Origin: Microthrixaceae bacterium
GTDB lineage: Bacteria; Actinomycetota; Acidimicrobiia; Acidimicrobiales; Microtrichaceae
Assembly (NCBI GenBank): GCA_023957975.1
Contig: JAMLGM010000001.1
Span: 1 to 64,000 of the forward strand
DNA: 64,000 nucleotides
Direction: 5' to 3'
In this document: positions 1 to 64,000 of the stretch, one piece after another
How the letters are laid out: the number at the start of each line of letters is the position of its first letter
Numbering within the stretch: the first letter of the stretch is position 1
Program-made: the position numbers and the translations under genes
The notes under the pieces: generated by a model
Told to the model about the DNA's origin: nothing
Databases searched by the model: none
The model's input: the letters and a program-made list of their open reading frames with translations, nothing else

Positions 1-6
1 CGCCCC

Positions 7-46
7 GGGGGGGGGGGGGGGGGTGCTCCCCCCCCCCCCCCCCCCC
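7..46. repeat. Poly-G / poly-C inverted homopolymer
   Basis: Seventeen consecutive G (7-23), a TGCT spacer, then nineteen consecutive C (28-46), forming a perfect inverted repeat at the very edge of the window. No gene crosses it convincingly. It could be a real G-tract hairpin, but homopolymers of this length at an edge also arise as sequencing or assembly artefacts. The following bases to 225 are relatively AT-rich and probably hold the promoter of the lipoprotein gene at 226; I see no gene there. Confidence 0.6.
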
Positions 47-225
47 GACCGTCGCGTTTTGGCGGCGGGAGGAATACGGCTAATTGAGGCGAATGACTCA
101 GATTTGATACCTCGTGATCTTGCATGTGTCATGCGTGGTGACATTTCTGGTAATTGGTCACATTCACGAGAATTTTCCACCTGGATGGCGCGGAAACCCG
201 ATTTCTGCGGCCTAGCATGGACCTT

Positions 226-822
226 ATGAAACGCTCTCTCGCGATTACCGCCGCATCCGTCACCATGCTCGCCAGCGCCTGCATCACCGACCAAGCCCTG
301 TGGGGATCATGCAACCCCGCAGGCGATCCGTGGGGAACCGACGGCCACTGGGTCCTCTACTGCGACAAGGGCGAGTGGGTCCCCACGATGACCGCCCAGG
401 AGTTCGTTGACATCTCCTCCGGCAAGAACGTGACGATCGGAACCCTTCCGACCAAGCCGGCGCCGACCACGACGTCCACCACCTCGACCTCGACGTCCAC
501 CACCTCGACCTCGACCACGACCTCGACGGTGCCCGTGCCCTTGCCGGTCTATGCGTCCGGCCCACTTACGGGTGCGCCCGGAGATTCCATCACGTGGACC
601 GGTACCTTCGACAACCTGGGCGATACCCCAGAGGTGAACTTCAACGCATTTCCGGTGGAGGTGACCGCATCGAGCCCGACCAGCATCACGTTCACGGTGC
701 CGGCGCTCGGGTTCACACCCCCCTTGGAGGCAGACCCGTTCGTCGCCGGCGACTACGCGGTCACCGTCAACACGTGGGGCGGGACCAGCGTTCCCCAGAC
801 CTTCACTGTCACGGCGCCCTGA
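226..822 (+). CDS. Secreted lipoprotein with Thr/Ser linker and IPT/TIG-like domain
   Basis: A 198-residue predicted lipoprotein. The start at 226 is chosen because it gives a textbook signal peptide: MKRS, a hydrophobic stretch, then the lipobox LASA-C with the modified Cys at residue 19. The open frame extends upstream to 154, but that would bury the signal. A globular part follows, with conserved-looking Cys and Trp residues (WGSC, GHWVLYC), then a low-complexity Thr/Ser/Pro linker around residues 78-105. The last 90 residues resemble an immunoglobulin-like IPT/TIG fold (PGDSITWTG...GDYAVTVNTWGG). It is probably anchored on the outer face of the membrane; the ligand is unknown. It stands alone and is followed by a terminator-like hairpin. 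Confidence 0.7.
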   Translation: MKRSLAITAASVTMLASACITDQALWGSCNPAGDPWGTDGHWVLYCDKGEWVPTMTAQEFVDISSGKNVTIGTLPTKPAPTTTSTTSTSTSTTSTSTTTSTVPVPLPVYASGPLTGAPGDSITWTGTFDNLGDTPEVNFNAFPVEVTASSPTSITFTVPALGFTPPLEADPFVAGDYAVTVNTWGGTSVPQTFTVTAP

Positions 823-858
823 TTCTTCGGCGATTCAACGTCGGCACAGAGCTGATGA

Positions 859-902
859 ACTTGGTCGTCGGTCATCAAGACCGACGACCAAGTCGCCTTT
901 TT
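859..902 (+). terminator. Rho-independent terminator-like hairpin
   Basis: A perfect 15-bp stem (859-873 with 879-893), a 5-nt loop and a T-rich tail at 898-902, just after the lipoprotein gene and before glnS. The shape is that of an intrinsic terminator and it would insulate the two genes. Confidence 0.7.
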
Positions 903-975
903 GGGCGAGAGTTCGGCGCCGCGCGGTCGTTTGTCCGGGTCGGGCCGATGCCCCGAAGCCGATAGCGTGGCGGCC

Positions 976-2628
976 ATGTCCGACTTCGTTCGTGAGAAAG
1001 TGCAGGCCGACATCGATTCCGGAAGGTACGGCGGTGTCGTGCAGACCCGTTTTCCGCCGGAGCCGAACGGCTTCCTGCACATCGGCCATGCCAAGTCGAT
1101 CTACCTGAACTTCGGGATCGCGGAGGAGTTCGGCGGCCAGTGCTTCCTGCGTTTCGACGACACCAATCCCGAAACCGAAGACGTGTCCTACGTCGACGCC
1201 ATCCAAGAGGACCTGGCCTGGCTCGGCGTCACCCCGTCGGGGCCGCCGAAGTTCGCCTCCGACTACTTCGAGCAGCTCTATGAATGGGCCGAGGAACTGG
1301 TGCGCCAGGGGCTCGCCTATGTCGATGACCAGGACAAGGAAACTATCTCGGCCCAGCGCGGCGGTTTCGGCCAACCGGGAATCGAGAGTCCCCATCGTGA
1401 CCGCTCGGTGGAGGAGAACCTCGGGTTGTTTCGCCAGATGCGCGACGGAGCGTTCGGCGAGGGCGAGCGGGTGCTTCGCGCCAAGATCGACATGCAGGCC
1501 GACAACATGTGGCTGCGCGATCCGGTCCTGTACCGCATCCGCAAGGTGGCCCATCACCGTACCGAGGACCGTTGGTCGATCTATCCGACCTACGACTGGG
1601 CACACGGCCAATCCGATGCCATCGAAGGCACGACGCACTCGATCTGCACCCTGGAGTTCGCCGAGCATCGTCCGCTCTACGACTGGTGTCTCGACCACAT
1701 CGCCCTTCCTTCGCACCGGCCCGAGCAGACCGAGTTCGCTCGCCTGAACCTCACCCACACGGTGCTGTCGAAGCGCACGCTCAAGACCCTCGTCGACACC
1801 GGCGCGGTGCAGGGTTGGGACGACGCCCGTATGCCGACGGTTCGGGGGCTGCGCCGCCGCGGCTATCCGGCTGAGGCGATCCGGGCGTTCACCGATCACA
1901 TCTCGGTGGCCAAGACGAACTCGGTCGTCGAGATCGAACTGCTCGAGTCCTTCGTGCGCACGCACCACAACACCCATGCCCTGCGACGCATGGCGGTGGT
2001 CGAGCCGCTCAAGTTGACCATCACCAACTGGCCCGAGGGTCACGTCGAGTGGATGGACGTCGTCAACAATCCCGAGGACCCGGCCGCGGGCACCCGGTCG
2101 GTTCCGTTCACGGGTGAGTTGTGGATCGAACAGGAGGACTTCATGGCCGACCCGCCGCCGAAGTACTTCCGCCTCACCCCCGGCCGTGAGGTGCGCCTTC
2201 GCAACGCCTATTTCGTGACCGCGACCGAGGCCGTCACCGATGACGACGGAAACATCATCGAGGTGCTCGCCACCTACGACCCCGAGACCAAGGGCGGCAA
2301 CGCCCCCGATGGCCGCAAGGTGAAATCGACGATGCACTGGGTGTCACGACCCCACGCCGTCGAGGCGACGGTGCATCGTTACGAGCGCCTGTTCCGAGCG
2401 GCACATCCGGGTTCTGAGACCGGTGATGTGCTCGACGACCTCGATCCGAACAGCCGCGTGACCACCTCCGCACGTGTCGAGCCGGCACTGGGGGAGATCG
2501 CGCCCGGGGAAGTCGTGCAGTTCGAACGACTCGGATATTTCGCGGCCGACCTCGACGATCCGAGCGTGTTCCATCGCACGGTGGGGTTGCGCGACGAGTG
2601 GGCGAATATCCAGAAGCAGAAGAAGTAG
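976..2628 (+). CDS. glnS: Glutaminyl-tRNA synthetase (GlnRS)
   Basis: Charges tRNA-Gln with glutamine using ATP, in the cytoplasm. The 550-residue product matches the usual bacterial GlnRS length (about 550). The class I signatures are clear: PNGFLHIGH with HIGH at residues 35-38, and VLSKR at 263-267 as the KMSKS equivalent. The eubacterial C-terminal anticodon-binding beta-barrels follow, with phrases such as YFRLTPGREVRLRNAY. The start at 976 (MSDFVREK) is chosen over a TTG at 901 because it matches the GlnRS N-terminus and the upstream residues are non-conserved. Many Actinobacteria lack GlnRS and make Gln-tRNA by GatCAB transamidation, so its presence is taxonomically informative. The gene is monocistronic; a different transcription unit begins about 90 bp downstream. 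Confidence 0.95.
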   Translation: MSDFVREKVQADIDSGRYGGVVQTRFPPEPNGFLHIGHAKSIYLNFGIAEEFGGQCFLRFDDTNPETEDVSYVDAIQEDLAWLGVTPSGPPKFASDYFEQLYEWAEELVRQGLAYVDDQDKETISAQRGGFGQPGIESPHRDRSVEENLGLFRQMRDGAFGEGERVLRAKIDMQADNMWLRDPVLYRIRKVAHHRTEDRWSIYPTYDWAHGQSDAIEGTTHSICTLEFAEHRPLYDWCLDHIALPSHRPEQTEFARLNLTHTVLSKRTLKTLVDTGAVQGWDDARMPTVRGLRRRGYPAEAIRAFTDHISVAKTNSVVEIELLESFVRTHHNTHALRRMAVVEPLKLTITNWPEGHVEWMDVVNNPEDPAAGTRSVPFTGELWIEQEDFMADPPPKYFRLTPGREVRLRNAYFVTATEAVTDDDGNIIEVLATYDPETKGGNAPDGRKVKSTMHWVSRPHAVEATVHRYERLFRAAHPGSETGDVLDDLDPNSRVTTSARVEPALGEIAPGEVVQFERLGYFAADLDDPSVFHRTVGLRDEWANIQKQKK

Positions 2629-2653
2629 GGCGCCTGGCCCTCAGGAGACGGTG

Positions 2654-2670
2654 CGAGAATTGCGTTCTCG
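2654..2670. promoter_or_regulatory. Motif II operator candidate upstream of the TauD gene
   Basis: CGAGAA-N5-TTCTCG, a perfect 6-bp inverted repeat with a 5-bp spacer, 47 bp before the start at 2718. The same arrangement (GAKAA-N5-TTCTC) recurs upstream of catabolic genes at 47.0, 52.1 and 62.1-62.3 kb. This suggests a binding site for a shared TetR-like regulator (inference). Confidence 0.55.
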
Positions 2671-2717
2671 TTCGCGAGATCGATATTCTTCGACCGGGTA
2701 AGTACGGGAGGCTGCTG

Positions 2718-3557
2718 ATGAACGACGTCGTGACCGTTACGCCGGTGGCGGGATCGCTCGGCGCTGAGATCTCTGGAGTTGACCTCGGCGCCGAGCTGGA
2801 CAGCGGCACGGTCGCCGCCATCCGGGCCGCATGGCTCGAGCACTTGGTGCTGTTCTTCCGCGATCAGCCGCTCACCCCGGAACAGTTCCTTGGGTTCGCC
2901 CGCACGATCGGCGAACCGGTCGAGTACAAGTTCGTTCCCGGAATCGACGGCTTTCCCGAGATCATCTCGGTGCTCAAGGAGGCCGATGAAACGGTGAATT
3001 TCGGCGGAATCTGGCACAGCGACGGCACCTACAACGACGAACCGCCCATGGCGACAATGCTCGTTGCCCGTGAGATCCCGCCCTATGGCGGCGACACGAT
3101 GTTCGCCAACATGTACGACGCGTACGAGGCGCTGTCACCAGCGATGCGCGAGTTGCTCGATCCGTTGAAGGCGGTGAACAGCTCGGCGTTGGCCGATGTC
3201 TCCAAGACCCGCGAGGACCGCTACCGCGAATCGCACGACGACGATGACGAGGTTCCGCTGTATGAGGCGGTGCACCCGGTGGTGCGCACCCATCCGGAGA
3301 CGGGCCGCAAATCGCTGTATGTCAACGTCGCCCACACCGAACGCTTCGACGCGATGACCGTTGAGGAGAGCCGCCCGCTGTTGGAGTTCCTGTTCCAACA
3401 CCAGGTGCGTCCCGAGTTCACTTGCCGGTTCGTGTGGAAGCCGGGATCAATCGCCATGTGGGACAACCGCTGCGCCATGCACAACCCGGTGAACGACTAC
3501 CACGGGTTCCGCCGCATGATGCACCGCATCACGCTCCGCGGCGAGCAGCCGGCCTAA
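2718..3557 (+). CDS. TauD/TfdA-family Fe(II)/2-oxoglutarate dioxygenase
   Basis: A 279-residue member of the TauD/TfdA family, which couples 2-oxoglutarate decarboxylation to hydroxylation of a substrate such as taurine, an aryloxy acid or another small acid. The metal triad is visible: H100 and D102 in WHSDGTY, and distal H255 in CAMHNP, followed by the RMMHRITLRG segment carrying the 2-oxoglutarate-binding Arg. The start at 2718 has a GGGAGG ribosome site; the frame extends further upstream only through non-homologous residues. It is monocistronic with a motif II palindrome in its promoter. The substrate cannot be told. The second TauD-type gene of the window, at 48796, lies in the other motif II region. 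Confidence 0.88.
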   Translation: MNDVVTVTPVAGSLGAEISGVDLGAELDSGTVAAIRAAWLEHLVLFFRDQPLTPEQFLGFARTIGEPVEYKFVPGIDGFPEIISVLKEADETVNFGGIWHSDGTYNDEPPMATMLVAREIPPYGGDTMFANMYDAYEALSPAMRELLDPLKAVNSSALADVSKTREDRYRESHDDDDEVPLYEAVHPVVRTHPETGRKSLYVNVAHTERFDAMTVEESRPLLEFLFQHQVRPEFTCRFVWKPGSIAMWDNRCAMHNPVNDYHGFRRMMHRITLRGEQPA

Positions 3558-3578
3558 GCCCGCCTCAATCTCGCGTTT

Positions 3579-3620
3579 TGTAGGTACTTTCTGTTGCTGT
3601 GGCAACAGAAAGTACCTACA
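3579..3620. repeat. Palindromic repeat family A, copy 1
   Basis: Perfect 19-bp arms (3579-3597 and 3602-3620) around a 4-nt TGTG loop. The outer part (TGTAGGTA...TACCTACA) is shared with copies at 4553-4602 and 44251-44300. It lies 22 bp after the TauD stop. The GTG used as the start of the next gene falls in its loop. Confidence 0.85.
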
Positions 3621-4480
3621 GAACCGTCTTGGCTGGGCCGACCGCCGGTCGTTGCGTCACGGCCGTGGTGATGGCTGCGCTGTCAACACTGGTTGCGTGT
3701 GGCGGCGGTGAGGCGGCGACATCGCCGGCCTCGACTGCCCGCCCCGAGGCGACCTCGACGACACAGAGCCGTGGTTCGGGCGATTCGGTGTCAGAGGCGA
3801 CCGATGCGCCGCTCGCGCCCGGCGCTGCGATCCAGGCTCGGCTCGCCGACGAGTTTCAGGACGCCCAGCTCGCCGCGGAGGTGTTCGCCGGATTAGGCGA
3901 GGAAGGCCGTCAGCAGTTGATCGACCGCGTCGGCGAGGATGCAGCGACGAGCGGTGTGTTGACCTACCGTCCCAAGCCCATCCCCGCTGAATCGGTCGAC
4001 GCGATCATCGTGTTCTCCTTCGGGTACCGGGAAGCGGCCGACGGGTCGGTGATCGCCGGGCCGCCGAACGAACAGCTGGCCGCTGCGGCGAAAGAGTTCG
4101 CAACCGAACACGGGGTGCCGATCTACGCGCAGTTCGAAGTCGGCGACCTCCTCGTGAACAGCGGCGTCGAGCGCGTCACCTCCATTCGCCCCGACGTCGA
4201 CGAGAACGGCCAGATCGTCTACCTGAGCACCAAGGGCGTCCTCGATAAGGCGCTCGCTGCGGCGGCCGGCGATGGGGTCGAGATCGGCACGGCGGGTGTG
4301 CTGTGCTTCGCCGATCACGTCGGCCGCTGCCTCATGAACGTTCGCTCCGCCGGCCTCGACGCTGGGGTGCCCGAGGGTGTCGCCTTGCCGAGTGAGTACG
4401 ACCCGGAGTCTGCCCAGCCATGGACGCGCACCCGGGCCGCGTACCTCGCAACGGATCTCGCCGCACGCGCCTCGTCCTGA
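3599..4480 (+). CDS. Putative lipoprotein of unknown function
   Basis: A 293-residue product with a lipobox (STLVAC, Cys about residue 34 from this start), followed by an Ala/Ser/Thr-rich linker and a globular domain. The stretch VDAIIVFSFGYR with PPNEQLAAAAKEFA loosely recalls the DUF218/YdcF fold, but I do not recognise the family with confidence. The start is uncertain. GTG 3599 gives an unusually long n-region and lies in the loop of palindrome A1; GTG 3665, GTG 3668 or ATG 3671 would leave only the hydrophobic core. It is probably exported and lipid-anchored. It is monocistronic, followed by a tandem repeat and another palindrome. Confidence 0.6.
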   Translation: MATESTYRTVLAGPTAGRCVTAVVMAALSTLVACGGGEAATSPASTARPEATSTTQSRGSGDSVSEATDAPLAPGAAIQARLADEFQDAQLAAEVFAGLGEEGRQQLIDRVGEDAATSGVLTYRPKPIPAESVDAIIVFSFGYREAADGSVIAGPPNEQLAAAAKEFATEHGVPIYAQFEVGDLLVNSGVERVTSIRPDVDENGQIVYLSTKGVLDKALAAAAGDGVEIGTAGVLCFADHVGRCLMNVRSAGLDAGVPEGVALPSEYDPESAQPWTRTRAAYLATDLAARASS

Positions 4481-4488
4481 GCGGTCGT

Positions 4489-4552
4489 GTTCTGGCGTTG
4501 GGCCGTTCTGGCATTGGGCCGTTCTGGCATTGGGCCGGGCTGGCGTTGCGCG
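4489..4552. repeat. 16-bp tandem repeat (4 copies)
   Basis: Four adjoining 16-bp units, GTTCTGGCATTGGGCC with small changes (4489-4504, 4505-4520, 4521-4536, 4537-4552), lying directly between the lipoprotein stop and palindrome A2. Together they fill most of the convergent intergenic space. Confidence 0.85.
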
Positions 4553-4602
4553 GTTCTGTAGGTAATCGCGGTGGTCATGGCAACCGCGATTACCTACAGA
4601 AC
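4553..4602. repeat. Palindromic repeat family A, copy 2
   Basis: Perfect 20-bp arms (4553-4572, 4583-4602) with a 10-nt centre, beginning GTTCTGTAGGTAAT. It lies between convergent gene ends at 4480 and 4648. Family members are at 3579 and 44251. Confidence 0.85.
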
Positions 4603-4647
4603 GGCTGTGGCGGGTGGGCGCGGGCGCGGCAGTGGGGCGGGCGCGGG

Positions 4648-5235
4648 TCAGGCGGGTGGGCGCAGGTCGTCGTCGAGCGGGGTGCCGCACACGTTGAGCG
4701 CCATGGCGAGGACCCCATACGCGCCGACAGTGAAGACGAGGTCGAGCACCTGTTGTTCGTCGAACTCCCGGCGTAACGCAGCGTAGGTGTCCTCGCCCAT
4801 CTGCGCGTCGGCCACCAGTTCGTCGACGGCCCGCAACAGCGCCGAGTCGAACGGCGACCAACCGGGGGCGTCTGGTCCGGCGGCGATGCGGTCGAGGTCG
4901 TCGGCGGTGATGTCGAAGTCGCCGGCGATGATCTCGTGTTGGGCCCACTCGTAGTCGCAGTGGTACACCGTGGCGACCCGCAACACGACGAGTTCACGCT
5001 GGCGCTCGGTGAGGGTCGTGGTGTGCATGACGTGCGCGTTGAATTGCATGAACGCCGCGGCCAGCGTCGGGTGATGGGCGAAGGTTCCCAACACGTTGAG
5101 CCCCTTGGGCCGACCGGGCGGCTGGGGAGGTCGCCCGTAGCGTTCGGCGCTGAGCGGAGCGAGGGCGTCTTTCATCTCCCGAGGCCAGCGTTGCGGCGGC
5201 AGGGGAGCGATGCGAGGGTTGAGGTCGTCGGTCAT
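4648..5235 (-). CDS. Carboxymuconolactone decarboxylase / AhpD-like family protein
   Basis: A 195-residue protein of the CMD/AhpD fold. The core LTERQRELVVLRVA followed by YEWAQHE is the family hallmark. In AhpD proteins a CxxC supplies the redox centre; none is seen here, so it is closer to the decarboxylase-like branch. Substrate unknown. The start at 5235 overlaps the stop of the upstream SDR by 4 bp (ATGA), so it is translationally coupled as the last gene of the SDR-SDR-CMD operon. In catabolic clusters this family often acts on lactones or ring-cleavage intermediates, which would suit the neighbours, but that is inference. Confidence 0.8.
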   Translation of the reverse strand: MTDDLNPRIAPLPPQRWPREMKDALAPLSAERYGRPPQPPGRPKGLNVLGTFAHHPTLAAAFMQFNAHVMHTTTLTERQRELVVLRVATVYHCDYEWAQHEIIAGDFDITADDLDRIAAGPDAPGWSPFDSALLRAVDELVADAQMGEDTYAALRREFDEQQVLDLVFTVGAYGVLAMALNVCGTPLDDDLRPPA

Positions 5236-6050
5236 GGTGCTGAATATCCTCCGTCGACGACGACCGCCGAGCCGGTTTGCCATCGGGACGCGTCACTTGC
5301 CAGATAGTCATAGGCCCCGACGAGATCCGCGGCGGTGCCGAGTCCGAGCGGGTGTTTCGCGGCGATGGTGTCGATGGCCTGTTGGGGCAATTGTTCGTGG
5401 ATCGCTGAGCGAAACGTTCCGGGGCACACGCAGTTCACCCGGATGTTGTCGCGGCTGTATTCGACCGCCGCAACCTTGGCGAGTTGGATGACCGCCGCCT
5501 TGGTCGCACAGTACGGCGCGGCGTGAGACCATGCGGTCAGCCCCGACACCGATGCGGTCAGGATGATCGAGCCGGATCGCCGCTCGCGCATCGAGGGCAC
5601 GACCGCGGAGATGGCGTTGACCGCCCCCATGACGTTGACGTTGAAGGCCCGTTGCCAGTCTTCGGGCGTCAGGTTGTGGATCCGACCGTTGGGCGACAGC
5701 ACCCCGGCGTTGGAGATCATGGCGTCGACGGCGCCAAAGCGTTCGAGCGCGAGATCGACCACCGCCTGCACGGCGGCCGGTTCGCTGACATCCGCGAGCC
5801 GGGTGGCGAGGTTGACGGAGTCACCTGTGGCCTCAATGGCGTCGAGGGTTGCGCTGAGGGAGGCGTCGCTGAGGTCGCTCAAGACGAGGTTTGTCGCCGG
5901 GTCGGCGGCGAAGTGGGTGGCGAGCGCGGCGCCGAGCGAGCCGCCCGCTCCGGTGATGACGACGGTGCGTCGAGCCGAGTTCGGGGTCGGGGTCGAGTCA
6001 GTGTCAGAGTCAGAGTCAGAGTCAGAGTCAGAGTCAGAGTTGCTGGTCAT
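5232..6050 (-). CDS. Short-chain dehydrogenase/reductase with Ser-Asp repeat N-terminus
   Basis: A 272-residue classical SDR, probably NAD(P)-dependent oxidation or reduction of a hydroxyl/keto group. The cofactor motif TGAGGSLG, SNAG and the catalytic Tyr-Lys in YCATK are present; the C-terminus ends in the usual VVVDGGY. The start at 6050 gives an N-terminal tail of alternating Ser-Asp encoded by a 6-bp microsatellite, before the Rossmann fold begins near residue 32. Start and stop overlap the flanking genes by 4 bp each (ATGA), showing a tight operon. The second SDR of this operon (at 6047) suggests two successive oxidation steps on related intermediates. Confidence 0.85.
   Translation of the reverse strand: MTSNSDSDSDSDSDSDTDSTPTPNSARRTVVITGAGGSLGAALATHFAADPATNLVLSDLSDASLSATLDAIEATGDSVNLATRLADVSEPAAVQAVVDLALERFGAVDAMISNAGVLSPNGRIHNLTPEDWQRAFNVNVMGAVNAISAVVPSMRERRSGSIILTASVSGLTAWSHAAPYCATKAAVIQLAKVAAVEYSRDNIRVNCVCPGTFRSAIHEQLPQQAIDTIAAKHPLGLGTAADLVGAYDYLASDASRWQTGSAVVVDGGYSAP
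6005..6040. repeat. Hexanucleotide microsatellite in SDR gene
   Basis: Six perfect copies of CAGAGT on the plus strand (6005-6040), read on the minus strand as Ser-Asp codons at the N-terminus of the SDR. Changes in copy number would stay in frame. Confidence 0.9.
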
Positions 6051-6886
6051 ACGAGGAGATACCCTCCGTCGACGTTGATGACGGTGCCGGTGATGAACGC
6101 CGAGGCGTCCGAGGCGAGGAACTGATAGGCCCCGACCAGGTCGGTGTTGGCCCCCCAGCGGTGTTGGGCCGTGTGGCTGAGGACCCGGTCGGCGAGCTTG
6201 GGATTCTTCTTCCATCCCTCGGCGAGCGGGGAGTCGAACCATCCGGGGGCGACGACGTTCACCGTGATTCCCTCATCGGCGAAATCGAGGGCCAGGCTCT
6301 TGGCGAGGGCGACGAGTCCCGCCTTGGAGGCCCCGTAGGCGCCGAGTCCACGTGCCGATCGTTCGCCGAGGACCGAACCGGTGAACACGATCCGACCACC
6401 GGGTTGCATCACCTTCGCGGCTGCTCGGGCGCCGAGAAAGGCCGAGGTGAGGTTGACCTCGAGCACCTGTCGCCAGGTCTCCAGATCAACCGAGCGGGCA
6501 TCGGCGACGACGGGGGAGATTCCGGCGTTGGAGATCCACACGTCGAGTCCGCCCCATTCGGCGATCGTGTCTGCGGCAATGCGTTCGTTGACCTCTTCGT
6601 CGGAGACGTCACCCACCACGATGATCGAGGGGCCGGGTAATTCGCTGGCGAGGGCGACGAGGTCGTGGCGGGTTCGTGCCACCAGTGTGAGTTTGGCTCC
6701 CGCGGAGGAGAACCCATGGGCAAGGAGGCGGCCAAGGCCACGGCTCGCACCGGTCAGCACGACCCGCCTTCCCGCGACGTCGCCTGGGTTGGGCCACGTC
6801 GCCGGAATCTCGATCTGTGCCGCCTCGACCTGTGCCGCCTCGACCTGTGCCGCCTCGACCTGTGCTGCCTCGGATGTGTCGCCCAC
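6047..6886 (-). CDS. Short-chain dehydrogenase/reductase with AAQVE repeats
   Basis: A 279-residue classical SDR. TGASRGLG binds the cofactor, SNAG and YGASK follow, and the C-terminus ends INVDGGYLLV. The GTG at 6886 is chosen because a GGGGGA ribosome site lies just upstream and because a start at 6958 would put the coding region over the motif I palindrome and the divergent start. The first 25 residues are four AAQVE/AAQIE repeats encoded by 15-bp tandem units. It is the first gene of the minus-strand operon and its stop overlaps the next SDR start. Substrate unknown. Confidence 0.8.
   Translation of the reverse strand: MGDTSEAAQVEAAQVEAAQVEAAQIEIPATWPNPGDVAGRRVVLTGASRGLGRLLAHGFSSAGAKLTLVARTRHDLVALASELPGPSIIVVGDVSDEEVNERIAADTIAEWGGLDVWISNAGISPVVADARSVDLETWRQVLEVNLTSAFLGARAAAKVMQPGGRIVFTGSVLGERSARGLGAYGASKAGLVALAKSLALDFADEGITVNVVAPGWFDSPLAEGWKKNPKLADRVLSHTAQHRWGANTDLVGAYQFLASDASAFITGTVINVDGGYLLV
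6809..6868. repeat. 15-bp tandem repeat (4 copies) in SDR gene
   Basis: Four in-frame 15-bp units of CTCGACCTGTGCCGC type (6809-6823, 6824-6838, 6839-6853, 6854-6868), encoding the AAQVE repeats near the N-terminus of the SDR. Confidence 0.9.
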
Positions 6887-6931
6887 GGCGTCCCCCAGAA
6901 AGTTCGGATCCCGATTCGCCCCCAGGATCTT

Positions 6932-6945
6932 GTACCGACCGGTAC
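6932..6945. promoter_or_regulatory. Motif I operator candidate, divergent promoter
   Basis: GTACCG-AC-CGGTAC, 6-bp arms with a 2-bp centre, 12 bp before the E1-alpha start and 45 bp before the SDR start. The core ACCGACCGGT is repeated in intergenic regions at 13.7, 21.97, 26.97 and 32.05 kb. It is probably a TetR-family operator controlling both directions (inference). Confidence 0.6.
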
Positions 6946-6956
6946 GATAACCGCTC

Positions 6957-8117
6957 ATGGCCGGCAACGATGAACTTCTCGAGATGTATCGACGCATGGC
7001 GGTGATCCGCGGCTTCGAACAGCGCGTCTCGGTGCTCTACCGCAACGGTGAGGTGCCGGGGTTCGTCCACCTGTCGATCGGCCAGGAGGCCACCGCGGTC
7101 GGTGCGTGCTGGGCGCTGCGGAGCGACGACGTCATCACCTCCACCCATCGCGGTCACGCCCACTGCCTGGCCAAGGGGCTCGATCCGACGGCGATGTTCG
7201 CCGAACTGATGGGTCGCGACGGCGGCACCAATCGAGGTCGAGGCGGGTCGATGCACATTGCCGATCCGAACCTGGGGATCTTCGGAGCGAACGGCATCGT
7301 CGCCGCTGGCCTGCCCATCGCCGCGGGTGCGGCCACCGCGGCCCAGCTGCGGGCCGACGATGCGGTGGTCGTCGCGTTCTTCGGCGACGGTGCGGTCGCT
7401 CAGGGAGCCTTTCACGAGGCGGTGAACCTGGCGGCGGTCTGGGAACTGCCGGTCGTGTTCTTCTGCGAGAACAACGGGTACGCCGAATTCTCGCCAGCCG
7501 AAGCCCAGCACGCAGCGCCACTGTCGAGCCGTGCCGCCGGCTATGGGGTGGGGTTCACGGCGATCGACGGAAACGACGTCGTCGGCGTGGCCGAGGCGAT
7601 GGGCGGAATCGTCGAATCGGTCCGCACGGGTGCTGGACCGGTGATCGTGGAGGCGACCACCTATCGCTGGCACGGCCACTACGAGGGAGATCCCGAGCGA
7701 TACCGCACCCCCGAGGAAGTGGAGGCCGCCAAGGATCGCGATCCGCTCGTGGTCGCCCATCGTCGTCTGGTCGATTCCGGCACTGCGAGTGACGACATCG
7801 ACCGAATCGATGTCGAGGTCGCAGCAGAACTCGACTCGGCGATCGTTACGGCTCGGGCGATGCCGGTGCCGCCGTTGGAGTCGTTGCGCGACTTCGTGGT
7901 GCGCGAGCGCCCGAGGATCGACGAGGTGGGGTGTGACACTTCTTGTAGACGGTCGTTACCAGGAAGGAATGACAGGACGATATGTCTACGAATCGCAGGA
8001 AGTTCACCGATGAGTTCAAGGCCGACGCGGTCCAACTCGTCGTGGCTGGTGACCGGCCGATCGCGCAGGTCGCCAGGGAGCTGGAGGTCAATGAGAGTTC
8101 GCTCGGGTATTGGGTGA
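6957..8117 (+). CDS. Thiamine-dependent 2-oxoacid dehydrogenase E1 alpha subunit, 3' end cut by IS3
   Basis: E1-alpha of the pyruvate/acetoin/branched-chain dehydrogenase type, which with E1-beta decarboxylates a 2-oxoacid using thiamine diphosphate. The native part is about 325 codons (6957-7931), near the usual AcoA/PdhA length. It carries the conserved STHRGHAHCLAKG segment, the GRGGSMH loop and the ThDP motif GDGAVAQGAFHEA...CENN. From 7932 the frame runs into the left end of an IS3 element and adds about 60 foreign residues, stopping at 8117. No E1-beta, E2 or E3 gene follows; the IS pile occupies that place. The protein may fold but has no visible partner, so the enzyme is probably inactive unless the partner is elsewhere. 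Confidence 0.85.
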   Translation: MAGNDELLEMYRRMAVIRGFEQRVSVLYRNGEVPGFVHLSIGQEATAVGACWALRSDDVITSTHRGHAHCLAKGLDPTAMFAELMGRDGGTNRGRGGSMHIADPNLGIFGANGIVAAGLPIAAGAATAAQLRADDAVVVAFFGDGAVAQGAFHEAVNLAAVWELPVVFFCENNGYAEFSPAEAQHAAPLSSRAAGYGVGFTAIDGNDVVGVAEAMGGIVESVRTGAGPVIVEATTYRWHGHYEGDPERYRTPEEVEAAKDRDPLVVAHRRLVDSGTASDDIDRIDVEVAAELDSAIVTARAMPVPPLESLRDFVVRERPRIDEVGCDTSCRRSLPGRNDRTICLRIAGSSPMSSRPTRSNSSWLVTGRSRRSPGSWRSMRVRSGIG

Positions 8118-8272
8118 AGGCGTACCGGGCGCAGCACCCGGACTCGGAGATCGCGCCGATGCCGGTGGAAGCGGCGCGGATCGCTCGACTGGAGGCGGAG
8201 AACCGGCGGCTGGCCGAGGAGAACGCGTTCTTGAAAAAAGCGGCGGCCTTCTTCGCGAGGGAGCAGCGGTGA
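7982..8272 (+). CDS. IS3-family transposase OrfA
   Basis: A 96-residue DNA-binding subunit. A helix-turn-helix occupies residues 5-50 (RKFTDEFKADAVQLV). A leucine-zipper segment (IARLEAENRRLAEENAFLKK) ends the protein. An A6 run at 8234-8239 near its 3' end would allow -1 ribosomal frameshifting into OrfB, the usual way IS3 elements make the OrfAB transposase. Its stop overlaps the OrfB GTG by 4 bp. Confidence 0.9.
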   Translation: MSTNRRKFTDEFKADAVQLVVAGDRPIAQVARELEVNESSLGYWVKAYRAQHPDSEIAPMPVEAARIARLEAENRRLAEENAFLKKAAAFFAREQR

Positions 8273-9159
8273 GCGAGAAGTTCACGCTGATACACGCGCA
8301 GAAGGCCACCTTCACGATCGAGTTGATGACACGACTGCTCGGGGTTTCACGCGCTGGCTACTACGCGTGGGCGAAGCGTCTGGGCTTGCTGTCACCGATG
8401 GCGACGCGGCGAGCGGAGTTGACCGAGCGGATCAAGAAGATCCACGACGACTCGAACGGTGTCAACGGGTTCCGGCGGGTGCTCGCCGAGCTGGCCCGTC
8501 AGGGTGTCGCGGCGTCGGAGGGCCTGGTGCGCAAGATCATGCGGGAACTGGGGATCTTCGGGGTCCAGCCCCACACCCGCAAGCGCACCACGATCCCCGC
8601 TGAAGATGCCGTCGATCGTCCCGATCTGCTCAAGCGGGACTTCACCGCCGACCGGCCCGGTGTCCGCTTCGTTGGTGACATCACCTACTTGCGCACCGGG
8701 GAAGGATGGCTGTATCTGGCGACGGTGATCGACTTGTTCAACCGAGAGGTGGTGGGCTGGTCGATGGCCGACCATATGCGCACCGAACTGATCACCGATG
8801 CCCTGAAGATGGCCCGCACCCACGGGCGCATCGAGCCGGGCGCCCTGTTCCACTCGGATCGCGGAAGCCAGTACACCTCTGACGATTACGCCAAACTCGC
8901 GAAGGCTTTCGGAGTTCGTTTGTCGGTCGGGCGGACGGGGGTGTGCTGGGACAACGCTGTCGCGGAATCGTGGTTCTCGATGCTCAAGAACGAGATGTAC
9001 TACCGGCACGCCTTCCCCACCCGGCGGAAGGCGAGATTCGCCGTGATGCAGTACATCGAGGTGTTCTACAACCGCCGCCGGCTTCATTCAGCGCTCGGCT
9101 ACCGCACCCCCGTCGAGACCCGCGCCGACTACTACGCCCGGACCGCAACCGCGGCCTGA
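8269..9159 (+). CDS. IS3-family transposase OrfB (DDE integrase)
   Basis: A 296-residue catalytic subunit, with an N-terminal HTH_21-like part and an rve integrase core. The DDE residues lie in VGDITYLRT, FHSDRGSQYTS and CWDNAVAESWF. The GTG at 8269 overlaps the OrfA stop; the open frame extends back to 8110, as expected for a frameshift fusion. It appears intact. Confidence 0.92.
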   Translation: MSEKFTLIHAQKATFTIELMTRLLGVSRAGYYAWAKRLGLLSPMATRRAELTERIKKIHDDSNGVNGFRRVLAELARQGVAASEGLVRKIMRELGIFGVQPHTRKRTTIPAEDAVDRPDLLKRDFTADRPGVRFVGDITYLRTGEGWLYLATVIDLFNREVVGWSMADHMRTELITDALKMARTHGRIEPGALFHSDRGSQYTSDDYAKLAKAFGVRLSVGRTGVCWDNAVAESWFSMLKNEMYYRHAFPTRRKARFAVMQYIEVFYNRRRLHSALGYRTPVETRADYYARTATAA

Positions 9160-9194
9160 AATCCACAAAGAGACCGTCTACAAAACTTGACACA

Positions 9195-10702
9195 GCCCAG
9201 TCGGTGGCGTGTCAGGCGAGTAGAGCGATGTGTTGGTAGGCGTGGGTGAGGACTTCGGCGGTGGGCCAGGTGTCGATGATGCGCACGATGCTTTGGCGAG
9301 CGGTGCGGATGAGGCGGCCTGGCGTGTGGAACAGGGTCCAGCGGAGTTTCTTTGGGCGCGTGTCAGCCCAGCTGGTGGGCAGGCACACGAGTTGGAACCA
9401 GCGCACGAGATCCGCGGCGAGGCAGACGGTTTGGAGCCATGCCTGGTTGGAGTCGAAGTCACGAAACGGGAACCGGCACAGTCCGGAGTCTTTCAACCGT
9501 TGAATGTGTTGTTCGACGTGTGCGTGCGCGCGCATCGTCGCGTCCAACTCGATGGGGTCGCCGGGTTGGTCGGTGTAGAACCCCCAGTACCGGTACTCGA
9601 AGGACGGGAACAAGGATCGTTGCGCGCCGGGGTGGAGGGGTTCGCGTCGCACGATCAGCCGTGTTCGGTCCGGTAGCTTGTCGTCGTCGATCAACGAGGT
9701 GAGTTCACACACCGCGGCACCATCGCAGCGTGGCTCGCCGTTGCGGTCGAGTGCAGGGATCCAGGCGTCAACACCGATCGAATCGCTGATTGCTTCTGTC
9801 ACGCCTTCGTTGGATCGGGCGGTCACGTAGAACCCGATGTTGCGTTCCCGACACGCGGCCAGGAACCCTTTCGTGCATCCAGCAGAGTCCGCTCGTACTA
9901 CGACTTGGCGTACGGTCAGGTCCGGGTCGTCGTCGACATGGTGACCGACAGCGATCCTGGTGGGGAGCTGGTTGATCGCAGCGTCCAACACTGTGATGTG
10001 GTCGGTGACGGTGTTCGCGCCGGCGTTGCCCGGTCGCAGGACCGCGGCCAAGCATTCACCAGTGCCGTCAGCGAATGCGAACCATTGGGTGGAACCCGAA
10101 CCCGCCCTTGAACGTTGCAGCAGTGTTCTGTTTGTTCTCCGAGTGGATCTCGATCAACGACGCGTCGATATCCAACATCACCGGCCCGGACGTTGCGATA
10201 CCCGCTTGGGTCCATACCCGTTCACGCAACGGCGCCAGTACAGCAGCGATATCGGTCCGGTCTGACGCGTCGATTCCCGAGAGCGTGCGAGACACGGTCG
10301 TGTCTGAGGGAACATCGCCGAACAACGCTGGGCTGACTCCGAGGTGTTCGACATCGCAACATGTTTCGCCGCCCCCGGCGAGCGTCAACGCTGTCTGCAC
10401 CAGCACTTTGCCCCGATCATGACCAGGAGTCCCGCGGCCCCGATAGGTCACCGCAGCCGACAACGCTGTGCCGAGTCCGATCCGATCAGCGAACGCCCCC
10501 AACGCGTGTAACCCGACATGAGCCACGACACCAGTTCCGCCCGCCTCTACCTTGATCTTGCGTGTGCTGTTAGCGTTCACCTGGCAAGTGCTCCCTCGAT
10601 CGGCCTTCTCGATGTTTCGCAACACCCAGAAAAGCCCACCGGAGGGGCACTTGTCGCGTTTCGAGTCCCTCAACCCATATCAACCCCGCGAAGAACCAGG
10701 GC
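9195..10702 (-). mobile_element. IS1380-family element, degraded, outer ends not resolved
   Basis: Occupies the space between the IS3 right end and the IS630 left end. Its transposase is frameshifted and I could not find matching terminal inverted repeats, so the boundaries are set by the neighbours. It may have been trimmed by both. Confidence 0.65.
9212..10580 (-). pseudogene. IS1380-family transposase, frameshifted
   Basis: The N-terminal frame (from GTG 10580; TRKIKVEAGGTGVVAHVG) stops at 10068 after GGFGFHPMVRIR. The C-terminal frame continues with FAFADGTGECLAAVLRPG and ends at 9212 with HIALLA. The two halves join perfectly if one extra G at about 10078-10083 is removed, so a single-base insertion broke the gene. 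The DDE-containing parts (MLDIDASL, ADSAGC) are otherwise preserved, implying recent decay or a sequencing error. Confidence 0.8.
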
Positions 10703-11814
10703 TAATGGTGTGTCGCGGAATTGATCGTCTGGGTCAGTGCGGCGCGGCCTCGCTGGACCTTGGCGATGATCTCTTCCGCGGTCTTGACCCAGACGAACGG
10801 TTTGGGGTCGTCGTTCCAGTGTGAAACCCACACATCGATCGCCTCGACCAGAGCTGCGACGCTGTTGAAGCTTCCGGTCCGCAACCGCTTGTTCGTGAGC
10901 TGCGCGAACCAGCCCTCGACCAAGTTCAGCCACGACGCCGAGGTCGGCGTGAAATGCAGATGCCACCGCTTCTGCGCCGGCTTCGCCAACCAGCGCCTGA
11001 CCGGTTCGGACTTGTGCGCGGACAGGTTGTCCAACACCACATGCACCTCGAGGTGACGCGGGACGTGCAGATCGATCCACTTGAAAAAGGCCAACACATC
11101 CTGGCCGGTGTGGGTCTTGCGGGTGTCGTAGAGCACCTCGCCGGTCCCAACGTTCAACGCGGCGAACAGATCAGTCGTGCCGTTCCGCTTGTAGTCATGG
11201 GTCATCGTGCGGCCCCGCCCCGCCACCATCGGCAACGACGGTTGAGTTCGGTCCAACGCCTGACACTGGGTCTTTTCATCGAAACTGAACACCACCGCCC
11301 GCTCGGGCGGGTTCAGATACAACCCGACGACATCAACCAGCTTCTTCTCGAACTCGGGATCGTTCGACAACTTGAACGTATCGACCCGCCACGGCCGCAA
11401 CTTCCGCGCCCGCCACACCCGCGCCACGGTGTCTTTACCAACCCCGTGACGCTGCGCCATCGTTCGAGTCGACCACTGCGTCGATCCATCATCAGGGACC
11501 GTGTGCAACGTGTCGGAAACGATCGCGTCGATCGTTTCCTGCGCGATCTCAGGTTTGCGGCCCCGACCTTTCGCGATCGACCCGACCGCAGCGATCCCGT
11601 CAGCCTCGAACTTGGTACGCCACCGGCGTACCGTCACCGTCGTGGTCCCGCACGCCCGCGCGATCGCCCCGTTCGACTCGCCATCAGCAGCCAACAACAA
11701 CGCCGAGGACTGCACCACCACCCGATACGGCAACGACGACGACACCGCCATCCGTTCCAACTCGGCCCGATCCTCGGGTGACACCATCAACGGGGCAGCG
11801 ATCTCTACCGGCAC
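10702..11814 (-). CDS. IS630-family transposase
   Basis: A full-length 370-residue transposase. An N-terminal helix-turn-helix (GESNGAIARACGTTTVTVRRW) is followed by a DDE core with Asp in FSFDEKTQ, Asp in VVLDNLSAHKS and Glu in SWLNLVEGWF. The stop codon lies in the left terminal TA. It appears intact and potentially active. Confidence 0.92.
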   Translation of the reverse strand: MPVEIAAPLMVSPEDRAELERMAVSSSLPYRVVVQSSALLLAADGESNGAIARACGTTTVTVRRWRTKFEADGIAAVGSIAKGRGRKPEIAQETIDAIVSDTLHTVPDDGSTQWSTRTMAQRHGVGKDTVARVWRARKLRPWRVDTFKLSNDPEFEKKLVDVVGLYLNPPERAVVFSFDEKTQCQALDRTQPSLPMVAGRGRTMTHDYKRNGTTDLFAALNVGTGEVLYDTRKTHTGQDVLAFFKWIDLHVPRHLEVHVVLDNLSAHKSEPVRRWLAKPAQKRWHLHFTPTSASWLNLVEGWFAQLTNKRLRTGSFNSVAALVEAIDVWVSHWNDDPKPFVWVKTAEEIIAKVQRGRAALTQTINSATHH

Positions 11815-11858
11815 CCCACCACACTAACCCGATTCGCTATTTCAGCGACGAACCACTA
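10703..11858 (-). mobile_element. IS630-family insertion sequence (complete)
   Basis: Bounded by TA at both ends (10703-10704 and 11857-11858), the dinucleotide that IS630/Tc1 elements target and duplicate. Terminal inverted repeats pair TAATGGTGTGTCGCGGAA on the left with TAGTGGTTCGTCGCTGAA read inward from the right, 13 of 18 positions identical. Confidence 0.8.
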
Positions 11859-12031
11859 AGGTGCTGGACTTCGCGGTTGCGGCTGCAAGCAGTTTCCGTG
11901 AGCCAGCTGGCGGAAGTGGCGTGCTGAGGTGCATTTGGTCAGCTGTGGCGTGCAGCTGATTGGCGCGCCACAGCCGTGGGTCCCTGGAGTTGTCCATAGC
12001 AGCATGTGTGTCTGCGGGGGAAATGAACTCG
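11859..12031. other. Intergenic stretch beside IS630
   Basis: No gene seen. It holds one inverted repeat with 9-bp arms (GCTGTGGCG at 11941-11949 and CGCCACAGC at 11965-11973). The sequence from here to about 12440 is visibly less GC-rich than its surroundings, consistent with acquired DNA. Confidence 0.4.
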
Positions 12032-12346
12032 CTACTTCCGAGGAGGGATTAGCGATATATCAGTGGGAATGCAACCAGATGTAGATCTATAGACTTGGCC
12101 AACTTGCCCATTTGGTAGTTGATCCGGCTCCACCTGATTCGTGGCTCGATACCGCTCCCCTACGGCCGTAATGCTGCACTCGCCAAATGCTTCTTGTAGA
12201 TCTCTATTGTACGAGATTGCGAAGCCTACTAAGGCTAGTAGCGGAATCACTAGAGCGATGACGAAGACTGCAGCGAATATTGAGCCTGATGTGAGTTTTG
12301 GCGGCATGGGCGGAGTGATCTGTTGGCTTTGGCGGGTCGCTGTCAT
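12032..12346 (-). CDS. Small single-pass membrane protein, unknown function
   Basis: 104 residues with a Gln/Pro-rich N-terminus. One strong transmembrane helix lies at about residues 22-46 (IFAAVFVIALVIPLLALVGF). An extracytoplasmic part carries two Cys (GECS, SGCIP) that could form a disulfide. Base composition is lower in GC than neighbours, suggesting it arrived with the adjacent mobile DNA. No family recognised; it could be spurious. Confidence 0.45.
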   Translation of the reverse strand: MTATRQSQQITPPMPPKLTSGSIFAAVFVIALVIPLLALVGFAISYNRDLQEAFGECSITAVGERYRATNQVEPDQLPNGQVGQVYRSTSGCIPTDISLIPPRK

Positions 12347-12544
12347 AGGACGCTGCTATCGTAGGCGAATCCGGGAACGAAAGTACTCCGGACATGTCAA
12401 AGTTTCGTAGAGACGGTGAGTTTCAGCGGTGGGTGCACGGTCCCGGCATGATTGCCGGCACTGTCGCGCGAGGGGCAACACGGGCGGACTGGAGGTGGGG
12501 CGCCTGACGTGCGCGGATGTAGGCGAATCGCCGCCCTTAGGTAT

Positions 12545-13693
12545 CTATGCGCTGGGGGTGAGGGTTCGGCCGATGACCATGTGTTGGATCTCGTTCGTAC
12601 CTTCGCCGATTTCGAGCACCTTGGCGTCGCAGTAGAAGCGGGCGACGGGCGATTCGAGCATGTAGCCGAGTCCGCCGTGGATCTGCACGGCCTCCGATGC
12701 CGCCGACATTGCCAGGCGACTCGCCTTGAGTTTCGCCATCGACGCCTCTTTCAGGAACGGCTTGCCAGCGTCGCGTAACGCCGCCGCCCGGTAGGTCAGC
12801 CACCGGGCCGCTTCGAGTTCGGTAGCGATGTCGGCGAGCTTGAACTGAATGGCCTGGAACTTGGCGATCGGTTGGCCGAATTGTTGGCGTTGATGTGCGT
12901 AGTCGACGGCCATGTCCAACACCGCCTGCGTGAGGCTGAGCGACAGGGCGGCGATGGAGATGCGTCCGACTTCGAGGGCGCTGAGGAACTGGCTGAGCCC
13001 CATCTCGGGGTCGCCGATGAGGTGATCGTCGGGCACGAACACGTTGTCGAAGAAGAGTTCTCGGGTGTCGAGTCCCTTCCAGCCGATGCCGCGCATCTTG
13101 GGTCCCATCGTGAACCCCGGAGTGTCCTTCTCGACGACGAAGCTGGCGAACATCGCGTTGTCGTCGGAGCCGGTGCGTGCCAACAGGGTCACCCCGAAGC
13201 TCATGTCGGTGCCGGCGTTGGAGATGAACGTCTTGGCGCCGTTGATGAGCCAGCCGCCATCGACACGTTCGGCACGGGTGCGGATACCGCGGGCGTCGGA
13301 GCCGGCATCGGGTTCGGTCAGGCCGAACGCCCCGAGCGCGGTGCCTTCGGCGAGGGGGCGTAACCACCGTTCGCGCTGGTCGTCGTTGCCGAACAACAGC
13401 AGCGGCAACGAGCCGATCGTGACGTGGGCCTGCCAGGCCGCGGCGACCGACTGGTCCGCGTGGCCGATCTGTTCCATCGCTGCGACGAACCCGACCGTGG
13501 TCATCTCGATGCCGCCCCAGCGTTCGGGAATCAACATTCCGAGCAGGCCGAGTTCGCCCATTTCCCGCAGGAGATCGGTGGGACACACCGCCGCCTCCCA
13601 GGCCTCGGGTGCCCGTGGGGCGATCTCGTTGCGTGCGAAATCCCGGCACAGATGTGCAAGTTCGCGTTCTGCTTCCGTCAGCTCGAAGTCCAC
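12545..13693 (-). CDS. Acyl-CoA dehydrogenase
   Basis: A 382-residue full-length acyl-CoA dehydrogenase: oxidises an acyl-CoA to the 2-enoyl-CoA, passing electrons through FAD to electron-transfer flavoprotein. FAD/substrate motifs are GLTEPDAGSD and TFISNAG, with the Arg-Gln helix QRQQFGQPIAKFQAIQ. The probable catalytic Glu lies in GGLGYMLESPVARFY, and the C-terminal signature is EIGEGTNEIQ. The start is GTG 13693. It diverges from the BVMO operon with a motif I palindrome between them. It is a typical homotetrameric form, unlike the paired forms later in the window. Confidence 0.92.
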   Translation of the reverse strand: MDFELTEAERELAHLCRDFARNEIAPRAPEAWEAAVCPTDLLREMGELGLLGMLIPERWGGIEMTTVGFVAAMEQIGHADQSVAAAWQAHVTIGSLPLLLFGNDDQRERWLRPLAEGTALGAFGLTEPDAGSDARGIRTRAERVDGGWLINGAKTFISNAGTDMSFGVTLLARTGSDDNAMFASFVVEKDTPGFTMGPKMRGIGWKGLDTRELFFDNVFVPDDHLIGDPEMGLSQFLSALEVGRISIAALSLSLTQAVLDMAVDYAHQRQQFGQPIAKFQAIQFKLADIATELEAARWLTYRAAALRDAGKPFLKEASMAKLKASRLAMSAASEAVQIHGGLGYMLESPVARFYCDAKVLEIGEGTNEIQHMVIGRTLTPSA

Positions 13694-13703
13694 ATTTGTA
13701 TAC

Positions 13704-13718
13704 TAACCGGTCGGTACA
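13704..13718. promoter_or_regulatory. Motif I operator candidate, ACAD/BVMO divergent promoter
   Basis: TAACCGGTCGGTACA, the reverse complement of the motif I core ACCGACCGGT (core 13706-13715). It lies 10 bp upstream of the minus-strand ACAD start and about 40 bp before the BVMO start, so it would control both. Confidence 0.6.
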
Positions 13719-13755
13719 AAAAATTCGGGGGAATGGCTGTGCCGGGGGACGCGAC

Positions 13756-15396
13756 ATGCAACCAAACGATCTTGAACCGTCCGACCGAGGTGTCGATGTC
13801 GACGTGCTCATCGTCGGCGCCGGGGTCACGGGCATCTACCAGCTCTACCGGGCACTCGAGTGCGGGTTCAGCGCCGAGATCGTCGAGGCCGGCTCCGGGG
13901 TCGGCGGGACGTGGTTCTGGAACCGCTACCCGGGCGCCCGGTTCGACTCGGAGAGCTACACCTACGCCTACCTGTTCTCGCAGGAACTGTTCGAGGAGTG
14001 GGAGTGGAGCGAGCATTTCGCCGAGCAGGGCGAGACCGAGCGCTACCTGAACCACGTTGTCGATCGTTTCGATCTGCGCCGTCACATTCGCTTCGGCACC
14101 CGGGTTGCTTCGGCGGTGTGGGACGAGGCCGGCGCACGATGGGTCGTCACCTTCGGCGACGGTTCGAGGCGCACCGCTCGCCATGTCGTCGCCGCCACGG
14201 GCGTGTTGTCGGTGCCCTTCTACCCAGACGTCGAGGGCCGCGAGGACTTCGCGGGCGAGTCGTATCACACCGGATTGTGGCCCGCCGAGCCGGTAGATCT
14301 CGTCGACAAGCGGGTGGCGGTGATCGGCACGGGGTCAAGCGGCGTGCAGATCATCCCGGTCATCGCGCCCGAGGTCGCCTCGCTCACGGTGTATCAGCGC
14401 AGCCCCAACTGGTGCACCCCGCTCAACAACTCGCCGATCACCGCCGCCGAACAGGCCGAACTGCGGGCGAATTTCGAGGAGATGCGCGAGGTGCTCAACA
14501 CCTCGATCGCCGGCTTCCTGCACGAACCCCATGACCGCAATGCCTTCGACGACACCGACGCCCAACGCCAGGCGTTCTTCGAAAAGATGTGGGCGAGTCC
14601 GGGCTTTTCGAAGATGTCGTCGAACTACCTCGACCTGTTGTTCGACGAGGCGGCGAATCGGGCCTGGTGCGACTTCATCGAGGCCAAGGTGCGTTCGATC
14701 GTCACCGACCCCGCCAAAGCCGACAAACTCGTTCCCACCGACCATCGCTACGGCGAGAAGCGTCCGCCCTTCGTCACCGACTACTACGAGACGTTCAACG
14801 ATCCGAAGGTGTCGATCGTCGACCTGCGGGCCACGCCCATCGTTCGGGTGACCGAGACGGGCATCGAGACCACCGAGGGGCTCGTCGAACTCGACGTGAT
14901 CATCTGGGCGACCGGATTCGACTTCGGCACCGGCGCGCTCAATCGCCTCGGCGTCGTCGGGCGTGACGGGGTGGCACTCACCGAGCATTGGGCCGACGGC
15001 CCGACGACCTTCCTCGGCGTGCAGACCAGCCGGTTCCCCAACTTCTATTTCCCGGGTGGTCCGCACGCCGCGGCGGGAAACAACCCTCGCTACAACGGCG
15101 ATCAGGTCGACTTCGTCATCGACTTGTTGGTCCACGCCCGCGACCACGGATTCGACGTGATCGAGGTCGGCGCCGATGCCGAACGGCGTTGGACCGACAT
15201 GGTGGATCGGGGGGCGGTGGCCGCACCGTTCGGGGAGAAGAGCTACTTCTTCGGCACCAACATTGCGGGCAAGCCGGTGAAGTACCTGCTGAACTCCGGA
15301 GGTCGGCCGAAGCTGTTCAAGGAGATCGAACGCGTGCACAACACCGACTTCGCCGCCTTCGACTTCTCGACTGCTGCGGAGTCCTCGGAGCGATGA
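13756..15396 (+). CDS. Baeyer-Villiger-type flavin monooxygenase
   Basis: A 546-residue FAD/NADPH-dependent monooxygenase that would insert oxygen next to a ketone, giving an ester or lactone. The N-terminal FAD motif GAGVTG is at residues 21-26. The BVMO fingerprint FAGESYHTGLWP is at about 165-176, and the second Rossmann motif GTGSSG is near 191. The start at 13756 has a GGGGGA ribosome site; longer starts reach into the divergent promoter. It is the first gene of a six-gene operon, and the stop overlaps the CoA ligase start by 4 bp. In steroid and cyclic-ketone catabolism such enzymes prepare ring opening; the substrate here is not known. Confidence 0.9.
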   Translation: MQPNDLEPSDRGVDVDVLIVGAGVTGIYQLYRALECGFSAEIVEAGSGVGGTWFWNRYPGARFDSESYTYAYLFSQELFEEWEWSEHFAEQGETERYLNHVVDRFDLRRHIRFGTRVASAVWDEAGARWVVTFGDGSRRTARHVVAATGVLSVPFYPDVEGREDFAGESYHTGLWPAEPVDLVDKRVAVIGTGSSGVQIIPVIAPEVASLTVYQRSPNWCTPLNNSPITAAEQAELRANFEEMREVLNTSIAGFLHEPHDRNAFDDTDAQRQAFFEKMWASPGFSKMSSNYLDLLFDEAANRAWCDFIEAKVRSIVTDPAKADKLVPTDHRYGEKRPPFVTDYYETFNDPKVSIVDLRATPIVRVTETGIETTEGLVELDVIIWATGFDFGTGALNRLGVVGRDGVALTEHWADGPTTFLGVQTSRFPNFYFPGGPHAAAGNNPRYNGDQVDFVIDLLVHARDHGFDVIEVGADAERRWTDMVDRGAVAAPFGEKSYFFGTNIAGKPVKYLLNSGGRPKLFKEIERVHNTDFAAFDFSTAAESSER

Positions 15397-17099
15397 GCCC
15401 GGCCGCGGAGGTGTCCCGAGGAGTGTTGAGCGGCCCGTCGCTTGAGAGCGTCGAGGGCATTGGCGCGCTCACCCTTGGGGGATTCCTTCGCGAGGTCACC
15501 GAACGATTCGCCACCAACGAGGCGATCGTGTTCGACGACCCGCTGACCGACCACGACGCCGGCGTTGCGACCGTGCGCCTCACCTATGCGCAGGTGTGGG
15601 AGCGAACCCGTCGCATCGCCGCCGCCCTCGTCGCCGCCGGTGTTGAACCCGGCGAGTTCGTCGGCGTCGTCATGGGCAATCGCCCCGAGGCGATCGAGTC
15701 GATTTTCGCCGCGGCCATGATCGGTGCGGTCGCGGTGCCGATGTCGACCTTCGCTCCGCCGCCGGAACTGCAGGCGATGCTCGAGATCTCGGGAGTCTCG
15801 GTCGTGGTGACCCAGCCCCGGCTGCTCGCCCGGAGTTTCGGCGACGACCTCTGCGCATTGCAGCCCCGGGTGCCTGGGCTGCGTCGCGTCGAGGTGGTGG
15901 GCGAGCCTGGCTGGGCCGAGTTTCTCGCCACGGGCGACGCTGTCGGGTCGGAGGGACTCGACGCTCGACTGGCGGTGGTGAAACCCGAGGACCCCGGCCT
16001 GGTCATCTTCAGTTCCGGCACCACGAGCCGACCCAAGGCGATGCTGCACACCAACCGGGCGCCCAGCCAACAATTCTGGGTGCAGGCGCAGATCTTCGGG
16101 CGCACACAACAGACCCGCATGTGGACGGCGTTGCCGCTGTTTTGGACCGCCGGGTTCAACACCGCTGTCGGCGCCACCCTCGCGGCCGGTGGGTGTTGGG
16201 TCGCGCAGGAGACCTTCGAGGCTGGCGAGGCGCTCGCGTTGATGGGCCGCGAGCGCGTCACCGAGCCCTACGCCATGCCCCACCAGGGAGCGGCGCTCGC
16301 CGAGCACCCGCACTGGCCGTACGCCGATCTGTCCTCGCTGCGTTGTGTGTTCGGCAAGTCGGTGTTCGCCCGGCATCCATCGGTCGACGGCGACACCGGC
16401 TGGACGATGCCGGTGGGATACGGACTTTCGGAGACCTGCGCGTTCGTGTCGGGTCATCGCAGTGACGCTGGTCGTGACGCCATGAAGCGGTCGGTCGGGG
16501 GGTTGCTGCCGGGAATCGAGGTGCGGATCTCCTCCTTCGAGACCGGCGACGCGCTCGATGTCGGCGAGGTCGGCGAGATCACGGTGCGGGGGTCGACGGT
16601 GATGCTCGGGTACCTCGGCCGCGACCCCGCAGAGTGCTTCGACGCGGATGGGTTTTTCCACACCGGCGACAGCGGCCACCTCGACTCCGCCGGTGAGCTG
16701 CACTACGACGGCCGTGCCACGGAGATGATCAAGTCCGGCGGCGCCAACATCTCCCCGGCCGAAATCGAGGTGGCGTTGCGGGCGTGCGCGGGGGTGAAAC
16801 TCGCCCGCGTGATCGGCGTCGACGACGAACGTCTCGACCAGATCGCCGTCGCCTGTGTCGAGGTGGCCGACGGCGCCACGCTCACCGCGCACGACGTCAC
16901 CTCGTTCCTTCGTGAACGGATCGCCACCTACAAGGTTCCGCGGCGGGTGCTGATCTTCGACGCCGGCGAGATCCCCCTCACCTCGAGTGGCACCAAGGTC
17001 CGCGACGCCGAGTTGCGTTCACTCATCGCCGAACGCGTCGCCGCCGAACGCCTCGCCGGCGAGCCAGCACCGACCGAACCCGCACCGACCGAACGTTGA
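15393..17099 (+). CDS. AMP-dependent acyl-CoA synthetase/ligase
   Basis: A 568-residue ANL-superfamily ligase: activates a carboxylic acid to its CoA thioester through an acyl-AMP. The P-loop FSSGTTSRPK is at about 206-215. GYGLSET, the YDGRATEMIKSGG hinge and the SGTKVRD C-terminal catalytic-Lys region are all present. The start at 15393 overlaps the BVMO stop (ATGA). The C-terminus ends in short PAPTE repeats. Its place after a BVMO suggests it activates an acid released by ring or ester opening, but substrate specificity cannot be read. Confidence 0.9.
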   Translation: MSPAAEVSRGVLSGPSLESVEGIGALTLGGFLREVTERFATNEAIVFDDPLTDHDAGVATVRLTYAQVWERTRRIAAALVAAGVEPGEFVGVVMGNRPEAIESIFAAAMIGAVAVPMSTFAPPPELQAMLEISGVSVVVTQPRLLARSFGDDLCALQPRVPGLRRVEVVGEPGWAEFLATGDAVGSEGLDARLAVVKPEDPGLVIFSSGTTSRPKAMLHTNRAPSQQFWVQAQIFGRTQQTRMWTALPLFWTAGFNTAVGATLAAGGCWVAQETFEAGEALALMGRERVTEPYAMPHQGAALAEHPHWPYADLSSLRCVFGKSVFARHPSVDGDTGWTMPVGYGLSETCAFVSGHRSDAGRDAMKRSVGGLLPGIEVRISSFETGDALDVGEVGEITVRGSTVMLGYLGRDPAECFDADGFFHTGDSGHLDSAGELHYDGRATEMIKSGGANISPAEIEVALRACAGVKLARVIGVDDERLDQIAVACVEVADGATLTAHDVTSFLRERIATYKVPRRVLIFDAGEIPLTSSGTKVRDAELRSLIAERVAAERLAGEPAPTEPAPTER

Positions 17100-17110
17100 A
17101 TGGAGACCTC

Positions 17111-18316
17111 ATGACATCACAGGACCAGACCTCACAGGACCAGCCGACCCTCGACACCAGCGATCTCGACCGCCACATGGGCGTGCCGATGGAGCCGGGC
17201 GAGTTGAAGGAGCCGGTCGCGCTCAACGACATCCGGCGGTGGGTGCAGGCGATGCACTACCCGAACCCCCTGCACTACGACGAGCGCTGGGCGGCCGAAA
17301 GCCGTTTCGGAACCATCGTGGCGCCGCAGCCGATGACGGTCGCCACCGACACCAGTCACGGGTGTTCTCCTGCGCAGGTCGGCAAGATTCCCAACAGTCA
17401 CCTGATCTTCGGTGGCGACGACTGGTGGTTCTTCGGGCCGCGGATCTGGCCGGGCGATCACATGGTCTGTCACCGGATGCCGTACGACTACAAGGTGTCC
17501 GACACCAAGTTCGCCGGGCCGACGTGTTTCCAGCGCGGCGACACCCTCTACATCAACCAGCGCGGCGAGCGGGTGGCGCTGCAGCGTTCGACGGCGATTC
17601 GCTATCAGGTGCGTGAGGCGAAGGAGAAGAAGCTGTTCTCCGAGCCGAAGGAACCCGAATGGAGCGATGCGAAACTCGCGGAGCTCGACGAGATCAAGGG
17701 TTGGTTCATCGATCAGATCCAGACGCTGCGCCACGACCCGCGCACCTATGAGTCGGTGAGCGTCGGCGACATGCTCGCCCCGAACGTGTTGGGCCCCCAT
17801 TCCCTCGCCAGTTTCACCACCGAGTGGCGGGCGTTTCCCATGACGACGTGGGGTGCGACGGCGAAGGGCCCGACCACCGTGCGGGCCGAGGAGCTCGGTT
17901 ACACCAAGGAGATGGCGGGCTTTGAAGGCGACCGGCGAATGGAACGCACCAACCCCGAACTCACCGACGGCGCCTACTACGGACCGTCGCGGGGGCACCT
18001 GCAGCCTCGCTGGGCTCAACACGTCGGCATGCCGCGTGGCTACGGCTACGGGGCGTCGATGGGTGCGTGGATCATCGACTATGTGGCGGCGTGGGCCGGG
18101 GAGTGGGGCTTTGTCACCCACGCCACCTCGCAGTACCGCAACCCGGCCTTCACCGGCGACGCCACGTTCCTGTCGGGTGAGGTGATCGGCAAGGAGATCC
18201 TGCGCCGAGGCCGTCACCGCGTGAAGGTCGCTGTCGAGTTGCGCAACCAGGACGAGACGGTGATGGCCAAGGCCACCGTCGAGGTCGAGTTGCCAAGCAC
18301 CGACACACTGTCCTGA
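17111..18316 (+). CDS. MaoC-like / hotdog dehydratase family protein
   Basis: A 401-residue protein with two hotdog modules. The N-terminal FAS1-like dehydratase domain (about residues 15-160) has PNPLHYDERWA and GTIVAPQPMTVA. A second half (about 200-395) has GPHSLASFTTEWRAFP and GYGYGASMGAWIIDY. The family hydrates enoyl-CoA thioesters. The start at 17111 is supported by GGAGACC upstream. It follows the ligase by 11 bp and would provide the hydration step of the pathway. The usual MaoC Asp-His catalytic pair is not obvious, so the exact reaction is uncertain. Confidence 0.78.
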   Translation: MTSQDQTSQDQPTLDTSDLDRHMGVPMEPGELKEPVALNDIRRWVQAMHYPNPLHYDERWAAESRFGTIVAPQPMTVATDTSHGCSPAQVGKIPNSHLIFGGDDWWFFGPRIWPGDHMVCHRMPYDYKVSDTKFAGPTCFQRGDTLYINQRGERVALQRSTAIRYQVREAKEKKLFSEPKEPEWSDAKLAELDEIKGWFIDQIQTLRHDPRTYESVSVGDMLAPNVLGPHSLASFTTEWRAFPMTTWGATAKGPTTVRAEELGYTKEMAGFEGDRRMERTNPELTDGAYYGPSRGHLQPRWAQHVGMPRGYGYGASMGAWIIDYVAAWAGEWGFVTHATSQYRNPAFTGDATFLSGEVIGKEILRRGRHRVKVAVELRNQDETVMAKATVEVELPSTDTLS

Positions 18317-18384
18317 GCAGCACTTTCCTGAGCAGCGCCCGTCAATGCCTTGCCCGTCAAACCCCACCGAACCAGGAGCGAATC

Positions 18385-18702
18385 ATGATTCTCGTCGTCG
18401 TCAAACAACCCGTCCGTGCCAAGTACGCGGACGACTGGCCCGAACTCGTGCGCGAGTACACCGAGGCCACCCGCGCCGAGCCGGGCAACATCTCCTTCGA
18501 CTGGTATCGCAGCCCGGAGGATCCGAACCTGTGGATCCTCGTCGAGGTGTTCGCCGACAAGGCCGCCGGCGACGCGCACACCGCGTCGGAGCACTTCGCC
18601 AAGGCGAGTGGCGAGATGGCCCGCTGGTGCGCCGCCATCCCCGAGATCATCCACATGGAGGGGCCGGGGGAGGGCTGGTCGCTCGCCGGCGAGGCCTCCT
18701 AG
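18385..18702 (+). CDS. Antibiotic biosynthesis monooxygenase (ABM) domain protein
   Basis: 105 residues, one ferredoxin-like ABM/YgiN domain: MILVVVKQPVR, EPGNISFDWYRSPEDPNLWILVEVFAD and the HTASEHF segment are typical. Members act as cofactor-free quinol-type monooxygenases or as small accessory proteins. AGGAG precedes the start. It sits within the BVMO operon, so it may handle a product or protect against a reactive intermediate. Confidence 0.85.
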   Translation: MILVVVKQPVRAKYADDWPELVREYTEATRAEPGNISFDWYRSPEDPNLWILVEVFADKAAGDAHTASEHFAKASGEMARWCAAIPEIIHMEGPGEGWSLAGEAS

Positions 18703-18750
18703 CGCCGTGGCACGTTCGACGATGAGACCATGTCCGAGGGAGGTGCGCCC

Positions 18751-19518
18751 ATGACCAGCGACCGCCAACAGCCGACGTTTCCGACCTTCGACACGGTCGA
18801 GGAGGAGCGGCGTCATCGCAAGCAACGTCTCGCCGCGGCGTTTCGTCTCTTCGGGGCCTTTGGGTTCGACGAGGGGGCGGCGGGCCACATCACCGCCCGC
18901 GATCCGGAGTTGACCGATCACTTCTGGGTTAACCCGCTGGCGATGAACTTCAAGCGCATCCGGGTGCGCGACCTGTTGTTGGTGAACGCCGCGGGCGAGG
19001 TCGTGCACGGCACCTGGCGGGTGAACAAGGCGGCGTTCATGATCCACTCGCACATTCACGAGGCGCGCCCCGACGTGGTGGCGGCGGCGCATTCGCATTC
19101 GATCTACGGCAAGACGCTGTCGACCCTTCGCCAGCCGCTGCTGCCACTCACCCAGGATGCGTGCGCGTTCTACGGCGACCATGCGGTGTTCGACGACTAC
19201 GGGGGTGTGGTGTTCGAACACGACGAGGGCGATCGCATCGCCGCCGCCTTGGGTTCGCACAAGGCGGCGATCCTCGCGAACCACGGGCTGTTGACCGTCG
19301 GGGCGACCGTGGACGAGGCGGCGTGGTGGTTCATCACGATGGAACGGTCGTGTCAGGCCCAACTGCTCGCCGAGGCGGCCGGCGTTCCGGTGCCGATTCC
19401 CCACGAGCAGGCGGCGGCCACAGCGTCGATGATCGGACATCCGATGTCGGGGTGGTATTCGTTCCAGCCGCTCTATGACTGGATCGTGACCGAACAACCC
19501 GACTTCTTGGAGGAGTAG
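18751..19518 (+). CDS. Class II aldolase/adducin family protein
   Basis: 255 residues, one class II aldolase/adducin domain. Zinc ligands are visible in AAAHSHSIYG and ANHGLLTVG, with ITARDPE near the N-terminus. Metal-dependent aldol cleavage or decarboxylation is expected. The start at 18751 is set by the strong GGGAGG 8 bp upstream (an ATG at 18730 lacks one). It is tightly followed by a CoA ligase (3 bp), so it works in the same pathway. Confidence 0.85.
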   Translation: MTSDRQQPTFPTFDTVEEERRHRKQRLAAAFRLFGAFGFDEGAAGHITARDPELTDHFWVNPLAMNFKRIRVRDLLLVNAAGEVVHGTWRVNKAAFMIHSHIHEARPDVVAAAHSHSIYGKTLSTLRQPLLPLTQDACAFYGDHAVFDDYGGVVFEHDEGDRIAAALGSHKAAILANHGLLTVGATVDEAAWWFITMERSCQAQLLAEAAGVPVPIPHEQAAATASMIGHPMSGWYSFQPLYDWIVTEQPDFLEE

Positions 19519-19521
19519 GCG

Positions 19522-21075
19522 ATGGCTGTTTCGTGGTCGATCGCACGGGCGCTCGACGACGTGCTCGCGACCGACCCGGGTCGCGAGGCGTTGGTGACGC
19601 GGTCGGCTCGACTGAGCTACGCCGACTTGGACGCCGCCGCGAATCGTGCCGCCCGGGCGCTGGTGTCGTGTGGGGTGCGCCCCGGCGACCGGGTGGCGGC
19701 GTCGCTGCCGAACGACGTCGATGTGGTGGTGGCCTTCCACGGTGCGATGCGGGCCGGGGCCGTGTGGTTGGGCATCAACCGTGCCCTCGCCGTGCCGGAG
19801 AAGCAGTTCCAACTCGACGACACCGAGGCGGCGGTGTTCATCTGCGAGAACGCCGGAGGCGCTGGGGCTGGTGGCGGTGGCGCTGGTGCCGTCGGCGGGA
19901 TGACGCTGTCGCTCGGCGAGTGGCAATCGCTCGTGGCGGGGGCGTCGGATGACGCTGTTGGGATCGAGGTCGACCCGCTCGCGCCGGCGGGCATCGCCTA
20001 CACGAGTGGGACGACGGGGCGGCCGAAGGGTGTGGTGCACAGCCAGCGGGGGCTGCTCGTGCCGGCGACGGTGCTGGTGGAGAGCCGGGGGTACGACTCG
20101 ACGCTGCGCAAGGCCGACTGTTTCCCGTTCACGATCCTCAACATGACCGTGCTGACCACGCTGTTGGCGGCGAGGGCCGGCGGCACGACGATTCTCATGG
20201 ATCGCATCGACGCCGAAGGGGTGGCCGAGTGGATCCGCGACGAGGCGGCCACGTTGTGGAATGGGCCGCCCGCGTTGTTGCATTCGCTGGCCTCGATGGA
20301 CTCGGTAGCGGCGAGCGATTTGGGGTCGTTGCGCGAGGCCTGGACCGGGGGAGCGGACTGTCCAGCGACGATCCTCGACGCGTACGAAGCGAAGTTCGGC
20401 CATCGGGTGTTGAGCACCTATGGGCTGACCGAGGCGCCGACCGTGGTGTCCATCGACCCGATCGAGGCCGCGGCGCTCGATGGCAAGGTCGGCCGGGTTG
20501 AGGGGGCGAGCGGTCGGCCGTTGCCGCATCTGGCGGTGACGATCCGAGATGAGGCCGGCGATGAGGTCGCGGCGGGGGAGACCGGTGAGGTGTGCGTCGG
20601 GCCAGCGGCGGGGGACGATCGCTACCGGCTGATGCTCGAGTACTGGCGCCGGCCCGAGGCCACCGCGGAGACGTTGGCGGGCGGGGTCCTACACACCGGT
20701 GACGTCGGGTTCTTCGACGAGGCGGGCTATCTCCACCTGCGCGACCGCAAGAAGCTCGTCATCATTCGGGGCGGTGCGAACGTGTACCCGGCCGAGGTCG
20801 AGCGGGTGTTGCAGGAGATCGACGGGGTTGCGGCCTCGGCGGTGATCAGCGTGCCCGACGAGCGGCTGGGGGAGCGGGTCGTCGCGCTCGTCGAGGTGTC
20901 CGCCGAGATTGGCGATGGCTTCGACGGCGAGGCTGCCCGAGCCTGGTGCGCCTCGCAACTCGCCAAGTACAAGGTGCCCGAGCGGATCGTCGTCATCGAC
21001 TCGTTTCCCCGAAACGCGATGGGCAAGATCGTGCGCACCGAGCTGCCCGCTCTCCTCGCGACCTCGGGCGAGTGA
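19522..21075 (+). CDS. AMP-dependent acyl-CoA synthetase/ligase
   Basis: A 517-residue ANL ligase with YTSGTTGRPKG at about residues 159-169, TYGLTEAP, HTGDVGFFDEAGYL and the C-terminal FPRNAMGKI carrying the acyl-adenylate Lys. A Gly/Ala-rich low-complexity insert (GGAGAGGGGAGAVGG) lies before the P-loop. It is the last gene of the BVMO operon, ending before the family D palindromes. A second ligase in one operon implies two acid intermediates to be activated. Confidence 0.9.
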   Translation: MAVSWSIARALDDVLATDPGREALVTRSARLSYADLDAAANRAARALVSCGVRPGDRVAASLPNDVDVVVAFHGAMRAGAVWLGINRALAVPEKQFQLDDTEAAVFICENAGGAGAGGGGAGAVGGMTLSLGEWQSLVAGASDDAVGIEVDPLAPAGIAYTSGTTGRPKGVVHSQRGLLVPATVLVESRGYDSTLRKADCFPFTILNMTVLTTLLAARAGGTTILMDRIDAEGVAEWIRDEAATLWNGPPALLHSLASMDSVAASDLGSLREAWTGGADCPATILDAYEAKFGHRVLSTYGLTEAPTVVSIDPIEAAALDGKVGRVEGASGRPLPHLAVTIRDEAGDEVAAGETGEVCVGPAAGDDRYRLMLEYWRRPEATAETLAGGVLHTGDVGFFDEAGYLHLRDRKKLVIIRGGANVYPAEVERVLQEIDGVAASAVISVPDERLGERVVALVEVSAEIGDGFDGEAARAWCASQLAKYKVPERIVVIDSFPRNAMGKIVRTELPALLATSGE

Positions 21076-21081
21076 ATGGCG

Positions 21082-21171
21082 CGCCCACAGTTCATCTGTC
21101 GCGCCCACAGTTCAACTGTGGGTAAATCCGGCCACCTGTCGAACGCCTTTGCCCACAGTTGAACTGTGGGC
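21082..21171. repeat. Palindromic repeat family D cluster
   Basis: A short palindrome of CCCACAGTT-x-AACTGTGGG type occurs twice (21104-21122 and 21151-21171), with a degenerate half copy at 21084-21096. All lie between the convergent stops at 21075 and 21179. Two hairpins in a 104-bp gap could act as a bidirectional terminator, though no T-tract is present. Confidence 0.75.
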
Positions 21172-21178
21172 ATAGGCG

Positions 21179-21961
21179 TTACCCGATCTCAGCGCGGCCG
21201 ATCTCGGTGCGGCCGAGTTTGGCGGCGGCCTCGGGGACGAACGGTTCGGGAGCGAAGGGGCCGGTCGCCACCGAGGACACCTCGATCTCGGGCAACACGA
21301 CGTTGGGGGCCAGGGTGTCGAGCCAGGCGATCGTGTCGACCACATCGGAGGTGCGCAGGGTCATCATCGGGAAGTGGACGTCGTCGAGCATGGGGGTCGC
21401 CACCGGTCCGGTCGTTACGACGTGCACGGCGATGCCGTCTCGCTCCACCTCCTTGGCGAGCGCCGCGGCGAACGCGTTCAGCCCGGCCTTCGACGCCGAG
21501 TATGCGGATTTGCCGGGCTGGGGTGCGTGAGCGGAACTCGAGGACAACATGACGATGCGACCCCCGGCACCCATCGCCGACAGCGCGGCGTGGGTCACCA
21601 CGAAGGCCGAGGTGAGGTTGATACGCAGCACCGATTCGAACGTGGCGAGCGATTCCTTGCGCACGAAGGTTCCCTGCATGACGCCGGCGGCGTGTACGAG
21701 CAGGTCGACGGTTCCAGCTTCGGCGACGACCGCCGCGAACTGCTCGGGATCCGCGCAGTCACCCGCCACCCATCGCGCACCGATCGATTCGGCGGCCTCG
21801 GCGAGCACATCGGCGCGTCGAGCGGTGAGGACGACGTCGTAGCCCCGGCGGACCAGTTCGGCCCCGGTCGCCAACCCGATGCCGCTGCTGCCCCCGGTGA
21901 TGATCGCCCGCCGTCGGGGGCCGTCGGCTCCGTGCGCCGCGGGGCTGTTGAGTTCGCTCAT
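21179..21961 (-). CDS. Short-chain dehydrogenase/reductase
   Basis: A 260-residue classical SDR. Cofactor motif TGGSSGIG, HAAG in place of NNAG, and catalytic SSS...YSASK are seen. The C-terminal region is longer than usual and ends in EIGRAEIG repeats. The start at 21961 is preferred over the ATG at 21970, which lies 2 bp from the motif I palindrome. It diverges from the AcuI-like reductase, both under one motif I site. Confidence 0.82.
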   Translation of the reverse strand: MSELNSPAAHGADGPRRRAIITGGSSGIGLATGAELVRRGYDVVLTARRADVLAEAAESIGARWVAGDCADPEQFAAVVAEAGTVDLLVHAAGVMQGTFVRKESLATFESVLRINLTSAFVVTHAALSAMGAGGRIVMLSSSSAHAPQPGKSAYSASKAGLNAFAAALAKEVERDGIAVHVVTTGPVATPMLDDVHFPMMTLRTSDVVDTIAWLDTLAPNVVLPEIEVSSVATGPFAPEPFVPEAAAKLGRTEIGRAEIG

Positions 21962-21971
21962 GGAAATCATC

Positions 21972-21985
21972 GTACCGACCGGTAC
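21972..21985. promoter_or_regulatory. Motif I operator candidate, SDR/AcuI divergent promoter
   Basis: GTACCGACCGGTAC, identical over 14 bp to the site at 6932-6945. It lies 11 bp from the SDR start and 36 bp from the reductase start. Confidence 0.6.
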
Positions 21986-22020
21986 AACTTTGGTTCTCGG
22001 TTTTCGCTAACGTGCTTCCC

Positions 22021-23010
22021 GTGGCTTCATTCAACGCGTTTCTCCTGTCCAAGACCGACGACGGCCAGTCCCTCGCATGGGCCGAGGTCGACGAGACCGA
22101 CCTGATGGAAGGCGACGTCACCGTCGAGGTGTCGCACTCGTCGCTCAACTTCAAAGACGGTCTGGCGATCACCGGATCGTCGCCGGTCGTTCGTCGCTGG
22201 CCAATGATTCCCGGCATCGACTTCGTCGGAACCGTGCGCGACTCGTCCAACTCGGCATTCGAGGAGGGTGACACGGTCGTGCTGAACGGTTGGGGTGTCG
22301 GCGAGACCCACCTGGGCGGCTACGCGGAGTTGGCGAGAGTGCCGGGTGAGTGGCTCGTCGCACTGCCCGAGGGCATCACCCCGAGCCAGTCGATGGCGAT
22401 CGGCACTGCCGGTTACACCGCGATGTTGTGTGTCATGGCACTGGAGAGCCGCGGGGTGCGACCAGCGTCGGGACCTGTCCTGGTGACCGGTGCTGCGGGG
22501 GGTGTCGGCAGCGTGGCGATCGCTATCCTCGCGGCCCGAGGCTATGAGGTCATCGCATCGAGTGGCCGTGCCGAATCCGAGGGCGAATACCTGATGTCGC
22601 TCGGTGCGACACAGATCATCGACCGTTCCGAACTCTCCGAGCCTGGGCGTCCGATGGGTAAGGAACGCTGGGGGGCCGCGGTCGACAGCGTCGGCAGTCA
22701 CACCCTCGCGAACGTGTTGGCACAGACCCGCTACGGCGGCACGGTCGCGGCGTGCGGGTTGGCGCAGGGCATGGACCTGCCCACATCGGTGGCGCCGTTC
22801 ATCCTGCGCGGTGTCAGCCTGCTCGGCGTCGACAGCGTGATGGCCCCGCTTGAGTTGCGCCACGAGGCCTGGCGACGTCTGGCGACGGACCTTCCCCTCG
22901 ATCTGCTCGACTCGCTGACCGTCACCCATCCGCTGTCCGACGCTCCGGCGTTGGCCCAGGACATTCTCGACGGAAAGGTGCGCGGACGCGTCGTGTTCGA
23001 AGTCGCCTGA
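22021..23010 (+). CDS. AcuI/YhdH-type acrylyl-CoA reductase family (zinc-free MDR)
   Basis: A 329-residue medium-chain reductase of the YhdH/AcuI branch: SSLNFKDGLAITG, PGIDFVGTV, the NADPH motif VTGAAGGVGSVA and the closing GKVRGRVVFEV. The family reduces acrylyl-CoA or similar enoyl-CoA to the saturated form with NADPH and lacks the catalytic zinc of alcohol dehydrogenases. The start is GTG 22021 (VASFNAFLL), matching family N-termini; GTG 22012 is possible. It could remove short enoyl-CoA products such as acryloyl-CoA from beta-oxidation. Confidence 0.88.
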   Translation: MASFNAFLLSKTDDGQSLAWAEVDETDLMEGDVTVEVSHSSLNFKDGLAITGSSPVVRRWPMIPGIDFVGTVRDSSNSAFEEGDTVVLNGWGVGETHLGGYAELARVPGEWLVALPEGITPSQSMAIGTAGYTAMLCVMALESRGVRPASGPVLVTGAAGGVGSVAIAILAARGYEVIASSGRAESEGEYLMSLGATQIIDRSELSEPGRPMGKERWGAAVDSVGSHTLANVLAQTRYGGTVAACGLAQGMDLPTSVAPFILRGVSLLGVDSVMAPLELRHEAWRRLATDLPLDLLDSLTVTHPLSDAPALAQDILDGKVRGRVVFEVA

Positions 23011-23130
23011 TTCGTTGGCCGGCGCCGGAGCGGATTGATTGGATCGTCGGCGCTTGTGTGGCTTGACGGTGCGGACTGAAGCGGCGATTACCGGTTCCGT
23101 CGAACTGACGGGGCTCCTTACACTCGGGTC

Positions 23131-23376
23131 ATGTCCGTGGCGATCGAGCTGTCGGACGAGGTTCTGCGCCGACTCGAAGCGGCCGCCGCGGCGCTACATG
23201 CCCCACAGACAGGCCTTGGCGAAAGCGATGCTCTCGCGAACGTTCTCGCGCTGAACCAACTTGGGTGCGCGGCGGGAGGGGGTGAGGTGGGCCCGGCTCA
23301 CCGGCAATCGGTGGCGACTGCGAGTGCCTCGCAGATTCCGTGCATTCGGTCGCCGCTGAGCGAGCCAATCCGCTGA
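23131..23376 (+). CDS. Possible antitoxin-like remnant
   Basis: An 81-codon frame whose first 20 residues (MSVAIELSDEVLRRLEAAAA) look like the start of a type II antitoxin, while the rest has no family character. Its 3' part overlaps the mazF-like gene on the other strand. It is more likely a broken antitoxin than a working gene; it might also be chance. Confidence 0.3.
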   Translation: MSVAIELSDEVLRRLEAAAAALHAPQTGLGESDALANVLALNQLGCAAGGGEVGPAHRQSVATASASQIPCIRSPLSEPIR

Positions 23377-23624
23377 ACCAACAGGGCGAGCGATACCGAC
23401 TCGACGGAGTCGAGATTCACTGCACACCTGCGTTCGATCGGATCATCGCCTGGTTCGAGGACGACCTCGCTTGGTAGACCGCGGACCGTCGTCGTGCACG
23501 GGGCGATGAGAGCTCGCCCCAGTCGTGGAATGGCGACATCGCGAGACAACACAACGACTGGTCGCCGACCGATCTCCGGGTGTTCACACCACCAGAGATC
23601 ACCACGTCGAGGAAAGGCGGTCAT
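23298..23624 (-). CDS. mazF: MazF/PemK-family endoribonuclease toxin
   Basis: A 108-residue MazF-like toxin that would cut mRNA at short sequence sites. The family features are [41 protein letters not shown] with the catalytic Thr/Ser region, and [11 protein letters not shown]. Its start (23624) overlaps the antitoxin stop by 4 bp (ATGA), the usual antitoxin-first order. It is intact. Confidence 0.88.
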
Positions 23625-23860
23625 GTCGAAGCGACGGCGTTGCGGAACGACTCGAGATCACCCCAGTCGTCCGGTTCACCGATGGGGTGGTTCTCGTAGG
23701 CCTTGGCATATTCGGCGTCGATCGTCGCGCGTCTCTCGGCTGCGAGAAGCGCGGCGAGCGCAGCGTCGATCAGCTTCGAGTCGGTTGAATCGCTACGAAG
23801 GCGCCGAGCGTCGGTGAGGAGGTCGGCGTCAACGGTGGTGCTGATGCGGATTCGGGCCAT
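23621..23860 (-). CDS. Ribbon-helix-helix antitoxin partner of MazF
   Basis: A 79-residue protein. The N-terminal ribbon-helix-helix ([20 protein letters not shown], then [16 protein letters not shown]) should bind operator DNA and dimerise. The acidic C-terminus ([18 protein letters not shown]) would wrap the toxin. ATG 23860 is chosen because it begins the RHH fold; the frame is open further upstream but without similarity. It is translationally coupled to mazF. Confidence 0.82.
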
Positions 23861-24287
23861 TCGCAAGTATGGCACGACTATGCCACGACTATGCCACGGA
23901 AGTGCCACGGTGCTCGCTGGCGATCTCGTCGGAGGCGATGGCGCAGAATGGGTTGTTCCGCAAGCGCAGGAGCACTGTTGGGCTGATAGGCGTTCGCGGT
24001 TCGGGCGTTCGAGATGTTCACGTACGTTCGCGGGTGTAGCGAGAGGGTTGCCGTCGAGATTGACCGAAACGTCCTCGTCGGTAGTCTCCAGTGCCTCGTC
24101 GGTGGGTGGTCCGTTATTAGTGGCCACTGACGATTCGACACCGTCACCCAGACAACCCACCAAGTGACCGAACCTGAACCACCAGCGCTGACTGCTGGGC
24201 GCTGCAAGCCGCGGTACGCTCGCGCTCTTGGCAGATGTCGACGCGTACCAGTGAGACGCGCTCGAAGCCGATCTCAGGGGAGTACCA
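23861..24287. other. Intergenic region with short tandem repeat
   Basis: 427 bp without a convincing gene. Next to the antitoxin start is a 12-bp repeated unit (GACTATGCCAC, about 23876-23902), a candidate site for autoregulation of the toxin-antitoxin pair. The rest presumably carries the promoter of the amidase gene; no motif I or II site was seen. Confidence 0.4.
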
Positions 24288-25730
24288 ATGTCTGAACGAG
24301 CGGCGTCCGACCGAGCCGTGTCCGACCGAGCGGCGTCCGAACGAGTGCATGCATTCACCGATGATGCGCTCGGTGATGACGACGCGGTTGCGCTCGCGGA
24401 GCGTGTCCGCTCCGGAGCGGTGCATCCCAAGGAGTTGCTGGAGGCGGCGATCGCACGGGCGGCAATGGTCGACCCGACCCTTCGTGCGGTCGAAACCCCG
24501 ATGTATGACCGACCCCGCACCGGCGCCGGTTCCGACGCCCCGTTTTTCGGCGTGCCGACCTATCTCAAGGACAACACCGAGGTCCTCGGCGTGCCCACCG
24601 GTAACGGCAGCGAGGCCTACGTCGCCAAGCCGGCACAGAAGGACGCGCCGTTCACCGGACAGGTCCTGTCGACCGGGGTCACCATCATCGGCAAGTCGCG
24701 GCTTCCCGAGTTCGGGCTCAACGCCTCGACGGAGTTCATGACGCGCGAGCCGACCCGTAACCCGTGGAATCCCGCCTATTCGGTGGGTGCTTCCTCGGGA
24801 GGTTCGGCAGCGCTCGTCGCGGCTGGAGTCGTGCCGATCGCGCACGCGAATGACGGCGGTGGCTCGATCCGCATCCCGGCAGCGTGTGCGGGGCTCGTCG
24901 GGTTGAAGACGACCCGCGGGCGCCATCTCATCAGTGACCGGATGAAGAAGGTGCCGATCGACATCGGAACCGAGGGCATCGTGTCTCGGTCGGTGCGTGA
25001 CACGGCGGTGTTCCTCGACGGGATCGAGGCCGGCTACCGCAACCCGATGCTGCCGCCCGTGGGACGCATCGAAGGGCCCGGCAACCGGCGGCTGCGTGTC
25101 GGGGTCATCTTCGACTCCATCACCGGTCCGCCCGACGCCGACACCCGCGCCGCCGTCGAGCAGACCGTGGCGATCCTCGAGGAAGCCGGCCACCACGTCG
25201 AGGAAATCCCGCTGCCTGTCGGCCTCGGTTTCCGCGACGACTTCCTGCAGTACTGGGCGCTGCTGGCCCACGCGCTCATCGATCTCGGCAAGCACCTGGT
25301 CGCATCGGATTTCGACAAGACGAAGGCCGACGGTGTGGGGCGCGGCCTACGGGATCATCACCGGGCGAACCTGCGCCACACCCGTGGGGCGATCAAGCGC
25401 CTGAAGCAGGTTCCGGCCGCGTACGGCGAGATGTTTCGGGGCCACGAACTCGTCGTGTCGCCGGTGCTTCGCCATCCCGCTCCCGAGATCGGCTACCTGA
25501 GCCCCCAACTCCCGTTCTCGACGCTGATCGACCGGCTGTTCTCCTATGTCGCCTACACGCCGCTCAACAACATCGCCGGAACGCCGGCCATGTCGGTCCC
25601 GGCGGGGTTGTCGTCGACGGGCCTGCCGGTTGGCGTGCAGTTGCAGGGGGCGTGGGGCGATGAGCGCACGCTGATCGAGGCCGCGTACCTGTTGGAACAA
25701 GCCAACCCGTTCCCCCGCATCACCGACTGA
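24288..25730 (+). CDS. Amidase (amidase signature family)
   Basis: A 480-residue amidase-signature hydrolase of carboxamides, possibly aryl or fatty amides. The Ser-cisSer-Lys triad is visible: K94 in YLKDN, S170 in GASSGGSAA and S193 in [10 protein letters not shown]. The start at 24288 has GGGGAG upstream. The first 20 residues are repeats of ASDRAVSDR type from a 12/15-bp microsatellite and precede the fold. It is convergent with the cyclase-family gene at 25769. Confidence 0.9.
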
Positions 25731-25768
25731 GCCGGTCGCCGTCTCGCCGTCTCGCCGTCTCGGTTGCG

Positions 25769-26833
25769 TCAGACGGTGGCGACGGGGGTGAGCGGCGAGC
25801 CGACGACGCCGGGCAGGCGCAGCGGGGGAGCGGTGAGCAGGAACCGGCTTCGGTTGTGCTCGCGCAGCCACAGCGCCAGGTCGTGCAGGTACCACATCTC
25901 GCCGAGGGGCACGCCGAGTTTGAACAGGCACAGGTGATGAATGGGCAGGAACGAGTGGCGTTCGGGCTCGCGGTCCTTACCCAGCAGTCCCTCCACGGCG
26001 TAGTTGTCGGCGACGAGTGCGGAGATCTGTGAGGCCTCGATCCACTCCAACAACGCCGGGTCCTTCGCGTCGAGATAGCTCGAGGTCGTGAACAGCTTGC
26101 GGGGGTCGGGGTTGCCGCCCCATTCGAGGATCCGCGTGGCGAAACCGGTGTGGAGCAACAAGATGTCGCCGGGTTCGACGACCACGCCGTCCTCGTCCAT
26201 GATCCGCTGCAGGGTCGCCAGGTCGACCGCGCGCCATTCGTCGCTCAGGTGCGCTTCGAGATCGACGAGCACACCTCGCCCCTGCACCCCGTGCGCCGCC
26301 ATGTGCTCCAACCCGAGGTGATGGGCGAAACAACGGTGGCCGCTGCCGTCGCCGCGGGCGTCCTCACTCGGCCCGACGAGGTCGATGCCCGCCCGGTAGC
26401 CGTTGTAGAAGACCGGCTCGTCGACCCCGTCGCCATCCGCGTCGAACTCGGCGCCGACGTGGGCGAGGGAGTCCCACTGGGTCGAATACTGCAGCGACAA
26501 CGTGACGACATCATCGGTCCACACGTCGACGTATTTCGGGTCGCCGAAGTCGGGCATCTCGCTCATGTGGACGTTGTAGAAGGTGTCGCGCACCCCCTCC
26601 ATGTCCTCGGTCGGGGCGATGCGCGGCGGGTGGCGACGCTGATTGAGCGCGGTGCCGCCGGGGAAATCGAGCGGCAGGCTCAGGCAGAACGAGATGCCCT
26701 CGGTGACCTCGCGCACGCCCTCGAGCACCTTGTTCGGCGTGAGCAGGTTGATGCGACCCAGTTCGTCGTCATCGCCCCAGTCGCCCCAGGTCGAGCCCTC
26801 CGGTCGTTGCACCCAACGCTTCGCCACCTTCAT
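25769..26833 (-). CDS. Cyclase-family hydrolase (kynurenine formamidase-like fold)
   Basis: A 354-residue member of the putative-cyclase family (PF04199), metal-dependent amide/ester or lactone hydrolases. Seen features are STQWDSLAHVG, the family metal region HxG..DxxxH corresponding to GLEHMAAHGVQGRGVLVDL, and GDILLLHTGFA. The start at 26833 has AGGGGG upstream; the frame extends to 26926 without similarity and into the palindrome. It may open a lactone or ring-amide in the catabolic block. Confidence 0.82.
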   Translation of the reverse strand: MKVAKRWVQRPEGSTWGDWGDDDELGRINLLTPNKVLEGVREVTEGISFCLSLPLDFPGGTALNQRRHPPRIAPTEDMEGVRDTFYNVHMSEMPDFGDPKYVDVWTDDVVTLSLQYSTQWDSLAHVGAEFDADGDGVDEPVFYNGYRAGIDLVGPSEDARGDGSGHRCFAHHLGLEHMAAHGVQGRGVLVDLEAHLSDEWRAVDLATLQRIMDEDGVVVEPGDILLLHTGFATRILEWGGNPDPRKLFTTSSYLDAKDPALLEWIEASQISALVADNYAVEGLLGKDREPERHSFLPIHHLCLFKLGVPLGEMWYLHDLALWLREHNRSRFLLTAPPLRLPGVVGSPLTPVATV

Positions 26834-26891
26834 ACCCCCTGTTGCACGAGCCAGAGCCCGAGCGTGAGACCCCTCGCCCCTCACCCCGCTC

Positions 26892-26941
26892 GTTCCCCGA
26901 TAACCAGTGGTCGCTATAGCGACCACTGGTTATCGGAGAAC
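26892..26941. repeat. Palindromic repeat family B, copy 1
   Basis: A perfect 40-bp palindrome (26897-26936) with centre CTATAG, extending to 50 bp with one mismatch. The arm reads CCGATAACCAGTGGTCGC. Family members are at 53212-53267 and 55035-55084. It lies upstream of the cyclase-family gene. Confidence 0.88.
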
Positions 26942-26973
26942 AGGCGGGTGCGGCGACGTCGTTGCCGAATTGT

Positions 26974-26983
26974 ACCGATCGGT
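26974..26983. promoter_or_regulatory. Motif I operator candidate before the COG2159 amidohydrolase
   Basis: ACCGATCGGT, a perfect palindrome and one-base variant of the motif I core, in the context TGT-core-CTAAC shared with the site at 32053. Confidence 0.5.
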
Positions 26984-27030
26984 CTAACGTACACGCGGAT
27001 TCGCGATTGAGGAGAATGAAGTATCCGAAT

Positions 27031-27094
27031 CGCCAGAACGTCGCTGTCAGCACTGTCGCTGTCGCCAGAACGTCGCTGTCAGCACTGTCGCTGT
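27031..27094. repeat. 32-bp tandem duplication in leader
   Basis: Two exact 32-bp units starting CGCCAGAACGTCGCTG (27031-27062 and 27063-27094), followed by a decayed third part, between the motif I site and the amidohydrolase start. Confidence 0.85.
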
Positions 27095-27151
27095 CGGCAC
27101 TGTCGCTGCCAGCACCATGTCGTTGTCGACACCTCGGGGGAGGAACCAGCC

Positions 27152-28393
27152 ATGACCGAACGTGATTTCGTCGTCTCAGCCGACGGGCATCTGCTCGAGC
27201 CCATCACCCTGTTCAAGGAGCGCCTGCCCAAGGAACTGCGTCATCTCGCGGTGTGGGAGGAGGAGTTCGAGATCGAGCCCCTCGTCGAGGGCGGCGCCCG
27301 AGTGTTTCGCAAGCTCCACACCCCCGGGTTCGAGGGGTGGACCGTCTCTCGCTATCGCCAAACCACCGGGCGCACCCCCGAAGGCGACCCCGAACACATC
27401 CTGTCCGACATGGATGCCGACGGCGTCGACGCCCAGGTCCTGCACCCCAACCTGTCGCAGTTCGGCCTGTTCACCGACCATCACGAGATGTCGATCGCTC
27501 ACGCCCGCGTCTACAACGACTACGTCATCGAGCGTTTCAGCCCGTACTTCCATCGCCTCGCCCCCACCGCACCGATCCCGCTGACCGACATCGGCGACGC
27601 CGTCACCGAAATCGAACGTGTTGCGGCCGGCGGATTCAAGGCCGTGCTGCTTCCGGCCACCGCACCTCGTCCGTACTACCTGCGCGACTACGACCCGGTG
27701 TGGGCGGCGATCCAGGACACCGGGATGAGCGTGTTCGTGCACACCCAGACCGGCGGCATCCGGGTCAACGATCCCGAGGCGCTCACCCTCAAGATCATGA
27801 TGGAGAACGCCCAGCAGGTGAACCAGCCGATGACCGAGAAGATGGCGGCCAAGCGCATGGTGACCCAGGCGGTCATGCAACCCGTGGTGCCCCAGACCCT
27901 CATCTGTCAGCTCATCGGCGGCGGCGTGCCCGAGCGCTTCCCGGACCTGCATTTCTCACTCATCGAGTTCAACGCGCACTGGCTGGCATCGCTCGTCGGG
28001 TCGATGGGCAAATGCTGGGTGACCGGCATCGGTCAGGACCCCGACTGGTGGATCGGCGTGTGGGACGACACCCGCCCCAACGACGACCAACCCGGCATGG
28101 CGCAGCTGTTCAAGCTCAACGAGAAATGGCTGTACCCGCTCATGCCGAGTGAGTACGTGCAGCGTCAGTTCCACGTGTCGTTCCAGGACGACCCGGTCGC
28201 CGTCGCGTGCCGTCACGTCACCGGCCTGTCGACGATCATGTGGGGCAACGACTATCCGCACGCGGAGGGGACCTTCCGCGGCAGCCAGGAACTTCTGTCA
28301 TCGCTGATGGCGGGAGTTCCCGACGAGGAGCGCAAGGCGATGGTGGGCGGAACCCTCGCAGATCTGTTGGGCTTCGAACGCACCGCAGCGTGA
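27152..28393 (+). CDS. COG2159 amidohydrolase (ACMSD-like TIM barrel)
   Basis: A 413-residue amidohydrolase family 2 protein, a zinc-dependent hydrolase or decarboxylase with a TIM barrel. The N-terminal metal motif is SADGHLLEP, in the DxHxxEP style of this branch. MDADGVDAQVLHPN, SVFVHTQTGG and the late Asp motif WGNDYPHAEGTF follow. GGGGGAGG precedes the start. It belongs to a common actinobacterial group of undefined substrate, often placed in steroid or aromatic degradation clusters. It is convergent with the TetR gene 20 bp downstream. Confidence 0.85.
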   Translation: MTERDFVVSADGHLLEPITLFKERLPKELRHLAVWEEEFEIEPLVEGGARVFRKLHTPGFEGWTVSRYRQTTGRTPEGDPEHILSDMDADGVDAQVLHPNLSQFGLFTDHHEMSIAHARVYNDYVIERFSPYFHRLAPTAPIPLTDIGDAVTEIERVAAGGFKAVLLPATAPRPYYLRDYDPVWAAIQDTGMSVFVHTQTGGIRVNDPEALTLKIMMENAQQVNQPMTEKMAAKRMVTQAVMQPVVPQTLICQLIGGGVPERFPDLHFSLIEFNAHWLASLVGSMGKCWVTGIGQDPDWWIGVWDDTRPNDDQPGMAQLFKLNEKWLYPLMPSEYVQRQFHVSFQDDPVAVACRHVTGLSTIMWGNDYPHAEGTFRGSQELLSSLMAGVPDEERKAMVGGTLADLLGFERTAA

Positions 28394-28413
28394 GCCTCGG
28401 CGCCCGAATTGCC

Positions 28414-29064
28414 TCAGGCCAGGATGCCCCGCAGGAAGATGTCGGCGAAGGGTTCGGCGATGTCGTGGGCGACGACGCCCTTTTCGCCGCGCAACCACAG
28501 GTAGGTGTAGTTGTGCATGCCCAGCCAGGCGAGTGTGGTGAGTCGGGGATCGAGGTCGCGGAACTCCCCGGCGTCGATGCCGGCCTGCAGCACCGACTCG
28601 ACGGCCGCCTCGTAGCGTCGCCTCCGTGCCCGAAACGTCGCCGCCCGCTCCTCGGTGAGCGCCGGGAATTCGTGCAGGAACACCCACACGTGATCGGGGT
28701 AGCGGTGAATGACATCGAGCAGTTCGTCGCCGAGCAAGGCCAGCTTCGTGGCCGGGGATCCGTCGCCGTCGATCACCCGATCGGCACCCGCGAGCACCTC
28801 GTCCATCACCCGGTCGTGGATCGCTGCGAGCAGCTCCTCCTTCGAGCCGATGTAGTGGTAGAACGCGCCCTTGCCGAGCCCGTTTGCGTCGCACAATTCG
28901 ACGATGCCGGTGGCGTGATAGCCCTGCTTGGCGAACACCTTGGCCGAGGTGTCGACGATCGATTCGCGGCGAGCGAGCCACTTGTCGCTCCGGGCGCGTT
29001 CGTCGGCGGGCGGGGATGGCTCGGCGGGCGAGGATGGCTCTGGCATCGTGGTTGGCTCGGACAT
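28414..29064 (-). CDS. TetR-family transcriptional regulator
   Basis: A 216-residue repressor-type regulator. After a 25-residue Pro/Ser tail, the TetR helix-turn-helix is at about residues 36-80 (SAKVFAKQGYHATGIVELC, KGAFYHYIGSKEELL). The rest is the ligand-binding domain. The start at 29064 has GGAG at the right spacing. It diverges from an SDR gene with only 65 bp between them, so it probably regulates that SDR. It is the only regulator in the motif I block, hence a candidate reader of ACCGACCGGT sites (inference; no clear motif I site in its own promoter). Confidence 0.88.
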   Translation of the reverse strand: MSEPTTMPEPSSPAEPSPPADERARSDKWLARRESIVDTSAKVFAKQGYHATGIVELCDANGLGKGAFYHYIGSKEELLAAIHDRVMDEVLAGADRVIDGDGSPATKLALLGDELLDVIHRYPDHVWVFLHEFPALTEERAATFRARRRRYEAAVESVLQAGIDAGEFRDLDPRLTTLAWLGMHNYTYLWLRGEKGVVAHDIAEPFADIFLRGILA

Positions 29065-29129
29065 CAGGACTCCAACGTTAACGGGGGTTCGCGGCGAGAC
29101 GGTCGCTGGTACATCAGGGGGTTGGCAGC

Positions 29130-30035
29130 GTGAACGAACTTTCCTTCGACGACCGGGTGGTCGTGGTGACCGGCGCAGGACGCGGCATCGGACGGGCCTA
29201 CGCCGAATTGCTCGCGGCGCGCGGTGCAAGCGTCGTGGTGAACGACCTCGGCACCTCGATGGGCGGCCGCGGCACCGACGTTGCGCCGGCGAACGAGGTC
29301 GTCGCACAGATCCATGACTGCGGCGGGGTGGCGGTGGCGGACGGCAACGACGTGTCGAGGGTCGAGGGCGCCGAGGCGCTCGTGGCGACCGCGCTCGAAC
29401 ACTTCGGTCGCCTCGACGCACTCATCAACAACGCCGGGATCATGAAGTGGGCGACCATGCCCGAGATCGACCTCGACACGCTGCAGCGCCACCTGGATGT
29501 CCACCTGATCGGCTCGTTCAACACGGCCCGCGCCGCGTGGCCACATTTCGTCAAACAGGGTCGGGGCCGCATCGTCATGACCACCTCGGCCGGCATGTTG
29601 GGACACCCAGCGAACCTGGCATACGCCGCGGCAAAAGGCGGCGTCGTTGGGCTGATGAGAGCGCTCGCGGCGTCGGGCCGGGGCCACGACATCGCTGTGA
29701 ACGCGGTCGCCCCCGCGGCTGAAACCCGCATGGCGGGCCAGGCCACCGACAGCCCGCCCGACTCGCCGATGGCCCCGGAGCTGGTGGCGCCGCTCGTCGC
29801 CTACCTCTGCCACGACGCTTGCTCGGTGAGCGGCGAGATCTACGCCGCCGGAGCGGGCCGGTTCTCGCGCATGGTCATCGCCACGACCGAGGGGTACCTC
29901 GGAGGTCATGACACCACGATCGACGACATCGCGCAGAACTGGGCGGCCATCGACGACACGTCCACGCTGAGCATCTCGGCCGACCTGTTGGAATGGTCGG
30001 CCGAGTTCACCAGACACCTCCACGCTGCGGATTGA
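29130..30035 (+). CDS. SDR of the Hsd4/multifunctional-protein type
   Basis: A 301-residue SDR resembling the dehydrogenase domain of peroxisomal 17-beta-HSD4/MFE-2: VTGAGRGIGRAYAELLA, SVVVNDLG, NNAG and catalytic TTSAGMLGHPANLAYAAAKGG. That group oxidises 3-hydroxyacyl-CoA, including steroid side-chain intermediates. The start is GTG 29130 with GGGGG upstream. Divergent from tetR. Confidence 0.85.
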   Translation: MNELSFDDRVVVVTGAGRGIGRAYAELLAARGASVVVNDLGTSMGGRGTDVAPANEVVAQIHDCGGVAVADGNDVSRVEGAEALVATALEHFGRLDALINNAGIMKWATMPEIDLDTLQRHLDVHLIGSFNTARAAWPHFVKQGRGRIVMTTSAGMLGHPANLAYAAAKGGVVGLMRALAASGRGHDIAVNAVAPAAETRMAGQATDSPPDSPMAPELVAPLVAYLCHDACSVSGEIYAAGAGRFSRMVIATTEGYLGGHDTTIDDIAQNWAAIDDTSTLSISADLLEWSAEFTRHLHAAD

Positions 30036-30057
30036 CCAGCCTCACCGCTCACGCAGC

Positions 30058-31617
30058 TCACCGCTCACGCAGCTCACGCTTGAGCACCTTGCCCGACGGA
30101 TTGCGGGGGAGTGCCTCGATGAGGGTCACCGCCGTCGGCACCTTGAACTTAGCGAGCCGTGCCCGGCAATGGTCGATGAGTTCGTCGGGCGTGGTCGCCT
30201 CGTCGGAGGTCACCACGAACGCGACCGGAACCTCGCCCCAGCGGTCATCGGGTCGTGCGACCACGGCCGCCTCGACGACCGCGGGGTGTTCATAGATCGC
30301 CCGCTCGACCTCGGAACTGGCGATGTTCTCGCCGCCCGACACGATCATGTCCTTGAGACGATCGACGATGTAGACGAACCCGTCGGTGTCGCGAACCCCG
30401 ATGTCGCCGGTGTGGAACCACCCTCCCGCAAACGCCTTCGCCGTCGCGTCGGGGTCACGCCAATAGCCGGTGAACACCTTCGGGCCGCGCAACACCACCT
30501 CGCCGGGCTGATCGGCGGGCAGCGACGCGCCGTGTTCATCCCAGATGTCGAGCTCGAGGTACTGACACGGCCGACCGACGCTGCCGAGCTTGGCGATCGT
30601 GTGGTCGGGATCGAGAAAGGTGTCTCCGGACACCGTCTCGGTGAGGCCGTACGCATCGGCGAACCAGGCGGAGGGAAAGATGCGACCGATGCGCTCGATC
30701 GTCGGGATCGGCATCTTCTCGCCGCCAGCGATGATCACCTTCACCGACGACAGGTCCCGTGTTTCGATGCCCTCGACGTCCAGCACGGCGCGCACCATCG
30801 CGGGTGCCGCCCAGATGACGGTTACCTTCGATCGTTCGATCTCGTCCACCACGGCCGCGGGGTCGAAGCTGCGGTGCACGATGGTGCGCGCCCCGACCGA
30901 CATCATCGAGGTCGTCACGAGATCGAGCGCACCGACGTGATACAGCGGCCCACACGCGAGCCCGACGTCCGCGCTGGTGAACCCGAGCTCCGCGACGTGC
31001 GCGGCGTTCTTCCACGCCAGGTTCTCATGGGTGATCATCACGCCCTTGGGGCGACCCGTCGTGCCGGAGGTGTACATGAGCCGGTGCAGGTCGCTGCCGG
31101 CCGCAGGGAGTCGCTCGCAGCGTTCATCGGTGGCCGCGAGGTCGTCGAAGCGATGCCACCCGGCGGCAGCTGCTGCCGCGGTCGCGGCTGGGTTGGCGCC
31201 GATCGCCACCCGCACGAGTTGGTCGTGTTCGCACAGGTCGGCCGCCGCCGCTCCCAACGCCAGGGTGTCGGCGTCGCACACGAGCGCGACGGCCTGGGAG
31301 TGATCGAGGATGTAGCGCACCTCGTCGGGGGCGAGTCGCCAGTTGATCGGCATGGCGACGGCACCGAGGGTGTTGGCCGCGAAAATCGTCGTGAGGAAGT
31401 CCGCGCTGTTGTAGGCCAACAGGGCGACGACCTGGCCGTCGTCGACCCCGAGACCCCGCAGCGACGCAGCGACCGCGGCCGAACGGTCGGCCATTTCGGC
31501 GTAGCTGATCGCCCGACCCTCGAACTCGACGATCGGCGCGTCCGGACGGCGTCGGGCGTGAAGTTCCAGCACCGCGACCCAACTCATGTCGGGAGATGTC
31601 ATGGGAGTCGAGGTCAT
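30058..31617 (-). CDS. AMP-dependent acyl-CoA synthetase/ligase
   Basis: A 519-residue ANL ligase: MYTSGTTGRPKGVMITH, AYGLTETVS, WFHTGDIG and C-terminal LPRNPSGKVLKREL with the catalytic Lys. The start at 31617 overlaps the SnoaL-like gene by 4 bp (ATGA), so the two are coupled. Resembles FadD13/FadD3-like medium-chain or aromatic-acid ligases, but the substrate is not determinable. Convergent with the SDR. Confidence 0.92.
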   Translation of the reverse strand: MTSTPMTSPDMSWVAVLELHARRRPDAPIVEFEGRAISYAEMADRSAAVAASLRGLGVDDGQVVALLAYNSADFLTTIFAANTLGAVAMPINWRLAPDEVRYILDHSQAVALVCDADTLALGAAAADLCEHDQLVRVAIGANPAATAAAAAAGWHRFDDLAATDERCERLPAAGSDLHRLMYTSGTTGRPKGVMITHENLAWKNAAHVAELGFTSADVGLACGPLYHVGALDLVTTSMMSVGARTIVHRSFDPAAVVDEIERSKVTVIWAAPAMVRAVLDVEGIETRDLSSVKVIIAGGEKMPIPTIERIGRIFPSAWFADAYGLTETVSGDTFLDPDHTIAKLGSVGRPCQYLELDIWDEHGASLPADQPGEVVLRGPKVFTGYWRDPDATAKAFAGGWFHTGDIGVRDTDGFVYIVDRLKDMIVSGGENIASSEVERAIYEHPAVVEAAVVARPDDRWGEVPVAFVVTSDEATTPDELIDHCRARLAKFKVPTAVTLIEALPRNPSGKVLKRELRER

Positions 31618-32006
31618 GTCAGGACCTTGCGCGATGCGAACTTCCAGGTGTCGCCGTCTGCGACGAGGCGATCGTGATAGCGGGCCACGAACTGCACCGA
31701 CCACGCCTCGTCGATCTTGACCAGCAACACGACGTCGCTGATCGCGGTGGCCTCGGTGTCACTCCATGTGTCGACGAGCGTGTTGGACACGAGATGGCGT
31801 TGTGGGACTCGGGGCACCCAGCGCTCGTACATGGTGCGCAACGCCTCGATTCCCGCCGCCGGGGGTTTGCCCTCGAGCTCGAAGGACCCGTCGGCGGCGA
31901 ACGTCGCGATGACATCGTCGGTCCGACCATCGTCGAGGGCCAGCGTGTAGCGGGCGATGGTCGCCCGGACCCCTTCGGACACGTCTGCGAATGTGCGACT
32001 CGACAT
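31614..32006 (-). CDS. SnoaL-like (NTF2-fold) protein
   Basis: 130 residues, one cone-like SnoaL domain: YTLALDDGRTDDVIATFAADGSFEL and the closing ARYHDRLVADGDTWKFASRKV. The fold occurs in small isomerases, dehydratases and ring-hydroxylating dioxygenase accessory subunits. The start at 32006 has AGGGGGAT upstream. It is divergent from a Rieske oxygenase and leads into a CoA ligase. It could be an isomerase, or an accessory protein of the oxygenase. Confidence 0.82.
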   Translation of the reverse strand: MSSRTFADVSEGVRATIARYTLALDDGRTDDVIATFAADGSFELEGKPPAAGIEALRTMYERWVPRVPQRHLVSNTLVDTWSDTEATAISDVVLLVKIDEAWSVQFVARYHDRLVADGDTWKFASRKVLT

Positions 32007-32050
32007 CAAATCCCCCTGATCGACGGTGTTTATCGGAACCGTCGTTGAAT

Positions 32051-32064
32051 GTACCGACCGGTTG
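32051..32064. promoter_or_regulatory. Motif I operator candidate, SnoaL/Rieske divergent promoter
   Basis: GTACCGACCGGTTG; core ACCGACCGGT at 32053-32062, followed by TGGTCTAAAC. Located 45 bp from the minus-strand start and 55 bp from the Rieske start. Confidence 0.58.
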
Positions 32065-32118
32065 GTCTAAACCTACTGCAACGATGTCGCCGGGGACGTC
32101 CCGAGCGGCCTCAGGGGG

Positions 32119-33480
32119 ATGGTCGTGACTCACGCGTGGTCGAAACAGCCGATTCCGTATGCGGTCGAGGTGCCGGATCGGGCGCCGAAGGAGCGCTACT
32201 ACAGCCAGGAGTTCTTCGATCTCGAGGCCGAGCAGCTGTGGTCGCGGACCTGGCAGATGGCCTGTCGTCTCGAAGAGATCCCCGAACCCGGCGACTTCAG
32301 CGTCTATGAGATTCTCGACCAGTCGGTGATCGTCATCCGCGGCGAGGACGGCGAGATCCGGGCGATGCACAACACGTGTCGTCACCGTGGGGTGAAGCTG
32401 GCGACCGCGCCGGGCAACTGCGCCAAGGAATTCGTCTGCCCGTTTCATGGCTGGTGTTACGACCAAAGCGGGCGCAACACGAAGATCCCGATGCGTAAGT
32501 CGTTTGCGCAGCACAACATCGACGCGGATGACGTGAGCCTCGCCCCGGTTCAGTGCGATACGTGGGGTGGGTGTGTGTGGATCAACCTCGACCCCGAGGC
32601 GCCGCCGCTGCGTGAGTCGATCGAGCCGGCGGCGAGCATCCTCGATGCGTGGAAGGTCGAGGATCTGCGGGTCGAGTGGTGGTACGCGTGCCGCCTTCCG
32701 GTGAACTGGAAGCTGGCCCAGCAGGCGTTTCAGGAGATGTACCACGTCGTGGTCACCCACCCTCAGCTCGTCATCGCGGGGATGCGATACGGCGCGCAAC
32801 ACGGCGAGTTCGACCCCAAACGCTTCGTCGACGCCGAGATCCAGTACCTGCACACGATGAGCGAGGGCATGGCGGGGATGGTGCACGCCACCGACGTCGC
32901 GGTTGCGGAGTCGATCCGCGACATCGACCTGCCCGCCGACCCGGCCGCGGCCATGGCGGCGTGGTACCTGGCGCTCAATACCGCTGTGGTCGAGCATCAT
33001 CGCAGCCTCGGCCACGAGGTTCCCGACCTCGTCGACCTCGAGGCCAAGGGGCTCGCCGAGCCGATGGGCTACGTGTTCCCGCACTACTTCGTGTTGCCGA
33101 TGTATTCGAGCGCGTCCTCCTATCGCTTCCGCCCGGTCGGGCCCGAGGAGACGATCATGGAGATCTGGTCGATGACCCGGTATCCCTCCGACGCCGAACG
33201 GCCTCGCCCGGTCCCGCCGGAGATCTGGCCACACGACGATCCGCGTTGGCCCCCGATTCCGGCGCAGGACTTCTCGAACCTGCCGCGTCAACAACTCGGG
33301 CTGCACTCGAAGGCCTTCGAGTTCATGCGACTGTCGCAGACGGGGGAGGGCCACCTGTCGAACTTCGAACGGGTCCTCGACGGGTTCCTCGCCGGGTTGC
33401 CCCACGACCGGCTCGCTTCGGCGCTTCGTGAGGTGAACGTCAACCCGCTCGAACGCCACGTCGTCGATATCGAGTTCTGA
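32119..33480 (+). CDS. Rieske non-heme iron oxygenase, alpha subunit
   Basis: A 453-residue ring-hydroxylating oxygenase large subunit. The Rieske [2Fe-2S] ligands are C87/H89 in CRHRG and C107/H110 in CPFHGW. The mononuclear iron site is H209 and H214 in EMYHVVVTHP, with a later acidic ligand. GGGGG lies just upstream of the start. There is no small beta subunit or reductase beside it; the only ferredoxin-type reductase of the window is at 57506. Substrates of similar enzymes include aromatic acids and steroids. Confidence 0.92.
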   Translation: MVVTHAWSKQPIPYAVEVPDRAPKERYYSQEFFDLEAEQLWSRTWQMACRLEEIPEPGDFSVYEILDQSVIVIRGEDGEIRAMHNTCRHRGVKLATAPGNCAKEFVCPFHGWCYDQSGRNTKIPMRKSFAQHNIDADDVSLAPVQCDTWGGCVWINLDPEAPPLRESIEPAASILDAWKVEDLRVEWWYACRLPVNWKLAQQAFQEMYHVVVTHPQLVIAGMRYGAQHGEFDPKRFVDAEIQYLHTMSEGMAGMVHATDVAVAESIRDIDLPADPAAAMAAWYLALNTAVVEHHRSLGHEVPDLVDLEAKGLAEPMGYVFPHYFVLPMYSSASSYRFRPVGPEETIMEIWSMTRYPSDAERPRPVPPEIWPHDDPRWPPIPAQDFSNLPRQQLGLHSKAFEFMRLSQTGEGHLSNFERVLDGFLAGLPHDRLASALREVNVNPLERHVVDIEF

Positions 33481-33517
33481 TCGACGCGCCGCCGGCGCGC
33501 GGGTGCCGGCGCTGGCG

Positions 33518-33580
33518 CGCGAACTTTGTGCGGAAAGTGACACCACGTGTCGCTTTCCGCACAAAGTTCGCGGGATCCCG
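33518..33580. repeat. Palindromic repeat family C, copy 1
   Basis: 26-bp arms with one G-T type mismatch around a CA centre (arm CGCGAACTTTGTGCGGAAAG), then GGATCCCG. The same block, same orientation, recurs at 34724-34786. The two bracket the MNT/HEPN genes. Confidence 0.88.
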
Positions 33581-33615
33581 ACAGGTGCTTCGCGAAAGCC
33601 TGTCAGCGTCGACGA

Positions 33616-34023
33616 TCAGCGCACGGAAACGGCGACCCGTCGAGCGATAGCGGCGCACTGAAGTGCTCGCTCGACCGCTCGCTTGGCCACCGACGCAGCG
33701 ATGGCATCGGGGTCGTACTCTGCCTTTGTTTTCAAGGGAAGGAGGCGCCGCAGGTGACGCTCGACCTCGGCCCCGTCCGTTCCTGCAACCTGCAGGAGGC
33801 TCAGAGCCTGGTCGTGGTCGTCGCCGCCCGACCTTTTGCCCAGGCGCGCACCGCAAACTGCATCGGCTGCGTTGATCGTCGCGTGGATGGCAAGGCTCGT
33901 GGCTGCGATGTTGCGGCCAGCATCGAGGTCGCTCGCGGCCGCTTCGGCAAACTCCTGCGACTTGGCCGCATAGGCGCGTACCTGCGCTGCGGTCACAGGC
34001 CGAGTCCGCCCCTGCTTACCCAA
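33616..34023 (-). CDS. HEPN-domain protein of an MNT/HEPN toxin-antitoxin pair
   Basis: A 135-residue helical HEPN protein: FAEAAASDLDAGRNIAATSLAIHATINAADAV is the conserved first helices. An R-x5-H stretch (RSGGDDH, residues 64-70) could be the catalytic Rx4-6H of HEPN ribonucleases. TTG 34023 is chosen for the GGGAG ahead of it and the 8-bp overlap with the nucleotidyltransferase gene; GTG 33996 is an alternative. In MNT/HEPN modules the HEPN protein is a toxic RNase silenced by adenylylation from MNT. Confidence 0.75.
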   Translation of the reverse strand: MGKQGRTRPVTAAQVRAYAAKSQEFAEAAASDLDAGRNIAATSLAIHATINAADAVCGARLGKRSGGDDHDQALSLLQVAGTDGAEVERHLRRLLPLKTKAEYDPDAIAASVAKRAVERALQCAAIARRVAVSVR

Positions 34024-34639
34024 CCTTGATCTCCCGAAGTTCGTCGATGGAACGGCCGTAGACGACTCGCCCCTCGCGACAGATGTCCGCCCAGACCGGA
34101 TTGTCCGAGGTCAGCTTGTGCGCCACGTCATCAACGCCGACTTCGAGGATCTCGACCTGATTTCCGCTGACGTCGCGCACCCGCTGCCGCAAGGATTCGA
34201 GCCCGTCGACCCAGGAATCGTCGTCCTCGTCAATGTGGGTGGGACGTACGACGGCGAGGTCGATATCGCTTTCGGCGTCGGCCTCACCTCGCGCAAGCGA
34301 GCCAAACACGATGGCGCTGATCGGTAGGTCCACAAGTTCACTTGCTGCGCGTCCGATCTCGTCGAGGACCGACTGCCGCGAAGCCGCGAGGGCAAGCAAG
34401 GGGCCAGCGGCCACGTGGTCGAGAGCAAGGCTGAACAACGATGCTGGTGGCACCTCCCGCCGGCGAACGATGCCGAGGTAGGCGAGTCGTGGAAGCACCC
34501 GCGAGGTTTGTGCGGGGCTGATGCCGGCCAAGCGGGCAATCGTGCGAAGGTTCAGTTCATCGGTCGTTCGCGCGAGTACCTCGAGCACCCGTCCCTGAGC
34601 CCCAGGCACGATCGCCTCGATCGGTCGCACGAAGTCCAT
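34016..34639 (-). CDS. MNT nucleotidyltransferase with N-terminal winged HTH
   Basis: A 207-residue protein with two parts. Residues 15-70 form a winged helix (LNLRTIARLAGISPAQTSRVLPRLAYLGIVRR). Residues 100-200 are a minimal nucleotidyltransferase with GSLARGEADAESDIDL (G113-S114, D125, D127 as metal ligands). Such antitoxins adenylylate HEPN toxins; the fused HTH could give direct autoregulation. It is the first gene of the pair, overlapping HEPN by 8 bp. Confidence 0.85.
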   Translation of the reverse strand: MDFVRPIEAIVPGAQGRVLEVLARTTDELNLRTIARLAGISPAQTSRVLPRLAYLGIVRRREVPPASLFSLALDHVAAGPLLALAASRQSVLDEIGRAASELVDLPISAIVFGSLARGEADAESDIDLAVVRPTHIDEDDDSWVDGLESLRQRVRDVSGNQVEILEVGVDDVAHKLTSDNPVWADICREGRVVYGRSIDELREIKVG

Positions 34640-34723
34640 GTGCAGAGTCTATCCGGATAACTGCATTTATGGAACGAGTGTTTCAGAAAAGAGGTGAATA
34701 GCTGCGCCAACGCGGGGTCCGAA

Positions 34724-34786
34724 CGCGAACTTTGTGCAGAAAGTGACACCACGTGTCGCTTTCCGCACAAAGTTCGCGGGATCCCG
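34724..34786. repeat. Palindromic repeat family C, copy 2
   Basis: Differs from the copy at 33518-33580 at only one position in 63 (CAGAAAG for CGGAAAG in the left arm). It lies 85 bp before the MNT start. Confidence 0.88.
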
Positions 34787-34828
34787 CCGAAGAGAGCCCG
34801 CCGAGCCCGGCCGACGATCAGCCGATGA

Positions 34829-35581
34829 TCAGAGGTACAGGCCGCCGGCGACCGTGAGGGTCTGCCCGGTGATGTACTCGGCGCCGTCGGACGCGAGGTA
34901 GGCCGCCGCTGCGGCGGTGTCGTCGGGCGTGCCGGCGCGCCCCAACGGGATGTGCGGGGCAACGGCCTCTACCCCCGGGAAGTCGCCGGACTCGACCGCC
35001 TGGTCGACCATCGGCGTGTCGATGAGACACGGAGCGATCGAATTGGCGGTGATGCGCTGCGGTGCGAGTTCGGCTGCGAGCGCTTTGGTGAGCCCGATGA
35101 CGCCACCCTTGGAAGCGACATAGTGGGTCATGCGCCGCGCCCCCGACAGTGCGCTCGACGACGAGATGGTGACGATGCGGCCGAAGCCGGCGTCGATCAT
35201 CTGTGGAACCGCCTCCTGGACGCACCAGAAGGTGCCGGTCAGGTTCACCGCGATGATCTGTTCCCAACGCTGCGGGGAGACATCGAGCAGCGAATCAAAG
35301 CCCTCGATTCCCGCGCTCGTGACGAGAATCTCGGTGTTGCCGAGTTCGTTGCGAACCTGCCCGAACGCAGCCACCACCGAGTCGTGGTCGGCGACATCCA
35401 CCGCCACTGAGATGGCCGTCGCACCGGAAGCGACCAACTCCGAGGCGGCCTTCGCCGCGGCCTCGGCGTTTCGGTCGAGCACCGCGACCTTGTGGCCGTC
35501 CGCGGCGAAACGCTGGGCGATGCCCAACCCGATGCCCGACGCTGCGCCGGTGACGACCGCGACCCGAGCGGCCCCGCTCAC
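34829..35581 (-). CDS. Short-chain dehydrogenase/reductase
   Basis: A 250-residue classical SDR: TGAASGIGLG, SAG in place of NNAG, SSSSA...YVASK, ending TLTVAGGLYL. GTG 35581 overlaps the P450 stop (GTGA), so it is coupled to the P450 and probably oxidises the alcohol that the P450 forms. Closely similar in layout to the SDR at 49626 (EGFD, SSSSA, MMTHYVA). Confidence 0.87.
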   Translation of the reverse strand: MSGAARVAVVTGAASGIGLGIAQRFAADGHKVAVLDRNAEAAAKAASELVASGATAISVAVDVADHDSVVAAFGQVRNELGNTEILVTSAGIEGFDSLLDVSPQRWEQIIAVNLTGTFWCVQEAVPQMIDAGFGRIVTISSSSALSGARRMTHYVASKGGVIGLTKALAAELAPQRITANSIAPCLIDTPMVDQAVESGDFPGVEAVAPHIPLGRAGTPDDTAAAAAYLASDGAEYITGQTLTVAGGLYL

Positions 35582-36873
35582 GAGGCGTCTCCTGCAGGGA
35601 CCACGGTGTCCCATTCGAGGTGGATGTCGGTGAGGCCGCGCAGGATCCACGTGGGCTCATAGCCGAACCGCACGTCGTCGCCGGAGCCGTGGAACTCGGG
35701 GTCGAGGCGGATGTTGTGCATGCGGTCGAGGATGCGCTCGATCGTGACCTGGGCCTCGACCCGGGCGAGGGGACCACCGGGGCATGCGTGCTGGCCACGC
35801 CCGAAGGCGAGATGCGACTGGGCGTTGTCGCGGTCGAGCTTGAAATCCGCCGGGCATTCGAAGCGGCGAGGATCGCGGTTGGCGGCGCCGTTCAACAACA
35901 TGACCGGGGTGCCGGCCTTGATATCGACACCGGCGACGTTGGTGGTGCGCTTGGTGAGCCGGAAGTCGGTCTTCACCGGGCTTTCCATCCGCAGGACCTC
36001 TTCGAGGAAGTTGGGGATGAGGTCGTGGTTGTTGCGCAGAAGTTCCTGGGTCTCGGGGTGCTCGGCCAGATACTTCATCGAGGCCGCCAACAGGCGTGCT
36101 GAGGTTTCCTGACCGGCGGCGAACAGGAACGTCGCGGTGCGCACCACCGAGGTGATGTCGGGCAACGTGCCGTCGGGGTAGGTGCCTTCGGCGAGCTTGG
36201 TGAGCACGTCGTTGCGCGGGTTGGCACGGCGATCGGTGAGGTACGCGGCGAACTCCTCGTCGAGCCAGCCGAGCGGGTTTTCCTCGGGGTTGCCCTCGGC
36301 CCCGGCGCCGACCTCGCCGACGTGGGCGCGCATGCCGAAACCGGCCTTGAAGCGCTGGTGGTCCTCTTCAGGGACTCCCAGGACATCCGCGACGACCAAC
36401 ATGGCGAACGGCTGGGCATAGGCCGAGATGAACTCACATTTCCCGTCGTCGATGAACGTATCGAGTTCGACGTCGACGAGGCGCCGCATGAACTCCTCGT
36501 TCTCCTTGAGACGCTTGGGGGTGAGGAGGCGCATGATGAGCGAGCGCTCACGGGTGTGTTCGGGGGCGTCCATGGTCACCATGTGTTCGTGCATGGGGAG
36601 GTGGTGGCGCTGCGCGGCGATTTGTTCGGTGACGTCGTCGCCCACGAGCGGTTCGGGGAACATCGCGTAGGGCCCGACGACCGAATTGCACGAGGAGAAA
36701 GTCTCGGGATCGCGGTAGATCGCAGAAGCCTCGTCATAACCGGTGACGGCGACGACTCCGAGATGGTCGAGGGGCAGCACCGGGCATTGTCCACGCAGCT
36801 CGTCGAAGTACGGATATGGGTCATCCACCAACGAGTTGTCGGTGAAAAAATCGATGCTCTTCCAATCGCTCAC
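35578..36873 (-). CDS. Cytochrome P450
   Basis: A 431-residue bacterial class I P450. Heme-ligand C364 lies in FGRGQHACPGG. The I-helix oxygen motif is AGQETSA, and ExxR is in EEVLRMES. The start is GTG 36873 with GGGGGA upstream. It hydroxylates an unknown hydrophobic substrate, needing ferredoxin and reductase partners not encoded beside it. First gene of a two-gene operon with an SDR. Confidence 0.93.
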   Translation of the reverse strand: MSDWKSIDFFTDNSLVDDPYPYFDELRGQCPVLPLDHLGVVAVTGYDEASAIYRDPETFSSCNSVVGPYAMFPEPLVGDDVTEQIAAQRHHLPMHEHMVTMDAPEHTRERSLIMRLLTPKRLKENEEFMRRLVDVELDTFIDDGKCEFISAYAQPFAMLVVADVLGVPEEDHQRFKAGFGMRAHVGEVGAGAEGNPEENPLGWLDEEFAAYLTDRRANPRNDVLTKLAEGTYPDGTLPDITSVVRTATFLFAAGQETSARLLAASMKYLAEHPETQELLRNNHDLIPNFLEEVLRMESPVKTDFRLTKRTTNVAGVDIKAGTPVMLLNGAANRDPRRFECPADFKLDRDNAQSHLAFGRGQHACPGGPLARVEAQVTIERILDRMHNIRLDPEFHGSGDDVRFGYEPTWILRGLTDIHLEWDTVVPAGDAS

Positions 36874-36916
36874 GTGTCCCCCACGTCATCGGCCGCAGTC
36901 GAGTTGCGGCTCCCCC

Positions 36917-36936
36917 TGCTGTGCGAGTGCACAGCA
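36917..36936. promoter_or_regulatory. Inverted repeat upstream of P450
   Basis: TGCTGTGC-GAGT-GCACAGCA, perfect 8-bp arms, 44 bp upstream of the P450 start and 95 bp upstream of the divergent coiled-coil gene. It is unlike motifs I and II; a candidate operator or a small hairpin. Confidence 0.4.
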
Positions 36937-37031
36937 TCATGTGCGTCAATGCCTACCACGATGCATTGCAGCGGGCAAGGCATGCGGCGAGTCGGTAGTG
37001 TGCGCCTCGCCGCCGTCGGGGAGGAGTGTGT

Positions 37032-37352
37032 ATGGGGAAGCTGATTCCGGGGTTGCCGACCGATGTGTTCAAGAAGGTCGACGACCTGATCGCCGAGGTG
37101 CGTCCGGTGCTCGGGCGCGTCGATGCCACGCTCGTCGACGTCGAACGCACCCTCGTGGATGTCGAGGGAACCCTCGGCGACGCGACCGCGACACTCACCG
37201 AAGCGACCGCCGTGCTCACCGAGGTGAAGGGCCTGTTGGCCGTTCTCGAAGAGCGACTTGAGGTGCTCGACGACGTGCCGGCGATGAAGAAGCAGCTGGG
37301 CGACATCCACACCCTCGTCAAGAAGCTGGCCGCCGCAAACGCCAAGAAGTAG
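37032..37352 (+). CDS. Small heptad-repeat coiled-coil protein
   Basis: 106 residues, no family recognised. Residues 34-82 read as seven successive heptads (TLVDVER, TLVDVEG, TLGDATA, TLTEATA, VLTEVKG, LLAVLEE, RLEVLDD), so a long amphipathic helix that should self-associate or coat a surface. A phasin-like role is conceivable but unproved. The start at 37032 has a strong GGGGAGGAG site; high expression is plausible. Confidence 0.7.
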   Translation: MGKLIPGLPTDVFKKVDDLIAEVRPVLGRVDATLVDVERTLVDVEGTLGDATATLTEATAVLTEVKGLLAVLEERLEVLDDVPAMKKQLGDIHTLVKKLAAANAKK

Positions 37353-37360
37353 GCGCCGGG

Positions 37361-38185
37361 CTACAGCTTCGCCCCGGTGCTGATCGGGCGAATCATCGCG
37401 TCCTGCACATAGGAGGCGACGAGTCGCCCGTCCTCGGTGAACACCGCCGCCCGCCCGTAGGAACGGCCGTTGCCCGCATGTGGGCTGTGGTGGCTCAACA
37501 GCAGCCAGTCGCCCGCATCGAAGCGGTCATGGAAGGTGATCGTGTGGCTGATCACCGCGGTCGAGATCGACACGTGGGCCTGAGACTGGCCGACGCCGAG
37601 GTGCGGGCGCATGGCCGTCGCGATGAGAAAGCCATCCGACGCGAAGGCCAACAGCGCCTCGTCGGTGCCGCCTCCGGTCGGGGCTCCGGCCCATCGCGAC
37701 CACACGTCGAGCTGCGGCGGGCCGACCAGGTCCGGGTCGTTCACGTCGACGTCGCCGACGATGCGCATCTCCCACCCGGCGAGGTGGCCGACCGGGGCGA
37801 ACTCGCCGTGGCCGCTCACCGACGGGGCCGAGTCGGCGTGGCGGATGAAGTCGGGATCGTCGGCGGTGAGCAGAACGCTCGACTGGGTGCAGGCGCGGTC
37901 GCCCTGGGAGATGGTCACGGTCGCGCTCGCGAGGGATCGGCCCGTGTTGACCGGGGTGACGGTGATGTCGACGTCCTGGTCGGGTCGCCCGGCGCGAGCG
38001 AACACGGTGTGCAGGGTCATGACCCGTTTGTCCTCGTGGCCGGCGAGCGCGGCGATGATCGACTGGCCGAGCAACTGCCCGCCAAACACGACGTTGTGTC
38101 CGGTTGCGGCGTTGGGGGCACGAAAGGTGTTCGGGCCGGTTTCGGTGAGTTGGAACGACTGCAAGACATTGTCGAGGTCGGACAT
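37361..38185 (-). CDS. tesB: Acyl-CoA thioesterase II
   Basis: A 274-residue TesB-type double-hotdog thioesterase that hydrolyses medium/long acyl-CoA to free acid and CoA. N-terminal hotdog: NVVFGGQLLGQSIIAA and MTLHTVFARAGRPD. C-terminal hotdog: GFLIATAMRPH and SHTITFHDRFDAGDWLLLSHHSPHAGNGRSYG with catalytic Asp/Thr/Gln region. It would release CoA from dead-end intermediates of the surrounding acyl-CoA pathways. Confidence 0.9.
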   Translation of the reverse strand: MSDLDNVLQSFQLTETGPNTFRAPNAATGHNVVFGGQLLGQSIIAALAGHEDKRVMTLHTVFARAGRPDQDVDITVTPVNTGRSLASATVTISQGDRACTQSSVLLTADDPDFIRHADSAPSVSGHGEFAPVGHLAGWEMRIVGDVDVNDPDLVGPPQLDVWSRWAGAPTGGGTDEALLAFASDGFLIATAMRPHLGVGQSQAHVSISTAVISHTITFHDRFDAGDWLLLSHHSPHAGNGRSYGRAAVFTEDGRLVASYVQDAMIRPISTGAKL

Positions 38186-38253
38186 GTTGTGGTGCTCCTG
38201 GAGTCGGTGATGTCGGTGCGGGTGATGTCGGCGGGTGCGTGCCGAGGTCGGTC

Positions 38254-39435
38254 TCAGCGCTGGCTTTGTTGAGCGCGTGCGAGCAGGCCGCGGGCGATGA
38301 CGAGTCGTTGGATTTCGTTGGTACCCTCGCCGATGACCATGAGGGGCGCGTCGCGGTAGTAGCGCTCGACGGGGAACTCGGTGGTGTAGCCGACACCGCC
38401 GTGGATGCGCATGGCCTCCATCGACAGTTCGAGGGCGGTCTCGCTGGCGAACAGCTTTGCCATGCCGGCTTCGACGTCGCAGCGTTCCCCGGCGGCCTTT
38501 CGGTTGGCGGCATTTTGGGTGAGGAGGCGTGCGGCTTCGAGCCGGGTGGCCATGTCGGCAATCTTGAGTTGGATGGCCTGATGTTCGGCGATCGGTTTGC
38601 CGAAGGTGGATCGCTGTTGGGAGTAGCTGAGGGCAGCGTCGAACGCGGCCCGTGCCACGCCGACGGCCCGCGACGCGATGTTGATGCGGCCCACCTCGAG
38701 CACCGAGAGGATCTGGGGCAGGCCGCGGCCGTCGGTGCCGATCAGGTTGGCCGCCGGGATGCGGTGATCGACGTAGGTCATCTCGACGGTTTCGACGCCC
38801 TTGTAGCCGAGTTTGCCGACGTTCTTGGATGTGGAGACCCCTTCGAAGACCGGCCCCGGGTCCTTTTCGACGACGAAGGTCGAGATGCCGGCCTCGGTGC
38901 GTGCGGCCAAGGCGACCACCGATGCCCGTTCGCCGTTGGTCACCCACGCCTTGGTTCCGTTGAGGACGAACTCGTCGCCGTCGCGGGTCGCCTTGCAGGA
39001 GATGTTGCGGGTGTCGCTGCCGGCGTCGGGTTCGGACAGCGACAGCGCTCCACGCCGTTCGCCAGAGGCCATCGTCGGCAGGATGCGGCGCTGCTGTTCT
39101 TCATTGCCGTGATACATGATGAGCGTGGCGCACATCGTGTGGGTGTTGATGATGCCGGTGAGCGACATCCAGCCGTAGGCGAGTTCTTCGATGATGGCGA
39201 CATAGGTCAACAGATCGAGGCCGAGGCCACCGAGCGATTCGGGGATGGTGACGCCGAACAGGCCGAGGTCGCGCATCTTGGCCACGATGTCGGCGGGAAA
39301 CTCGTCGGCGTGTTCGAGGTCGCCGGCGACCGGGATGACCTCCTTGGCGACGAAGCGGCGGACGGTCTCGACGATCTCGCGGCGAACCTCGGGATCGGTC
39401 GCTCCGGTGGGGGTGGAACCTTCGGGGCTGCTCAT
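38254..39435 (-). CDS. Acyl-CoA dehydrogenase
   Basis: A 393-residue full-length homomeric-type acyl-CoA dehydrogenase: SLSEPDAGSD, KAWVTNG, QRSTFGKPIAEHQAIQ, probable catalytic Glu in GGVGYTTEFPVERYYRD, and VIGEGTNEIQ. The start at 39435 begins 24 bp from a degraded motif I. It is probably co-directional with, but separated by 68 bp from, tesB. It diverges from the ligase/ACAD/ECH operon. Confidence 0.92.
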   Translation of the reverse strand: MSSPEGSTPTGATDPEVRREIVETVRRFVAKEVIPVAGDLEHADEFPADIVAKMRDLGLFGVTIPESLGGLGLDLLTYVAIIEELAYGWMSLTGIINTHTMCATLIMYHGNEEQQRRILPTMASGERRGALSLSEPDAGSDTRNISCKATRDGDEFVLNGTKAWVTNGERASVVALAARTEAGISTFVVEKDPGPVFEGVSTSKNVGKLGYKGVETVEMTYVDHRIPAANLIGTDGRGLPQILSVLEVGRINIASRAVGVARAAFDAALSYSQQRSTFGKPIAEHQAIQLKIADMATRLEAARLLTQNAANRKAAGERCDVEAGMAKLFASETALELSMEAMRIHGGVGYTTEFPVERYYRDAPLMVIGEGTNEIQRLVIARGLLARAQQSQR

Positions 39436-39445
39436 GGCGAGAATG

Positions 39446-39456
39446 GTACCGACCGT
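39446..39456. promoter_or_regulatory. Degraded motif I site
   Basis: GTACCGACCGT: the left arm and centre of motif I are intact while the right arm is lost. Lies between divergent ACAD and ligase starts. Confidence 0.3.
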
Positions 39457-39482
39457 GGGGGTTGACGTACCTCTCAAAAAGC

Positions 39483-39497
39483 GAGAATGATGTTTCC
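39483..39497. promoter_or_regulatory. Weak motif II-like site
   Basis: GAGAA-TGATG-TTTCC, two mismatches to motif II, ending one base before the ligase ATG at 39499. Confidence 0.25.
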
Positions 39498-39498
39498 G

Positions 39499-41165
<1,667 letters not shown>

Positions 41166-41166
<1 letters not shown>

Positions 41167-42269
41167 TGGACGTTCGACTCTCGTCGGAACAACACGCGTT
41201 GCGTGACGCCGCGGCGCGGATCGTGGATCGTCATGGGGTGGGCGCCGTCGGCCAACTCGACGACGCCGAGCGGCGCGCCAAATTGCGCGACGCGATCGTC
41301 GAGTCGGGGTGGCTGGAGTTGCGCACGCCCGATGACGACGGGTCGGCGTTGGCCTCGGCGGTGGAAGCGGCGATCGTGGCGGAGGAACTGGGCCGTGGGT
41401 TGGCCGATGCCGCTTATCTCGGTCCGACCCTGGCGGTCGAGTTGCGGCGACTTGCCGGTGCCCCGCCGGCGGCGGGGCCCGAGACCGTGGCGATGACCTC
41501 GGACTTGTCGCGTCTGGCCGAGTCGGGGTCCACGGCCGGTTCGCGGGCACTGGCGATCGACTCGGACGGGGCGGAGTCGGCGTTGGCGGTGACCTCGCAC
41601 GGGATGACGACATCGTTGGTGTCGCTTCCGGTTGCTCCGTTCAACGACCCCGACGCGCAGGTCGATCTCACGCGATCGTGCGCTGCGGTCCATGGCGGGG
41701 ATCTCGACGGCGAAGCGACCCTGGACGGCGGGGATGTGGACGGCGGGGATCTGGACGGCGACGACCTCACCCGTTGGACCGCCCTCGCGCTAGCGCTCAC
41801 GAGTGCCGATCTCGTCGGGGTCATGCGCGGAGCCATCGATCTGTCGGTGGACTACGCCAAGGAGCGCCGCCAATACGGGTCGCCCATCGGTTCGTTTCAA
41901 GCGGTGCAACACCTGTTGGCCGACGCCTTCGTGGCGATGGAAGGCTCGCGCAGCGTCGCCCTCCACGCGGCTTGGGCCGTCGACGCGCTCAGCCCCTCCG
42001 AGGCGCTCGCCGCCGGCGCGCTCGCCAAGGCGTACGCCGCGCGCGCCGCTCGCAACGTGTGTGAGATCGCGGTGCAGGTCCACGGAGGCATCGGCAACAC
42101 GTGGGAGTGCCTCGCTCACGTCTACCTGCGCCGGGCGTTGGTTTCGACCGACATCGCCGGGGGAGCGGGCATCAACCTCGACCGGGTGCTGGCCTCGCGA
42201 GGCGTGGGGGCCGATGTGCGACCGGTTCAACAGCTTCAACCGACAGGAGCAGGCCATGGACTTCGGTGA
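41166..42269 (+). CDS. Acyl-CoA dehydrogenase, small-subunit type
   Basis: A 367-residue diverged acyl-CoA dehydrogenase. The C-terminal half is clear (LSVDYAKERRQYGSPIGSFQAVQHLLAD, VQVHGGIGNTWE), while the middle lacks EPDAGSD and contains an Asp/Gly-rich repeat (DGGDVDGGDLDGDD). It overlaps the next ACAD gene by 14 bp. In mycobacterial steroid side-chain degradation, such adjacent unequal ACADs form alpha2-beta2 heterotetramers (FadE28/29 type); this pair fits that pattern. Confidence 0.85.
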
Positions 42270-43380
42270 TTCGAGCGCCGAGGCGCAGTTCCGCCAACGC
42301 TTCCGCGACTGGCTGGCCGACAACAACCCGGGTCTGCCGACCTCGTCGACCGACGACGAGTACTGGGCCGGCATGGCGGCGTGGCATCAGTCCCTGCACG
42401 GGGCCGGGTTCTTTGGGATGTCGTGGCCGAAATCGGTGGGCGGTCAGGACCTTGCGAGCGTGTACGACGTCATCATCGACGACGAACTCGCCGCGGCCGG
42501 GGCGCCCCCTCGACCGAGCCTCGGCTATCTCGTGCAGGGGTTTCTCGAGCACGGTTCCCCCGAGGTGCAACAGCGCTTCCTGCCGGGCATCGTCGACGGG
42601 ACCCAGCGGTGGTGTCAGGGGTTCAGCGAGCCCGACGCCGGGTCCGATCTCGCCTCGCTGCGCACCCGAGCGGACCTCGACGGCGACGAATACGTCATCA
42701 CCGGCCACAAGGTGTGGACGAGCTACTCCGACGACGCCGACTGGTGCCTCGTGTTGGCCCGCACCAACCACGAGGTCCCCAAACACAAGGGCATTTCGGC
42801 ATTCGCAGTGCCGATGCATCAGAGCGGCATCGAGCAGCGTCCGCTCAAGATGATCAACGGCATCACGAAGGAGTTCGGCGAGGTCATCTTCGACGAGGCC
42901 CGCGTGCCGGCGGCGAACATGATCGGCGACCCGGGCGAGGGGTGGCACATGGCCATGACCGTGGTGAGCCACGAGCGCGAGCCCGGCGAGTTGGGCTTCG
43001 TCGCCCGATACCGCAAGCTCGTCAAGGACCTCACCAAACGCGTCGCCACCGAGGGCGGTCACTCCGAACAGGTGCGGGACCTCGGCTGGGCCATCGTCGA
43101 ATCGGAGATGCTGCGCCTGCACGTGAGTCGTCGCCTGTCCGACCGCCTCGACGGCATCGACCATGGCCCCGAGGGGTCGGTCGACAAGTTGTTGATGACC
43201 CAGGTCGAACAGGCGGTGGGTCACGCCTCGACGTCGATCGGCGGACTCGGTCACGGCGGAGATGACGACACCTGGCTGAAGGTGTATCTCTACAGCCGCG
43301 CCCAAAGCGTCATGGGCGGAACCTCACAAATCCAACGAAACCTGATCGCTCAACGAATCCTGGGACTGCCAACGAAATGA
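42256..43380 (+). CDS. Acyl-CoA dehydrogenase, large-subunit type
   Basis: 374 residues: QGFSEPDAGSDLASL, HKVWTSYSDDADW, GEGWHMAMTVV and the closing SVMGGTSQIQRNLIAQRILGLP, which carry FAD contacts. The catalytic Glu of homomeric enzymes is not obvious, as in heteromeric FadE types where one partner carries it. Paired with the upstream ACAD; its stop overlaps the enoyl-CoA hydratase by 4 bp. Confidence 0.9.
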   Translation: MDFGDSSAEAQFRQRFRDWLADNNPGLPTSSTDDEYWAGMAAWHQSLHGAGFFGMSWPKSVGGQDLASVYDVIIDDELAAAGAPPRPSLGYLVQGFLEHGSPEVQQRFLPGIVDGTQRWCQGFSEPDAGSDLASLRTRADLDGDEYVITGHKVWTSYSDDADWCLVLARTNHEVPKHKGISAFAVPMHQSGIEQRPLKMINGITKEFGEVIFDEARVPAANMIGDPGEGWHMAMTVVSHEREPGELGFVARYRKLVKDLTKRVATEGGHSEQVRDLGWAIVESEMLRLHVSRRLSDRLDGIDHGPEGSVDKLLMTQVEQAVGHASTSIGGLGHGGDDDTWLKVYLYSRAQSVMGGTSQIQRNLIAQRILGLPTK

Positions 43381-44198
43381 CCGACACATCCACGACCCAT
43401 TCCGTCTCCGACAACTACGGCCTGCCCGCGGAGATCCAGGTGGAGGCGCACGGCACGATCCGCGTCGTGCGGCTGAATCGTCCCGACGCGCTGAACGCGT
43501 CGAATCACGTCCTGCACGAGGCCATCGCCGATCTGTTCGAACGCCTCGGCGCCGACCCCGACATCACCGCGATCGTGTTGACCGGCAACGGTCGTGCGTT
43601 CTCGGCAGGCGGCGACTTTGAGTACCTCGACGAACTCACCAAAGACGACGCATTGCGTGAGCAGACCCTGAGTTCGGGGCGACGCATCGTCACCGGCATG
43701 GTGGCGTGTCGGCCGCCGATTATCGCCGCGGTCAACGGCCCGGCGGTGGGGCTGGGGTGCAGCCTGGTGGCGCTCAGCGACATCGTGTTCATGGCCGAGA
43801 GCGCGCATCTCGCCGACCCGCACGTCGCGCTCGGCCTGGTGGCCGCGGACGGTGGGCCCGTGGTGTGGCCGCTGCTGACGAGCATGCAGTTGGCCAAGGA
43901 ATACGCCATCACCGGCGATCGCATTCCGGCCAAACGGGCCGCGGAGATCGGCCTCGCCAATCACGTGTGCCCCGACGGCGAGGTGTTCGACCAGGCGATG
44001 GCGTGTGCGACGCGCATCTCGAAGTTGCCCAAACGAACGGTGCAGGACACCAAGCGGGTGATGAACCTGCACCTCGAACGCGCCGTGCTCGGGTGCCTCG
44101 ACTACGCGCTCGCGGCGGAGGACCGGTCGTTTCGTTCCCCCGAGCTTCGAGCCAACCTCGATCACCTCAAGGCCAAACAGGACGCCGCCTCCAAATAG
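43377..44198 (+). CDS. Enoyl-CoA hydratase/isomerase family protein
   Basis: A 273-residue crotonase-fold protein. The oxyanion-hole segments are NGRAFSAGGDF and VNGPAVGLGCSLVALSD. In rat crotonase numbering, Glu164 has a counterpart in LAKEYAI, but the Glu144 position (usually PE in xPExxLG) reads ADPHVALGL, i.e. His. It may therefore be an isomerase, hydrolase or altered hydratase rather than a standard hydratase. Last gene of the operon. Confidence 0.88.
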   Translation: MTDTSTTHSVSDNYGLPAEIQVEAHGTIRVVRLNRPDALNASNHVLHEAIADLFERLGADPDITAIVLTGNGRAFSAGGDFEYLDELTKDDALREQTLSSGRRIVTGMVACRPPIIAAVNGPAVGLGCSLVALSDIVFMAESAHLADPHVALGLVAADGGPVVWPLLTSMQLAKEYAITGDRIPAKRAAEIGLANHVCPDGEVFDQAMACATRISKLPKRTVQDTKRVMNLHLERAVLGCLDYALAAEDRSFRSPELRANLDHLKAKQDAASK

Positions 44199-44250
44199 GG
44201 CACCAGCCCGCCGGCCCGCCGGCACTGCCCGCCTCGCCCGCTTCCCTCGG

Positions 44251-44300
44251 GTTCTGTAGGTAATTCCGGTGGCTATGGCCACCGCAATTACCTACAGAAC
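44251..44300. repeat. Palindromic repeat family A, copy 3
   Basis: 23-bp arms (44251-44273, 44278-44300) with one mismatch and a TATG loop; outer part GTTCTGTAGGTAATT as in the copy at 4553. Lies between convergent stops at 44198 and 44341. Confidence 0.87.
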
Positions 44301-44340
44301 GCTCGGTGGGCAGAACGCCCGGTGGACAGGGCGGGCGGGC

Positions 44341-45327
44341 CTACAGAAGCGGGAGGGGTGGCAGTGCGCGGGACTCGATGAGCGAGTCGCCGAGTTCGCG
44401 GGTCAGGCGGCGGGCCGACCCGAGGAGTTCGTCGAGCACCAGCACCCGTCGGATCGTGAGATGCAGCGGATGCTCGGTGGTGAATCCGACCCCGGCGAGT
44501 ACCTGCTGGCAGTTGCGGGCCGCGAGTCGTGCCGCCCGTCCGGAGAGGGACTTGGCCATGGCCGCGGAGGTTGCCGTGCGGTCCTGCCAGGCGGCGTCGA
44601 GCATCGCGTCGGCGGTCTCGATGGCGATGAGTACCTCGGCGAGGCGGTGGCGCACCGCCTGGAACTGCGAAATGGGGCGCCCGAACTGGATCCGGCCGAG
44701 GGCGTGTTCGACGGCCTGGGCGAGCATCGTTCGTGAGGCTCCGACCAGTTCGTGGCCGAGCGCTACCTGGGCGGCGGCCACCGCGCGCCCCCACTCGAGC
44801 GGGTCGGTGTCGAGGCGTGGCGCGTCATCGGGGGTCATCGACTCGCCACGCACCCGAAGGAGGCCGAGCGCCGGGTCGATGCCCGAGATCGGCCGCAGCG
44901 TCACCGCGGCGCTGGTCGCCAGATGCGCGACCGTGGTCGAGCCCGTGTTCCAGACGACGACATAGGAGCTGTGGCGATCGTGCCCGTCGGCGCCGGGGGA
45001 TCCGAGGACGAGGCCGTGCACGTTCAGCCGGCCCTCGACCACCTGCCCGGGAACCGAGGTGGATCCGAGTTGGGGAAGCACGAGTGCGGTATCGGATCCG
45101 ATGTCGTGGAGTCCGAGCGCGTGCATGAGGACGAGTTCGAGGGCGCCCGAACTCGTGGCCGAGGCCCCCTGGGTCTCGAACCATGCGGACACGGCGAGCC
45201 GTTCGTCGAACTCGAGGGCCTCAATCCAGCCGAGCTCGATGAGGGCCCGGTCGAGTTCGGCCCCCGAACAGGTCTGGGCCGCGTGGCGAAGGCTTCGCTC
45301 GAAGAGTTCGCGGTCGTCACCATCCAT
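44341..45327 (-). CDS. Acyl-CoA dehydrogenase, small-subunit type
   Basis: A 328-residue diverged ACAD. The C-terminal helical domain is recognisable (EHALGRIQFGRPISQFQAVRHRLAE, AGVGFTTEHPLHLTIRR). The N-terminal and middle domains are short and lack EPDAGSD. ATG 45327 is used (GAGGTG upstream). It lies 55 bp after a large-type ACAD gene, the second such pair in the window, so an alpha/beta heteromer is likely. Confidence 0.82.
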   Translation of the reverse strand: MDGDDRELFERSLRHAAQTCSGAELDRALIELGWIEALEFDERLAVSAWFETQGASATSSGALELVLMHALGLHDIGSDTALVLPQLGSTSVPGQVVEGRLNVHGLVLGSPGADGHDRHSSYVVVWNTGSTTVAHLATSAAVTLRPISGIDPALGLLRVRGESMTPDDAPRLDTDPLEWGRAVAAAQVALGHELVGASRTMLAQAVEHALGRIQFGRPISQFQAVRHRLAEVLIAIETADAMLDAAWQDRTATSAAMAKSLSGRAARLAARNCQQVLAGVGFTTEHPLHLTIRRVLVLDELLGSARRLTRELGDSLIESRALPPLPLL

Positions 45328-45382
45328 CAGCAGCACCTCACGATCAGCGCCCTCAGCAGCGCCCCGGTCAGCAGCACCCCGG

Positions 45383-46513
45383 TCACAGATCGTTTCCGAG
45401 GTCGAGGAGTCGGCGGGCGATGATGTTTCGCTGAATTTCGGCGCTGCCGCCGTAGATCGTCGCCGCCCGGGAGTACAGGAACTCGCTGCGCCATCGAGCG
45501 CTGAGCGGGTCGTCGCCGATCGTGATCGACTCGGCCAGTCCGTCCTCCGCGAGGTCGAATACGGCCTGTTCGACGGTGGCGACCAGCACCTTGTCGATGG
45601 AGGTTTCCGCGCCGAGGCGTTCGCCGTCATGCAGTCGGTACTGCGTCGAACGCGACCGGGATCGGAAGGCGTAGAGCAACTGGGTCACCTCACCGACCCG
45701 CACCGGATCGAGGGTGCCGGGACCAGCGCTGTCGAGGATCTGGCGGAGCCGCTGATGGAGAAAAGCCGCTCGATGCCACAGCGCCGTGCTGCGTTCAAAC
45801 GGCAACAGGTCCATGGCCACGGCCCAGCCCTGGCCCTCCTCGCCGAGCATTCTGTCGAAGGGGACGACGACATCGTCGAAGAACACCTCGGAGAATTCCT
45901 CCACGCCGTGCATCGTCTCGATCGGCCGTACGGTGATCCCAGGGGTGTCCATGTCGACGAACAGCGCGGTGATGCCACGATGGGCCGATTCGACGGTTCC
46001 GGTCCGCACCAACAACACGCAGCGCTGCGCGTACTGGGCGAGGCTCGTCCACACCTTCTGGCCGGTGACGTGCCAGCCGTCGTCGCTGCGAACGCCACGG
46101 CAGGCGAGCGATGCAAGGTTCGACCCGGCGTCGGGCTCGGAGAACCCCTGACACCAGGTCTCGTCGCCTCGCAACAATCGGGGCACCATCTGCGCCGCCA
46201 GTTCGGGCGAGGCGTAGTCGATCATCGTCGGGGCCAGCACCTCGGTCATCGAGTAGATGCCGGGTTCGACGAGGTCGCGCGCTGCGAGTGCTTCGCCGAG
46301 GTAGGCGCGCAGCAGCGTCGATCCGCCGAGGCCGCCGACCTCGGTGGGCCAGCCGTAGCGCATCCATCCGGCGTCGAAGGTTTCGCGCTTGACCTGCGAC
46401 AGATGGGCCATCTGCTCGTCGAGTGTGCCCGCTCCCTCGTGGTGGGCGGCGAGCAGTGCGGCGTTGGCGTCGAGCCAGGCGTCGAGGCCCTCGCGAAACT
46501 CTTCGAGTTCCAC
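45383..46513 (-). CDS. Acyl-CoA dehydrogenase, large-subunit type
   Basis: 376 residues: QGFSEPDAGSNLASL, QKVWTSLAQYAQRC, GEEGQGWAVAMDLLPFERST and TIYGGSAEIQRNIIARRLLDLG. Typical of FadE partners in steroid/alicyclic side-chain beta-oxidation. The start is GTG 46513, 9 bp after the SnoaL-like gene. Paired with the small ACAD downstream. Confidence 0.9.
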   Translation of the reverse strand: MELEEFREGLDAWLDANAALLAAHHEGAGTLDEQMAHLSQVKRETFDAGWMRYGWPTEVGGLGGSTLLRAYLGEALAARDLVEPGIYSMTEVLAPTMIDYASPELAAQMVPRLLRGDETWCQGFSEPDAGSNLASLACRGVRSDDGWHVTGQKVWTSLAQYAQRCVLLVRTGTVESAHRGITALFVDMDTPGITVRPIETMHGVEEFSEVFFDDVVVPFDRMLGEEGQGWAVAMDLLPFERSTALWHRAAFLHQRLRQILDSAGPGTLDPVRVGEVTQLLYAFRSRSRSTQYRLHDGERLGAETSIDKVLVATVEQAVFDLAEDGLAESITIGDDPLSARWRSEFLYSRAATIYGGSAEIQRNIIARRLLDLGNDL

Positions 46514-46522
46514 GGCCGCCGC

Positions 46523-47038
46523 TCAGCCAGCCGTCGCGTCGGCGGAGCCGGACGCGGCGGTCGGGGTCGGTCGGGTGGGGTCGTGTGCTCGCCCGGAGTC
46601 TCGTGCCCCGCTCTTGCGCAGGAACGTCATCGAACGGGTGCGGAGGCGCCACCCCCGCTCGGTGCGCAGGTAGGTGTCGGTGTACCAGCCGATGCGCATG
46701 TGGTGGTTGGTCTGATCGACGAAACACAGTGGCTGTTCGCCGGTGCCGGTTCCGGCCCCGGCGTCGAGGTCGACCACGGGAAGCCCGACCATGAAGAGCC
46801 CCTTGGGTGCGGCGGCGACCAACGTCGGGAAGTCGGCGAGTGCGTAGGTGTCTCCGAACGCGCTGTAGGTGCCATCGGAGGTGAACACGTCCATCACCGA
46901 CTCGACGTCGTTCTTGGTCATGCCGACCGCGTAACGGGCGAGCAGTTGCTGCACCTCGATGACATCGTGCAGGCCGATGACGTTGTGCAGGCCGATGACG
47001 TTGTGGAGGTCGGCAGTGTCGGGGGAGGGTGACTCCAT
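46523..47038 (-). CDS. SnoaL-like (NTF2-fold) protein with N-terminal tandem repeat
   Basis: 171 residues. Residues 12-30 are three HNVIGL-type repeats from an 18-bp tandem. The SnoaL domain follows (LLARYAVGMTKNDVESVMDVFTSDGTYSAFG, GWYTDTYLRTERGWRLRTRSM). A Pro/Ala-rich tail ends it. Start 47038. It leads an operon with two ACAD genes and may be an isomerase or dehydratase of the same route. A motif II palindrome begins 9 bp upstream. Confidence 0.8.
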   Translation of the reverse strand: MESPSPDTADLHNVIGLHNVIGLHDVIEVQQLLARYAVGMTKNDVESVMDVFTSDGTYSAFGDTYALADFPTLVAAAPKGLFMVGLPVVDLDAGAGTGTGEQPLCFVDQTNHHMRIGWYTDTYLRTERGWRLRTRSMTFLRKSGARDSGRAHDPTRPTPTAASGSADATAG

Positions 47039-47046
47039 GACGTGAC

Positions 47047-47061
47047 GATAACCAAGTTCTC
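47047..47061. promoter_or_regulatory. Motif II operator candidate
   Basis: GATAA-CCAAG-TTCTC, one base from GAGAA-N5-TTCTC, 9 bp upstream of the SnoaL-like gene and 113 bp before the divergent ligase pseudogene. Confidence 0.5.
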
Positions 47062-47173
47062 GCATTCGGACAACGACCTTTCCGGTAATGAGGTGGCCGC
47101 GTAGGATGTGCGCTTGAGTTGACGCTAGACGAGGCGAATCGCCGTTCGCGGTGATTGTCGCGAGGGGGCAGAG

Positions 47174-48692
47174 GTGAACGGTCGCGATCCGGGTGCTGAG
47201 AGACGACGTTGGAACCTGCGAACCGTTCCTGAAGCGTTGGCTCGTCGCTATCGCGAGGAAGGCCACTGGGATGACTCGACCCTGGGCGCCACGGTGGCGG
47301 AGGGGCTGGCGAGGCGGTCGCGTCTGGAATTCAACGTCCACTCGGCGGTTCGGCCATGGTCGGGAACCTTCGGCGAGGTCGACCGCATGGCTCGCACGCT
47401 GGCCGGGTCGTTGCGGCGTGCCGGGGTTGGCCCGGGCGATGTGGTCATGTTTCAGATGCCGAACTGGCTTGAAGCCGGGGTGACCTTTTGGGCCTCGGCG
47501 TATCTCGGTGCGGTGGTCGTTCCGGTCGTGCACTTCTATGGGGCCAAGGAGGTGGCCTACATCATCGAGGCGACCGACCCGGACGTGATCGTCACCGCCG
47601 ATCGCTTCGGCCACGCCGATTTCATCGAGACCTACGCTCGCCTGCTCGCCGATCGAGAGAGCCCGCTGTGGCTGGTCGCAGGTGAGACCCCGGCGGCCGA
47701 CCTGCCGCAACGGGCAGTGTCGTTCGAGGCGATGTTGCGGGGCGAACCGATCGAAGCCCCCGCCACCGTCGACCCCTGCGCGCCGGCCATCGTCGCCTTC
47801 ACCTCCGGAACGACCCGCGACCCGAAAGGGGTCATTCACACCCACGAGACGATCGGGTTCGAGACCCGCCAGCTCAACCAGATGTTTCCTGGCGGCGGGC
47901 CGGCTCCGATCACCGGCGCTCCGGTCGGTCACTTCATCGGCATGGTGAACGCGTTCCTGGTCCCGCTATTGCGTGAGCGGCCCGTGAACCTTGTCGATGT
48001 CTGGGATCCGGCGACGATCCTGCGTTTGATGCAGGAGCGCAACCTCGGCGTCGCCGGCGGGGCGACCTACTTCCTCACCAGCCTGCTCGATCATCCCGAC
48101 TTCACCGACGCCCATCTCGCCAACATGCCCTTCGCCGGCCTCGGCGGTTCGACGGTGCCCGGAGCGGTGATGGAACGGCTCGAGCGGATGGGTATCGCTG
48201 CGTTTCGTTCCTACGGCAGCACCGAACACCCGTCGATCACCGGGTGTCTGCTGGCCGACGATGCGGCCAAGCGCCTCTACACCGACGGGCGTGCGCTCGG
48301 CGGAGTCGAGGTTCGACTGGGTGCGGACGGCGAGATCTTCAGCCGCGGCCCCGACTGCTTCATGGGCTACATCGACGCCTCGATGACCCCGAAGGTGGTC
48401 GACGATCAGGGGTGGTATCGCACCGGAGACGTCGGTGTGCTCGACGCGGACGGGTTCCTCACCATCACCGACCGGGTGTCCGATGTGATCATCCGCGGCG
48501 GTGATGCGCCTGCGCGAAGGGGCGTCGATGCCGACGATCGAGGAGGTGCGGGCGCACCTGAGTGCCGCGGGTCTGGCGAAACAGAAGTGGCCGGAGCGGT
48601 TGGTCGAGGTGGAGGAGTTTCCACGCACCCCCTCGGGCAAGGTGCAGAAGTTCCGGCTTCGTGAGCGGTTGCGCGACGAGTCGTTAGCGTGA
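47174..48692 (+). pseudogene. AMP-dependent CoA ligase with internal deletion and frameshift
   Basis: The first 440 codons are a normal ANL ligase (FTSGTTRDPKGVIHTH, YGSTEHPS, WYRTGDVGVLDADGF, DRVSDVIIRGGD). Right after the A8 hinge, at about 48500, the frame shifts. The C-terminal catalytic end (MPTIEEVRAHLSAAGLAKQ..., RTPSGKVQKFRLRERL) continues in the +1 frame to 48692. Compared with family members, about 40 residues between hinge and C-terminal subdomain are missing, so it is a deletion, not one lost base. The read-through frame ends at 48664 in unrelated sequence. Presumably inactive. GTG start with GGGGGCAGAG upstream. Confidence 0.82.
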
Positions 48693-48748
48693 GCGCGGCG
48701 GCGCCGATGATGGCGGTGCTGGGTATGGAAATGACGTTCTATCTCTGC

Positions 48749-48763
48749 GATAATGACGCTCTA
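48749..48763. promoter_or_regulatory. Weak motif II-like site before the second TauD gene
   Basis: GATAA-TGACG-CTCTA, about 33 bp before the start at 48796. The left half matches motif II; the right half is poor. Confidence 0.25.
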
Positions 48764-48795
48764 CAACCGGGTGACCGAAGAATCAGGGGGACTGC

Positions 48796-49629
48796 ATGAC
48801 CACGTTGACCACCGAAGCGCTCACCGAAACGGTGGGGGTGGAGATCCTCGGCGTCGATGGCGATCGATTGCTGAACGACCCCGATCTCCCCGAACAGGTG
48901 CTGTCGATTCTCGACGCGAACGGCGTCGTGTTGTTTCGCGAGCTCCACCTCGACGACGAGACCCAGGTGGCGTTCTCCAAGCGGTTGGGACGTGTGGAGA
49001 CCTTCCGCAACAACCCCGAGCTGCCCGAACTGTTCCGGGTGTCGCTCGACCCGAGCGTCAACCCGACGGCCCGATACCTGCGCGGCACCTTCGACTGGCA
49101 CATCGACGGTATGACCGAAGACGTGCCGATCAGCGCCACCATCTTGAGCGCCCATGTGATCGCGGCATCGGGCGGCGAGACCGAGTTCTCCAGCACCTAC
49201 CAGGCGTATGAGGATTTGAGCGAGGAGGAAAAGGCCGAGTTCGAGACGATTCGAGTCGTTCACACCGTCGAAGCCTCCCAGCGACTCCACACTCCGAACC
49301 CGACCGAAGAGCAGGTCAAGATGTGGCGCTCGCGCCCCAGCAAAACCCACCCGCTCATCTGGACCCACGAGTCGGGTCGCAAGTCGGTGGTGTTGGGGGC
49401 GACGGCGGATCACATCGAAGGGCGTGACCCCGAAGAGGGGCGCCAGTTCCTGAGCGACCTGCTCGAGCGGGTGACCGTGCCCGAGCGGGTGTATCGCCAC
49501 CACTGGACGGTCGGCGACATGGTGATCTGGGACAACACGGGCGTGTTGCACCGGGCGTGTCCGTACGACCCGAGCGCCGGGCGAGACATGCACCGAACGA
49601 CCCTGTACGGAATCGAGGCCATCCGATGA
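48796..49629 (+). CDS. TauD/TfdA-family Fe(II)/2-oxoglutarate dioxygenase
   Basis: A 277-residue dioxygenase: metal ligands in FDWHIDGM and WDNTGVLHRA, with the 2-oxoglutarate Arg in RDMHRTTLYG. A closing ATGA overlap couples it to an SDR, which would oxidise the hydroxylated product. Substrate unknown. Related in family, but not closely in sequence, to the enzyme at 2718. Confidence 0.9.
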   Translation: MTTLTTEALTETVGVEILGVDGDRLLNDPDLPEQVLSILDANGVVLFRELHLDDETQVAFSKRLGRVETFRNNPELPELFRVSLDPSVNPTARYLRGTFDWHIDGMTEDVPISATILSAHVIAASGGETEFSSTYQAYEDLSEEEKAEFETIRVVHTVEASQRLHTPNPTEEQVKMWRSRPSKTHPLIWTHESGRKSVVLGATADHIEGRDPEEGRQFLSDLLERVTVPERVYRHHWTVGDMVIWDNTGVLHRACPYDPSAGRDMHRTTLYGIEAIR

Positions 49630-50390
49630 GCCGATGGGATGGCCCGCGCACCGCGATCGTGACCGGCGGTGCGTCGGGCATCGGCCTGGCGATTGCCCAA
49701 CGCCTCGCGGCCGACGGCGCCTCGGTGGCCATCTTCGACGTGAACGGTGAGGCCGCGACGACCGCCGCCGAGGGAATCGCGGTCGAGGGTGGCGCCGCAC
49801 TCGGGCTGACCGTCGATGTCACCGACCGCGCTCAGATCGACGCCGGGGTCGCACAGGTCGCCGAGCGTTTCGCCACGCCGACGATCCTGGTGAACAACGC
49901 CGGTATCGAGGGGTTCGACCGGTTCTTGTCGATCTCGCTCGAGCGGTGGAACCGGGTGATCGAGGTGAGTCTGACGGGCACGTTCCAGTGCAGTCAGGCG
50001 GTCGTGCCGGGCATGATCGAACAGGGCTGGGGGCGCATCGTGAACATCTCGTCGTCCAGCGCGCAGGGTGGCCAGCAGATGATGACCCACTACGTCGCGG
50101 CGAAGGCGGGGGTGATCGGGTTCACCAAGGCGCTGGCACTCGAGCTCGGGCCCAAGGGGATCACCGTCAACACGATTCCCCCGGGGTTCATCGATACCCC
50201 GATGTTGCGGGCGAGCGCCGAGAAGGGGCTGTTGGGCGCGACCGTCGAGCATCACGCGGGCCTGACCCCGGTGCGCCGGGCGGGCCTGCCGCAGGACATC
50301 GCGGCGGCGTGCTCGTTCCTGTGCGCGGATGAGGCCAGCTACATCACCGGGCAGGTGATCGGGGTGAACGGCGGGCGCAACACGGGCTGA
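49626..50390 (+). CDS. Short-chain dehydrogenase/reductase
   Basis: A 254-residue SDR: TGGASGIGLAIAQRL, NNAGIEGFD, ISSSSAQGG...THYVAAKAG, ending IGVNGGRNTG. The start at 49626 overlaps the dioxygenase stop. Very like the P450-coupled SDR at 34829 in motifs, suggesting duplicate enzymes for two branches. Confidence 0.9.
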   Translation: MSRWDGPRTAIVTGGASGIGLAIAQRLAADGASVAIFDVNGEAATTAAEGIAVEGGAALGLTVDVTDRAQIDAGVAQVAERFATPTILVNNAGIEGFDRFLSISLERWNRVIEVSLTGTFQCSQAVVPGMIEQGWGRIVNISSSSAQGGQQMMTHYVAAKAGVIGFTKALALELGPKGITVNTIPPGFIDTPMLRASAEKGLLGATVEHHAGLTPVRRAGLPQDIAAACSFLCADEASYITGQVIGVNGGRNTG

Positions 50391-50420
50391 GTCGGGTGTG
50401 GGGAGCGCCATCCTCCATGA

Positions 50421-50442
50421 GATGAGAACGACCGTTCTCATC
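50421..50442. promoter_or_regulatory. Operator candidate of the TetR gene
   Basis: A perfect inverted repeat with 10-bp arms and an AC centre; the core is GAGAACG-AC-CGTTCTC. It lies 22 bp before the TetR start. It shares half-sites with motif II but with a spacer of six instead of five, so it is a related, possibly autoregulatory, site. Confidence 0.65.
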
Positions 50443-50463
50443 ATGGGGTCGTCGGTGTGACAC

Positions 50464-51210
50464 ATGGCGGTATCGACGTTCTCCCCAGCCGCCGGTAGGC
50501 TTCTCCTCGTGAAGACGAACCCCGCAGTCGAAGCCTCCGACGAGCCGGTGAGCTGGCGCGACCAAGCGGTCGCACGCTCGCTCGACTCCGCACGAACCCG
50601 GGCCGAGAATCGCGTTCAGCGGTTTATCGACGCCGCCATCGAGCTGATGGAATCGAACGACGGCAAGGACTTCACCGTTCAACAGGTCGTCGAGCGTTCA
50701 GGGCAGTCGCTTCGCAGCTTCTATCAGTACTTCGGCGGCAAACACGAGCTGCTGCTCGCGCTGTTCGAGGAATCGATCCGCAAGACGGCCGACCAACTTC
50801 GTGCCAATTGCGACGAGGAGGCCGACCCGGCGGCCAAGCTGCGCCGTTTCGTCATCGACTATCACCGCGTCTGCCGTTCACCGGCACCGAAGAAGCGGGT
50901 GGTGCCGTCGCGCAAGCCGGTAGCGCCGGTGCTGGTGGAGTTTGCGCAGCAGCTGCTCACCGAACACCCCGCAGAGGCGGCGCGTTCGTTCCAACCGTTG
51001 GTGGCACTGTTCGACGAGGTGCTCGACGAAGCTCAGGCCGCCGGGGTGATCCGTGACGGACTGAACCGGCGACGCATCGCGGGCGTGGTGCTCGAAGCGA
51101 TCATGTTCAATGCCTTCTCGGCGACCATCTCGGGCACGCCGGTCACCTCGACGGCCGAGGACGGCGAGGCGCTCTACGACTTTGTGCTGAACGGCCTCGG
51201 GGTCCGCTGA
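50464..51210 (+). CDS. TetR-family transcriptional regulator
   Basis: A 248-residue regulator. A 45-residue tail precedes the HTH (about 50-95: FIDAAIELMESNDGKDFTVQQVVERSGQSLRSFYQYFGGKHELLLALFEE), followed by an all-helical ligand domain. ATG 50464 is used, GTG 50509 is possible; neither has a strong ribosome site. A perfect palindrome lies just upstream, so autoregulation is likely. It is the only regulator in the right half and the best candidate reader of motif II. Confidence 0.9.
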   Translation: MAVSTFSPAAGRLLLVKTNPAVEASDEPVSWRDQAVARSLDSARTRAENRVQRFIDAAIELMESNDGKDFTVQQVVERSGQSLRSFYQYFGGKHELLLALFEESIRKTADQLRANCDEEADPAAKLRRFVIDYHRVCRSPAPKKRVVPSRKPVAPVLVEFAQQLLTEHPAEAARSFQPLVALFDEVLDEAQAAGVIRDGLNRRRIAGVVLEAIMFNAFSATISGTPVTSTAEDGEALYDFVLNGLGVR

Positions 51211-51239
51211 GCGGCTCGGCGTCGGCACCGGGGGCGATG

Positions 51240-52094
51240 ATGGAATTCGCCGGCGTCAGCGCCATCGTGACGGGAGGGGCCGGAGGCCTCGGGGCGGCGG
51301 TTGTTGCGCGGTTCACCGCCTTGGGCGCGTCGGTGGTGCTCGTCGATCGCGACGAGCGGCGCTCCCTCGAGGTTGCTGAGGCCGTCGGCGGGACTGGTGC
51401 TGTCGGCGGTGCCGCCGTTGGGTCGGACCCGGGCACGGTGAGCGTGGTCGTCGGCGACGCGCTCGATGACGAAACGGTGCACGAGGCGATCGACGCGGCC
51501 CGCTCGCTCGGCCGTTTGTCGGTGCTGGTGAACTTGGCAGGCGGCGCTGTGGGAGGTGGGTCGACGGTACGCGGCGACGCCACGCCGCATTCACAGGGGT
51601 CCTTCGTCGACACCCTCATGTTGAACGTTGCCGGAACCTTCAACGTGGCGCGCCTGGTCGCTGCTGCGATGGCTCACGACGCCGGCGCCGCGTCAGCCGA
51701 GGGCGCCGGCGCCGCGTCAGCTGATGGCACCGAGGTGCCGGAGCGGGGCGTCATCATCAACACTGCGTCGATCGCCGCGTTCGAGGGTCAACGCGGCCAG
51801 GTCGCCTACGCCGCGGCGAAGGCTGCGATCGTGGGGATGACCCTGCCGATGGCCCGCGACCTTGCGCCATTCGGGATACGCGTCTGCACGATCGCCCCCG
51901 GTCCGATGGCAACCCCGGTGATGGAGCGGGTGCTCGACAAACTCGAGGTCGATCCCGCCAAGGGCGTGGTGTTTCCCAAGCGGATGGGCGACCCGGCCGA
52001 GTTCGCCCTCGCCGTGGAGATGATCGTGCGGAACCCCTACCTGAACGGCGAGACCATTCGTCTCGACGCCGCGTTGCGCCTCGCTGGAGGTTGA
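51240..52094 (+). CDS. SDR of the 3-hydroxyacyl-CoA dehydrogenase type 2 (HSD10-like) group
   Basis: About 284 residues. TGGAGGLGAAVV, LVNLAGG, NTASIAAFEGQRGQVAYAAAKAAIVGMTLPMARDL and IAPGPMATPVM match the HSD10/HADH2 branch, which oxidises 3-hydroxyacyl-CoA and some steroids. Between Rossmann strand and active site lies a Gly/Ala repeat (GAASAEGAGAASADG) from a 24-bp tandem. ATG 51240 (or 51237). It follows the TetR gene by about 30 bp. Confidence 0.87.
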   Translation: MEFAGVSAIVTGGAGGLGAAVVARFTALGASVVLVDRDERRSLEVAEAVGGTGAVGGAAVGSDPGTVSVVVGDALDDETVHEAIDAARSLGRLSVLVNLAGGAVGGGSTVRGDATPHSQGSFVDTLMLNVAGTFNVARLVAAAMAHDAGAASAEGAGAASADGTEVPERGVIINTASIAAFEGQRGQVAYAAAKAAIVGMTLPMARDLAPFGIRVCTIAPGPMATPVMERVLDKLEVDPAKGVVFPKRMGDPAEFALAVEMIVRNPYLNGETIRLDAALRLAGG

Positions 52095-52142
52095 TCCTCG
52101 CCACGACGGACCACATTCGGGTACATTCGGGTTCTCAGACGA

Positions 52143-52157
52143 GAGAATGGCATTCTC
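52143..52157. promoter_or_regulatory. Motif II operator candidate
   Basis: GAGAATG-G-CATTCTC, a perfect 15-bp palindrome of the motif II form, 82 bp before the LLM oxidoreductase start. Confidence 0.6.
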
Positions 52158-52238
52158 GCCCGGGGGTGGAGCCATGCGGCGTTGGCTGCGGCGTTCGATC
52201 TGATGTGGGCGGTGGCCTGGTTCGGGAAGGGTTGAGTT

Positions 52239-53195
52239 GTGCGTATCGGAGTGATGGTCGGTCCCGAGCGGGGTCGTTACGCGACAAAGGTCGAACGGAT
52301 GCTGGCCGATGCCGCCTGGGCGGAGGAGGCGGGGATGTCGACGGTGTGGATTCCCCAGATCCCCGACGACTTCGACGCACTGACGGCCGCCGCGCTGATC
52401 GCCCAGGCGACGACTCGCGTCGAGATCGGCACTGCGGTGTTGCCGGTGCAGCCTCGTCACCCGATCGCGCTCGCGCATCAGGCGCTGTCGGTGCAGACGG
52501 TGGCGAAGGGGCGTCTGTCGCTCGGCCTCGGCGTGTCGCACCACTGGGTCATCGACGAGATGTTGGGGTTGCCCTACGAGCGGCAGCTCGCGACGATGCG
52601 GGCGTATCTCGACGTGTTGGATCAGGCCTTCGCCGGCCCCGGCGTCGTGCGGGTCGACAACGGGTTCTTCCGGCTCAATCAGCCGCTCGACATCACCGAC
52701 ATCACCCCGACGCCGGTGCTGATCGCCGCGTTGGGTCCCAAGATGTTGCGCCTCGCCGGGGAACGCACCGATGGCACGATCCTGTGGCTGGCCGACGAGC
52801 GGGCGATCGGCGATCACATCGCCCCGGCCATCAACGCTGCGGCCGAAGCGGCGGGGCGTGCGCGTCCCCGTATCGTCGCCGGAGTGCCGGTGTGTCTGTG
52901 TGGGCCCGACGAGGTCGACGTGGCGGTGGCGCGAGCGAACCGGGTGCTGTCGGAGGCCGAGATCTCGCCGAACTACCAGAAGCTGCTCGACCACGGCGAT
53001 GCGCGAAGCATCGGCGACATCCTCGCGGCGGGTACCGAGGAGATGATCGAGCGGAGGCTGCGGTCGTTCGCGGACGCCGGGGTCACCGACGTGTCGGTGC
53101 GGGTGGTGCCGATCGGCAACGACCGCGACGAGTTGATCGCCTCCTCCAAGCGCACCCGCGCCTATCTCGCTTCACTCCGCGGCCAACTCGCCTGA
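52239..53195 (+). CDS. LLM-class (F420-dependent type) oxidoreductase
   Basis: A 318-residue luciferase-like TIM-barrel enzyme: WAEEAGMSTVWIPQIPDDFDALTAAALIA, IGTAVLPVQPRHP, and GRLSLGLGVSHHWV resemble mycobacterial F420-dependent oxidoreductases. Uses F420H2 or FMNH2. GTG 52239 with GAAGGG upstream. Monocistronic under a motif II site. The reaction is unknown. Confidence 0.87.
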   Translation: MRIGVMVGPERGRYATKVERMLADAAWAEEAGMSTVWIPQIPDDFDALTAAALIAQATTRVEIGTAVLPVQPRHPIALAHQALSVQTVAKGRLSLGLGVSHHWVIDEMLGLPYERQLATMRAYLDVLDQAFAGPGVVRVDNGFFRLNQPLDITDITPTPVLIAALGPKMLRLAGERTDGTILWLADERAIGDHIAPAINAAAEAAGRARPRIVAGVPVCLCGPDEVDVAVARANRVLSEAEISPNYQKLLDHGDARSIGDILAAGTEEMIERRLRSFADAGVTDVSVRVVPIGNDRDELIASSKRTRAYLASLRGQLA

Positions 53196-53211
53196 CCCGC
53201 TGCCCGCCATA

Positions 53212-53267
53212 CCTGTTCTCCGATAACCAGTGGTCGTGATCACGACCACTGGTTATCGGAGAACAGG
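53212..53267. repeat. Palindromic repeat family B, copy 2
   Basis: A perfect 56-bp palindrome starting CCTGTTCTCCGATAACCAGT, centre TGATCA. It lies 17 bp after the LLM gene stop. The arm contains CCGATAACCAGTGGTCG, shared with copies at 26892 and 55035. Confidence 0.9.
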
Positions 53268-53298
53268 CGGCGGGGGAGAACAGGCGGTGAGGCGAGGC

Positions 53299-53313
53299 GG
53301 AAATGGGCTTCTC
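53299..53313. promoter_or_regulatory. Weak motif II-like site before Rieske gene
   Basis: GGAAA-TGGGC-TTCTC; the right half-site is intact and the whole resembles the site at 62257 (GATAA-TGGGG-TTCTC). 61 bp before the start at 53374. Confidence 0.28.
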
Positions 53314-53373
53314 ATCTGAGGAGATCCATGATATCGTCATCACCGTTCACTCGATCGGAGGGGTCCGTAACAA

Positions 53374-54660
53374 ATGGCACATTTCCCGAAACCACCTGAG
53401 GGCAGCTGGACCGAGCATTTCGGCCTCGACACTGCTCCCGTCTCCTACGACGACTCGATCACCGAAGAGCACTACCAGCTCGAACAGGCGGCGATCTTTC
53501 AAAAGACGTGGCTCAATGTCGGTCGTGTCGAACAGCTGCCCCGCACCGGCGCCTACTTCACCAAGGAACTCGACGCCGCGGGCACCTCGATCATCGTGGT
53601 GCGCGACGCCAAGGGCACCTCACGGGCCTTCCACAACGTGTGTCGCCACCGCGGCAACAAGTTGGTCTGGCAGGACTACCCGCGCGAGGAAACCTCGGGA
53701 AGCTGCCGGCAGTTCACCTGCAAGTACCACGGGTGGCGTTACGACCTCGAAGGCGCCCTCACCTTTGTTCAGCAACAGGAGGAGTTCTTCGACCTCGACA
53801 TGGCCGAGTTCGGCCTGGTGCCGGTTCGCTGCGAGACCTGGGAAGGGTTCATCTTCGTCAATTTCGACGACGAGGCAGCGCCGCTGCGCGACTACATGGG
53901 CCGCCTCGGCGCCGGTATCGAGGGATACCCGTTCGAAAAGCTGACTCAGGTGCACAAGTTCCGTGCCGAGGTCGGGTCGAACTGGAAGCTGTTCATCGAC
54001 GCGTTCATGGAGTTCTACCACGCGCCGATTCTGCACGCGAAGCAGGCGGTGGCCGAGGAGTCGGTGAAGCTGCAGGGCTACGGGTACGAGGCACTTCACT
54101 ACGACATCGACGGGCCGCATTCGCTGATCTCGTCCTGGGGTGGGATGTCGCCGCCCAAGGATCTCAGCATGGTCAAGCCGATCGAGCGGGTGCTGCGCAG
54201 CGGCCTGTTCGGGGTGTGGGACGCACCGGATCTCGGCATCGACGAGTTGCCGGCGGGCCTCAATCCGTCCGGCAGCAAGTCGTGGGGTGAGGACTCGTTC
54301 CTGTTCTTCCCGAACTTCATGATCCTGATCTGGAAGCCGAACTGGTACCTCACCTACCACTACTGGCCGACCTCGCATAGCAGCCACATCTTCGAGGGCA
54401 CGCTGTATTTCGTCCCGCCGACGAACGCATACGAGCGGCTGCAGCAGGAACTCGCCTCGGTGACCTTCAAGGAGTACGCACTCCAGGACGCCAACACCCT
54501 CGAGGCCACCCAGACCATGATCGAAAACGGCGTGGTCGAGACGTTCCCGTTGTGCGACCAAGAGGTGATGCTGCGTCACCTGCACACCGTCGCCCGCAAG
54601 TACGTCGATGACCACCTGAGCGAGACCGGCACGACCGTTCGCATCTCGGCGGCGAGCTGA
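53374..54660 (+). CDS. Rieske non-heme iron oxygenase, alpha subunit
   Basis: A 428-residue ring-hydroxylating oxygenase large subunit. Rieske ligands are C90/H92 in CRHRG and C116/H119 in CKYHGW; mononuclear iron ligands are H216 and H221 in MEFYHAPILHAK. There is no classical beta subunit; instead a 108-residue protein follows 11 bp later. The KshB-like reductase in the converging operon (57506) could supply electrons. Not closely similar to the Rieske protein at 32119. Confidence 0.93.
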   Translation: MAHFPKPPEGSWTEHFGLDTAPVSYDDSITEEHYQLEQAAIFQKTWLNVGRVEQLPRTGAYFTKELDAAGTSIIVVRDAKGTSRAFHNVCRHRGNKLVWQDYPREETSGSCRQFTCKYHGWRYDLEGALTFVQQQEEFFDLDMAEFGLVPVRCETWEGFIFVNFDDEAAPLRDYMGRLGAGIEGYPFEKLTQVHKFRAEVGSNWKLFIDAFMEFYHAPILHAKQAVAEESVKLQGYGYEALHYDIDGPHSLISSWGGMSPPKDLSMVKPIERVLRSGLFGVWDAPDLGIDELPAGLNPSGSKSWGEDSFLFFPNFMILIWKPNWYLTYHYWPTSHSSHIFEGTLYFVPPTNAYERLQQELASVTFKEYALQDANTLEATQTMIENGVVETFPLCDQEVMLRHLHTVARKYVDDHLSETGTTVRISAAS

Positions 54661-54671
54661 AGGAGTATCCG

Positions 54672-54998
54672 ATGAGCAAGCTTCCTGCACAATTCTCCGC
54701 CCTCGAGCCGTACGCCGACTGGGCGTTGCCGAGCGAGACCGACCGCTACGCCAAACGACTCGCCTCGACCATGGACGAGTTGCAAGCCTTCTATGACGTG
54801 GCCTTCCCGGCGCTCACCGACAGCGTCGAGTACCTGAAGTCGGTGAGCCTGGAGGACATCTCCGAGGAGAATCAGAACCTGCTGTGGTTGTTCTCCTCGC
54901 TGGTGACGGTGTCGTTCCCGGTCGAGGTATGGCGCCAGCCGCGTGTTCCCGAGAGTGGCGCGGCCGAGGTCAACATCATCGTCGAACCGGTGCCATAA
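54672..54998 (+). CDS. Small acidic protein coupled to Rieske oxygenase
   Basis: 108 residues, no family recognised: acidic, helix-rich (ETDRYAKRLASTMDELQAFYDVAFPALTDSVEYLKSV), ending with EVNIIVEPVP. AAGGAG precedes the start and the gap to the oxygenase is 11 bp, so they are co-translated. It has no Cys pair, no NTF2 pattern and no signal peptide. An assembly or regulatory partner of the oxygenase is a reasonable inference. Confidence 0.75.
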   Translation: MSKLPAQFSALEPYADWALPSETDRYAKRLASTMDELQAFYDVAFPALTDSVEYLKSVSLEDISEENQNLLWLFSSLVTVSFPVEVWRQPRVPESGAAEVNIIVEPVP

Positions 54999-55034
54999 AC
55001 CCCGAATCTGACCTGATCATCTCCCTCCCGCACC

Positions 55035-55084
55035 GTTCTCCGATAACCAGTGGTCGTGATCACGACCACTGGTTATCGGAGAAC
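55035..55084. repeat. Palindromic repeat family B, copy 3
   Basis: A perfect 50-bp palindrome, identical to the core of the copy at 53212 (arm GTTCTCCGATAACCAGTG). Lies between convergent stops at 54998 and 55111. Confidence 0.9.
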
Positions 55085-55110
55085 TGGCGGTTTGGGGGCA
55101 GGTCTGAGGG

Positions 55111-56304
55111 TCAGCGGGGCAGGCCGAGCACCCGTTCAGCGACGATGTTGCGCTGGATCTCCGAGGTGCCACCGGCGATCGTGCCGGCGAAGCTGCGCAG
55201 GTACCGTTCGAACCATCCGGCGTTGTAGGCGTCCATCTGCATGTGGTTGTACTCGCCGACGAGGCGGGTCTGATCGAGTGCGAGCGGACCCAGTTGTTCG
55301 ACGGCGGCGACCGATGCGTTCTGGATGGCCTCGGAACCGAACATCTTGAGGATCGACTGTTCGGTCGACTCCACACCGCGGCGGGTCTTGGCGAGGGTTC
55401 GGTAGCCGAGCAGCGTCATGGCCTGTGCGTCGATGGCCACCGATGCGTACCAGTCGAGCAGGCGAGCATCATCCGCCATGTCGGCGTCGTGCGCAGCTCG
55501 ACCGAACGAGACGAGGAAGTCGTCGAGGCGCTGGGAGTATTCGAGCCACAACATGGCGCGCTCGTGGCCGAGGGATCCGTTGGCCACGCCCCATCCGCCG
55601 TTGAGGGGGCCGAGCAGATTCTCCGCAGGTACGCGGGCGTCGTCGAAGAACACCTCGTTGAAGTCGAGGTCGTCGGGCGAGATGATCGAACCGAACGGGC
55701 CTCGCTCGACCCCGGGGGTGTCGGTCGGAACCAGCAACACGCTGATGCCTTTGTGCTTGGGTGCGTCGGGGTCGGTGCGCACGAAGGTCAAGATGACGTC
55801 CGCGTCGTGGGCGCCGGAGGTCCACACCTTCTGGCCGTTCAGGACGAAATCGTCGCCGTCGCGCACGGCGGTGGTGCGCAGGCTGGCGAGGTCGGAGCCG
55901 GCGTTTGGTTCGCTCATGCCGAGCGCTGCGGTCATCTCGGCGCGAAGGATCGGCACCGCCCAACGCTGCATTTGTTCGGGGGTGCCGAAGCTGAGGATGG
56001 ACGGGGCGATGATGCCGAGCGCCTGAGGATTCATCGACGGGGCGATGTTTCGCCGACCCATCTCCTCCAACACGACGAACTGTTCGAGCAGCGAGGCGTT
56101 GCGGCCACCGAACTCGGGCGGGTTGCCGGGAACGAGCCACCCGGCGTCGAACATGGTCTGCTGCCACGCCCGCGACCACGCAGGCACATCCGCGGTCGAA
56201 CGGGGCCGCTGGGCCGCCATCTGAGCGGTCGGGAGGTTGGCGTCGAGCCAAGCTGAGAACTCGGCGCGGACCGATTCGATGGCGTGGTCGAAGGTGAGTT
56301 TCAT
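55111..56304 (-). CDS. Acyl-CoA dehydrogenase, large-subunit type
   Basis: 397 residues: GMSEPNAGSDLASLRT, NGQKVWTSGAHDAD, LGPLNGGWGVANGSLGHERAM, FAGTIAGGTSEIQRNIVAERVLGLPR. Overlaps the upstream ACAD gene by 4 bp (ATGA), the third such pair. Last gene of the P450-led operon. Resembles FadE partners of steroid side-chain oxidation. Confidence 0.92.
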   Translation of the reverse strand: MKLTFDHAIESVRAEFSAWLDANLPTAQMAAQRPRSTADVPAWSRAWQQTMFDAGWLVPGNPPEFGGRNASLLEQFVVLEEMGRRNIAPSMNPQALGIIAPSILSFGTPEQMQRWAVPILRAEMTAALGMSEPNAGSDLASLRTTAVRDGDDFVLNGQKVWTSGAHDADVILTFVRTDPDAPKHKGISVLLVPTDTPGVERGPFGSIISPDDLDFNEVFFDDARVPAENLLGPLNGGWGVANGSLGHERAMLWLEYSQRLDDFLVSFGRAAHDADMADDARLLDWYASVAIDAQAMTLLGYRTLAKTRRGVESTEQSILKMFGSEAIQNASVAAVEQLGPLALDQTRLVGEYNHMQMDAYNAGWFERYLRSFAGTIAGGTSEIQRNIVAERVLGLPR

Positions 56305-57485
56305 CGGGCGGCTCCCGTGCTGGTTTCGAAGGCGGCGGCCATGACGAGTCCTCCCACCACGGCCCGGTGATCTGCCGCGCCGCCGAAGATCAATTCGAGG
56401 GCCTTCGCCCGGCGGACATAGAGGTGGATGTCGTTTTCCCAGGTGAAACCGATGCCGCCGAAGAGCTGGATGCTGTCTTGGAACACGAGTCGTTGGGCCT
56501 CGCCCGCCGCTGCTTTGGCCATGGCCGCGGCGAGAGGTCGGCGAGCGTCATCCTCGGCGATCGTGAGTGCCGCGAAGTAGGCCAGCGCACGCGCCCGTTC
56601 GATGGCGAGATGCATGTCGACGGCCTTGTGCTTCACCGCCTGGAACGACCCGACCGGCACCCCGAACTGGTGACGCTGGGACACGTAGTCGACGACCATG
56701 TCGAGCGCCCGTTGACACGCCCCGACCATCATGGCGGCGAGACCCGTGAGCGCCTCGTCGTTGGCCCGACCCACCGCGGCGAGTCGCTGTGACGGGTCCA
56801 CCCCGTTGAGGCGTCGATCCTCGTCGACCACGACCCCGTCGAAGCAGACGTCGGCGAGGTGCATCGTCGGGTCCATGGTCTCGATCCGGGTTGCGGTAAC
56901 CGCTGTGCCCGGAACCACGAACACGTCGATGTCGCCGCCATCAGCGCTGCCATCAGCGCTGCCGCCGGCGCTGCCGTCGGTGCGGGCGATGACGGCGATC
57001 TCATCGGCCCGGTCGCCGTCGAGGACGAAGCACGCGGTCCCCTCCAAGACCCAGCCGGCGTCGGTGCGGCGGGTGCTCACCGGGGAGGTCTCGGCGTTCC
57101 ACCGTCCGCTGGGCGCACCGAGGGCGATCGTGGCGGTCCCACCGCTGGCGACAGCGCCGAGCAGACGCGCTCGCTGTGCATCGTTACCGCAGGCGGCGAC
57201 GAGGGGTGCGAACTGTGTGGTCGTGGCGACAAAGCCGGTGGGGTCGGCCACCTAGCCGAGTTGTTCGATCACGATCGCCAACTCGACCGCGGTCGCTCCC
57301 GAGCCGCCGTGGGCGACGTCGAGTGCCAGGCCCGGCCAGTCGAGGGACACATACGTCTGCCACAGGGCATCGGTGCTGTCGCCGTCGATCACCTTCCTCA
57401 ACACGCCCGACGGGACCTCTTTGGTGAGGATCTCACGTACGGCCTCGTGGAGGTCGTTCTGGTGCTCGTCGAACTCAAAGTCCAC
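56301..57485 (-). pseudogene. Acyl-CoA dehydrogenase, small-subunit type, with in-frame amber codon
   Basis: From GTG 57485 (AGGAG upstream) the frame reads VDFEFDEHQNDLHEAV...ELAIVIEQLG, meets TAG at 57252-57254 (codon 78), and continues in the same frame with VADPTGFVATTTQFAPLV to 56301, keeping QRHQFGVPVGSFQAVKHKAVDMH and GGIGFTWENDIHLYVRR. The full product would be about 394 residues. One substitution explains the stop. The codon after TAG is GTG, so re-initiation or readthrough might still give product. It is listed as a pseudogene with that caveat. Confidence 0.8.
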
Positions 57486-57505
57486 GCTTGTTGCTCCTGA
57501 TTGAT

Positions 57506-58606
57506 CTAGAAGTTCTCGTATTCGACGGTCACGACCGGGCCCTGTGGCAAGGCCTGGCAGGTGAGGACCCACCCTTCGGCCACCTCCTCAGGAGTGAGGG
57601 CGTTGTTGACGCGCATCGTCGCCGACCCCTCGGTCACCAACGCCATGCAGGTGGCGCAGTTGCCGGCCTCGCAGGAGAACGGCGCTGCCAGTCCGCCCCG
57701 CCGTGAGGTCTCAAGAATTGTGTCGCCGGGTTGATAGGCGATTTCGGTTCGCTTGCCCTTGAGGATGATGTTGACCGTGGCGGTCACCTCGGCGGTCACC
57801 TCGGCGTCGCCGGCGCCGCCCTCGCCCTGGCCCTGGCTCGTCGCAGCGACCTCCGCCGCGTTCTGGCCGGCGTTGATGAAGCGCTCGATGGAGATGTTCG
57901 ACGGGTCGACGCCACGGCTCAACAGGTGGGCCTCGACGAGATCCATGAACGGTGTCGGGCCACAGATATAGAAGTCGGCGTCGAGGTCGTCGCCCAGGAA
58001 CCCGTCGAGGTCGACGGGGGAGAGGTACCCCGACTCGGCATCGAGGTGGTGAGCGAGGTCGAATCGGTCGGAGTGGTCCACGGCGAGACACTCGAGCACC
58101 TCGGCGAAGATCACCGAGGCCGCGTCGCGATTCGCGCACAACAACCGAACCGGACGCTTGCCGGAGTTCAGCGTGCTCTTGGCGATGGACAGCACCGGGG
58201 TGATCCCGCTGCCGCCCCCGAACGCGACGATGGGCCGACGAGCATCGACCGTCTCCGCTGCCACGAACACCCCGGCCGGTCGGGTGGCCTCCAAGACGTC
58301 GCCGACCGCCACGTGGTCGTGCATCCAGTTCGACACGAGTCCGCCGGGAACACGCTTGACCGTGATGGTGAGCGCGTCGTCGGTGTCGGGTGCGCTCGAC
58401 ATCGAGTACGAACGCAGGCATTCGACACCGTCAATGCTGAAACGAAAGGTGCAGAACTGCCCGGCGCGATAGCGGAACAATTCGGCTGCGTCGGTGAGGA
58501 TGTCGAAGCGAAACGATCGGGCATCGGCCGTCTCGTCGACGAGTTCGACGACGCGCAGCGGGTGGAACCCGTGGGTGGCGCGAACGGCGTCGTGATCGAC
58601 GCTCAC
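57506..58606 (-). CDS. Ferredoxin-NAD(P)H-type reductase with C-terminal [2Fe-2S] (KshB/Hmp-like)
   Basis: A 366-residue single-chain reductase passing electrons from NAD(P)H through FAD and a plant-type [2Fe-2S] to an oxygenase. FAD motif RSYSMSS, nucleotide motifs FGGGSGITP and CGPTPFM, and iron-sulfur ligands in CEAGNCATC plus a distal Cys in VLTCQ are present. A Gly/Ala/Glu-rich linker joins the two parts. Order and domains match 3-ketosteroid 9-alpha-hydroxylase reductase. GTG 58606 overlaps the LLM stop. A likely partner for the P450 or Rieske proteins nearby. Confidence 0.9.
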   Translation of the reverse strand: MSVDHDAVRATHGFHPLRVVELVDETADARSFRFDILTDAAELFRYRAGQFCTFRFSIDGVECLRSYSMSSAPDTDDALTITVKRVPGGLVSNWMHDHVAVGDVLEATRPAGVFVAAETVDARRPIVAFGGGSGITPVLSIAKSTLNSGKRPVRLLCANRDAASVIFAEVLECLAVDHSDRFDLAHHLDAESGYLSPVDLDGFLGDDLDADFYICGPTPFMDLVEAHLLSRGVDPSNISIERFINAGQNAAEVAATSQGQGEGGAGDAEVTAEVTATVNIILKGKRTEIAYQPGDTILETSRRGGLAAPFSCEAGNCATCMALVTEGSATMRVNNALTPEEVAEGWVLTCQALPQGPVVTVEYENF

Positions 58607-59559
58607 AGGAACGCTTCTTCGAACAGGCGCAGATGCTCCCAGGCCAACTCCGGGGGGATGCCGCCCACCATCGGGTGCAACACCGCGAACATCGCGCCGG
58701 TGCGTTCGAGTTCGTCGCGGTACTGGTCGGGGGTGAGGACCTGGTACTGCCCGCCGGCACGTACCTCCTCGAGCGTCTCAACGGGCCGGTACTTGTCGTC
58801 GCCGGCCATCGGGTTCCACGCGCCGTACGCATTCGATTCGTGGATGAAATACGGGGCGAGTTTCGGCCATGCCACCTCGGGGTCCTCGGCGAGGATCGTC
58901 ACCGCCGCGTTCGCCCCGCTACCCGGACCGGGGTCGGGCTTTCCGAGCTTGAGGCACTCGTCGCGGTAGTGCTGCCAGCATTCGGGGTCCGAGGGCACGA
59001 ATCCATCCGCGATCCGCGCGGCGCGACGGGCCGCGGGTTCACTGCTTCCCCCGAGGATGATCGAGGGTCCTCCGCTTTGAGCCGGAGTCGGCAGCACCTG
59101 AACCGTTCGACCACGGAACTCGAAGGGTTCGCCGGTCCATGCCTGGCGAAGTGCGGCTACGGCCTCGCGCACCCGGGCCGGTCGCTCGGATAATTCGACA
59201 CCAAACATGTCGAATTCGTGCTCGGCGTACCCGCCGGCGAAGGTGACGTGCAGCCGACCGTTCGCGATGCGGTCGACCACGGCGATGTCCTCGGCCAGGC
59301 GCAACGGATCGTGAAAGGGGATGGGCATGGCGTTGATGGCGATCGCCACCGAGGAGGTGCGCGCCGCCATCGCGGCGGCCATTACGAGCGGGCTCGGCAG
59401 ATATCCGTCCTCGCTGCCGTGATGCTCGGACAACGACACCGCGAGTGCACCGTTGCGCTCACCCCACTCCGTCATCTGCAGCGCGGCCTCATAGCGATCG
59501 GCGAGGTCGACCCCCGAGAAGGCCGGGTTGCGAAGGTCGAATCGAAGCAGGAACAACAT
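58603..59559 (-). CDS. LLM-class flavin-dependent oxidoreductase
   Basis: A 318-residue luciferase-like monooxygenase: VSLSEHHGSEDGYLPSPLVMAAAMAART is the family hallmark, with GRLHVTFAGGYAEHEFDMFG and IILGGSSEPAARRAARIADGF. The start at 59559 overlaps the amidohydrolase stop by one base (TGATG). Probably FMNH2- or F420-linked. Part of the P450 operon. Confidence 0.9.
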   Translation of the reverse strand: MLFLLRFDLRNPAFSGVDLADRYEAALQMTEWGERNGALAVSLSEHHGSEDGYLPSPLVMAAAMAARTSSVAIAINAMPIPFHDPLRLAEDIAVVDRIANGRLHVTFAGGYAEHEFDMFGVELSERPARVREAVAALRQAWTGEPFEFRGRTVQVLPTPAQSGGPSIILGGSSEPAARRAARIADGFVPSDPECWQHYRDECLKLGKPDPGPGSGANAAVTILAEDPEVAWPKLAPYFIHESNAYGAWNPMAGDDKYRPVETLEEVRAGGQYQVLTPDQYRDELERTGAMFAVLHPMVGGIPPELAWEHLRLFEEAFL

Positions 59560-60821
59560 CAGCGGCCTCCAGGGGCGTCGTTGCGGAAGATCTCGCCGCC
59601 CTTCATGACGAAACACACCCGCTCGACCGCGGTGATGTCGGCGAGCGGGTTGCCCGCCACGGCGATGACGTCCGCGAGCAGGCCCGCCTCGAGGGCACCG
59701 CGGTCGTCGACGTCGATCAGTTCCGCAGCCACGAGTGTCGCTGCCTGCAACGCCTGCAGCGGAGTCATGCCCCGGTCGACCAGCGCGACGAGCTCCTTGG
59801 CATTGCGGCCGTGGGGGATGGCCGGTGCGTCGGTGCCACAGGCGATTCGAGCGCCTGCAGCGATGGCCTTGGAAATGGTGGCCTTCGCCCGTGGGAACAC
59901 CTCGGCCGCCTTGGCCTGGAGTTCCTTGGGAGCGTGCGACACGTCCATGCCGTCCGCCAGATAGGTGGTCGGAACCAGGAACGTCTCTTGAGCGACGAAC
60001 CGTTCGAGCGTGTCGTCGCTCATGAGTGAGCCGTGTTCGATGCAGTCGAATCCGGCGGCGAGCGCAGCGCGGATGCCGTCGTCGCCGTGGGCGTGTGCGG
60101 CCACCTTCAGCCCGGCGCGATGTGCCTCGTCGGCGATCGCGGCGAGTTCTTCATCGGAGTACTGCTGCGCGCCGGCCGGTCCGGTATGTGACATGACCCC
60201 GCCCGAGGCGCACACCTTGATGACTTGAGCCCCGTGCTTGATCTGATAGCGCACTGCCTTGCGGACCTCATCGACGCCGTTGGCGATGCCCTCCTCGACG
60301 GTAAGGGGCAACACGTGCGGGGCGAATGCCTGGAACATCGTCGGGTCGAGGTGTCCCCCGGTCGGGCAGATGGCGTGTCCTGCCGACACGACGCGGGGCC
60401 CCTCGAACCACCCCCGGTCGATGGCCTTCGCCAACGCGACGTCCAACAGGATCCCGTTGGTCTGGATGAACAGTCCCAGATTGCGCACGGTGGTGAACCC
60501 GGCGCGCAGTGTGCGTTTGCCGTTGACGACGCCGCGAAGTGTCCGGGTCGCCGGGTCTTCCTGTACGGCGGTGAGGGGGCTGGCGTGATCCGGGCCGCCG
60601 AGAAAGAGGTTGACCTCCATATCCATGAGGCCGGGCAACAAGGTGACGTCGCCGAGGTCGATGGTGACGGTGCCGTCGGGCAGGGCCGTGGGGGAGACCT
60701 CGGCGATGCGGTCGTCGATGATGAGCAGCGAGCCGGGTTCGACGAGTTCCCCCGATCTGATGTCGACCATGGCAGCGCTGCGCAGATGGGTCGGATGCTC
60801 GCGTGTGCGACGTCGCGCCAC
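59559..60821 (-). CDS. Imidazolonepropionase-like amidohydrolase lacking the HxH motif
   Basis: A 420-residue amidohydrolase-superfamily protein. The fold is clear: LPGLMDM, KVCASGGVMSHTG with the position of the bridging Lys, AAHAHGDDGIRAA, CIEHGSLMSD and ACGTDAPAIPHG. However, the first metal motif, usually DMHVHL, reads DMEVNL, so both His are replaced (Glu and Asn). Either it is a subfamily with one metal or a changed function. GTG 60821 with AGGAG upstream. Second gene of the P450 operon. Confidence 0.85.
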   Translation of the reverse strand: MARRRTREHPTHLRSAAMVDIRSGELVEPGSLLIIDDRIAEVSPTALPDGTVTIDLGDVTLLPGLMDMEVNLFLGGPDHASPLTAVQEDPATRTLRGVVNGKRTLRAGFTTVRNLGLFIQTNGILLDVALAKAIDRGWFEGPRVVSAGHAICPTGGHLDPTMFQAFAPHVLPLTVEEGIANGVDEVRKAVRYQIKHGAQVIKVCASGGVMSHTGPAGAQQYSDEELAAIADEAHRAGLKVAAHAHGDDGIRAALAAGFDCIEHGSLMSDDTLERFVAQETFLVPTTYLADGMDVSHAPKELQAKAAEVFPRAKATISKAIAAGARIACGTDAPAIPHGRNAKELVALVDRGMTPLQALQAATLVAAELIDVDDRGALEAGLLADVIAVAGNPLADITAVERVCFVMKGGEIFRNDAPGGR

Positions 60822-60875
60822 GGTGATGCTCCTGAACGGGTCGTGAGGTGTGAAAACTCGGTTGGGTGCTGGCGG

Positions 60876-62099
60876 TTAGAAGGTGACCGGGAGCTTCTCC
60901 CAGCCTCGAACGGTGGAGGTGCGGGCCTGCACGGCGTTGTCCCAATCGACCTCCCAGGTGGGGAATCGCTTGAGGACCTCGTCGAGGGCGACCCGTCCTT
61001 CGAGGCGGGCGAGGGCGGCTCCGAGGCAGAAGTGGATGCCGTAGCCGAAGGCGAAGTGGTGGCCGATGTCGCGGCGCACATCGAACCGATCGGCGTCGGG
61101 GAACCGGCGCTCGTCGCGGTTGGCCGAGCCGTTCAACAACAACACGATGCTGTCGGCGGGAAGCGTCTGGCCGTGGTGGTCGACGTCTCGGGTCACCCAC
61201 CGGGCATTGACCGGCGATGGGGCTTCGTAGCGCAGGAGTTCTTCGATCGCGTTCGGCACCAGCGAGCGGTCGTTCACCAGCACCTCGCGCTGGTCGGGGT
61301 GTTCGGCGAGCACCTTGCCGCTCCACCCGATGAGGCGGGTGGTGGTCTCGTTGCCGGCGGCCGCAAGGAGATTGATGAAGTTCAACACCTCTTCGCGGGT
61401 GAGCTTGCGGGTGGTGCCGTCGTCGGTTTCGACCTCGGCGTTGAGCAACTCGGTCATGACGTCGTCGGAGGGGTTCTTGGCCCGCCAGTCGATGTAGTCG
61501 GCGAAGATCTGCGCCTGATCGATGTTTTCCTGCATCTGTTCGGCGGTGATTCCGGCGTTGTTCGAATCGGTGAGCTTGAGCCCTTCATCGACCCGGTCGC
61601 GGATCGCTTCCTGGTCGGTTTCGGGGATGCCCAACAACATGCCGATCGTGCGCATGGGCATCTGGGCACCGAGGTCTGCGATGAAGTCGAAGCCGCCGGA
61701 GCCGACGAGTGGGTCGAGGCTTCGGGCGCAGAACTCACGTACCTTCGGTTCGATCGCGTTCATCTTTCGTGGCGTGAACACCCGCGACAACACGCTGCGG
61801 AGGCGATCGTGGGTGGGCGGGTCGTCGAAGATGATCGAGCCCGGCGGAATGTCGATGTCGGCGCGAATCAGCTCGAGCAGGGTGCCTTTCGCCGAGCTGT
61901 AGGTGCGCCAGTCGACGAGTGCCGCCTCGACGTCATCGGCGCGGCTGAGCGCATAGAAGTCGTGTTTGTCGTTGTAATAGAGCGGCGCCTCGTCGCGCAG
62001 CCGTTTCCACACCGGATATGGGTTGGTGTCGATGTCGAAGTCGAACGGGTCGTAATACGGTGAGGCGGAAGCGTGCGCGCTGGTGGCGGTGTCGGCCAT
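60876..62099 (-). CDS. Cytochrome P450
   Basis: A 407-residue P450. Heme-ligand C358 in FGYGIHFCLGAALARLE, I-helix AGNETTT, ExxR in EELLRYE. Resembles actinobacterial class I enzymes that hydroxylate terpenoids and steroids. First gene of an operon with amidohydrolase, LLM oxidoreductase, reductase and an ACAD pair, so a complete oxidation-plus-beta-oxidation module. A motif II palindrome lies 47 bp upstream. Confidence 0.94.
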   Translation of the reverse strand: MADTATSAHASASPYYDPFDFDIDTNPYPVWKRLRDEAPLYYNDKHDFYALSRADDVEAALVDWRTYSSAKGTLLELIRADIDIPPGSIIFDDPPTHDRLRSVLSRVFTPRKMNAIEPKVREFCARSLDPLVGSGGFDFIADLGAQMPMRTIGMLLGIPETDQEAIRDRVDEGLKLTDSNNAGITAEQMQENIDQAQIFADYIDWRAKNPSDDVMTELLNAEVETDDGTTRKLTREEVLNFINLLAAAGNETTTRLIGWSGKVLAEHPDQREVLVNDRSLVPNAIEELLRYEAPSPVNARWVTRDVDHHGQTLPADSIVLLLNGSANRDERRFPDADRFDVRRDIGHHFAFGYGIHFCLGAALARLEGRVALDEVLKRFPTWEVDWDNAVQARTSTVRGWEKLPVTF

Positions 62100-62145
62100 G
62101 TCGGTCCCCCTGACGACGGCGATGAAAGTGAAGTTACTCTATGAG

Positions 62146-62160
62146 GAGAAGCTGATTCTC
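62146..62160. promoter_or_regulatory. Motif II operator candidate of the P450 operon
   Basis: GAGAA-GCTGA-TTCTC, exact half-sites with a 5-bp spacer, 47 bp upstream of the P450 start. Confidence 0.58.
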
Positions 62161-62256
62161 GCAATCGTGTTCGAATGGCGACTCTGGGCGGGAAGCTGGC
62201 GGCTCGCAGATGTGACGAACCCCCGCGTGCTCGTTGAAACCTAACTCTCCGTTTGC

Positions 62257-62271
62257 GATAATGGGGTTCTC
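62257..62271. promoter_or_regulatory. Motif II operator candidate before truncated amidohydrolase
   Basis: GATAA-TGGGG-TTCTC, 37 bp upstream of the start at 62308; same left half as the site at 47047. Confidence 0.5.
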
Positions 62272-62307
62272 CTCAGCCAGAGGGCCGCAACACATCAGGG
62301 GGCCACG

Positions 62308-62448
62308 ATGACCACTCGCACACTGGACTGTCCCGTCTTCGACGCAGACCACCACATGTACGAAACCCGAGACGCGCTCACCATGAGGTTGACCCGGTTC
62401 AACGGACGGGTTGGTTATGCGGCTTCGGGTGAGGCCTCGGCTTGTTGA
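62308..62448 (+). pseudogene. COG2159 amidohydrolase, truncated by IS3 remnant
   Basis: The first 25 codons (start 62308, GGGGG upstream) read TLDCPVFDADHHMYETRDAL, the N-terminal DxHxxE metal motif of family 2 amidohydrolases, as in the intact gene at 27152. At 62384 the sequence turns into an IS3 end and the frame stops at 62448. The remainder is not in the window. It still has its own motif II operator, so it was once part of that regulon. Confidence 0.78.
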
Positions 62449-62642
62449 CGGTACCAGTCGGTTTCGGTTTCGATCGGGCTGCGGTAGCCGAGGGTCGAGT
62501 GGAGCCGCTTCGGGTTGAACCAGCCCTCGATCCAGCGGATCAGGTCACGGCGGGCATCGGCCCGGTTGGGCCAGGTGCGCTTGTGGGCGAGCTCACGTTT
62601 GAGGGTCCCGAAAAACGACTCTGCTGCGGCGTTGTCCCAGCA
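62384..62642 (-). mobile_element. IS3-family remnant (one end only)
   Basis: Begins with TGAGGTTGACCCGGTTCAAC, a probable IS terminus. It contains only the 3' part of the transposase gene and is cut at 62642-62643 where other mobile DNA begins. A different IS3 subgroup from the element at 7932. Confidence 0.75.
62415..62642 (-). pseudogene. IS3-family transposase OrfB, C-terminal fragment
   Basis: 75 codons reading CWDNAAAESFFGTLKREL... LHSTLGYRSPIETETDW and ending in TAA at 62415-62417. These are the last part of the DDE core (the catalytic Glu region) and the C-terminus. Immediately upstream is an in-frame TAA created by the junction. Confidence 0.85.
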
Positions 62643-62698
62643 TTAACCGGCCAATCTCGGCTCGGGTTGAAGCGATCTCTGGTGTGGATCCGGGGTGG

Positions 62699-63010
62699 TC
62701 AGTTCGCTCGTCGGCGGGTTGTGGTTCGGCCTTCGAGGTGGCGGAGTCGTTCTTCTTGGTCGCGGACTCGGTCGGCGAGGGCTTCGAGGCCGGTGCGGAG
62801 GTGGGCGATTTCGGCGGCGAGGCCGGTGAGGGTGTGGCGGTCGTGGCTGTCGCGGCGGTGGTCGTCGATGACGGCCCGGAGTTGGGGGTTGCGATAGAGG
62901 GTGGTGCGGCTGATGCCGGTGTGCTCGGCGACGCCGGTGAATGTGATCTGGTCGCCGGTCTCGGCGAGGTGTGTGCAGGCGGCTTCGACAGCCTCGAGGG
63001 TTGTGGTCAT
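62699..63010 (-). CDS. TnpC/DUF6262-like transposon accessory protein
   Basis: 103 residues. An N-terminal TetR-like helix-turn-helix (ITFTGVAEHTGISRTTLYRNPQLRAVID) is followed by a coiled coil (LAAEIAHLRTGLEALADRVRDQEERLRHLE) and a basic end. This is the pattern of the third protein in Tn554-like elements. The start at 63010 overlaps the integrase stop by 4 bp. Confidence 0.78.
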   Translation of the reverse strand: MTTTLEAVEAACTHLAETGDQITFTGVAEHTGISRTTLYRNPQLRAVIDDHRRDSHDRHTLTGLAAEIAHLRTGLEALADRVRDQEERLRHLEGRTTTRRRAN

Positions 63011-64000
63011 CCGGCCTCGGCTTGGCCGATGAGGGCGTCGAGCCGGTCGAGGAGGCGCCGATGTCGGTCGGCTTCGTCGATCCAACCTCGAGCTTCGGCG
63101 TCGTCGGCGAGGGCCCGGGTGTCGACGCGTTGGGCGGCGAGCACGGCGATGGAGGCGGTGTCGGTGCGGAAGCTTGGGCAGTGCTCGCAGATGTTGGCGT
63201 AGGGGCATGCGCCCTGGGACGGGGCTCGGAGGCAGTGACCCCCGGCGAGACGGGACTTGATCGCGGGTGCGTCACGCCAGTCATCACCATCACCGCAGCC
63301 GTTGTTGGCGATCGGGATGCGGGTCTTGCCGGTGGGTGTGGGCAAGGCGCCGATCCGGCCCTTGGCCAGGTCGAGGGCTCGTTCGTATTCGGCTCGGACG
63401 GTGGAGTCGAAGAGGTGCGCGTAGCGCAGGCTCATCTCGGCGGACACGTGACCGAGCAGGGCCATGAGGGCTTGGAGCGACACGCCGGCGTTGACCAGCG
63501 CCGTGGCGTATGTGTGGCGGAGCTGGTGTGGAGTGACGTGGCCGATCCCAGCGGTCTGGGCGCTGCGGGCGAGCTCTTTGCGAACCGCCGTCTGGGACAG
63601 ACGCCGGCCGTAGTGGGTGAACAGGAACTGGGTCGGTCGGCCGGTGCGGGGGTGGGGCAACGGTTTGCCGACCGAGCGGGTTGTGCAGATCCGGTCGATG
63701 AGCGCCACGGTCTCGTCGTCGAGGGGAACCATGCGTTCGGTGTCGAGCTTGCCGAGTGGAACCTTGAGCCAAGCGCCGTGACCGCCGATCTCGTGCACAC
63801 AGTCGAGTTCGAGATCGAGCAGCTCCCCGATGCGGAGCCCGACGGCCCGGGCCAGCAACAGGGCGTCGGCGGCGAGCCGGTAGTCGGAACCTTCGAGCGC
63901 GGCTGTGAGTCGGCGATCGGCATCGACGGGCACGTAGCGGGGTAGCGGCCGTGGCTTGCGGGGATGATCGCTGCGGAAGATCAGTTTCCGGGTCGGGGCG
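63007..64000 (-). CDS. Tyrosine recombinase, TnpB-like (partial, start beyond window)
   Basis: 331 visible codons, open to the window edge. Catalytic residues: Arg in GLRIGELLDL, H-x-x-R in TPHQLRHTYATAL, His in LLGHVSAEMS, and the nucleophile Tyr in SLRYAHLF. The C-terminal Cys-rich segment (GHCLRAPSQGACPYANICEHCPSF) is typical of TnpB of Tn554-type transposons. GTG 63933 could be a start, but RYVPVDADRRL and the upstream residues continue the family, so the gene is cut by the window. Confidence 0.85.
   Translation of the reverse strand, partial: APTRKLIFRSDHPRKPRPLPRYVPVDADRRLTAALEGSDYRLAADALLLARAVGLRIGELLDLELDCVHEIGGHGAWLKVPLGKLDTERMVPLDDETVALIDRICTTRSVGKPLPHPRTGRPTQFLFTHYGRRLSQTAVRKELARSAQTAGIGHVTPHQLRHTYATALVNAGVSLQALMALLGHVSAEMSLRYAHLFDSTVRAEYERALDLAKGRIGALPTPTGKTRIPIANNGCGDGDDWRDAPAIKSRLAGGHCLRAPSQGACPYANICEHCPSFRTDTASIAVLAAQRVDTRALADDAEARGWIDEADRHRRLLDRLDALIGQAEAG

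Follow-up and report, generated by a model that had tools for sequence, protein, structure and literature searches.

Within a 64,000-nucleotide stretch of a Microthrixaceae genome (the window), five palindromic sites lie in divergent promoter regions of a catabolic gene block, and we conclude from sequence comparisons that they are very probably operators of the TetR regulator encoded at 28414-29064, through which these divergent promoters would be co-controlled. The sites, their specificity, their position at promoters and their conservation together with the TetR gene were computed directly. A catabolic regulon with a common TetR-type operator had been proposed from a ten-base core; the proposal gains support once the motif is extended beyond that core, and the extended motif is conserved in loci carrying orthologues of the regulator.

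Candidate operators and genes of the block

The five candidate operators are given below with the divergent genes on either side and their score under a matrix trained on sites of other genomes.

6931-6946, plus strand: TGTACCGACCGGTACG, between SDR2 (6047, minus) and E1-alpha (6957, plus); score 25.0
13703-13718, minus strand: TGTACCGACCGGTTAG, between ACAD (12545, minus) and BVMO (13756, plus); score 31.5
21971-21986, minus strand: TGTACCGGTCGGTACG, near-symmetric, between SDR3 (21179, minus) and the AcuI-like reductase (22021, plus); score 20.6
26971-26986, plus strand: TGTACCGATCGGTCTA, between the PF04199 cyclase (25769, minus) and the COG2159-type amidohydrolase (27152, plus); score 27.0
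32050-32065, plus strand: TGTACCGACCGGTTGG, then T, between the SnoaL-like gene (31614, minus) and the Rieske oxygenase (32119, plus); score 26.6

The exact core ACCGACCGGT was found at 6934-6943 (plus), 13706-13715 (minus), 21974-21983 (plus) and 32053-32062 (plus), and a one-base variant, ACCGATCGGT, at 26974-26983, in each case where the original prediction had placed it. That the copies are intergenic also holds, but the claim that four of the five lie between divergent genes was too low, the gene calls placing all five between divergent pairs. The 6934 core falls within an over-long called ORF (6047-6958, 303 aa); in alignments the orthologues of SDR2 are mostly ∼44 residues shorter at the start-side end, so the true SDR2 start probably lies downstream of this site. 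At the 32050 site, a second dyad overlaps the first.

Family scans took in 30 of the 61 called window ORFs, and the genes of the block are as follows.

5232-6050, minus strand: SDR1, directly downstream of SDR2 and predicted to share its transcript
6047-6829, minus strand: SDR2, start uncertain (the called ORF extends to 6958; 6829 is an estimated end)
6957-8117, plus strand: dehydrogenase E1 alpha-type protein (PF00676)
12545-13693, minus strand: acyl-CoA dehydrogenase (ACAD)
13756-15396, plus strand: Baeyer-Villiger-type monooxygenase (BVMO), best solved relative OTEMO
15393-21075, plus strand: genes downstream of BVMO and likely co-transcribed with it (CoA ligase 15393, FAS1-type dehydratase 17111, small ORF 18385, class II aldolase 18751, CoA ligase 19522)
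21179-21961, minus strand: SDR3
22021-23010, plus strand: AcuI-type acrylyl-CoA reductase (NF051456, 499 bits, cut-off 440)
25769-26833, minus strand: putative cyclase (PF04199)
27152-28393, plus strand: Amidohydro_2 protein (PF04909), for which we keep the earlier label COG2159
28414-29064, minus strand: TetR regulator (PF00440 and PF17932, TetR_C_24), the putative cognate repressor
30058-31587, minus strand: AMP-forming CoA ligase, downstream of the SnoaL-like gene
31614-32006, minus strand: SnoaL-like protein (PF13577)
32119-33480, plus strand: Rieske ring-hydroxylating oxygenase alpha subunit

The nearest solved relatives are PtmU3 and DitZ for the COG2159-type protein, an uncharacterized protein for the cyclase, biphenyl-type dioxygenases for the Rieske protein and pyruvate dehydrogenase E1 for E1-alpha; together with that of BVMO, they do not allow the pathway to be named.

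Specificity of the extended motif

Allowing one mismatch, the core occurs 20 times in the window versus 11.9 expected, a mild excess only, the largest of 100 shuffles reaching 19. Genome-wide there are 41 exact copies, and the 37 outside the window fall inside genes (25), at gene edges (5) or between genes (7). Because 25 of these 37 copies are genic, the bare core, which the original prediction had taken as the mark of the regulon, fails as a specific mark by the very genome-wide search suggested there for refuting it. These core counts are in line with chance recurrence of a GC-rich palindrome, whereas with the TGT flank the motif TGTACCGRYCGGT has only 6 matches in the 3.6-Mb genome, 5 of them in a 25-kb block: the five window sites and one at C4:378798-378813, in an alpha/beta-hydrolase promoter. 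A further form, TACCGACCGGT or its complement, occurs at 9 places in the genome, 4 within the 25-kb block. Elsewhere between genes, ACCG-N2-CGGT cores with other flanks stand beside thiolase, glycerol-phosphate-oxidase-like and enoyl-CoA hydratase genes, and on this evidence other regulators of the genome probably use the same core. Long hairpins were seen around C1:518218 and C3:231981.

Conservation in loci with TetR orthologues

Of 47 loci collected, five (L113-L117, 25 to 41% identity in the best segment) were excluded from all counts; the 42 kept (667,852 bases in total) carry orthologues of the window TetR at 52 to 76% identity, with only part of the gene in L106, L110 and L112. Loci and genomes alike share ancestry, and the counts below are not independent. 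The strict motif TGTACCGRYCGGT occurs at 47 places in 29 of the 42 loci and at none in the reversed control, while 200 permuted half-sites averaged 0.165 places, the highest value (9) belonging to a near relative, TTGACCG. Set against these controls, recurrence of the palindrome by chance is extremely improbable. Nearly all strict sites (45 of 47) fall in an interval around a called start that reaches from 300 bases ahead of it to 60 bases into the gene; the other two are inside called ORFs, and in alignments the start called for one of these (in L090) proves much too early.

A matrix trained on the 47 strict sites, with the window left out of training, ranks the five window sites first (20.6 to 31.5), the next separate place scoring 13.5; among 10 triplet shuffles of the window, the highest score was 17.8. 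The half copy noted at about 39446 is present as GGTACCGACCGTGG but lies outside the matrix's 20 best window rows, the lowest of which scores 8.2, and its membership of the regulon is not supported. In the orthologue loci, scores of at least 15 are reached at 112 places in 40 of the 42 loci (none in L104 and L106) versus 2 in the reversed sequences; 96 of these are in promoter reach and 16 inside called genes. Counted over the loci that have the gene in question, such a site precedes the cyclase in 14/14, the Rieske gene in 6/6, COG2159 in 17/20, ACAD in 16/22, BVMO in 11/16 and E1-alpha in 14/26; a site stands directly before the CoA ligase (30058 in the window) in 10/30 and SDR4 in 5/20, and rarely or never directly before SnoaL (1/6), SDR1 (0/22) and P450 (0/7). 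AcuI is present in 1 of the 42 loci (45% identity), without a site, though it is a target in the window, and SDR3, likewise a target in the window, was tallied in none of the 42, being rare in the cluster elsewhere as AcuI is. Sixteen loci of distant TetR proteins (L055-L070), which are short, held no TGTACCG site. Palindromic sites that lie at promoters of conserved target genes and occur together with the gene of the regulator are the pattern of a TetR repressor regulon, to which we provisionally assign the block.

The same sites also speak to whether the motif, instead of being an operator, could be recognized by an alternative σ factor as part of a promoter. In favor of this, boxes resembling a −10 element often stand at fixed places in the flanks, TANNNT being found at offset 16 in 14 of 51 sites when these are read rightward and at offset 10 in 15 of 51 when read leftward. 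However, the 51 sites that could be oriented (of 52, one being too near a contig end) show no preferred orientation, with targets to the left only in 12, to the right only in 13, on both sides in 21 and on neither in 5; their distances to called starts vary (∼13 to 156 where positive), and the core has dyad symmetry. On orientation, we rejected the one-way σ factor element, and consider it very unlikely compared with an operator.

The probable cognate regulator

The protein encoded at 28414 matches PF00440 with 48.2 bits (cut-off 24) and PF17932 with 95.1 bits (cut-off 26.4), which places it in the TetR family; its scores for Bacillus-type FadR (NF053878, 50.3 bits) and KstR (NF033703, 21 bits) fall below the cut-offs of 200 and 280. 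As had been noted, its own promoter lacks a clear copy of the site (best score, −3.1), from which the original prediction took it that the cognate regulator may be elsewhere. The sites would then be operators of a different TetR-type protein, the local one controlling something else, and the probable use of ACCG-N2-CGGT cores with other flanks by other regulators is a further point in favor of this. Against it, a site scoring at least 13 stands within the 300 bases that precede the TetR gene in 20 of 41 orthologue loci (L110 was left out of this scoring), a score reached at 7 places in all 667,852 bases of reversed sequence; the remaining 21 score below 13, and by gene calls and a score of 15 a site precedes TetR in 15 of 38 loci. 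Among the loci with an upstream site is L088, where COG2159, the cyclase and BVMO were not seen.

The distribution across genomes points the same way. Of 397 genomes, 103 match the TetR protein at E 1e-15, and we counted 14 with at least 62% identity as orthologue bearing (G282 among them with a 94-residue fragment) and the rest, at 37% or less among the matches listed, as without an orthologue. A COG2159 gene is found at E 1e-60 in 12 of the 397, and the site precedes it in 9/9 genomes with a TetR orthologue versus 0/3 without (P = 1/220, calculated by hand); G143 has two COG2159 fragments, one running off its contig with an unreadable promoter and the other with a site. Given the upstream sites in 20 of 41 loci and this pattern, the TetR at 28414-29064 is most likely the cognate regulator, and a regulator encoded elsewhere is improbable, although another regulator may travel with the cluster, since the loci were collected via TetR. 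Whole-genome motif counts lend the link with TetR weak support: the strict motif occurs in 14/14 genomes with the orthologue versus 168/383 others (P = 1.4e-5), with 44 matches in the 14 genomes versus 24 for the reversed control (summed by hand), and at least four matches are found in 6/14 versus 8/383 (tallied by eye). Among near relatives, TGTACCGAYCGGTNNR is present in 7 of 61 genomes, that of the window included, and among the same-family genomes sampled a close TetR is found only in G004 (66%) and in the genome of the window itself.

Relation to known TetR systems

By structure, the window TetR is closest to PfmR of Thermus thermophilus (3vpr, Z 23.7), tied with KstR2 (22.9) and followed by AibR with isovaleryl-CoA (21.6) and Bacillus FadR (19.2); by sequence, phmmer against solved structures ranks 3vpr second after 3dcf (E 1.6e-22). 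KstR2, AibR and Bacillus FadR are CoA-thioester-responsive TetR proteins of the same fold, and the AibR and FadR entries hold, by their titles, isovaleryl-CoA and stearoyl-CoA. The operators of these three proteins are other sequences than the site described here.

The resemblance to PfmR extends to the DNA. PfmR (TTHB023) represses genes for the metabolism of phenylacetate and fatty acids. Its published sites include TTTACCGACCGGTTGG and CTTACCGACCGGTTGG, and those of the form TACCGACCGGTTGG have the same core and right flank as the site at 32050 (PMC7022988), while the in vitro consensus of PfmR, (a/c)Y(g/t)A(A/C)YGryCR(g/t)T(c/a)R(g/t), admits more sequences than our motif. The two proteins share 29% identity over 184 residues, and their target genes differ. 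PaaR (BCAL0210), a TetR repressor of phenylacetate genes in Burkholderia cenocepacia, has its operator, ACCGACCGGTCGGT, placed between a putative −10 and a putative −35 element; the operator is described as a dual inverted repeat with overlapping copies, as in the case of QacR (PMC2770484). Here too the operator is alike and the target genes differ, the likeness resting on operators and not on proteins. The second half-site of this overlapping dyad (ACCGACCGGTYGGT, core positions 11 to 14) is matched in at least three of its four letters in 17 of the 51 oriented sites, and in the window in one of the five, that at 32050.

Proposed mechanism and significance

The block thus far resembles a new regulon of a known sort, that of a TetR repressor of the CoA-thioester-sensing type, for which we infer physical binding, repression, an acyl-CoA ligand, the substrate and the pathway. 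A dimer of the TetR would bind TTGTACCGAYCGGTYNR, at a position that overlaps or adjoins the −10 region of the divergent promoters, and block them, at some sites perhaps as two dimers on two overlapping dyads. The block's CoA ligases would turn the substrate, which may be cyclic and perhaps terpenoid-like, into a CoA thioester; this would bind the TetR core, and the ligand-bound protein would leave the DNA, allowing transcription of the SDRs, E1-alpha, ACAD, BVMO, ligases, cyclase, COG2159-type hydrolase, SnoaL, Rieske and AcuI-like reductase genes. We tentatively suggest, at a confidence just short of even, that the block belongs to an undescribed TetR regulon responsive to acyl-CoA, which controls a likewise undescribed route by which both Acidimicrobiia and Frankia-type actinobacteria would break down a cyclic, terpenoid-like acid, and that the code of its operator is kept almost unchanged in Thermus PfmR and Burkholderia PaaR.

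The literature searched yielded no description of the gene set, no mention of TGTACCGACCGG and nothing joining TetR, acyl-CoA dehydrogenase, operator and ACCGACCGG; on TetR regulons or binding sites in Acidimicrobiia, only quorum-sensing work turned up. The present assignment gives a catabolic block, from lineages that are known mostly through metagenomes, a putative regulator with its operator, and delimits the set of genes involved. The extent of the block thus becomes testable gene by gene, binding assays can be used to look for the inducing metabolite, and other genomes can be scanned with the matrix for additional members. An operator described for TetR proteins of Thermus and Burkholderia also turns up again in actinobacteria, next to a homologue of the Thermus protein.

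Conservation of the site motif

Comparative sequence analysis indicates that the five sites of the window (6931-6946, 13703-13718, 21971-21986, 26971-26986, and 32050-32065, named here by first position) belong to a real, conserved TetR regulon, whose regulator would be locally encoded and whose mechanism would be a familiar one. The original prediction of five copies of a ten-base palindromic core is borne out at each position, and by the present gene calls all five, instead of four, lie between divergent genes, assuming a later SDR2 start taken from orthologue alignment. As a mark of the regulon, the bare core did not survive a genome-wide check for copies inside genes: it occurs 41 times, and the 37 copies outside the window comprise 25 inside genes, 5 at gene edges, and 7 that are intergenic. 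By comparison, TGTACCGRYCGGT matches the 3.6-Mb genome at six places, namely, the five window sites and one on contig C4; it is the flank, not the bare core, that distinguishes the window sites. The C4 site is possibly a distant regulon member:

G000:C4:378798-378813 (L026:3999-4014), sixth full site, ending 10 bases before a called alpha/beta-hydrolase start; score 21.8 with the orthologue-derived matrix

Intergenic ACCG-N2-CGGT palindromes with other flanks were also seen (L028:4009, L030:3991, and L038:4045), near genes for thiolase and alcohol dehydrogenase, a glycerol-phosphate-oxidase-like protein, and enoyl-CoA hydratase; these are perhaps operators of other TetR proteins.

Genome contigs scanned for relatives of the window TetR yielded 47 loci; of these, 42 were kept (L071-L112, 52-76% identity; contig ends cut three), whose record titles name Acidimicrobiia and other actinobacterial MAGs, Frankia, Pseudofrankia, Acidiferrimicrobium, Trebonia, and Pseudonocardia. 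In their 667,852 bases, the strict motif (core plus flanks) occurs at 47 places in 29 loci, compared to 0 for the reversed control and a mean of 0.165 for 200 permuted half-sites (highest 9, for TTGACCG). Judged by called starts, 45 of the 47 places are in promoter position and the other 2 are inside called ORFs; in L090, alignment shows that the ORF containing such a place starts far too early. A 20-column matrix built solely from these 47 sites, with the window sites left out, gave the five sites the top five ranks in the window, with scores of 20.6 to 31.5, and scored the next separate place at 13.5; the best score among ten triplet shuffles of the window was 17.8. At a score of at least 15, the matrix finds 112 places in 40 of the 42 loci (96 within promoter reach and 16 inside called genes) versus 2 in the reversed sequences. 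One locus, L073, comes from a record titled Bifidobacterium breve MAG and carries the cluster at 57-84% identity to the window proteins; probably the title is wrong or the bin is mixed.

The probable cognate regulator

Among the 30 ORFs scanned for families (of 61 called in the window; 4648 to 42269), TetR (28414-29064, minus strand) is the one typical regulator. A helix-turn-helix also occurs in the following gene:

34016-34639, IclR/MarR-like helix-turn-helix joined to a nucleotidyltransferase domain

The window TetR gene indeed has no site in its own promoter (matrix score -3.1). The earlier suggestion that the cognate regulator may lie elsewhere is made unlikely by the orthologue loci, where 20 of 41 have a site of at least 13 in the 300 bases preceding the TetR match, and, by gene calls, a site of at least 15 precedes TetR in 15 of 38. 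The COG2159 gene (E 1e-60) is present in 12 of 397 genomes of the order: with a TetR orthologue, a site of at least 20.3 lies upstream of the COG2159 gene in 9/9 genomes, whereas without one (G035, G037, and G086) no upstream site scores above 8.3 (0/3). This association of site and TetR amounts to 1/220, calculated by hand, with some genomes sharing a genus or family. Genome-wide, the strict motif occurs in 14/14 genomes with TetR versus 168/383 others (p 1.4e-5), the 14 holding 44 matches versus 24 of the reversed control; these counts agree weakly with TetR as the cognate regulator. The recognition stretch GLGKGAxYHYIGSKEELL, found in most rows, is strongly conserved among 22 aligned sequences.

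The AlphaFold model of TetR (mean pLDDT 86.7) has PfmR as its best match (3vpr; Z 23.7, rmsd 1.7 over 184 aligned residues), with KstR2 (Z 22.9) level with it, followed by 2ibd (21.6), AibR with isovaleryl-CoA (21.6), and Bacillus FadR (19.2). By sequence, 3dcf ranks first (E 1.2e-24) and 3vpr second (1.6e-22); TetR falls below the NCBIfam cut-offs for FadR and KstR. An excerpt of PMC7022988 gives TTTACCGACCGGTTGG among published PfmR sites, and this resembles site 32050 in core and right flank. The PaaR operator ACCGACCGGTCGGT, as described in an excerpt of PMC2770484, is a dual overlapping inverted repeat in the -10 to -35 interval; for comparison, at least 3 of the 4 letters of a second overlapping half-site are present in the right flank of 17/51 sites here. 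There is good support for a predicted TetR mode of action resembling that of PfmR and PaaR, and orthology to either is not implied.

Site architecture and target genes

Relative to the 51 oriented sites, window included, called starts lie on the left only in 12, on the right only in 13, on both sides in 21, and on neither in 5; this distribution suits operators and not one-way promoter elements. For E1-alpha, ACAD, and SDR3, the core stands 13-14 bases ahead of the start codon and a -10-like box separates the two, which suggests leaderless promoters that bound protein would block.

The predicted catabolic regulon with a TetR-type operator stands, as sites recur with TetR orthologues and before the same targets. 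Counting loci with a site of at least 15 directly before the gene among loci possessing it, we found sites before cyclase (14/14), Rieske (6/6), COG2159 (17/20), ACAD (16/22), BVMO (11/16), E1-alpha (14/26), SDR2 (9/21), ligase (10/30), SDR4 (5/20), and SnoaL (1/6); at this threshold, there was none before SDR1 (0/22) or P450 (0/7). Our searches of open-access literature turned up no account of this gene set.

The block encodes SDRs, E1-alpha, ACAD, BVMO, CoA ligases, a FAS1-type dehydratase, a class II aldolase, an AcuI-type reductase (exceeding its family cut-off), a PF04199 cyclase, a COG2159-type hydrolase, SnoaL, and Rieske proteins. The best solved relative of the BVMO is OTEMO, which takes part in camphor breakdown, and those of the COG2159-type hydrolase are PtmU3 and DitZ, which have terpenoid roles. 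The substrate may be a cyclic acid, perhaps terpenoid-like, that is activated by conversion to a CoA ester, and one of the CoA esters of this substrate would be the inducer. Between E1-alpha and ACAD, within 8269-10051, lie two mobile-element genes:

8269, plus strand, rve integrase gene
9212, minus strand, DDE transposase gene

Several orthologue loci (e.g., L072, L073, L080, and L081) have E1-alpha and ACAD side by side or nearby, and the insertions seem to have split the block.

Other repeats occur in intergenic DNA: (i) the leader from site 26971 to the 27152 start holds imperfect repetition of GTCGCTGTC/CAGCACTGTCGCTGTC (27020-27140); (ii) an inverted repeat, ATAACCAGTGGTCGC...GCGACCACTGGTTAT, occupies 26900-26933, in the interval from the called cyclase start (26833) to site 26971; and (iii) a long inverted repeat, CGCGAACTTTGTGC and its complement, lies at about 34720-34785, between 34639 and 34829.

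Follow-up and report, generated by a model that had tools for sequence, protein, structure and literature searches.

The degradation of many pollutants, steroids and amines begins with a Rieske oxygenase, and these enzymes are sought-after biocatalysts. A 2025 review groups the structurally characterised members into the quaternary types α3, α3β3, α3α′3 and α3α3 (PMC12445004), from which a helical second subunit is absent. The carnitine monooxygenase CntA is listed as an α3 enzyme with no further subunit (PMC12445004), and the β subunits of the α3β3 enzymes are non-catalytic, contributing to hexamer stability and to docking of the electron donor (PMC12445004, PMC9361823). We found no description in the open-access literature of an accessory or third Rieske oxygenase subunit, nor of the small protein presented here.

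We analysed a window of 64,000 nucleotides from the genome of a Microthrixaceae bacterium, in which a gene for a Rieske oxygenase α subunit is followed by a small gene (Table 1). The α protein matches the Pfam families Rieske (PF00355, 3.6e-15) and Ring_hydroxyl_A (PF00848, 3.3e-33). Its Rieske CxH...CxxH motif is complete (C90, H92, C116 and H119), and the iron ligands H216, H221 and D372 of the catalytic domain are conserved together with the bridging acid E213, all of these roles being assigned by homology. CntA (PDB 6Y8J, 6Y9C and 6Y9D) is the best sequence match in the PDB (7.6e-28). The two share the D-x3-E-x2-H-x4-H motif, identical in the aligned CntA and with a glutamate at the bridging position, as well as a PaaE/GbcB-type reductase encoded near α. 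However, the match spans mainly residues 32–224, and the α subunit here is 428 residues long and, unlike CntA, is accompanied by a gene for a helical partner. Within NCBIfam, α scores highest against the glycine betaine monooxygenase GbcA (NF058607), at 125.7 bits against a cut-off of 670 bits; since this is far below the family threshold, α is, by its score, a member of a subfamily different from GbcA. For the nearby reductase GbcB (NF058606) ranks second after PaaE, with 188.3 against a cut-off of 500 bits, so this protein is not GbcB. The α subunits of the clade are annotated in the databases just as 'aromatic ring-hydroxylating dioxygenase subunit alpha'. The second and only other Rieske oxygenase α of the genome, of 453 residues, also lies in the window (32119–33480, forward strand) and is without a small partner.

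Table 1 Features of the oxygenase locus and of the small protein (window positions, unless given as residues).
Feature	Position	Strand	Basis and remarks
Upstream perfect 48-bp palindrome	53216–53263		Genome-wide repeat; boundary, outside the system
Rieske non-heme iron oxygenase α subunit	53374–54660	+	Domain matches and ligand residues; intact, ATG at 53374, TGA at 54658–54660; 428 aa
Shine-Dalgarno AGGAG of the small gene	54662–54666	+	Read directly; 5-nt spacer
Helical partner protein, unnamed family	54672–54998	+	ORF, homologues, structure model; ATG at 54672, TAA at 54996–54998; 108 aa
Downstream 48-bp palindrome, identical to the first	55036–55083		Genome-wide repeat
FAD / NAD(P)H / plant-type [2Fe-2S] reductase, PaaE/GbcB-like	57506–58606	-	Domain and family matches
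Amidohydrolase	59559–60821	-	Among pathway genes, the best-conserved neighbour of the pair in Actinomycetota
Helices of the small protein	residues 6–17, 22–31, 34–56, 65–87		AlphaFold2 model
Conserved C-terminal segment of the small protein	residues 83–108		Alignment

The original prediction placed the small gene 11 bp 3′ of the oxygenase with a ribosome site of its own, and both the 11-nt gap after the α stop codon and the AGGAG bear this out. Its further claim, that the product has no known domain, agrees with our searches: the window protein belongs to no Pfam or NCBIfam family, and 60 members of its family searched against Pfam and NCBIfam at E ≤ 10 gave nothing convincing, only scattered matches with E of 0.006 or worse. 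A profile of the family found no credible sequence relative in the PDB (best E of 0.4), and a match of the single sequence to a light-harvesting PDB entry (0.0026) was dropped, as the profile search did not reproduce it. The gene is present in a single copy in its own genome. We identified 76 homologues on contigs of other genomes, from Acidimicrobiia, Mycobacterium, Streptomyces, Nocardia, Actinomadura, Parafrankia and others, which in annotated records appear as 'hypothetical protein'; the reading frame is therefore no product of chance. Ten columns are invariant across 60 diverse sequences. When six distant sequences (five proteobacterial and one from Rhodococcus) are aligned with these, all six retain P5, L11, E12, W17, R25, R29, L70 and E85. 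The protein is acidic (pI 4.2). Across 88 sequences there is no conserved cysteine or histidine column, and cysteine is altogether absent from 14 of them.

The AlphaFold2 model of the small protein, built with 60 relatives, consists of four helices (mean pLDDT of 91.6) with no strand in the monomer. Confidence is lower for the final 20 residues (block means of 68 and 77), which the model leaves without regular structure. The tail segment PVEVWRQPRVPDSGAA...EP is nevertheless among the best-conserved stretches in Actinomycetota; conservation in a tail that is modelled without structure of its own would be characteristic of a region that becomes ordered on binding a partner. Comparison of the model to known structures gave no convincing fold relative, with nothing below E=2 among solved PDB folds in Foldseek and a best VIA-align Z of 5.1, within the range of common helix arrangements. 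We also modelled both proteins as one chain, using a Streptomyces locus (L016) where the two genes lie in one frame and the TGA stop can be read as glycine, so that a natural linker joins the two proteins in an artificial fusion. Such read-through is a device for a single-chain predictor and says nothing on translation in the cell. The fusion model had few paired rows, a pTM of 0.73 and a weak α half (mean pLDDT of 70.5), so the relative placement of the two halves is not trustworthy. Within it, the α half has CntA as its best Foldseek match, and the small half keeps the four helices, with a short strand appearing in the tail.

The β subunits of the Ring_hydroxyl_B family have a mixed α/β NTF2-like fold of about 160–190 residues. 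The small protein is like the β subunits of naphthalene, biphenyl and cumene dioxygenase in being encoded next to α, but differs in its length of 108 residues, its all-helical structure and the lack of a match to the β-subunit family. We rejected it as a Ring_hydroxyl_B β subunit, given the missing Pfam match, the short chain and the four helices. Neither is it a Rieske or plant-type ferredoxin or a protein with a usual metal site, since no cysteine or histidine column is conserved that could hold a [2Fe-2S] cluster. On both points the all-helical model and the missing ligands confirm what had been proposed from the window sequence.

Comparison of genomes reveals that α and the small gene occur together, as the original prediction required of relatives: all 31 distinct whole-genome pairs and 14 of 14 distant plasmid records are paired. 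We sampled the phylum evenly with 296 genomes; these held 16 small genes and 16 α subunits above 350 bits, which form the identical 16 pairs; the next-best α subunits (≤146 bits) were without a small partner. Among 61 genomes of one actinobacterial family, 28 small genes and 28 α subunits were all paired in both directions, 13 of the pairs being common to both samples. The contig loci agree, with α adjoining the small gene in 73 of the 74 that have enough upstream sequence; two further loci end at a contig boundary and were left out of this count. Blastococcus (L012/L092) is the sole clear exception among the contig loci, its 58%-identical α lying elsewhere in the genome. The plasmid α subunits are only 29–36% identical to the window α and come mostly from Proteobacteria (hosts Sphingomonadales, Azospirillum, Paroceanicella, Acinetobacter, Variovorax, Burkholderia, Cupriavidus and Rhodococcus), and beside each of the 14 the profile recognises a small homologue even at low pairwise similarity. 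In at least four plasmid loci (L087, L100, L102 and L104) the small gene is 5′ rather than 3′ of α. The junctions are usually an ATGA overlap or a short gap, and no natural fusion was seen among the loci examined. Thus, the small gene is found beside nearly every tested member of one large Rieske oxygenase branch in two phyla.

Several loci show departures of their own. On a plasmid of Cupriavidus necator C39 (L084, ~5832–5921), the last ~27 residues of an α subunit directly precede an intact small gene; because this remnant of the α C-terminus is directly upstream, the orphan is a case of a deleted oxygenase whose partner was left behind. On a plasmid of Sphingomonas sp. NBWT7 (L111, 1702–2947), α is annotated as a Rieske piece and a catalytic piece followed by an intact small gene, and the α gene is apparently broken. 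One contig labelled as a Bifidobacterium breve MAG (L013) carries a pair typical of soil actinobacteria and is likely mis-binned or mislabelled.

We compared the trees of the two proteins, which correlate with r = 0.90 over 88 pairs, a share of this correlation being common species history. Two α–small pairs, in tandem or near-tandem, are present in L063, L064, L066–L069, L071–L073, L076 and L077 (Actinomadura, Nocardia, Parafrankia and others), and every α in these double loci has its own small gene. At nine loci with tandem pairs, the clades of the α paralogues correspond one to one with those of the small paralogues. In an α tree that includes partnerless members, midpoint-rooted and with few outgroup sequences, the partner-bearing α subunits group together, apart from four partnerless ones that include the second α of the window. 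The α subunit and the small protein are a conserved, co-evolving one-to-one gene pair. The whole-genome pairs, the distant plasmid records, the co-evolving trees and the presence of one partner per tandem paralogue make it very likely that the small protein serves this branch of oxygenases as a dedicated partner.

The window pair is flanked by two copies of a palindrome whose 40-bp core occurs 84 times in the 3.6-Mb genome (a control pattern gave 0 matches) and which resembles a repeat of the REP/MITE type or a regulatory one. Between these copies, α and the small gene probably form their own two-gene unit. The acyl-CoA, SDR, P450 and amidohydrolase genes that surround the pair point to a catabolic pathway whose substrate would be alicyclic or lipid-like, and the reductase is likely the electron donor of α. 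In Actinomycetota a similar amidohydrolase is near the pair in 63 of 78 loci, directly adjoining α in Blastococcus (L092), and may hint that the pathway passes through an amide or a lactam. Acyl-CoA dehydrogenases and the amidohydrolase are the neighbours in Actinomycetota; in Azospirillum and Paroceanicella they are cupins, an NTF2-like protein, a Rieske ferredoxin and an asparaginase. A dihydroxypyridine dioxygenase is nearby in Variovorax, a formamidase and an indole-type monooxygenase in Acinetobacter, and a PQQ dehydrogenase in Sphingomonas JE1. The electron donors near the pair also vary, being PaaE-like, of the PDR/VanB type, or a Rieske ferredoxin with a reductase. Since pathway neighbours and donors differ between lineages, the small protein belongs to the enzyme and not to one pathway. 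In four proteobacterial loci (L083, L087, L089 and L099) an NTF2/SnoaL-like protein and a Rieske ferredoxin accompany the pair; the former could be a dehydratase or, beside the small protein, a further subunit of β-like kind.

When a protein stays with one enzyme while pathway, donor and gene order all change, it most probably works on that enzyme or as a part of it. We propose, with a probability of roughly 0.6, that CntA/GbcA-like Rieske oxygenases of a distinct clade have a dedicated helical subunit without catalytic function, namely the small protein. The division of parts is consistent with this, as α holds all catalytic ligands and the small protein has no conserved metal ligand or known domain. 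The constancy of the small protein would equally fit a maturation factor or a coupling protein, which we rank behind the subunit in that order. A dedicated assembly or maturation factor would bind nascent or apo-α, during cluster insertion or trimer formation, and leave the mature enzyme. One small, acidic, helical protein with a conserved tail per α paralogue is what such a factor might look like, and all pairing data fit it; however, co-evolution with each paralogue is the expectation for a permanent subunit, and characterised Rieske α subunits are not known to need a dedicated maturase. We consider this explanation unlikely.

Less probable still is a coupling or regulatory component at the α surface that, in the manner of MmoB in soluble methane monooxygenase, governs how the donor docks or how substrate gates the flow of electrons and is dispensable for assembly. 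That the small gene is kept beside varied donors suits such a role, but a donor-specific docking factor should change or disappear with its donor, and the small protein does neither; the general fold searches brought up no resemblance to components of this kind. Last comes an operon mate that makes no contact with α and serves the pathway in its own right, as an enzyme or a binding protein. A shared operon alone is no proof of contact, and one genome, that of Blastococcus, has the two genes apart; against this, the pair persists amid unrelated pathway genes and swapped gene order, and each tandem α keeps its own small copy, which makes such a bystander very improbable.

As a dedicated subunit, the small protein would bind α, probably via the conserved C-terminal segment, which is mostly unstructured in the monomer model. 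It may stabilise the α trimer, shape the docking site of the electron donor, or both, as β does in the α3β3 enzymes. Electrons would pass from NAD(P)H to the FAD and then the [2Fe-2S] cluster of the PaaE/GbcB-like reductase, on to the Rieske cluster, and from there to the mononuclear iron of the neighbouring α. The chances are about even that these enzymes form a further class, α–γ (for example α3γ3). In this class, which would be spread widely through Actinomycetota and Pseudomonadota, an unrecognised helical subunit would replace or supplement β, and α subunits of the clade would appear inactive when expressed alone.

A whole clade of α subunits seems to have an obligatory partner that passes under the annotation 'hypothetical protein'. 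If this partner is a subunit, expression of the α subunits of the clade alone would fail, and the list of quaternary types would gain one. The role of non-catalytic Rieske subunits, in stability or donor docking, would then have a second, unrelated example, and the tandem double pairs offer a natural system for partner exchange.
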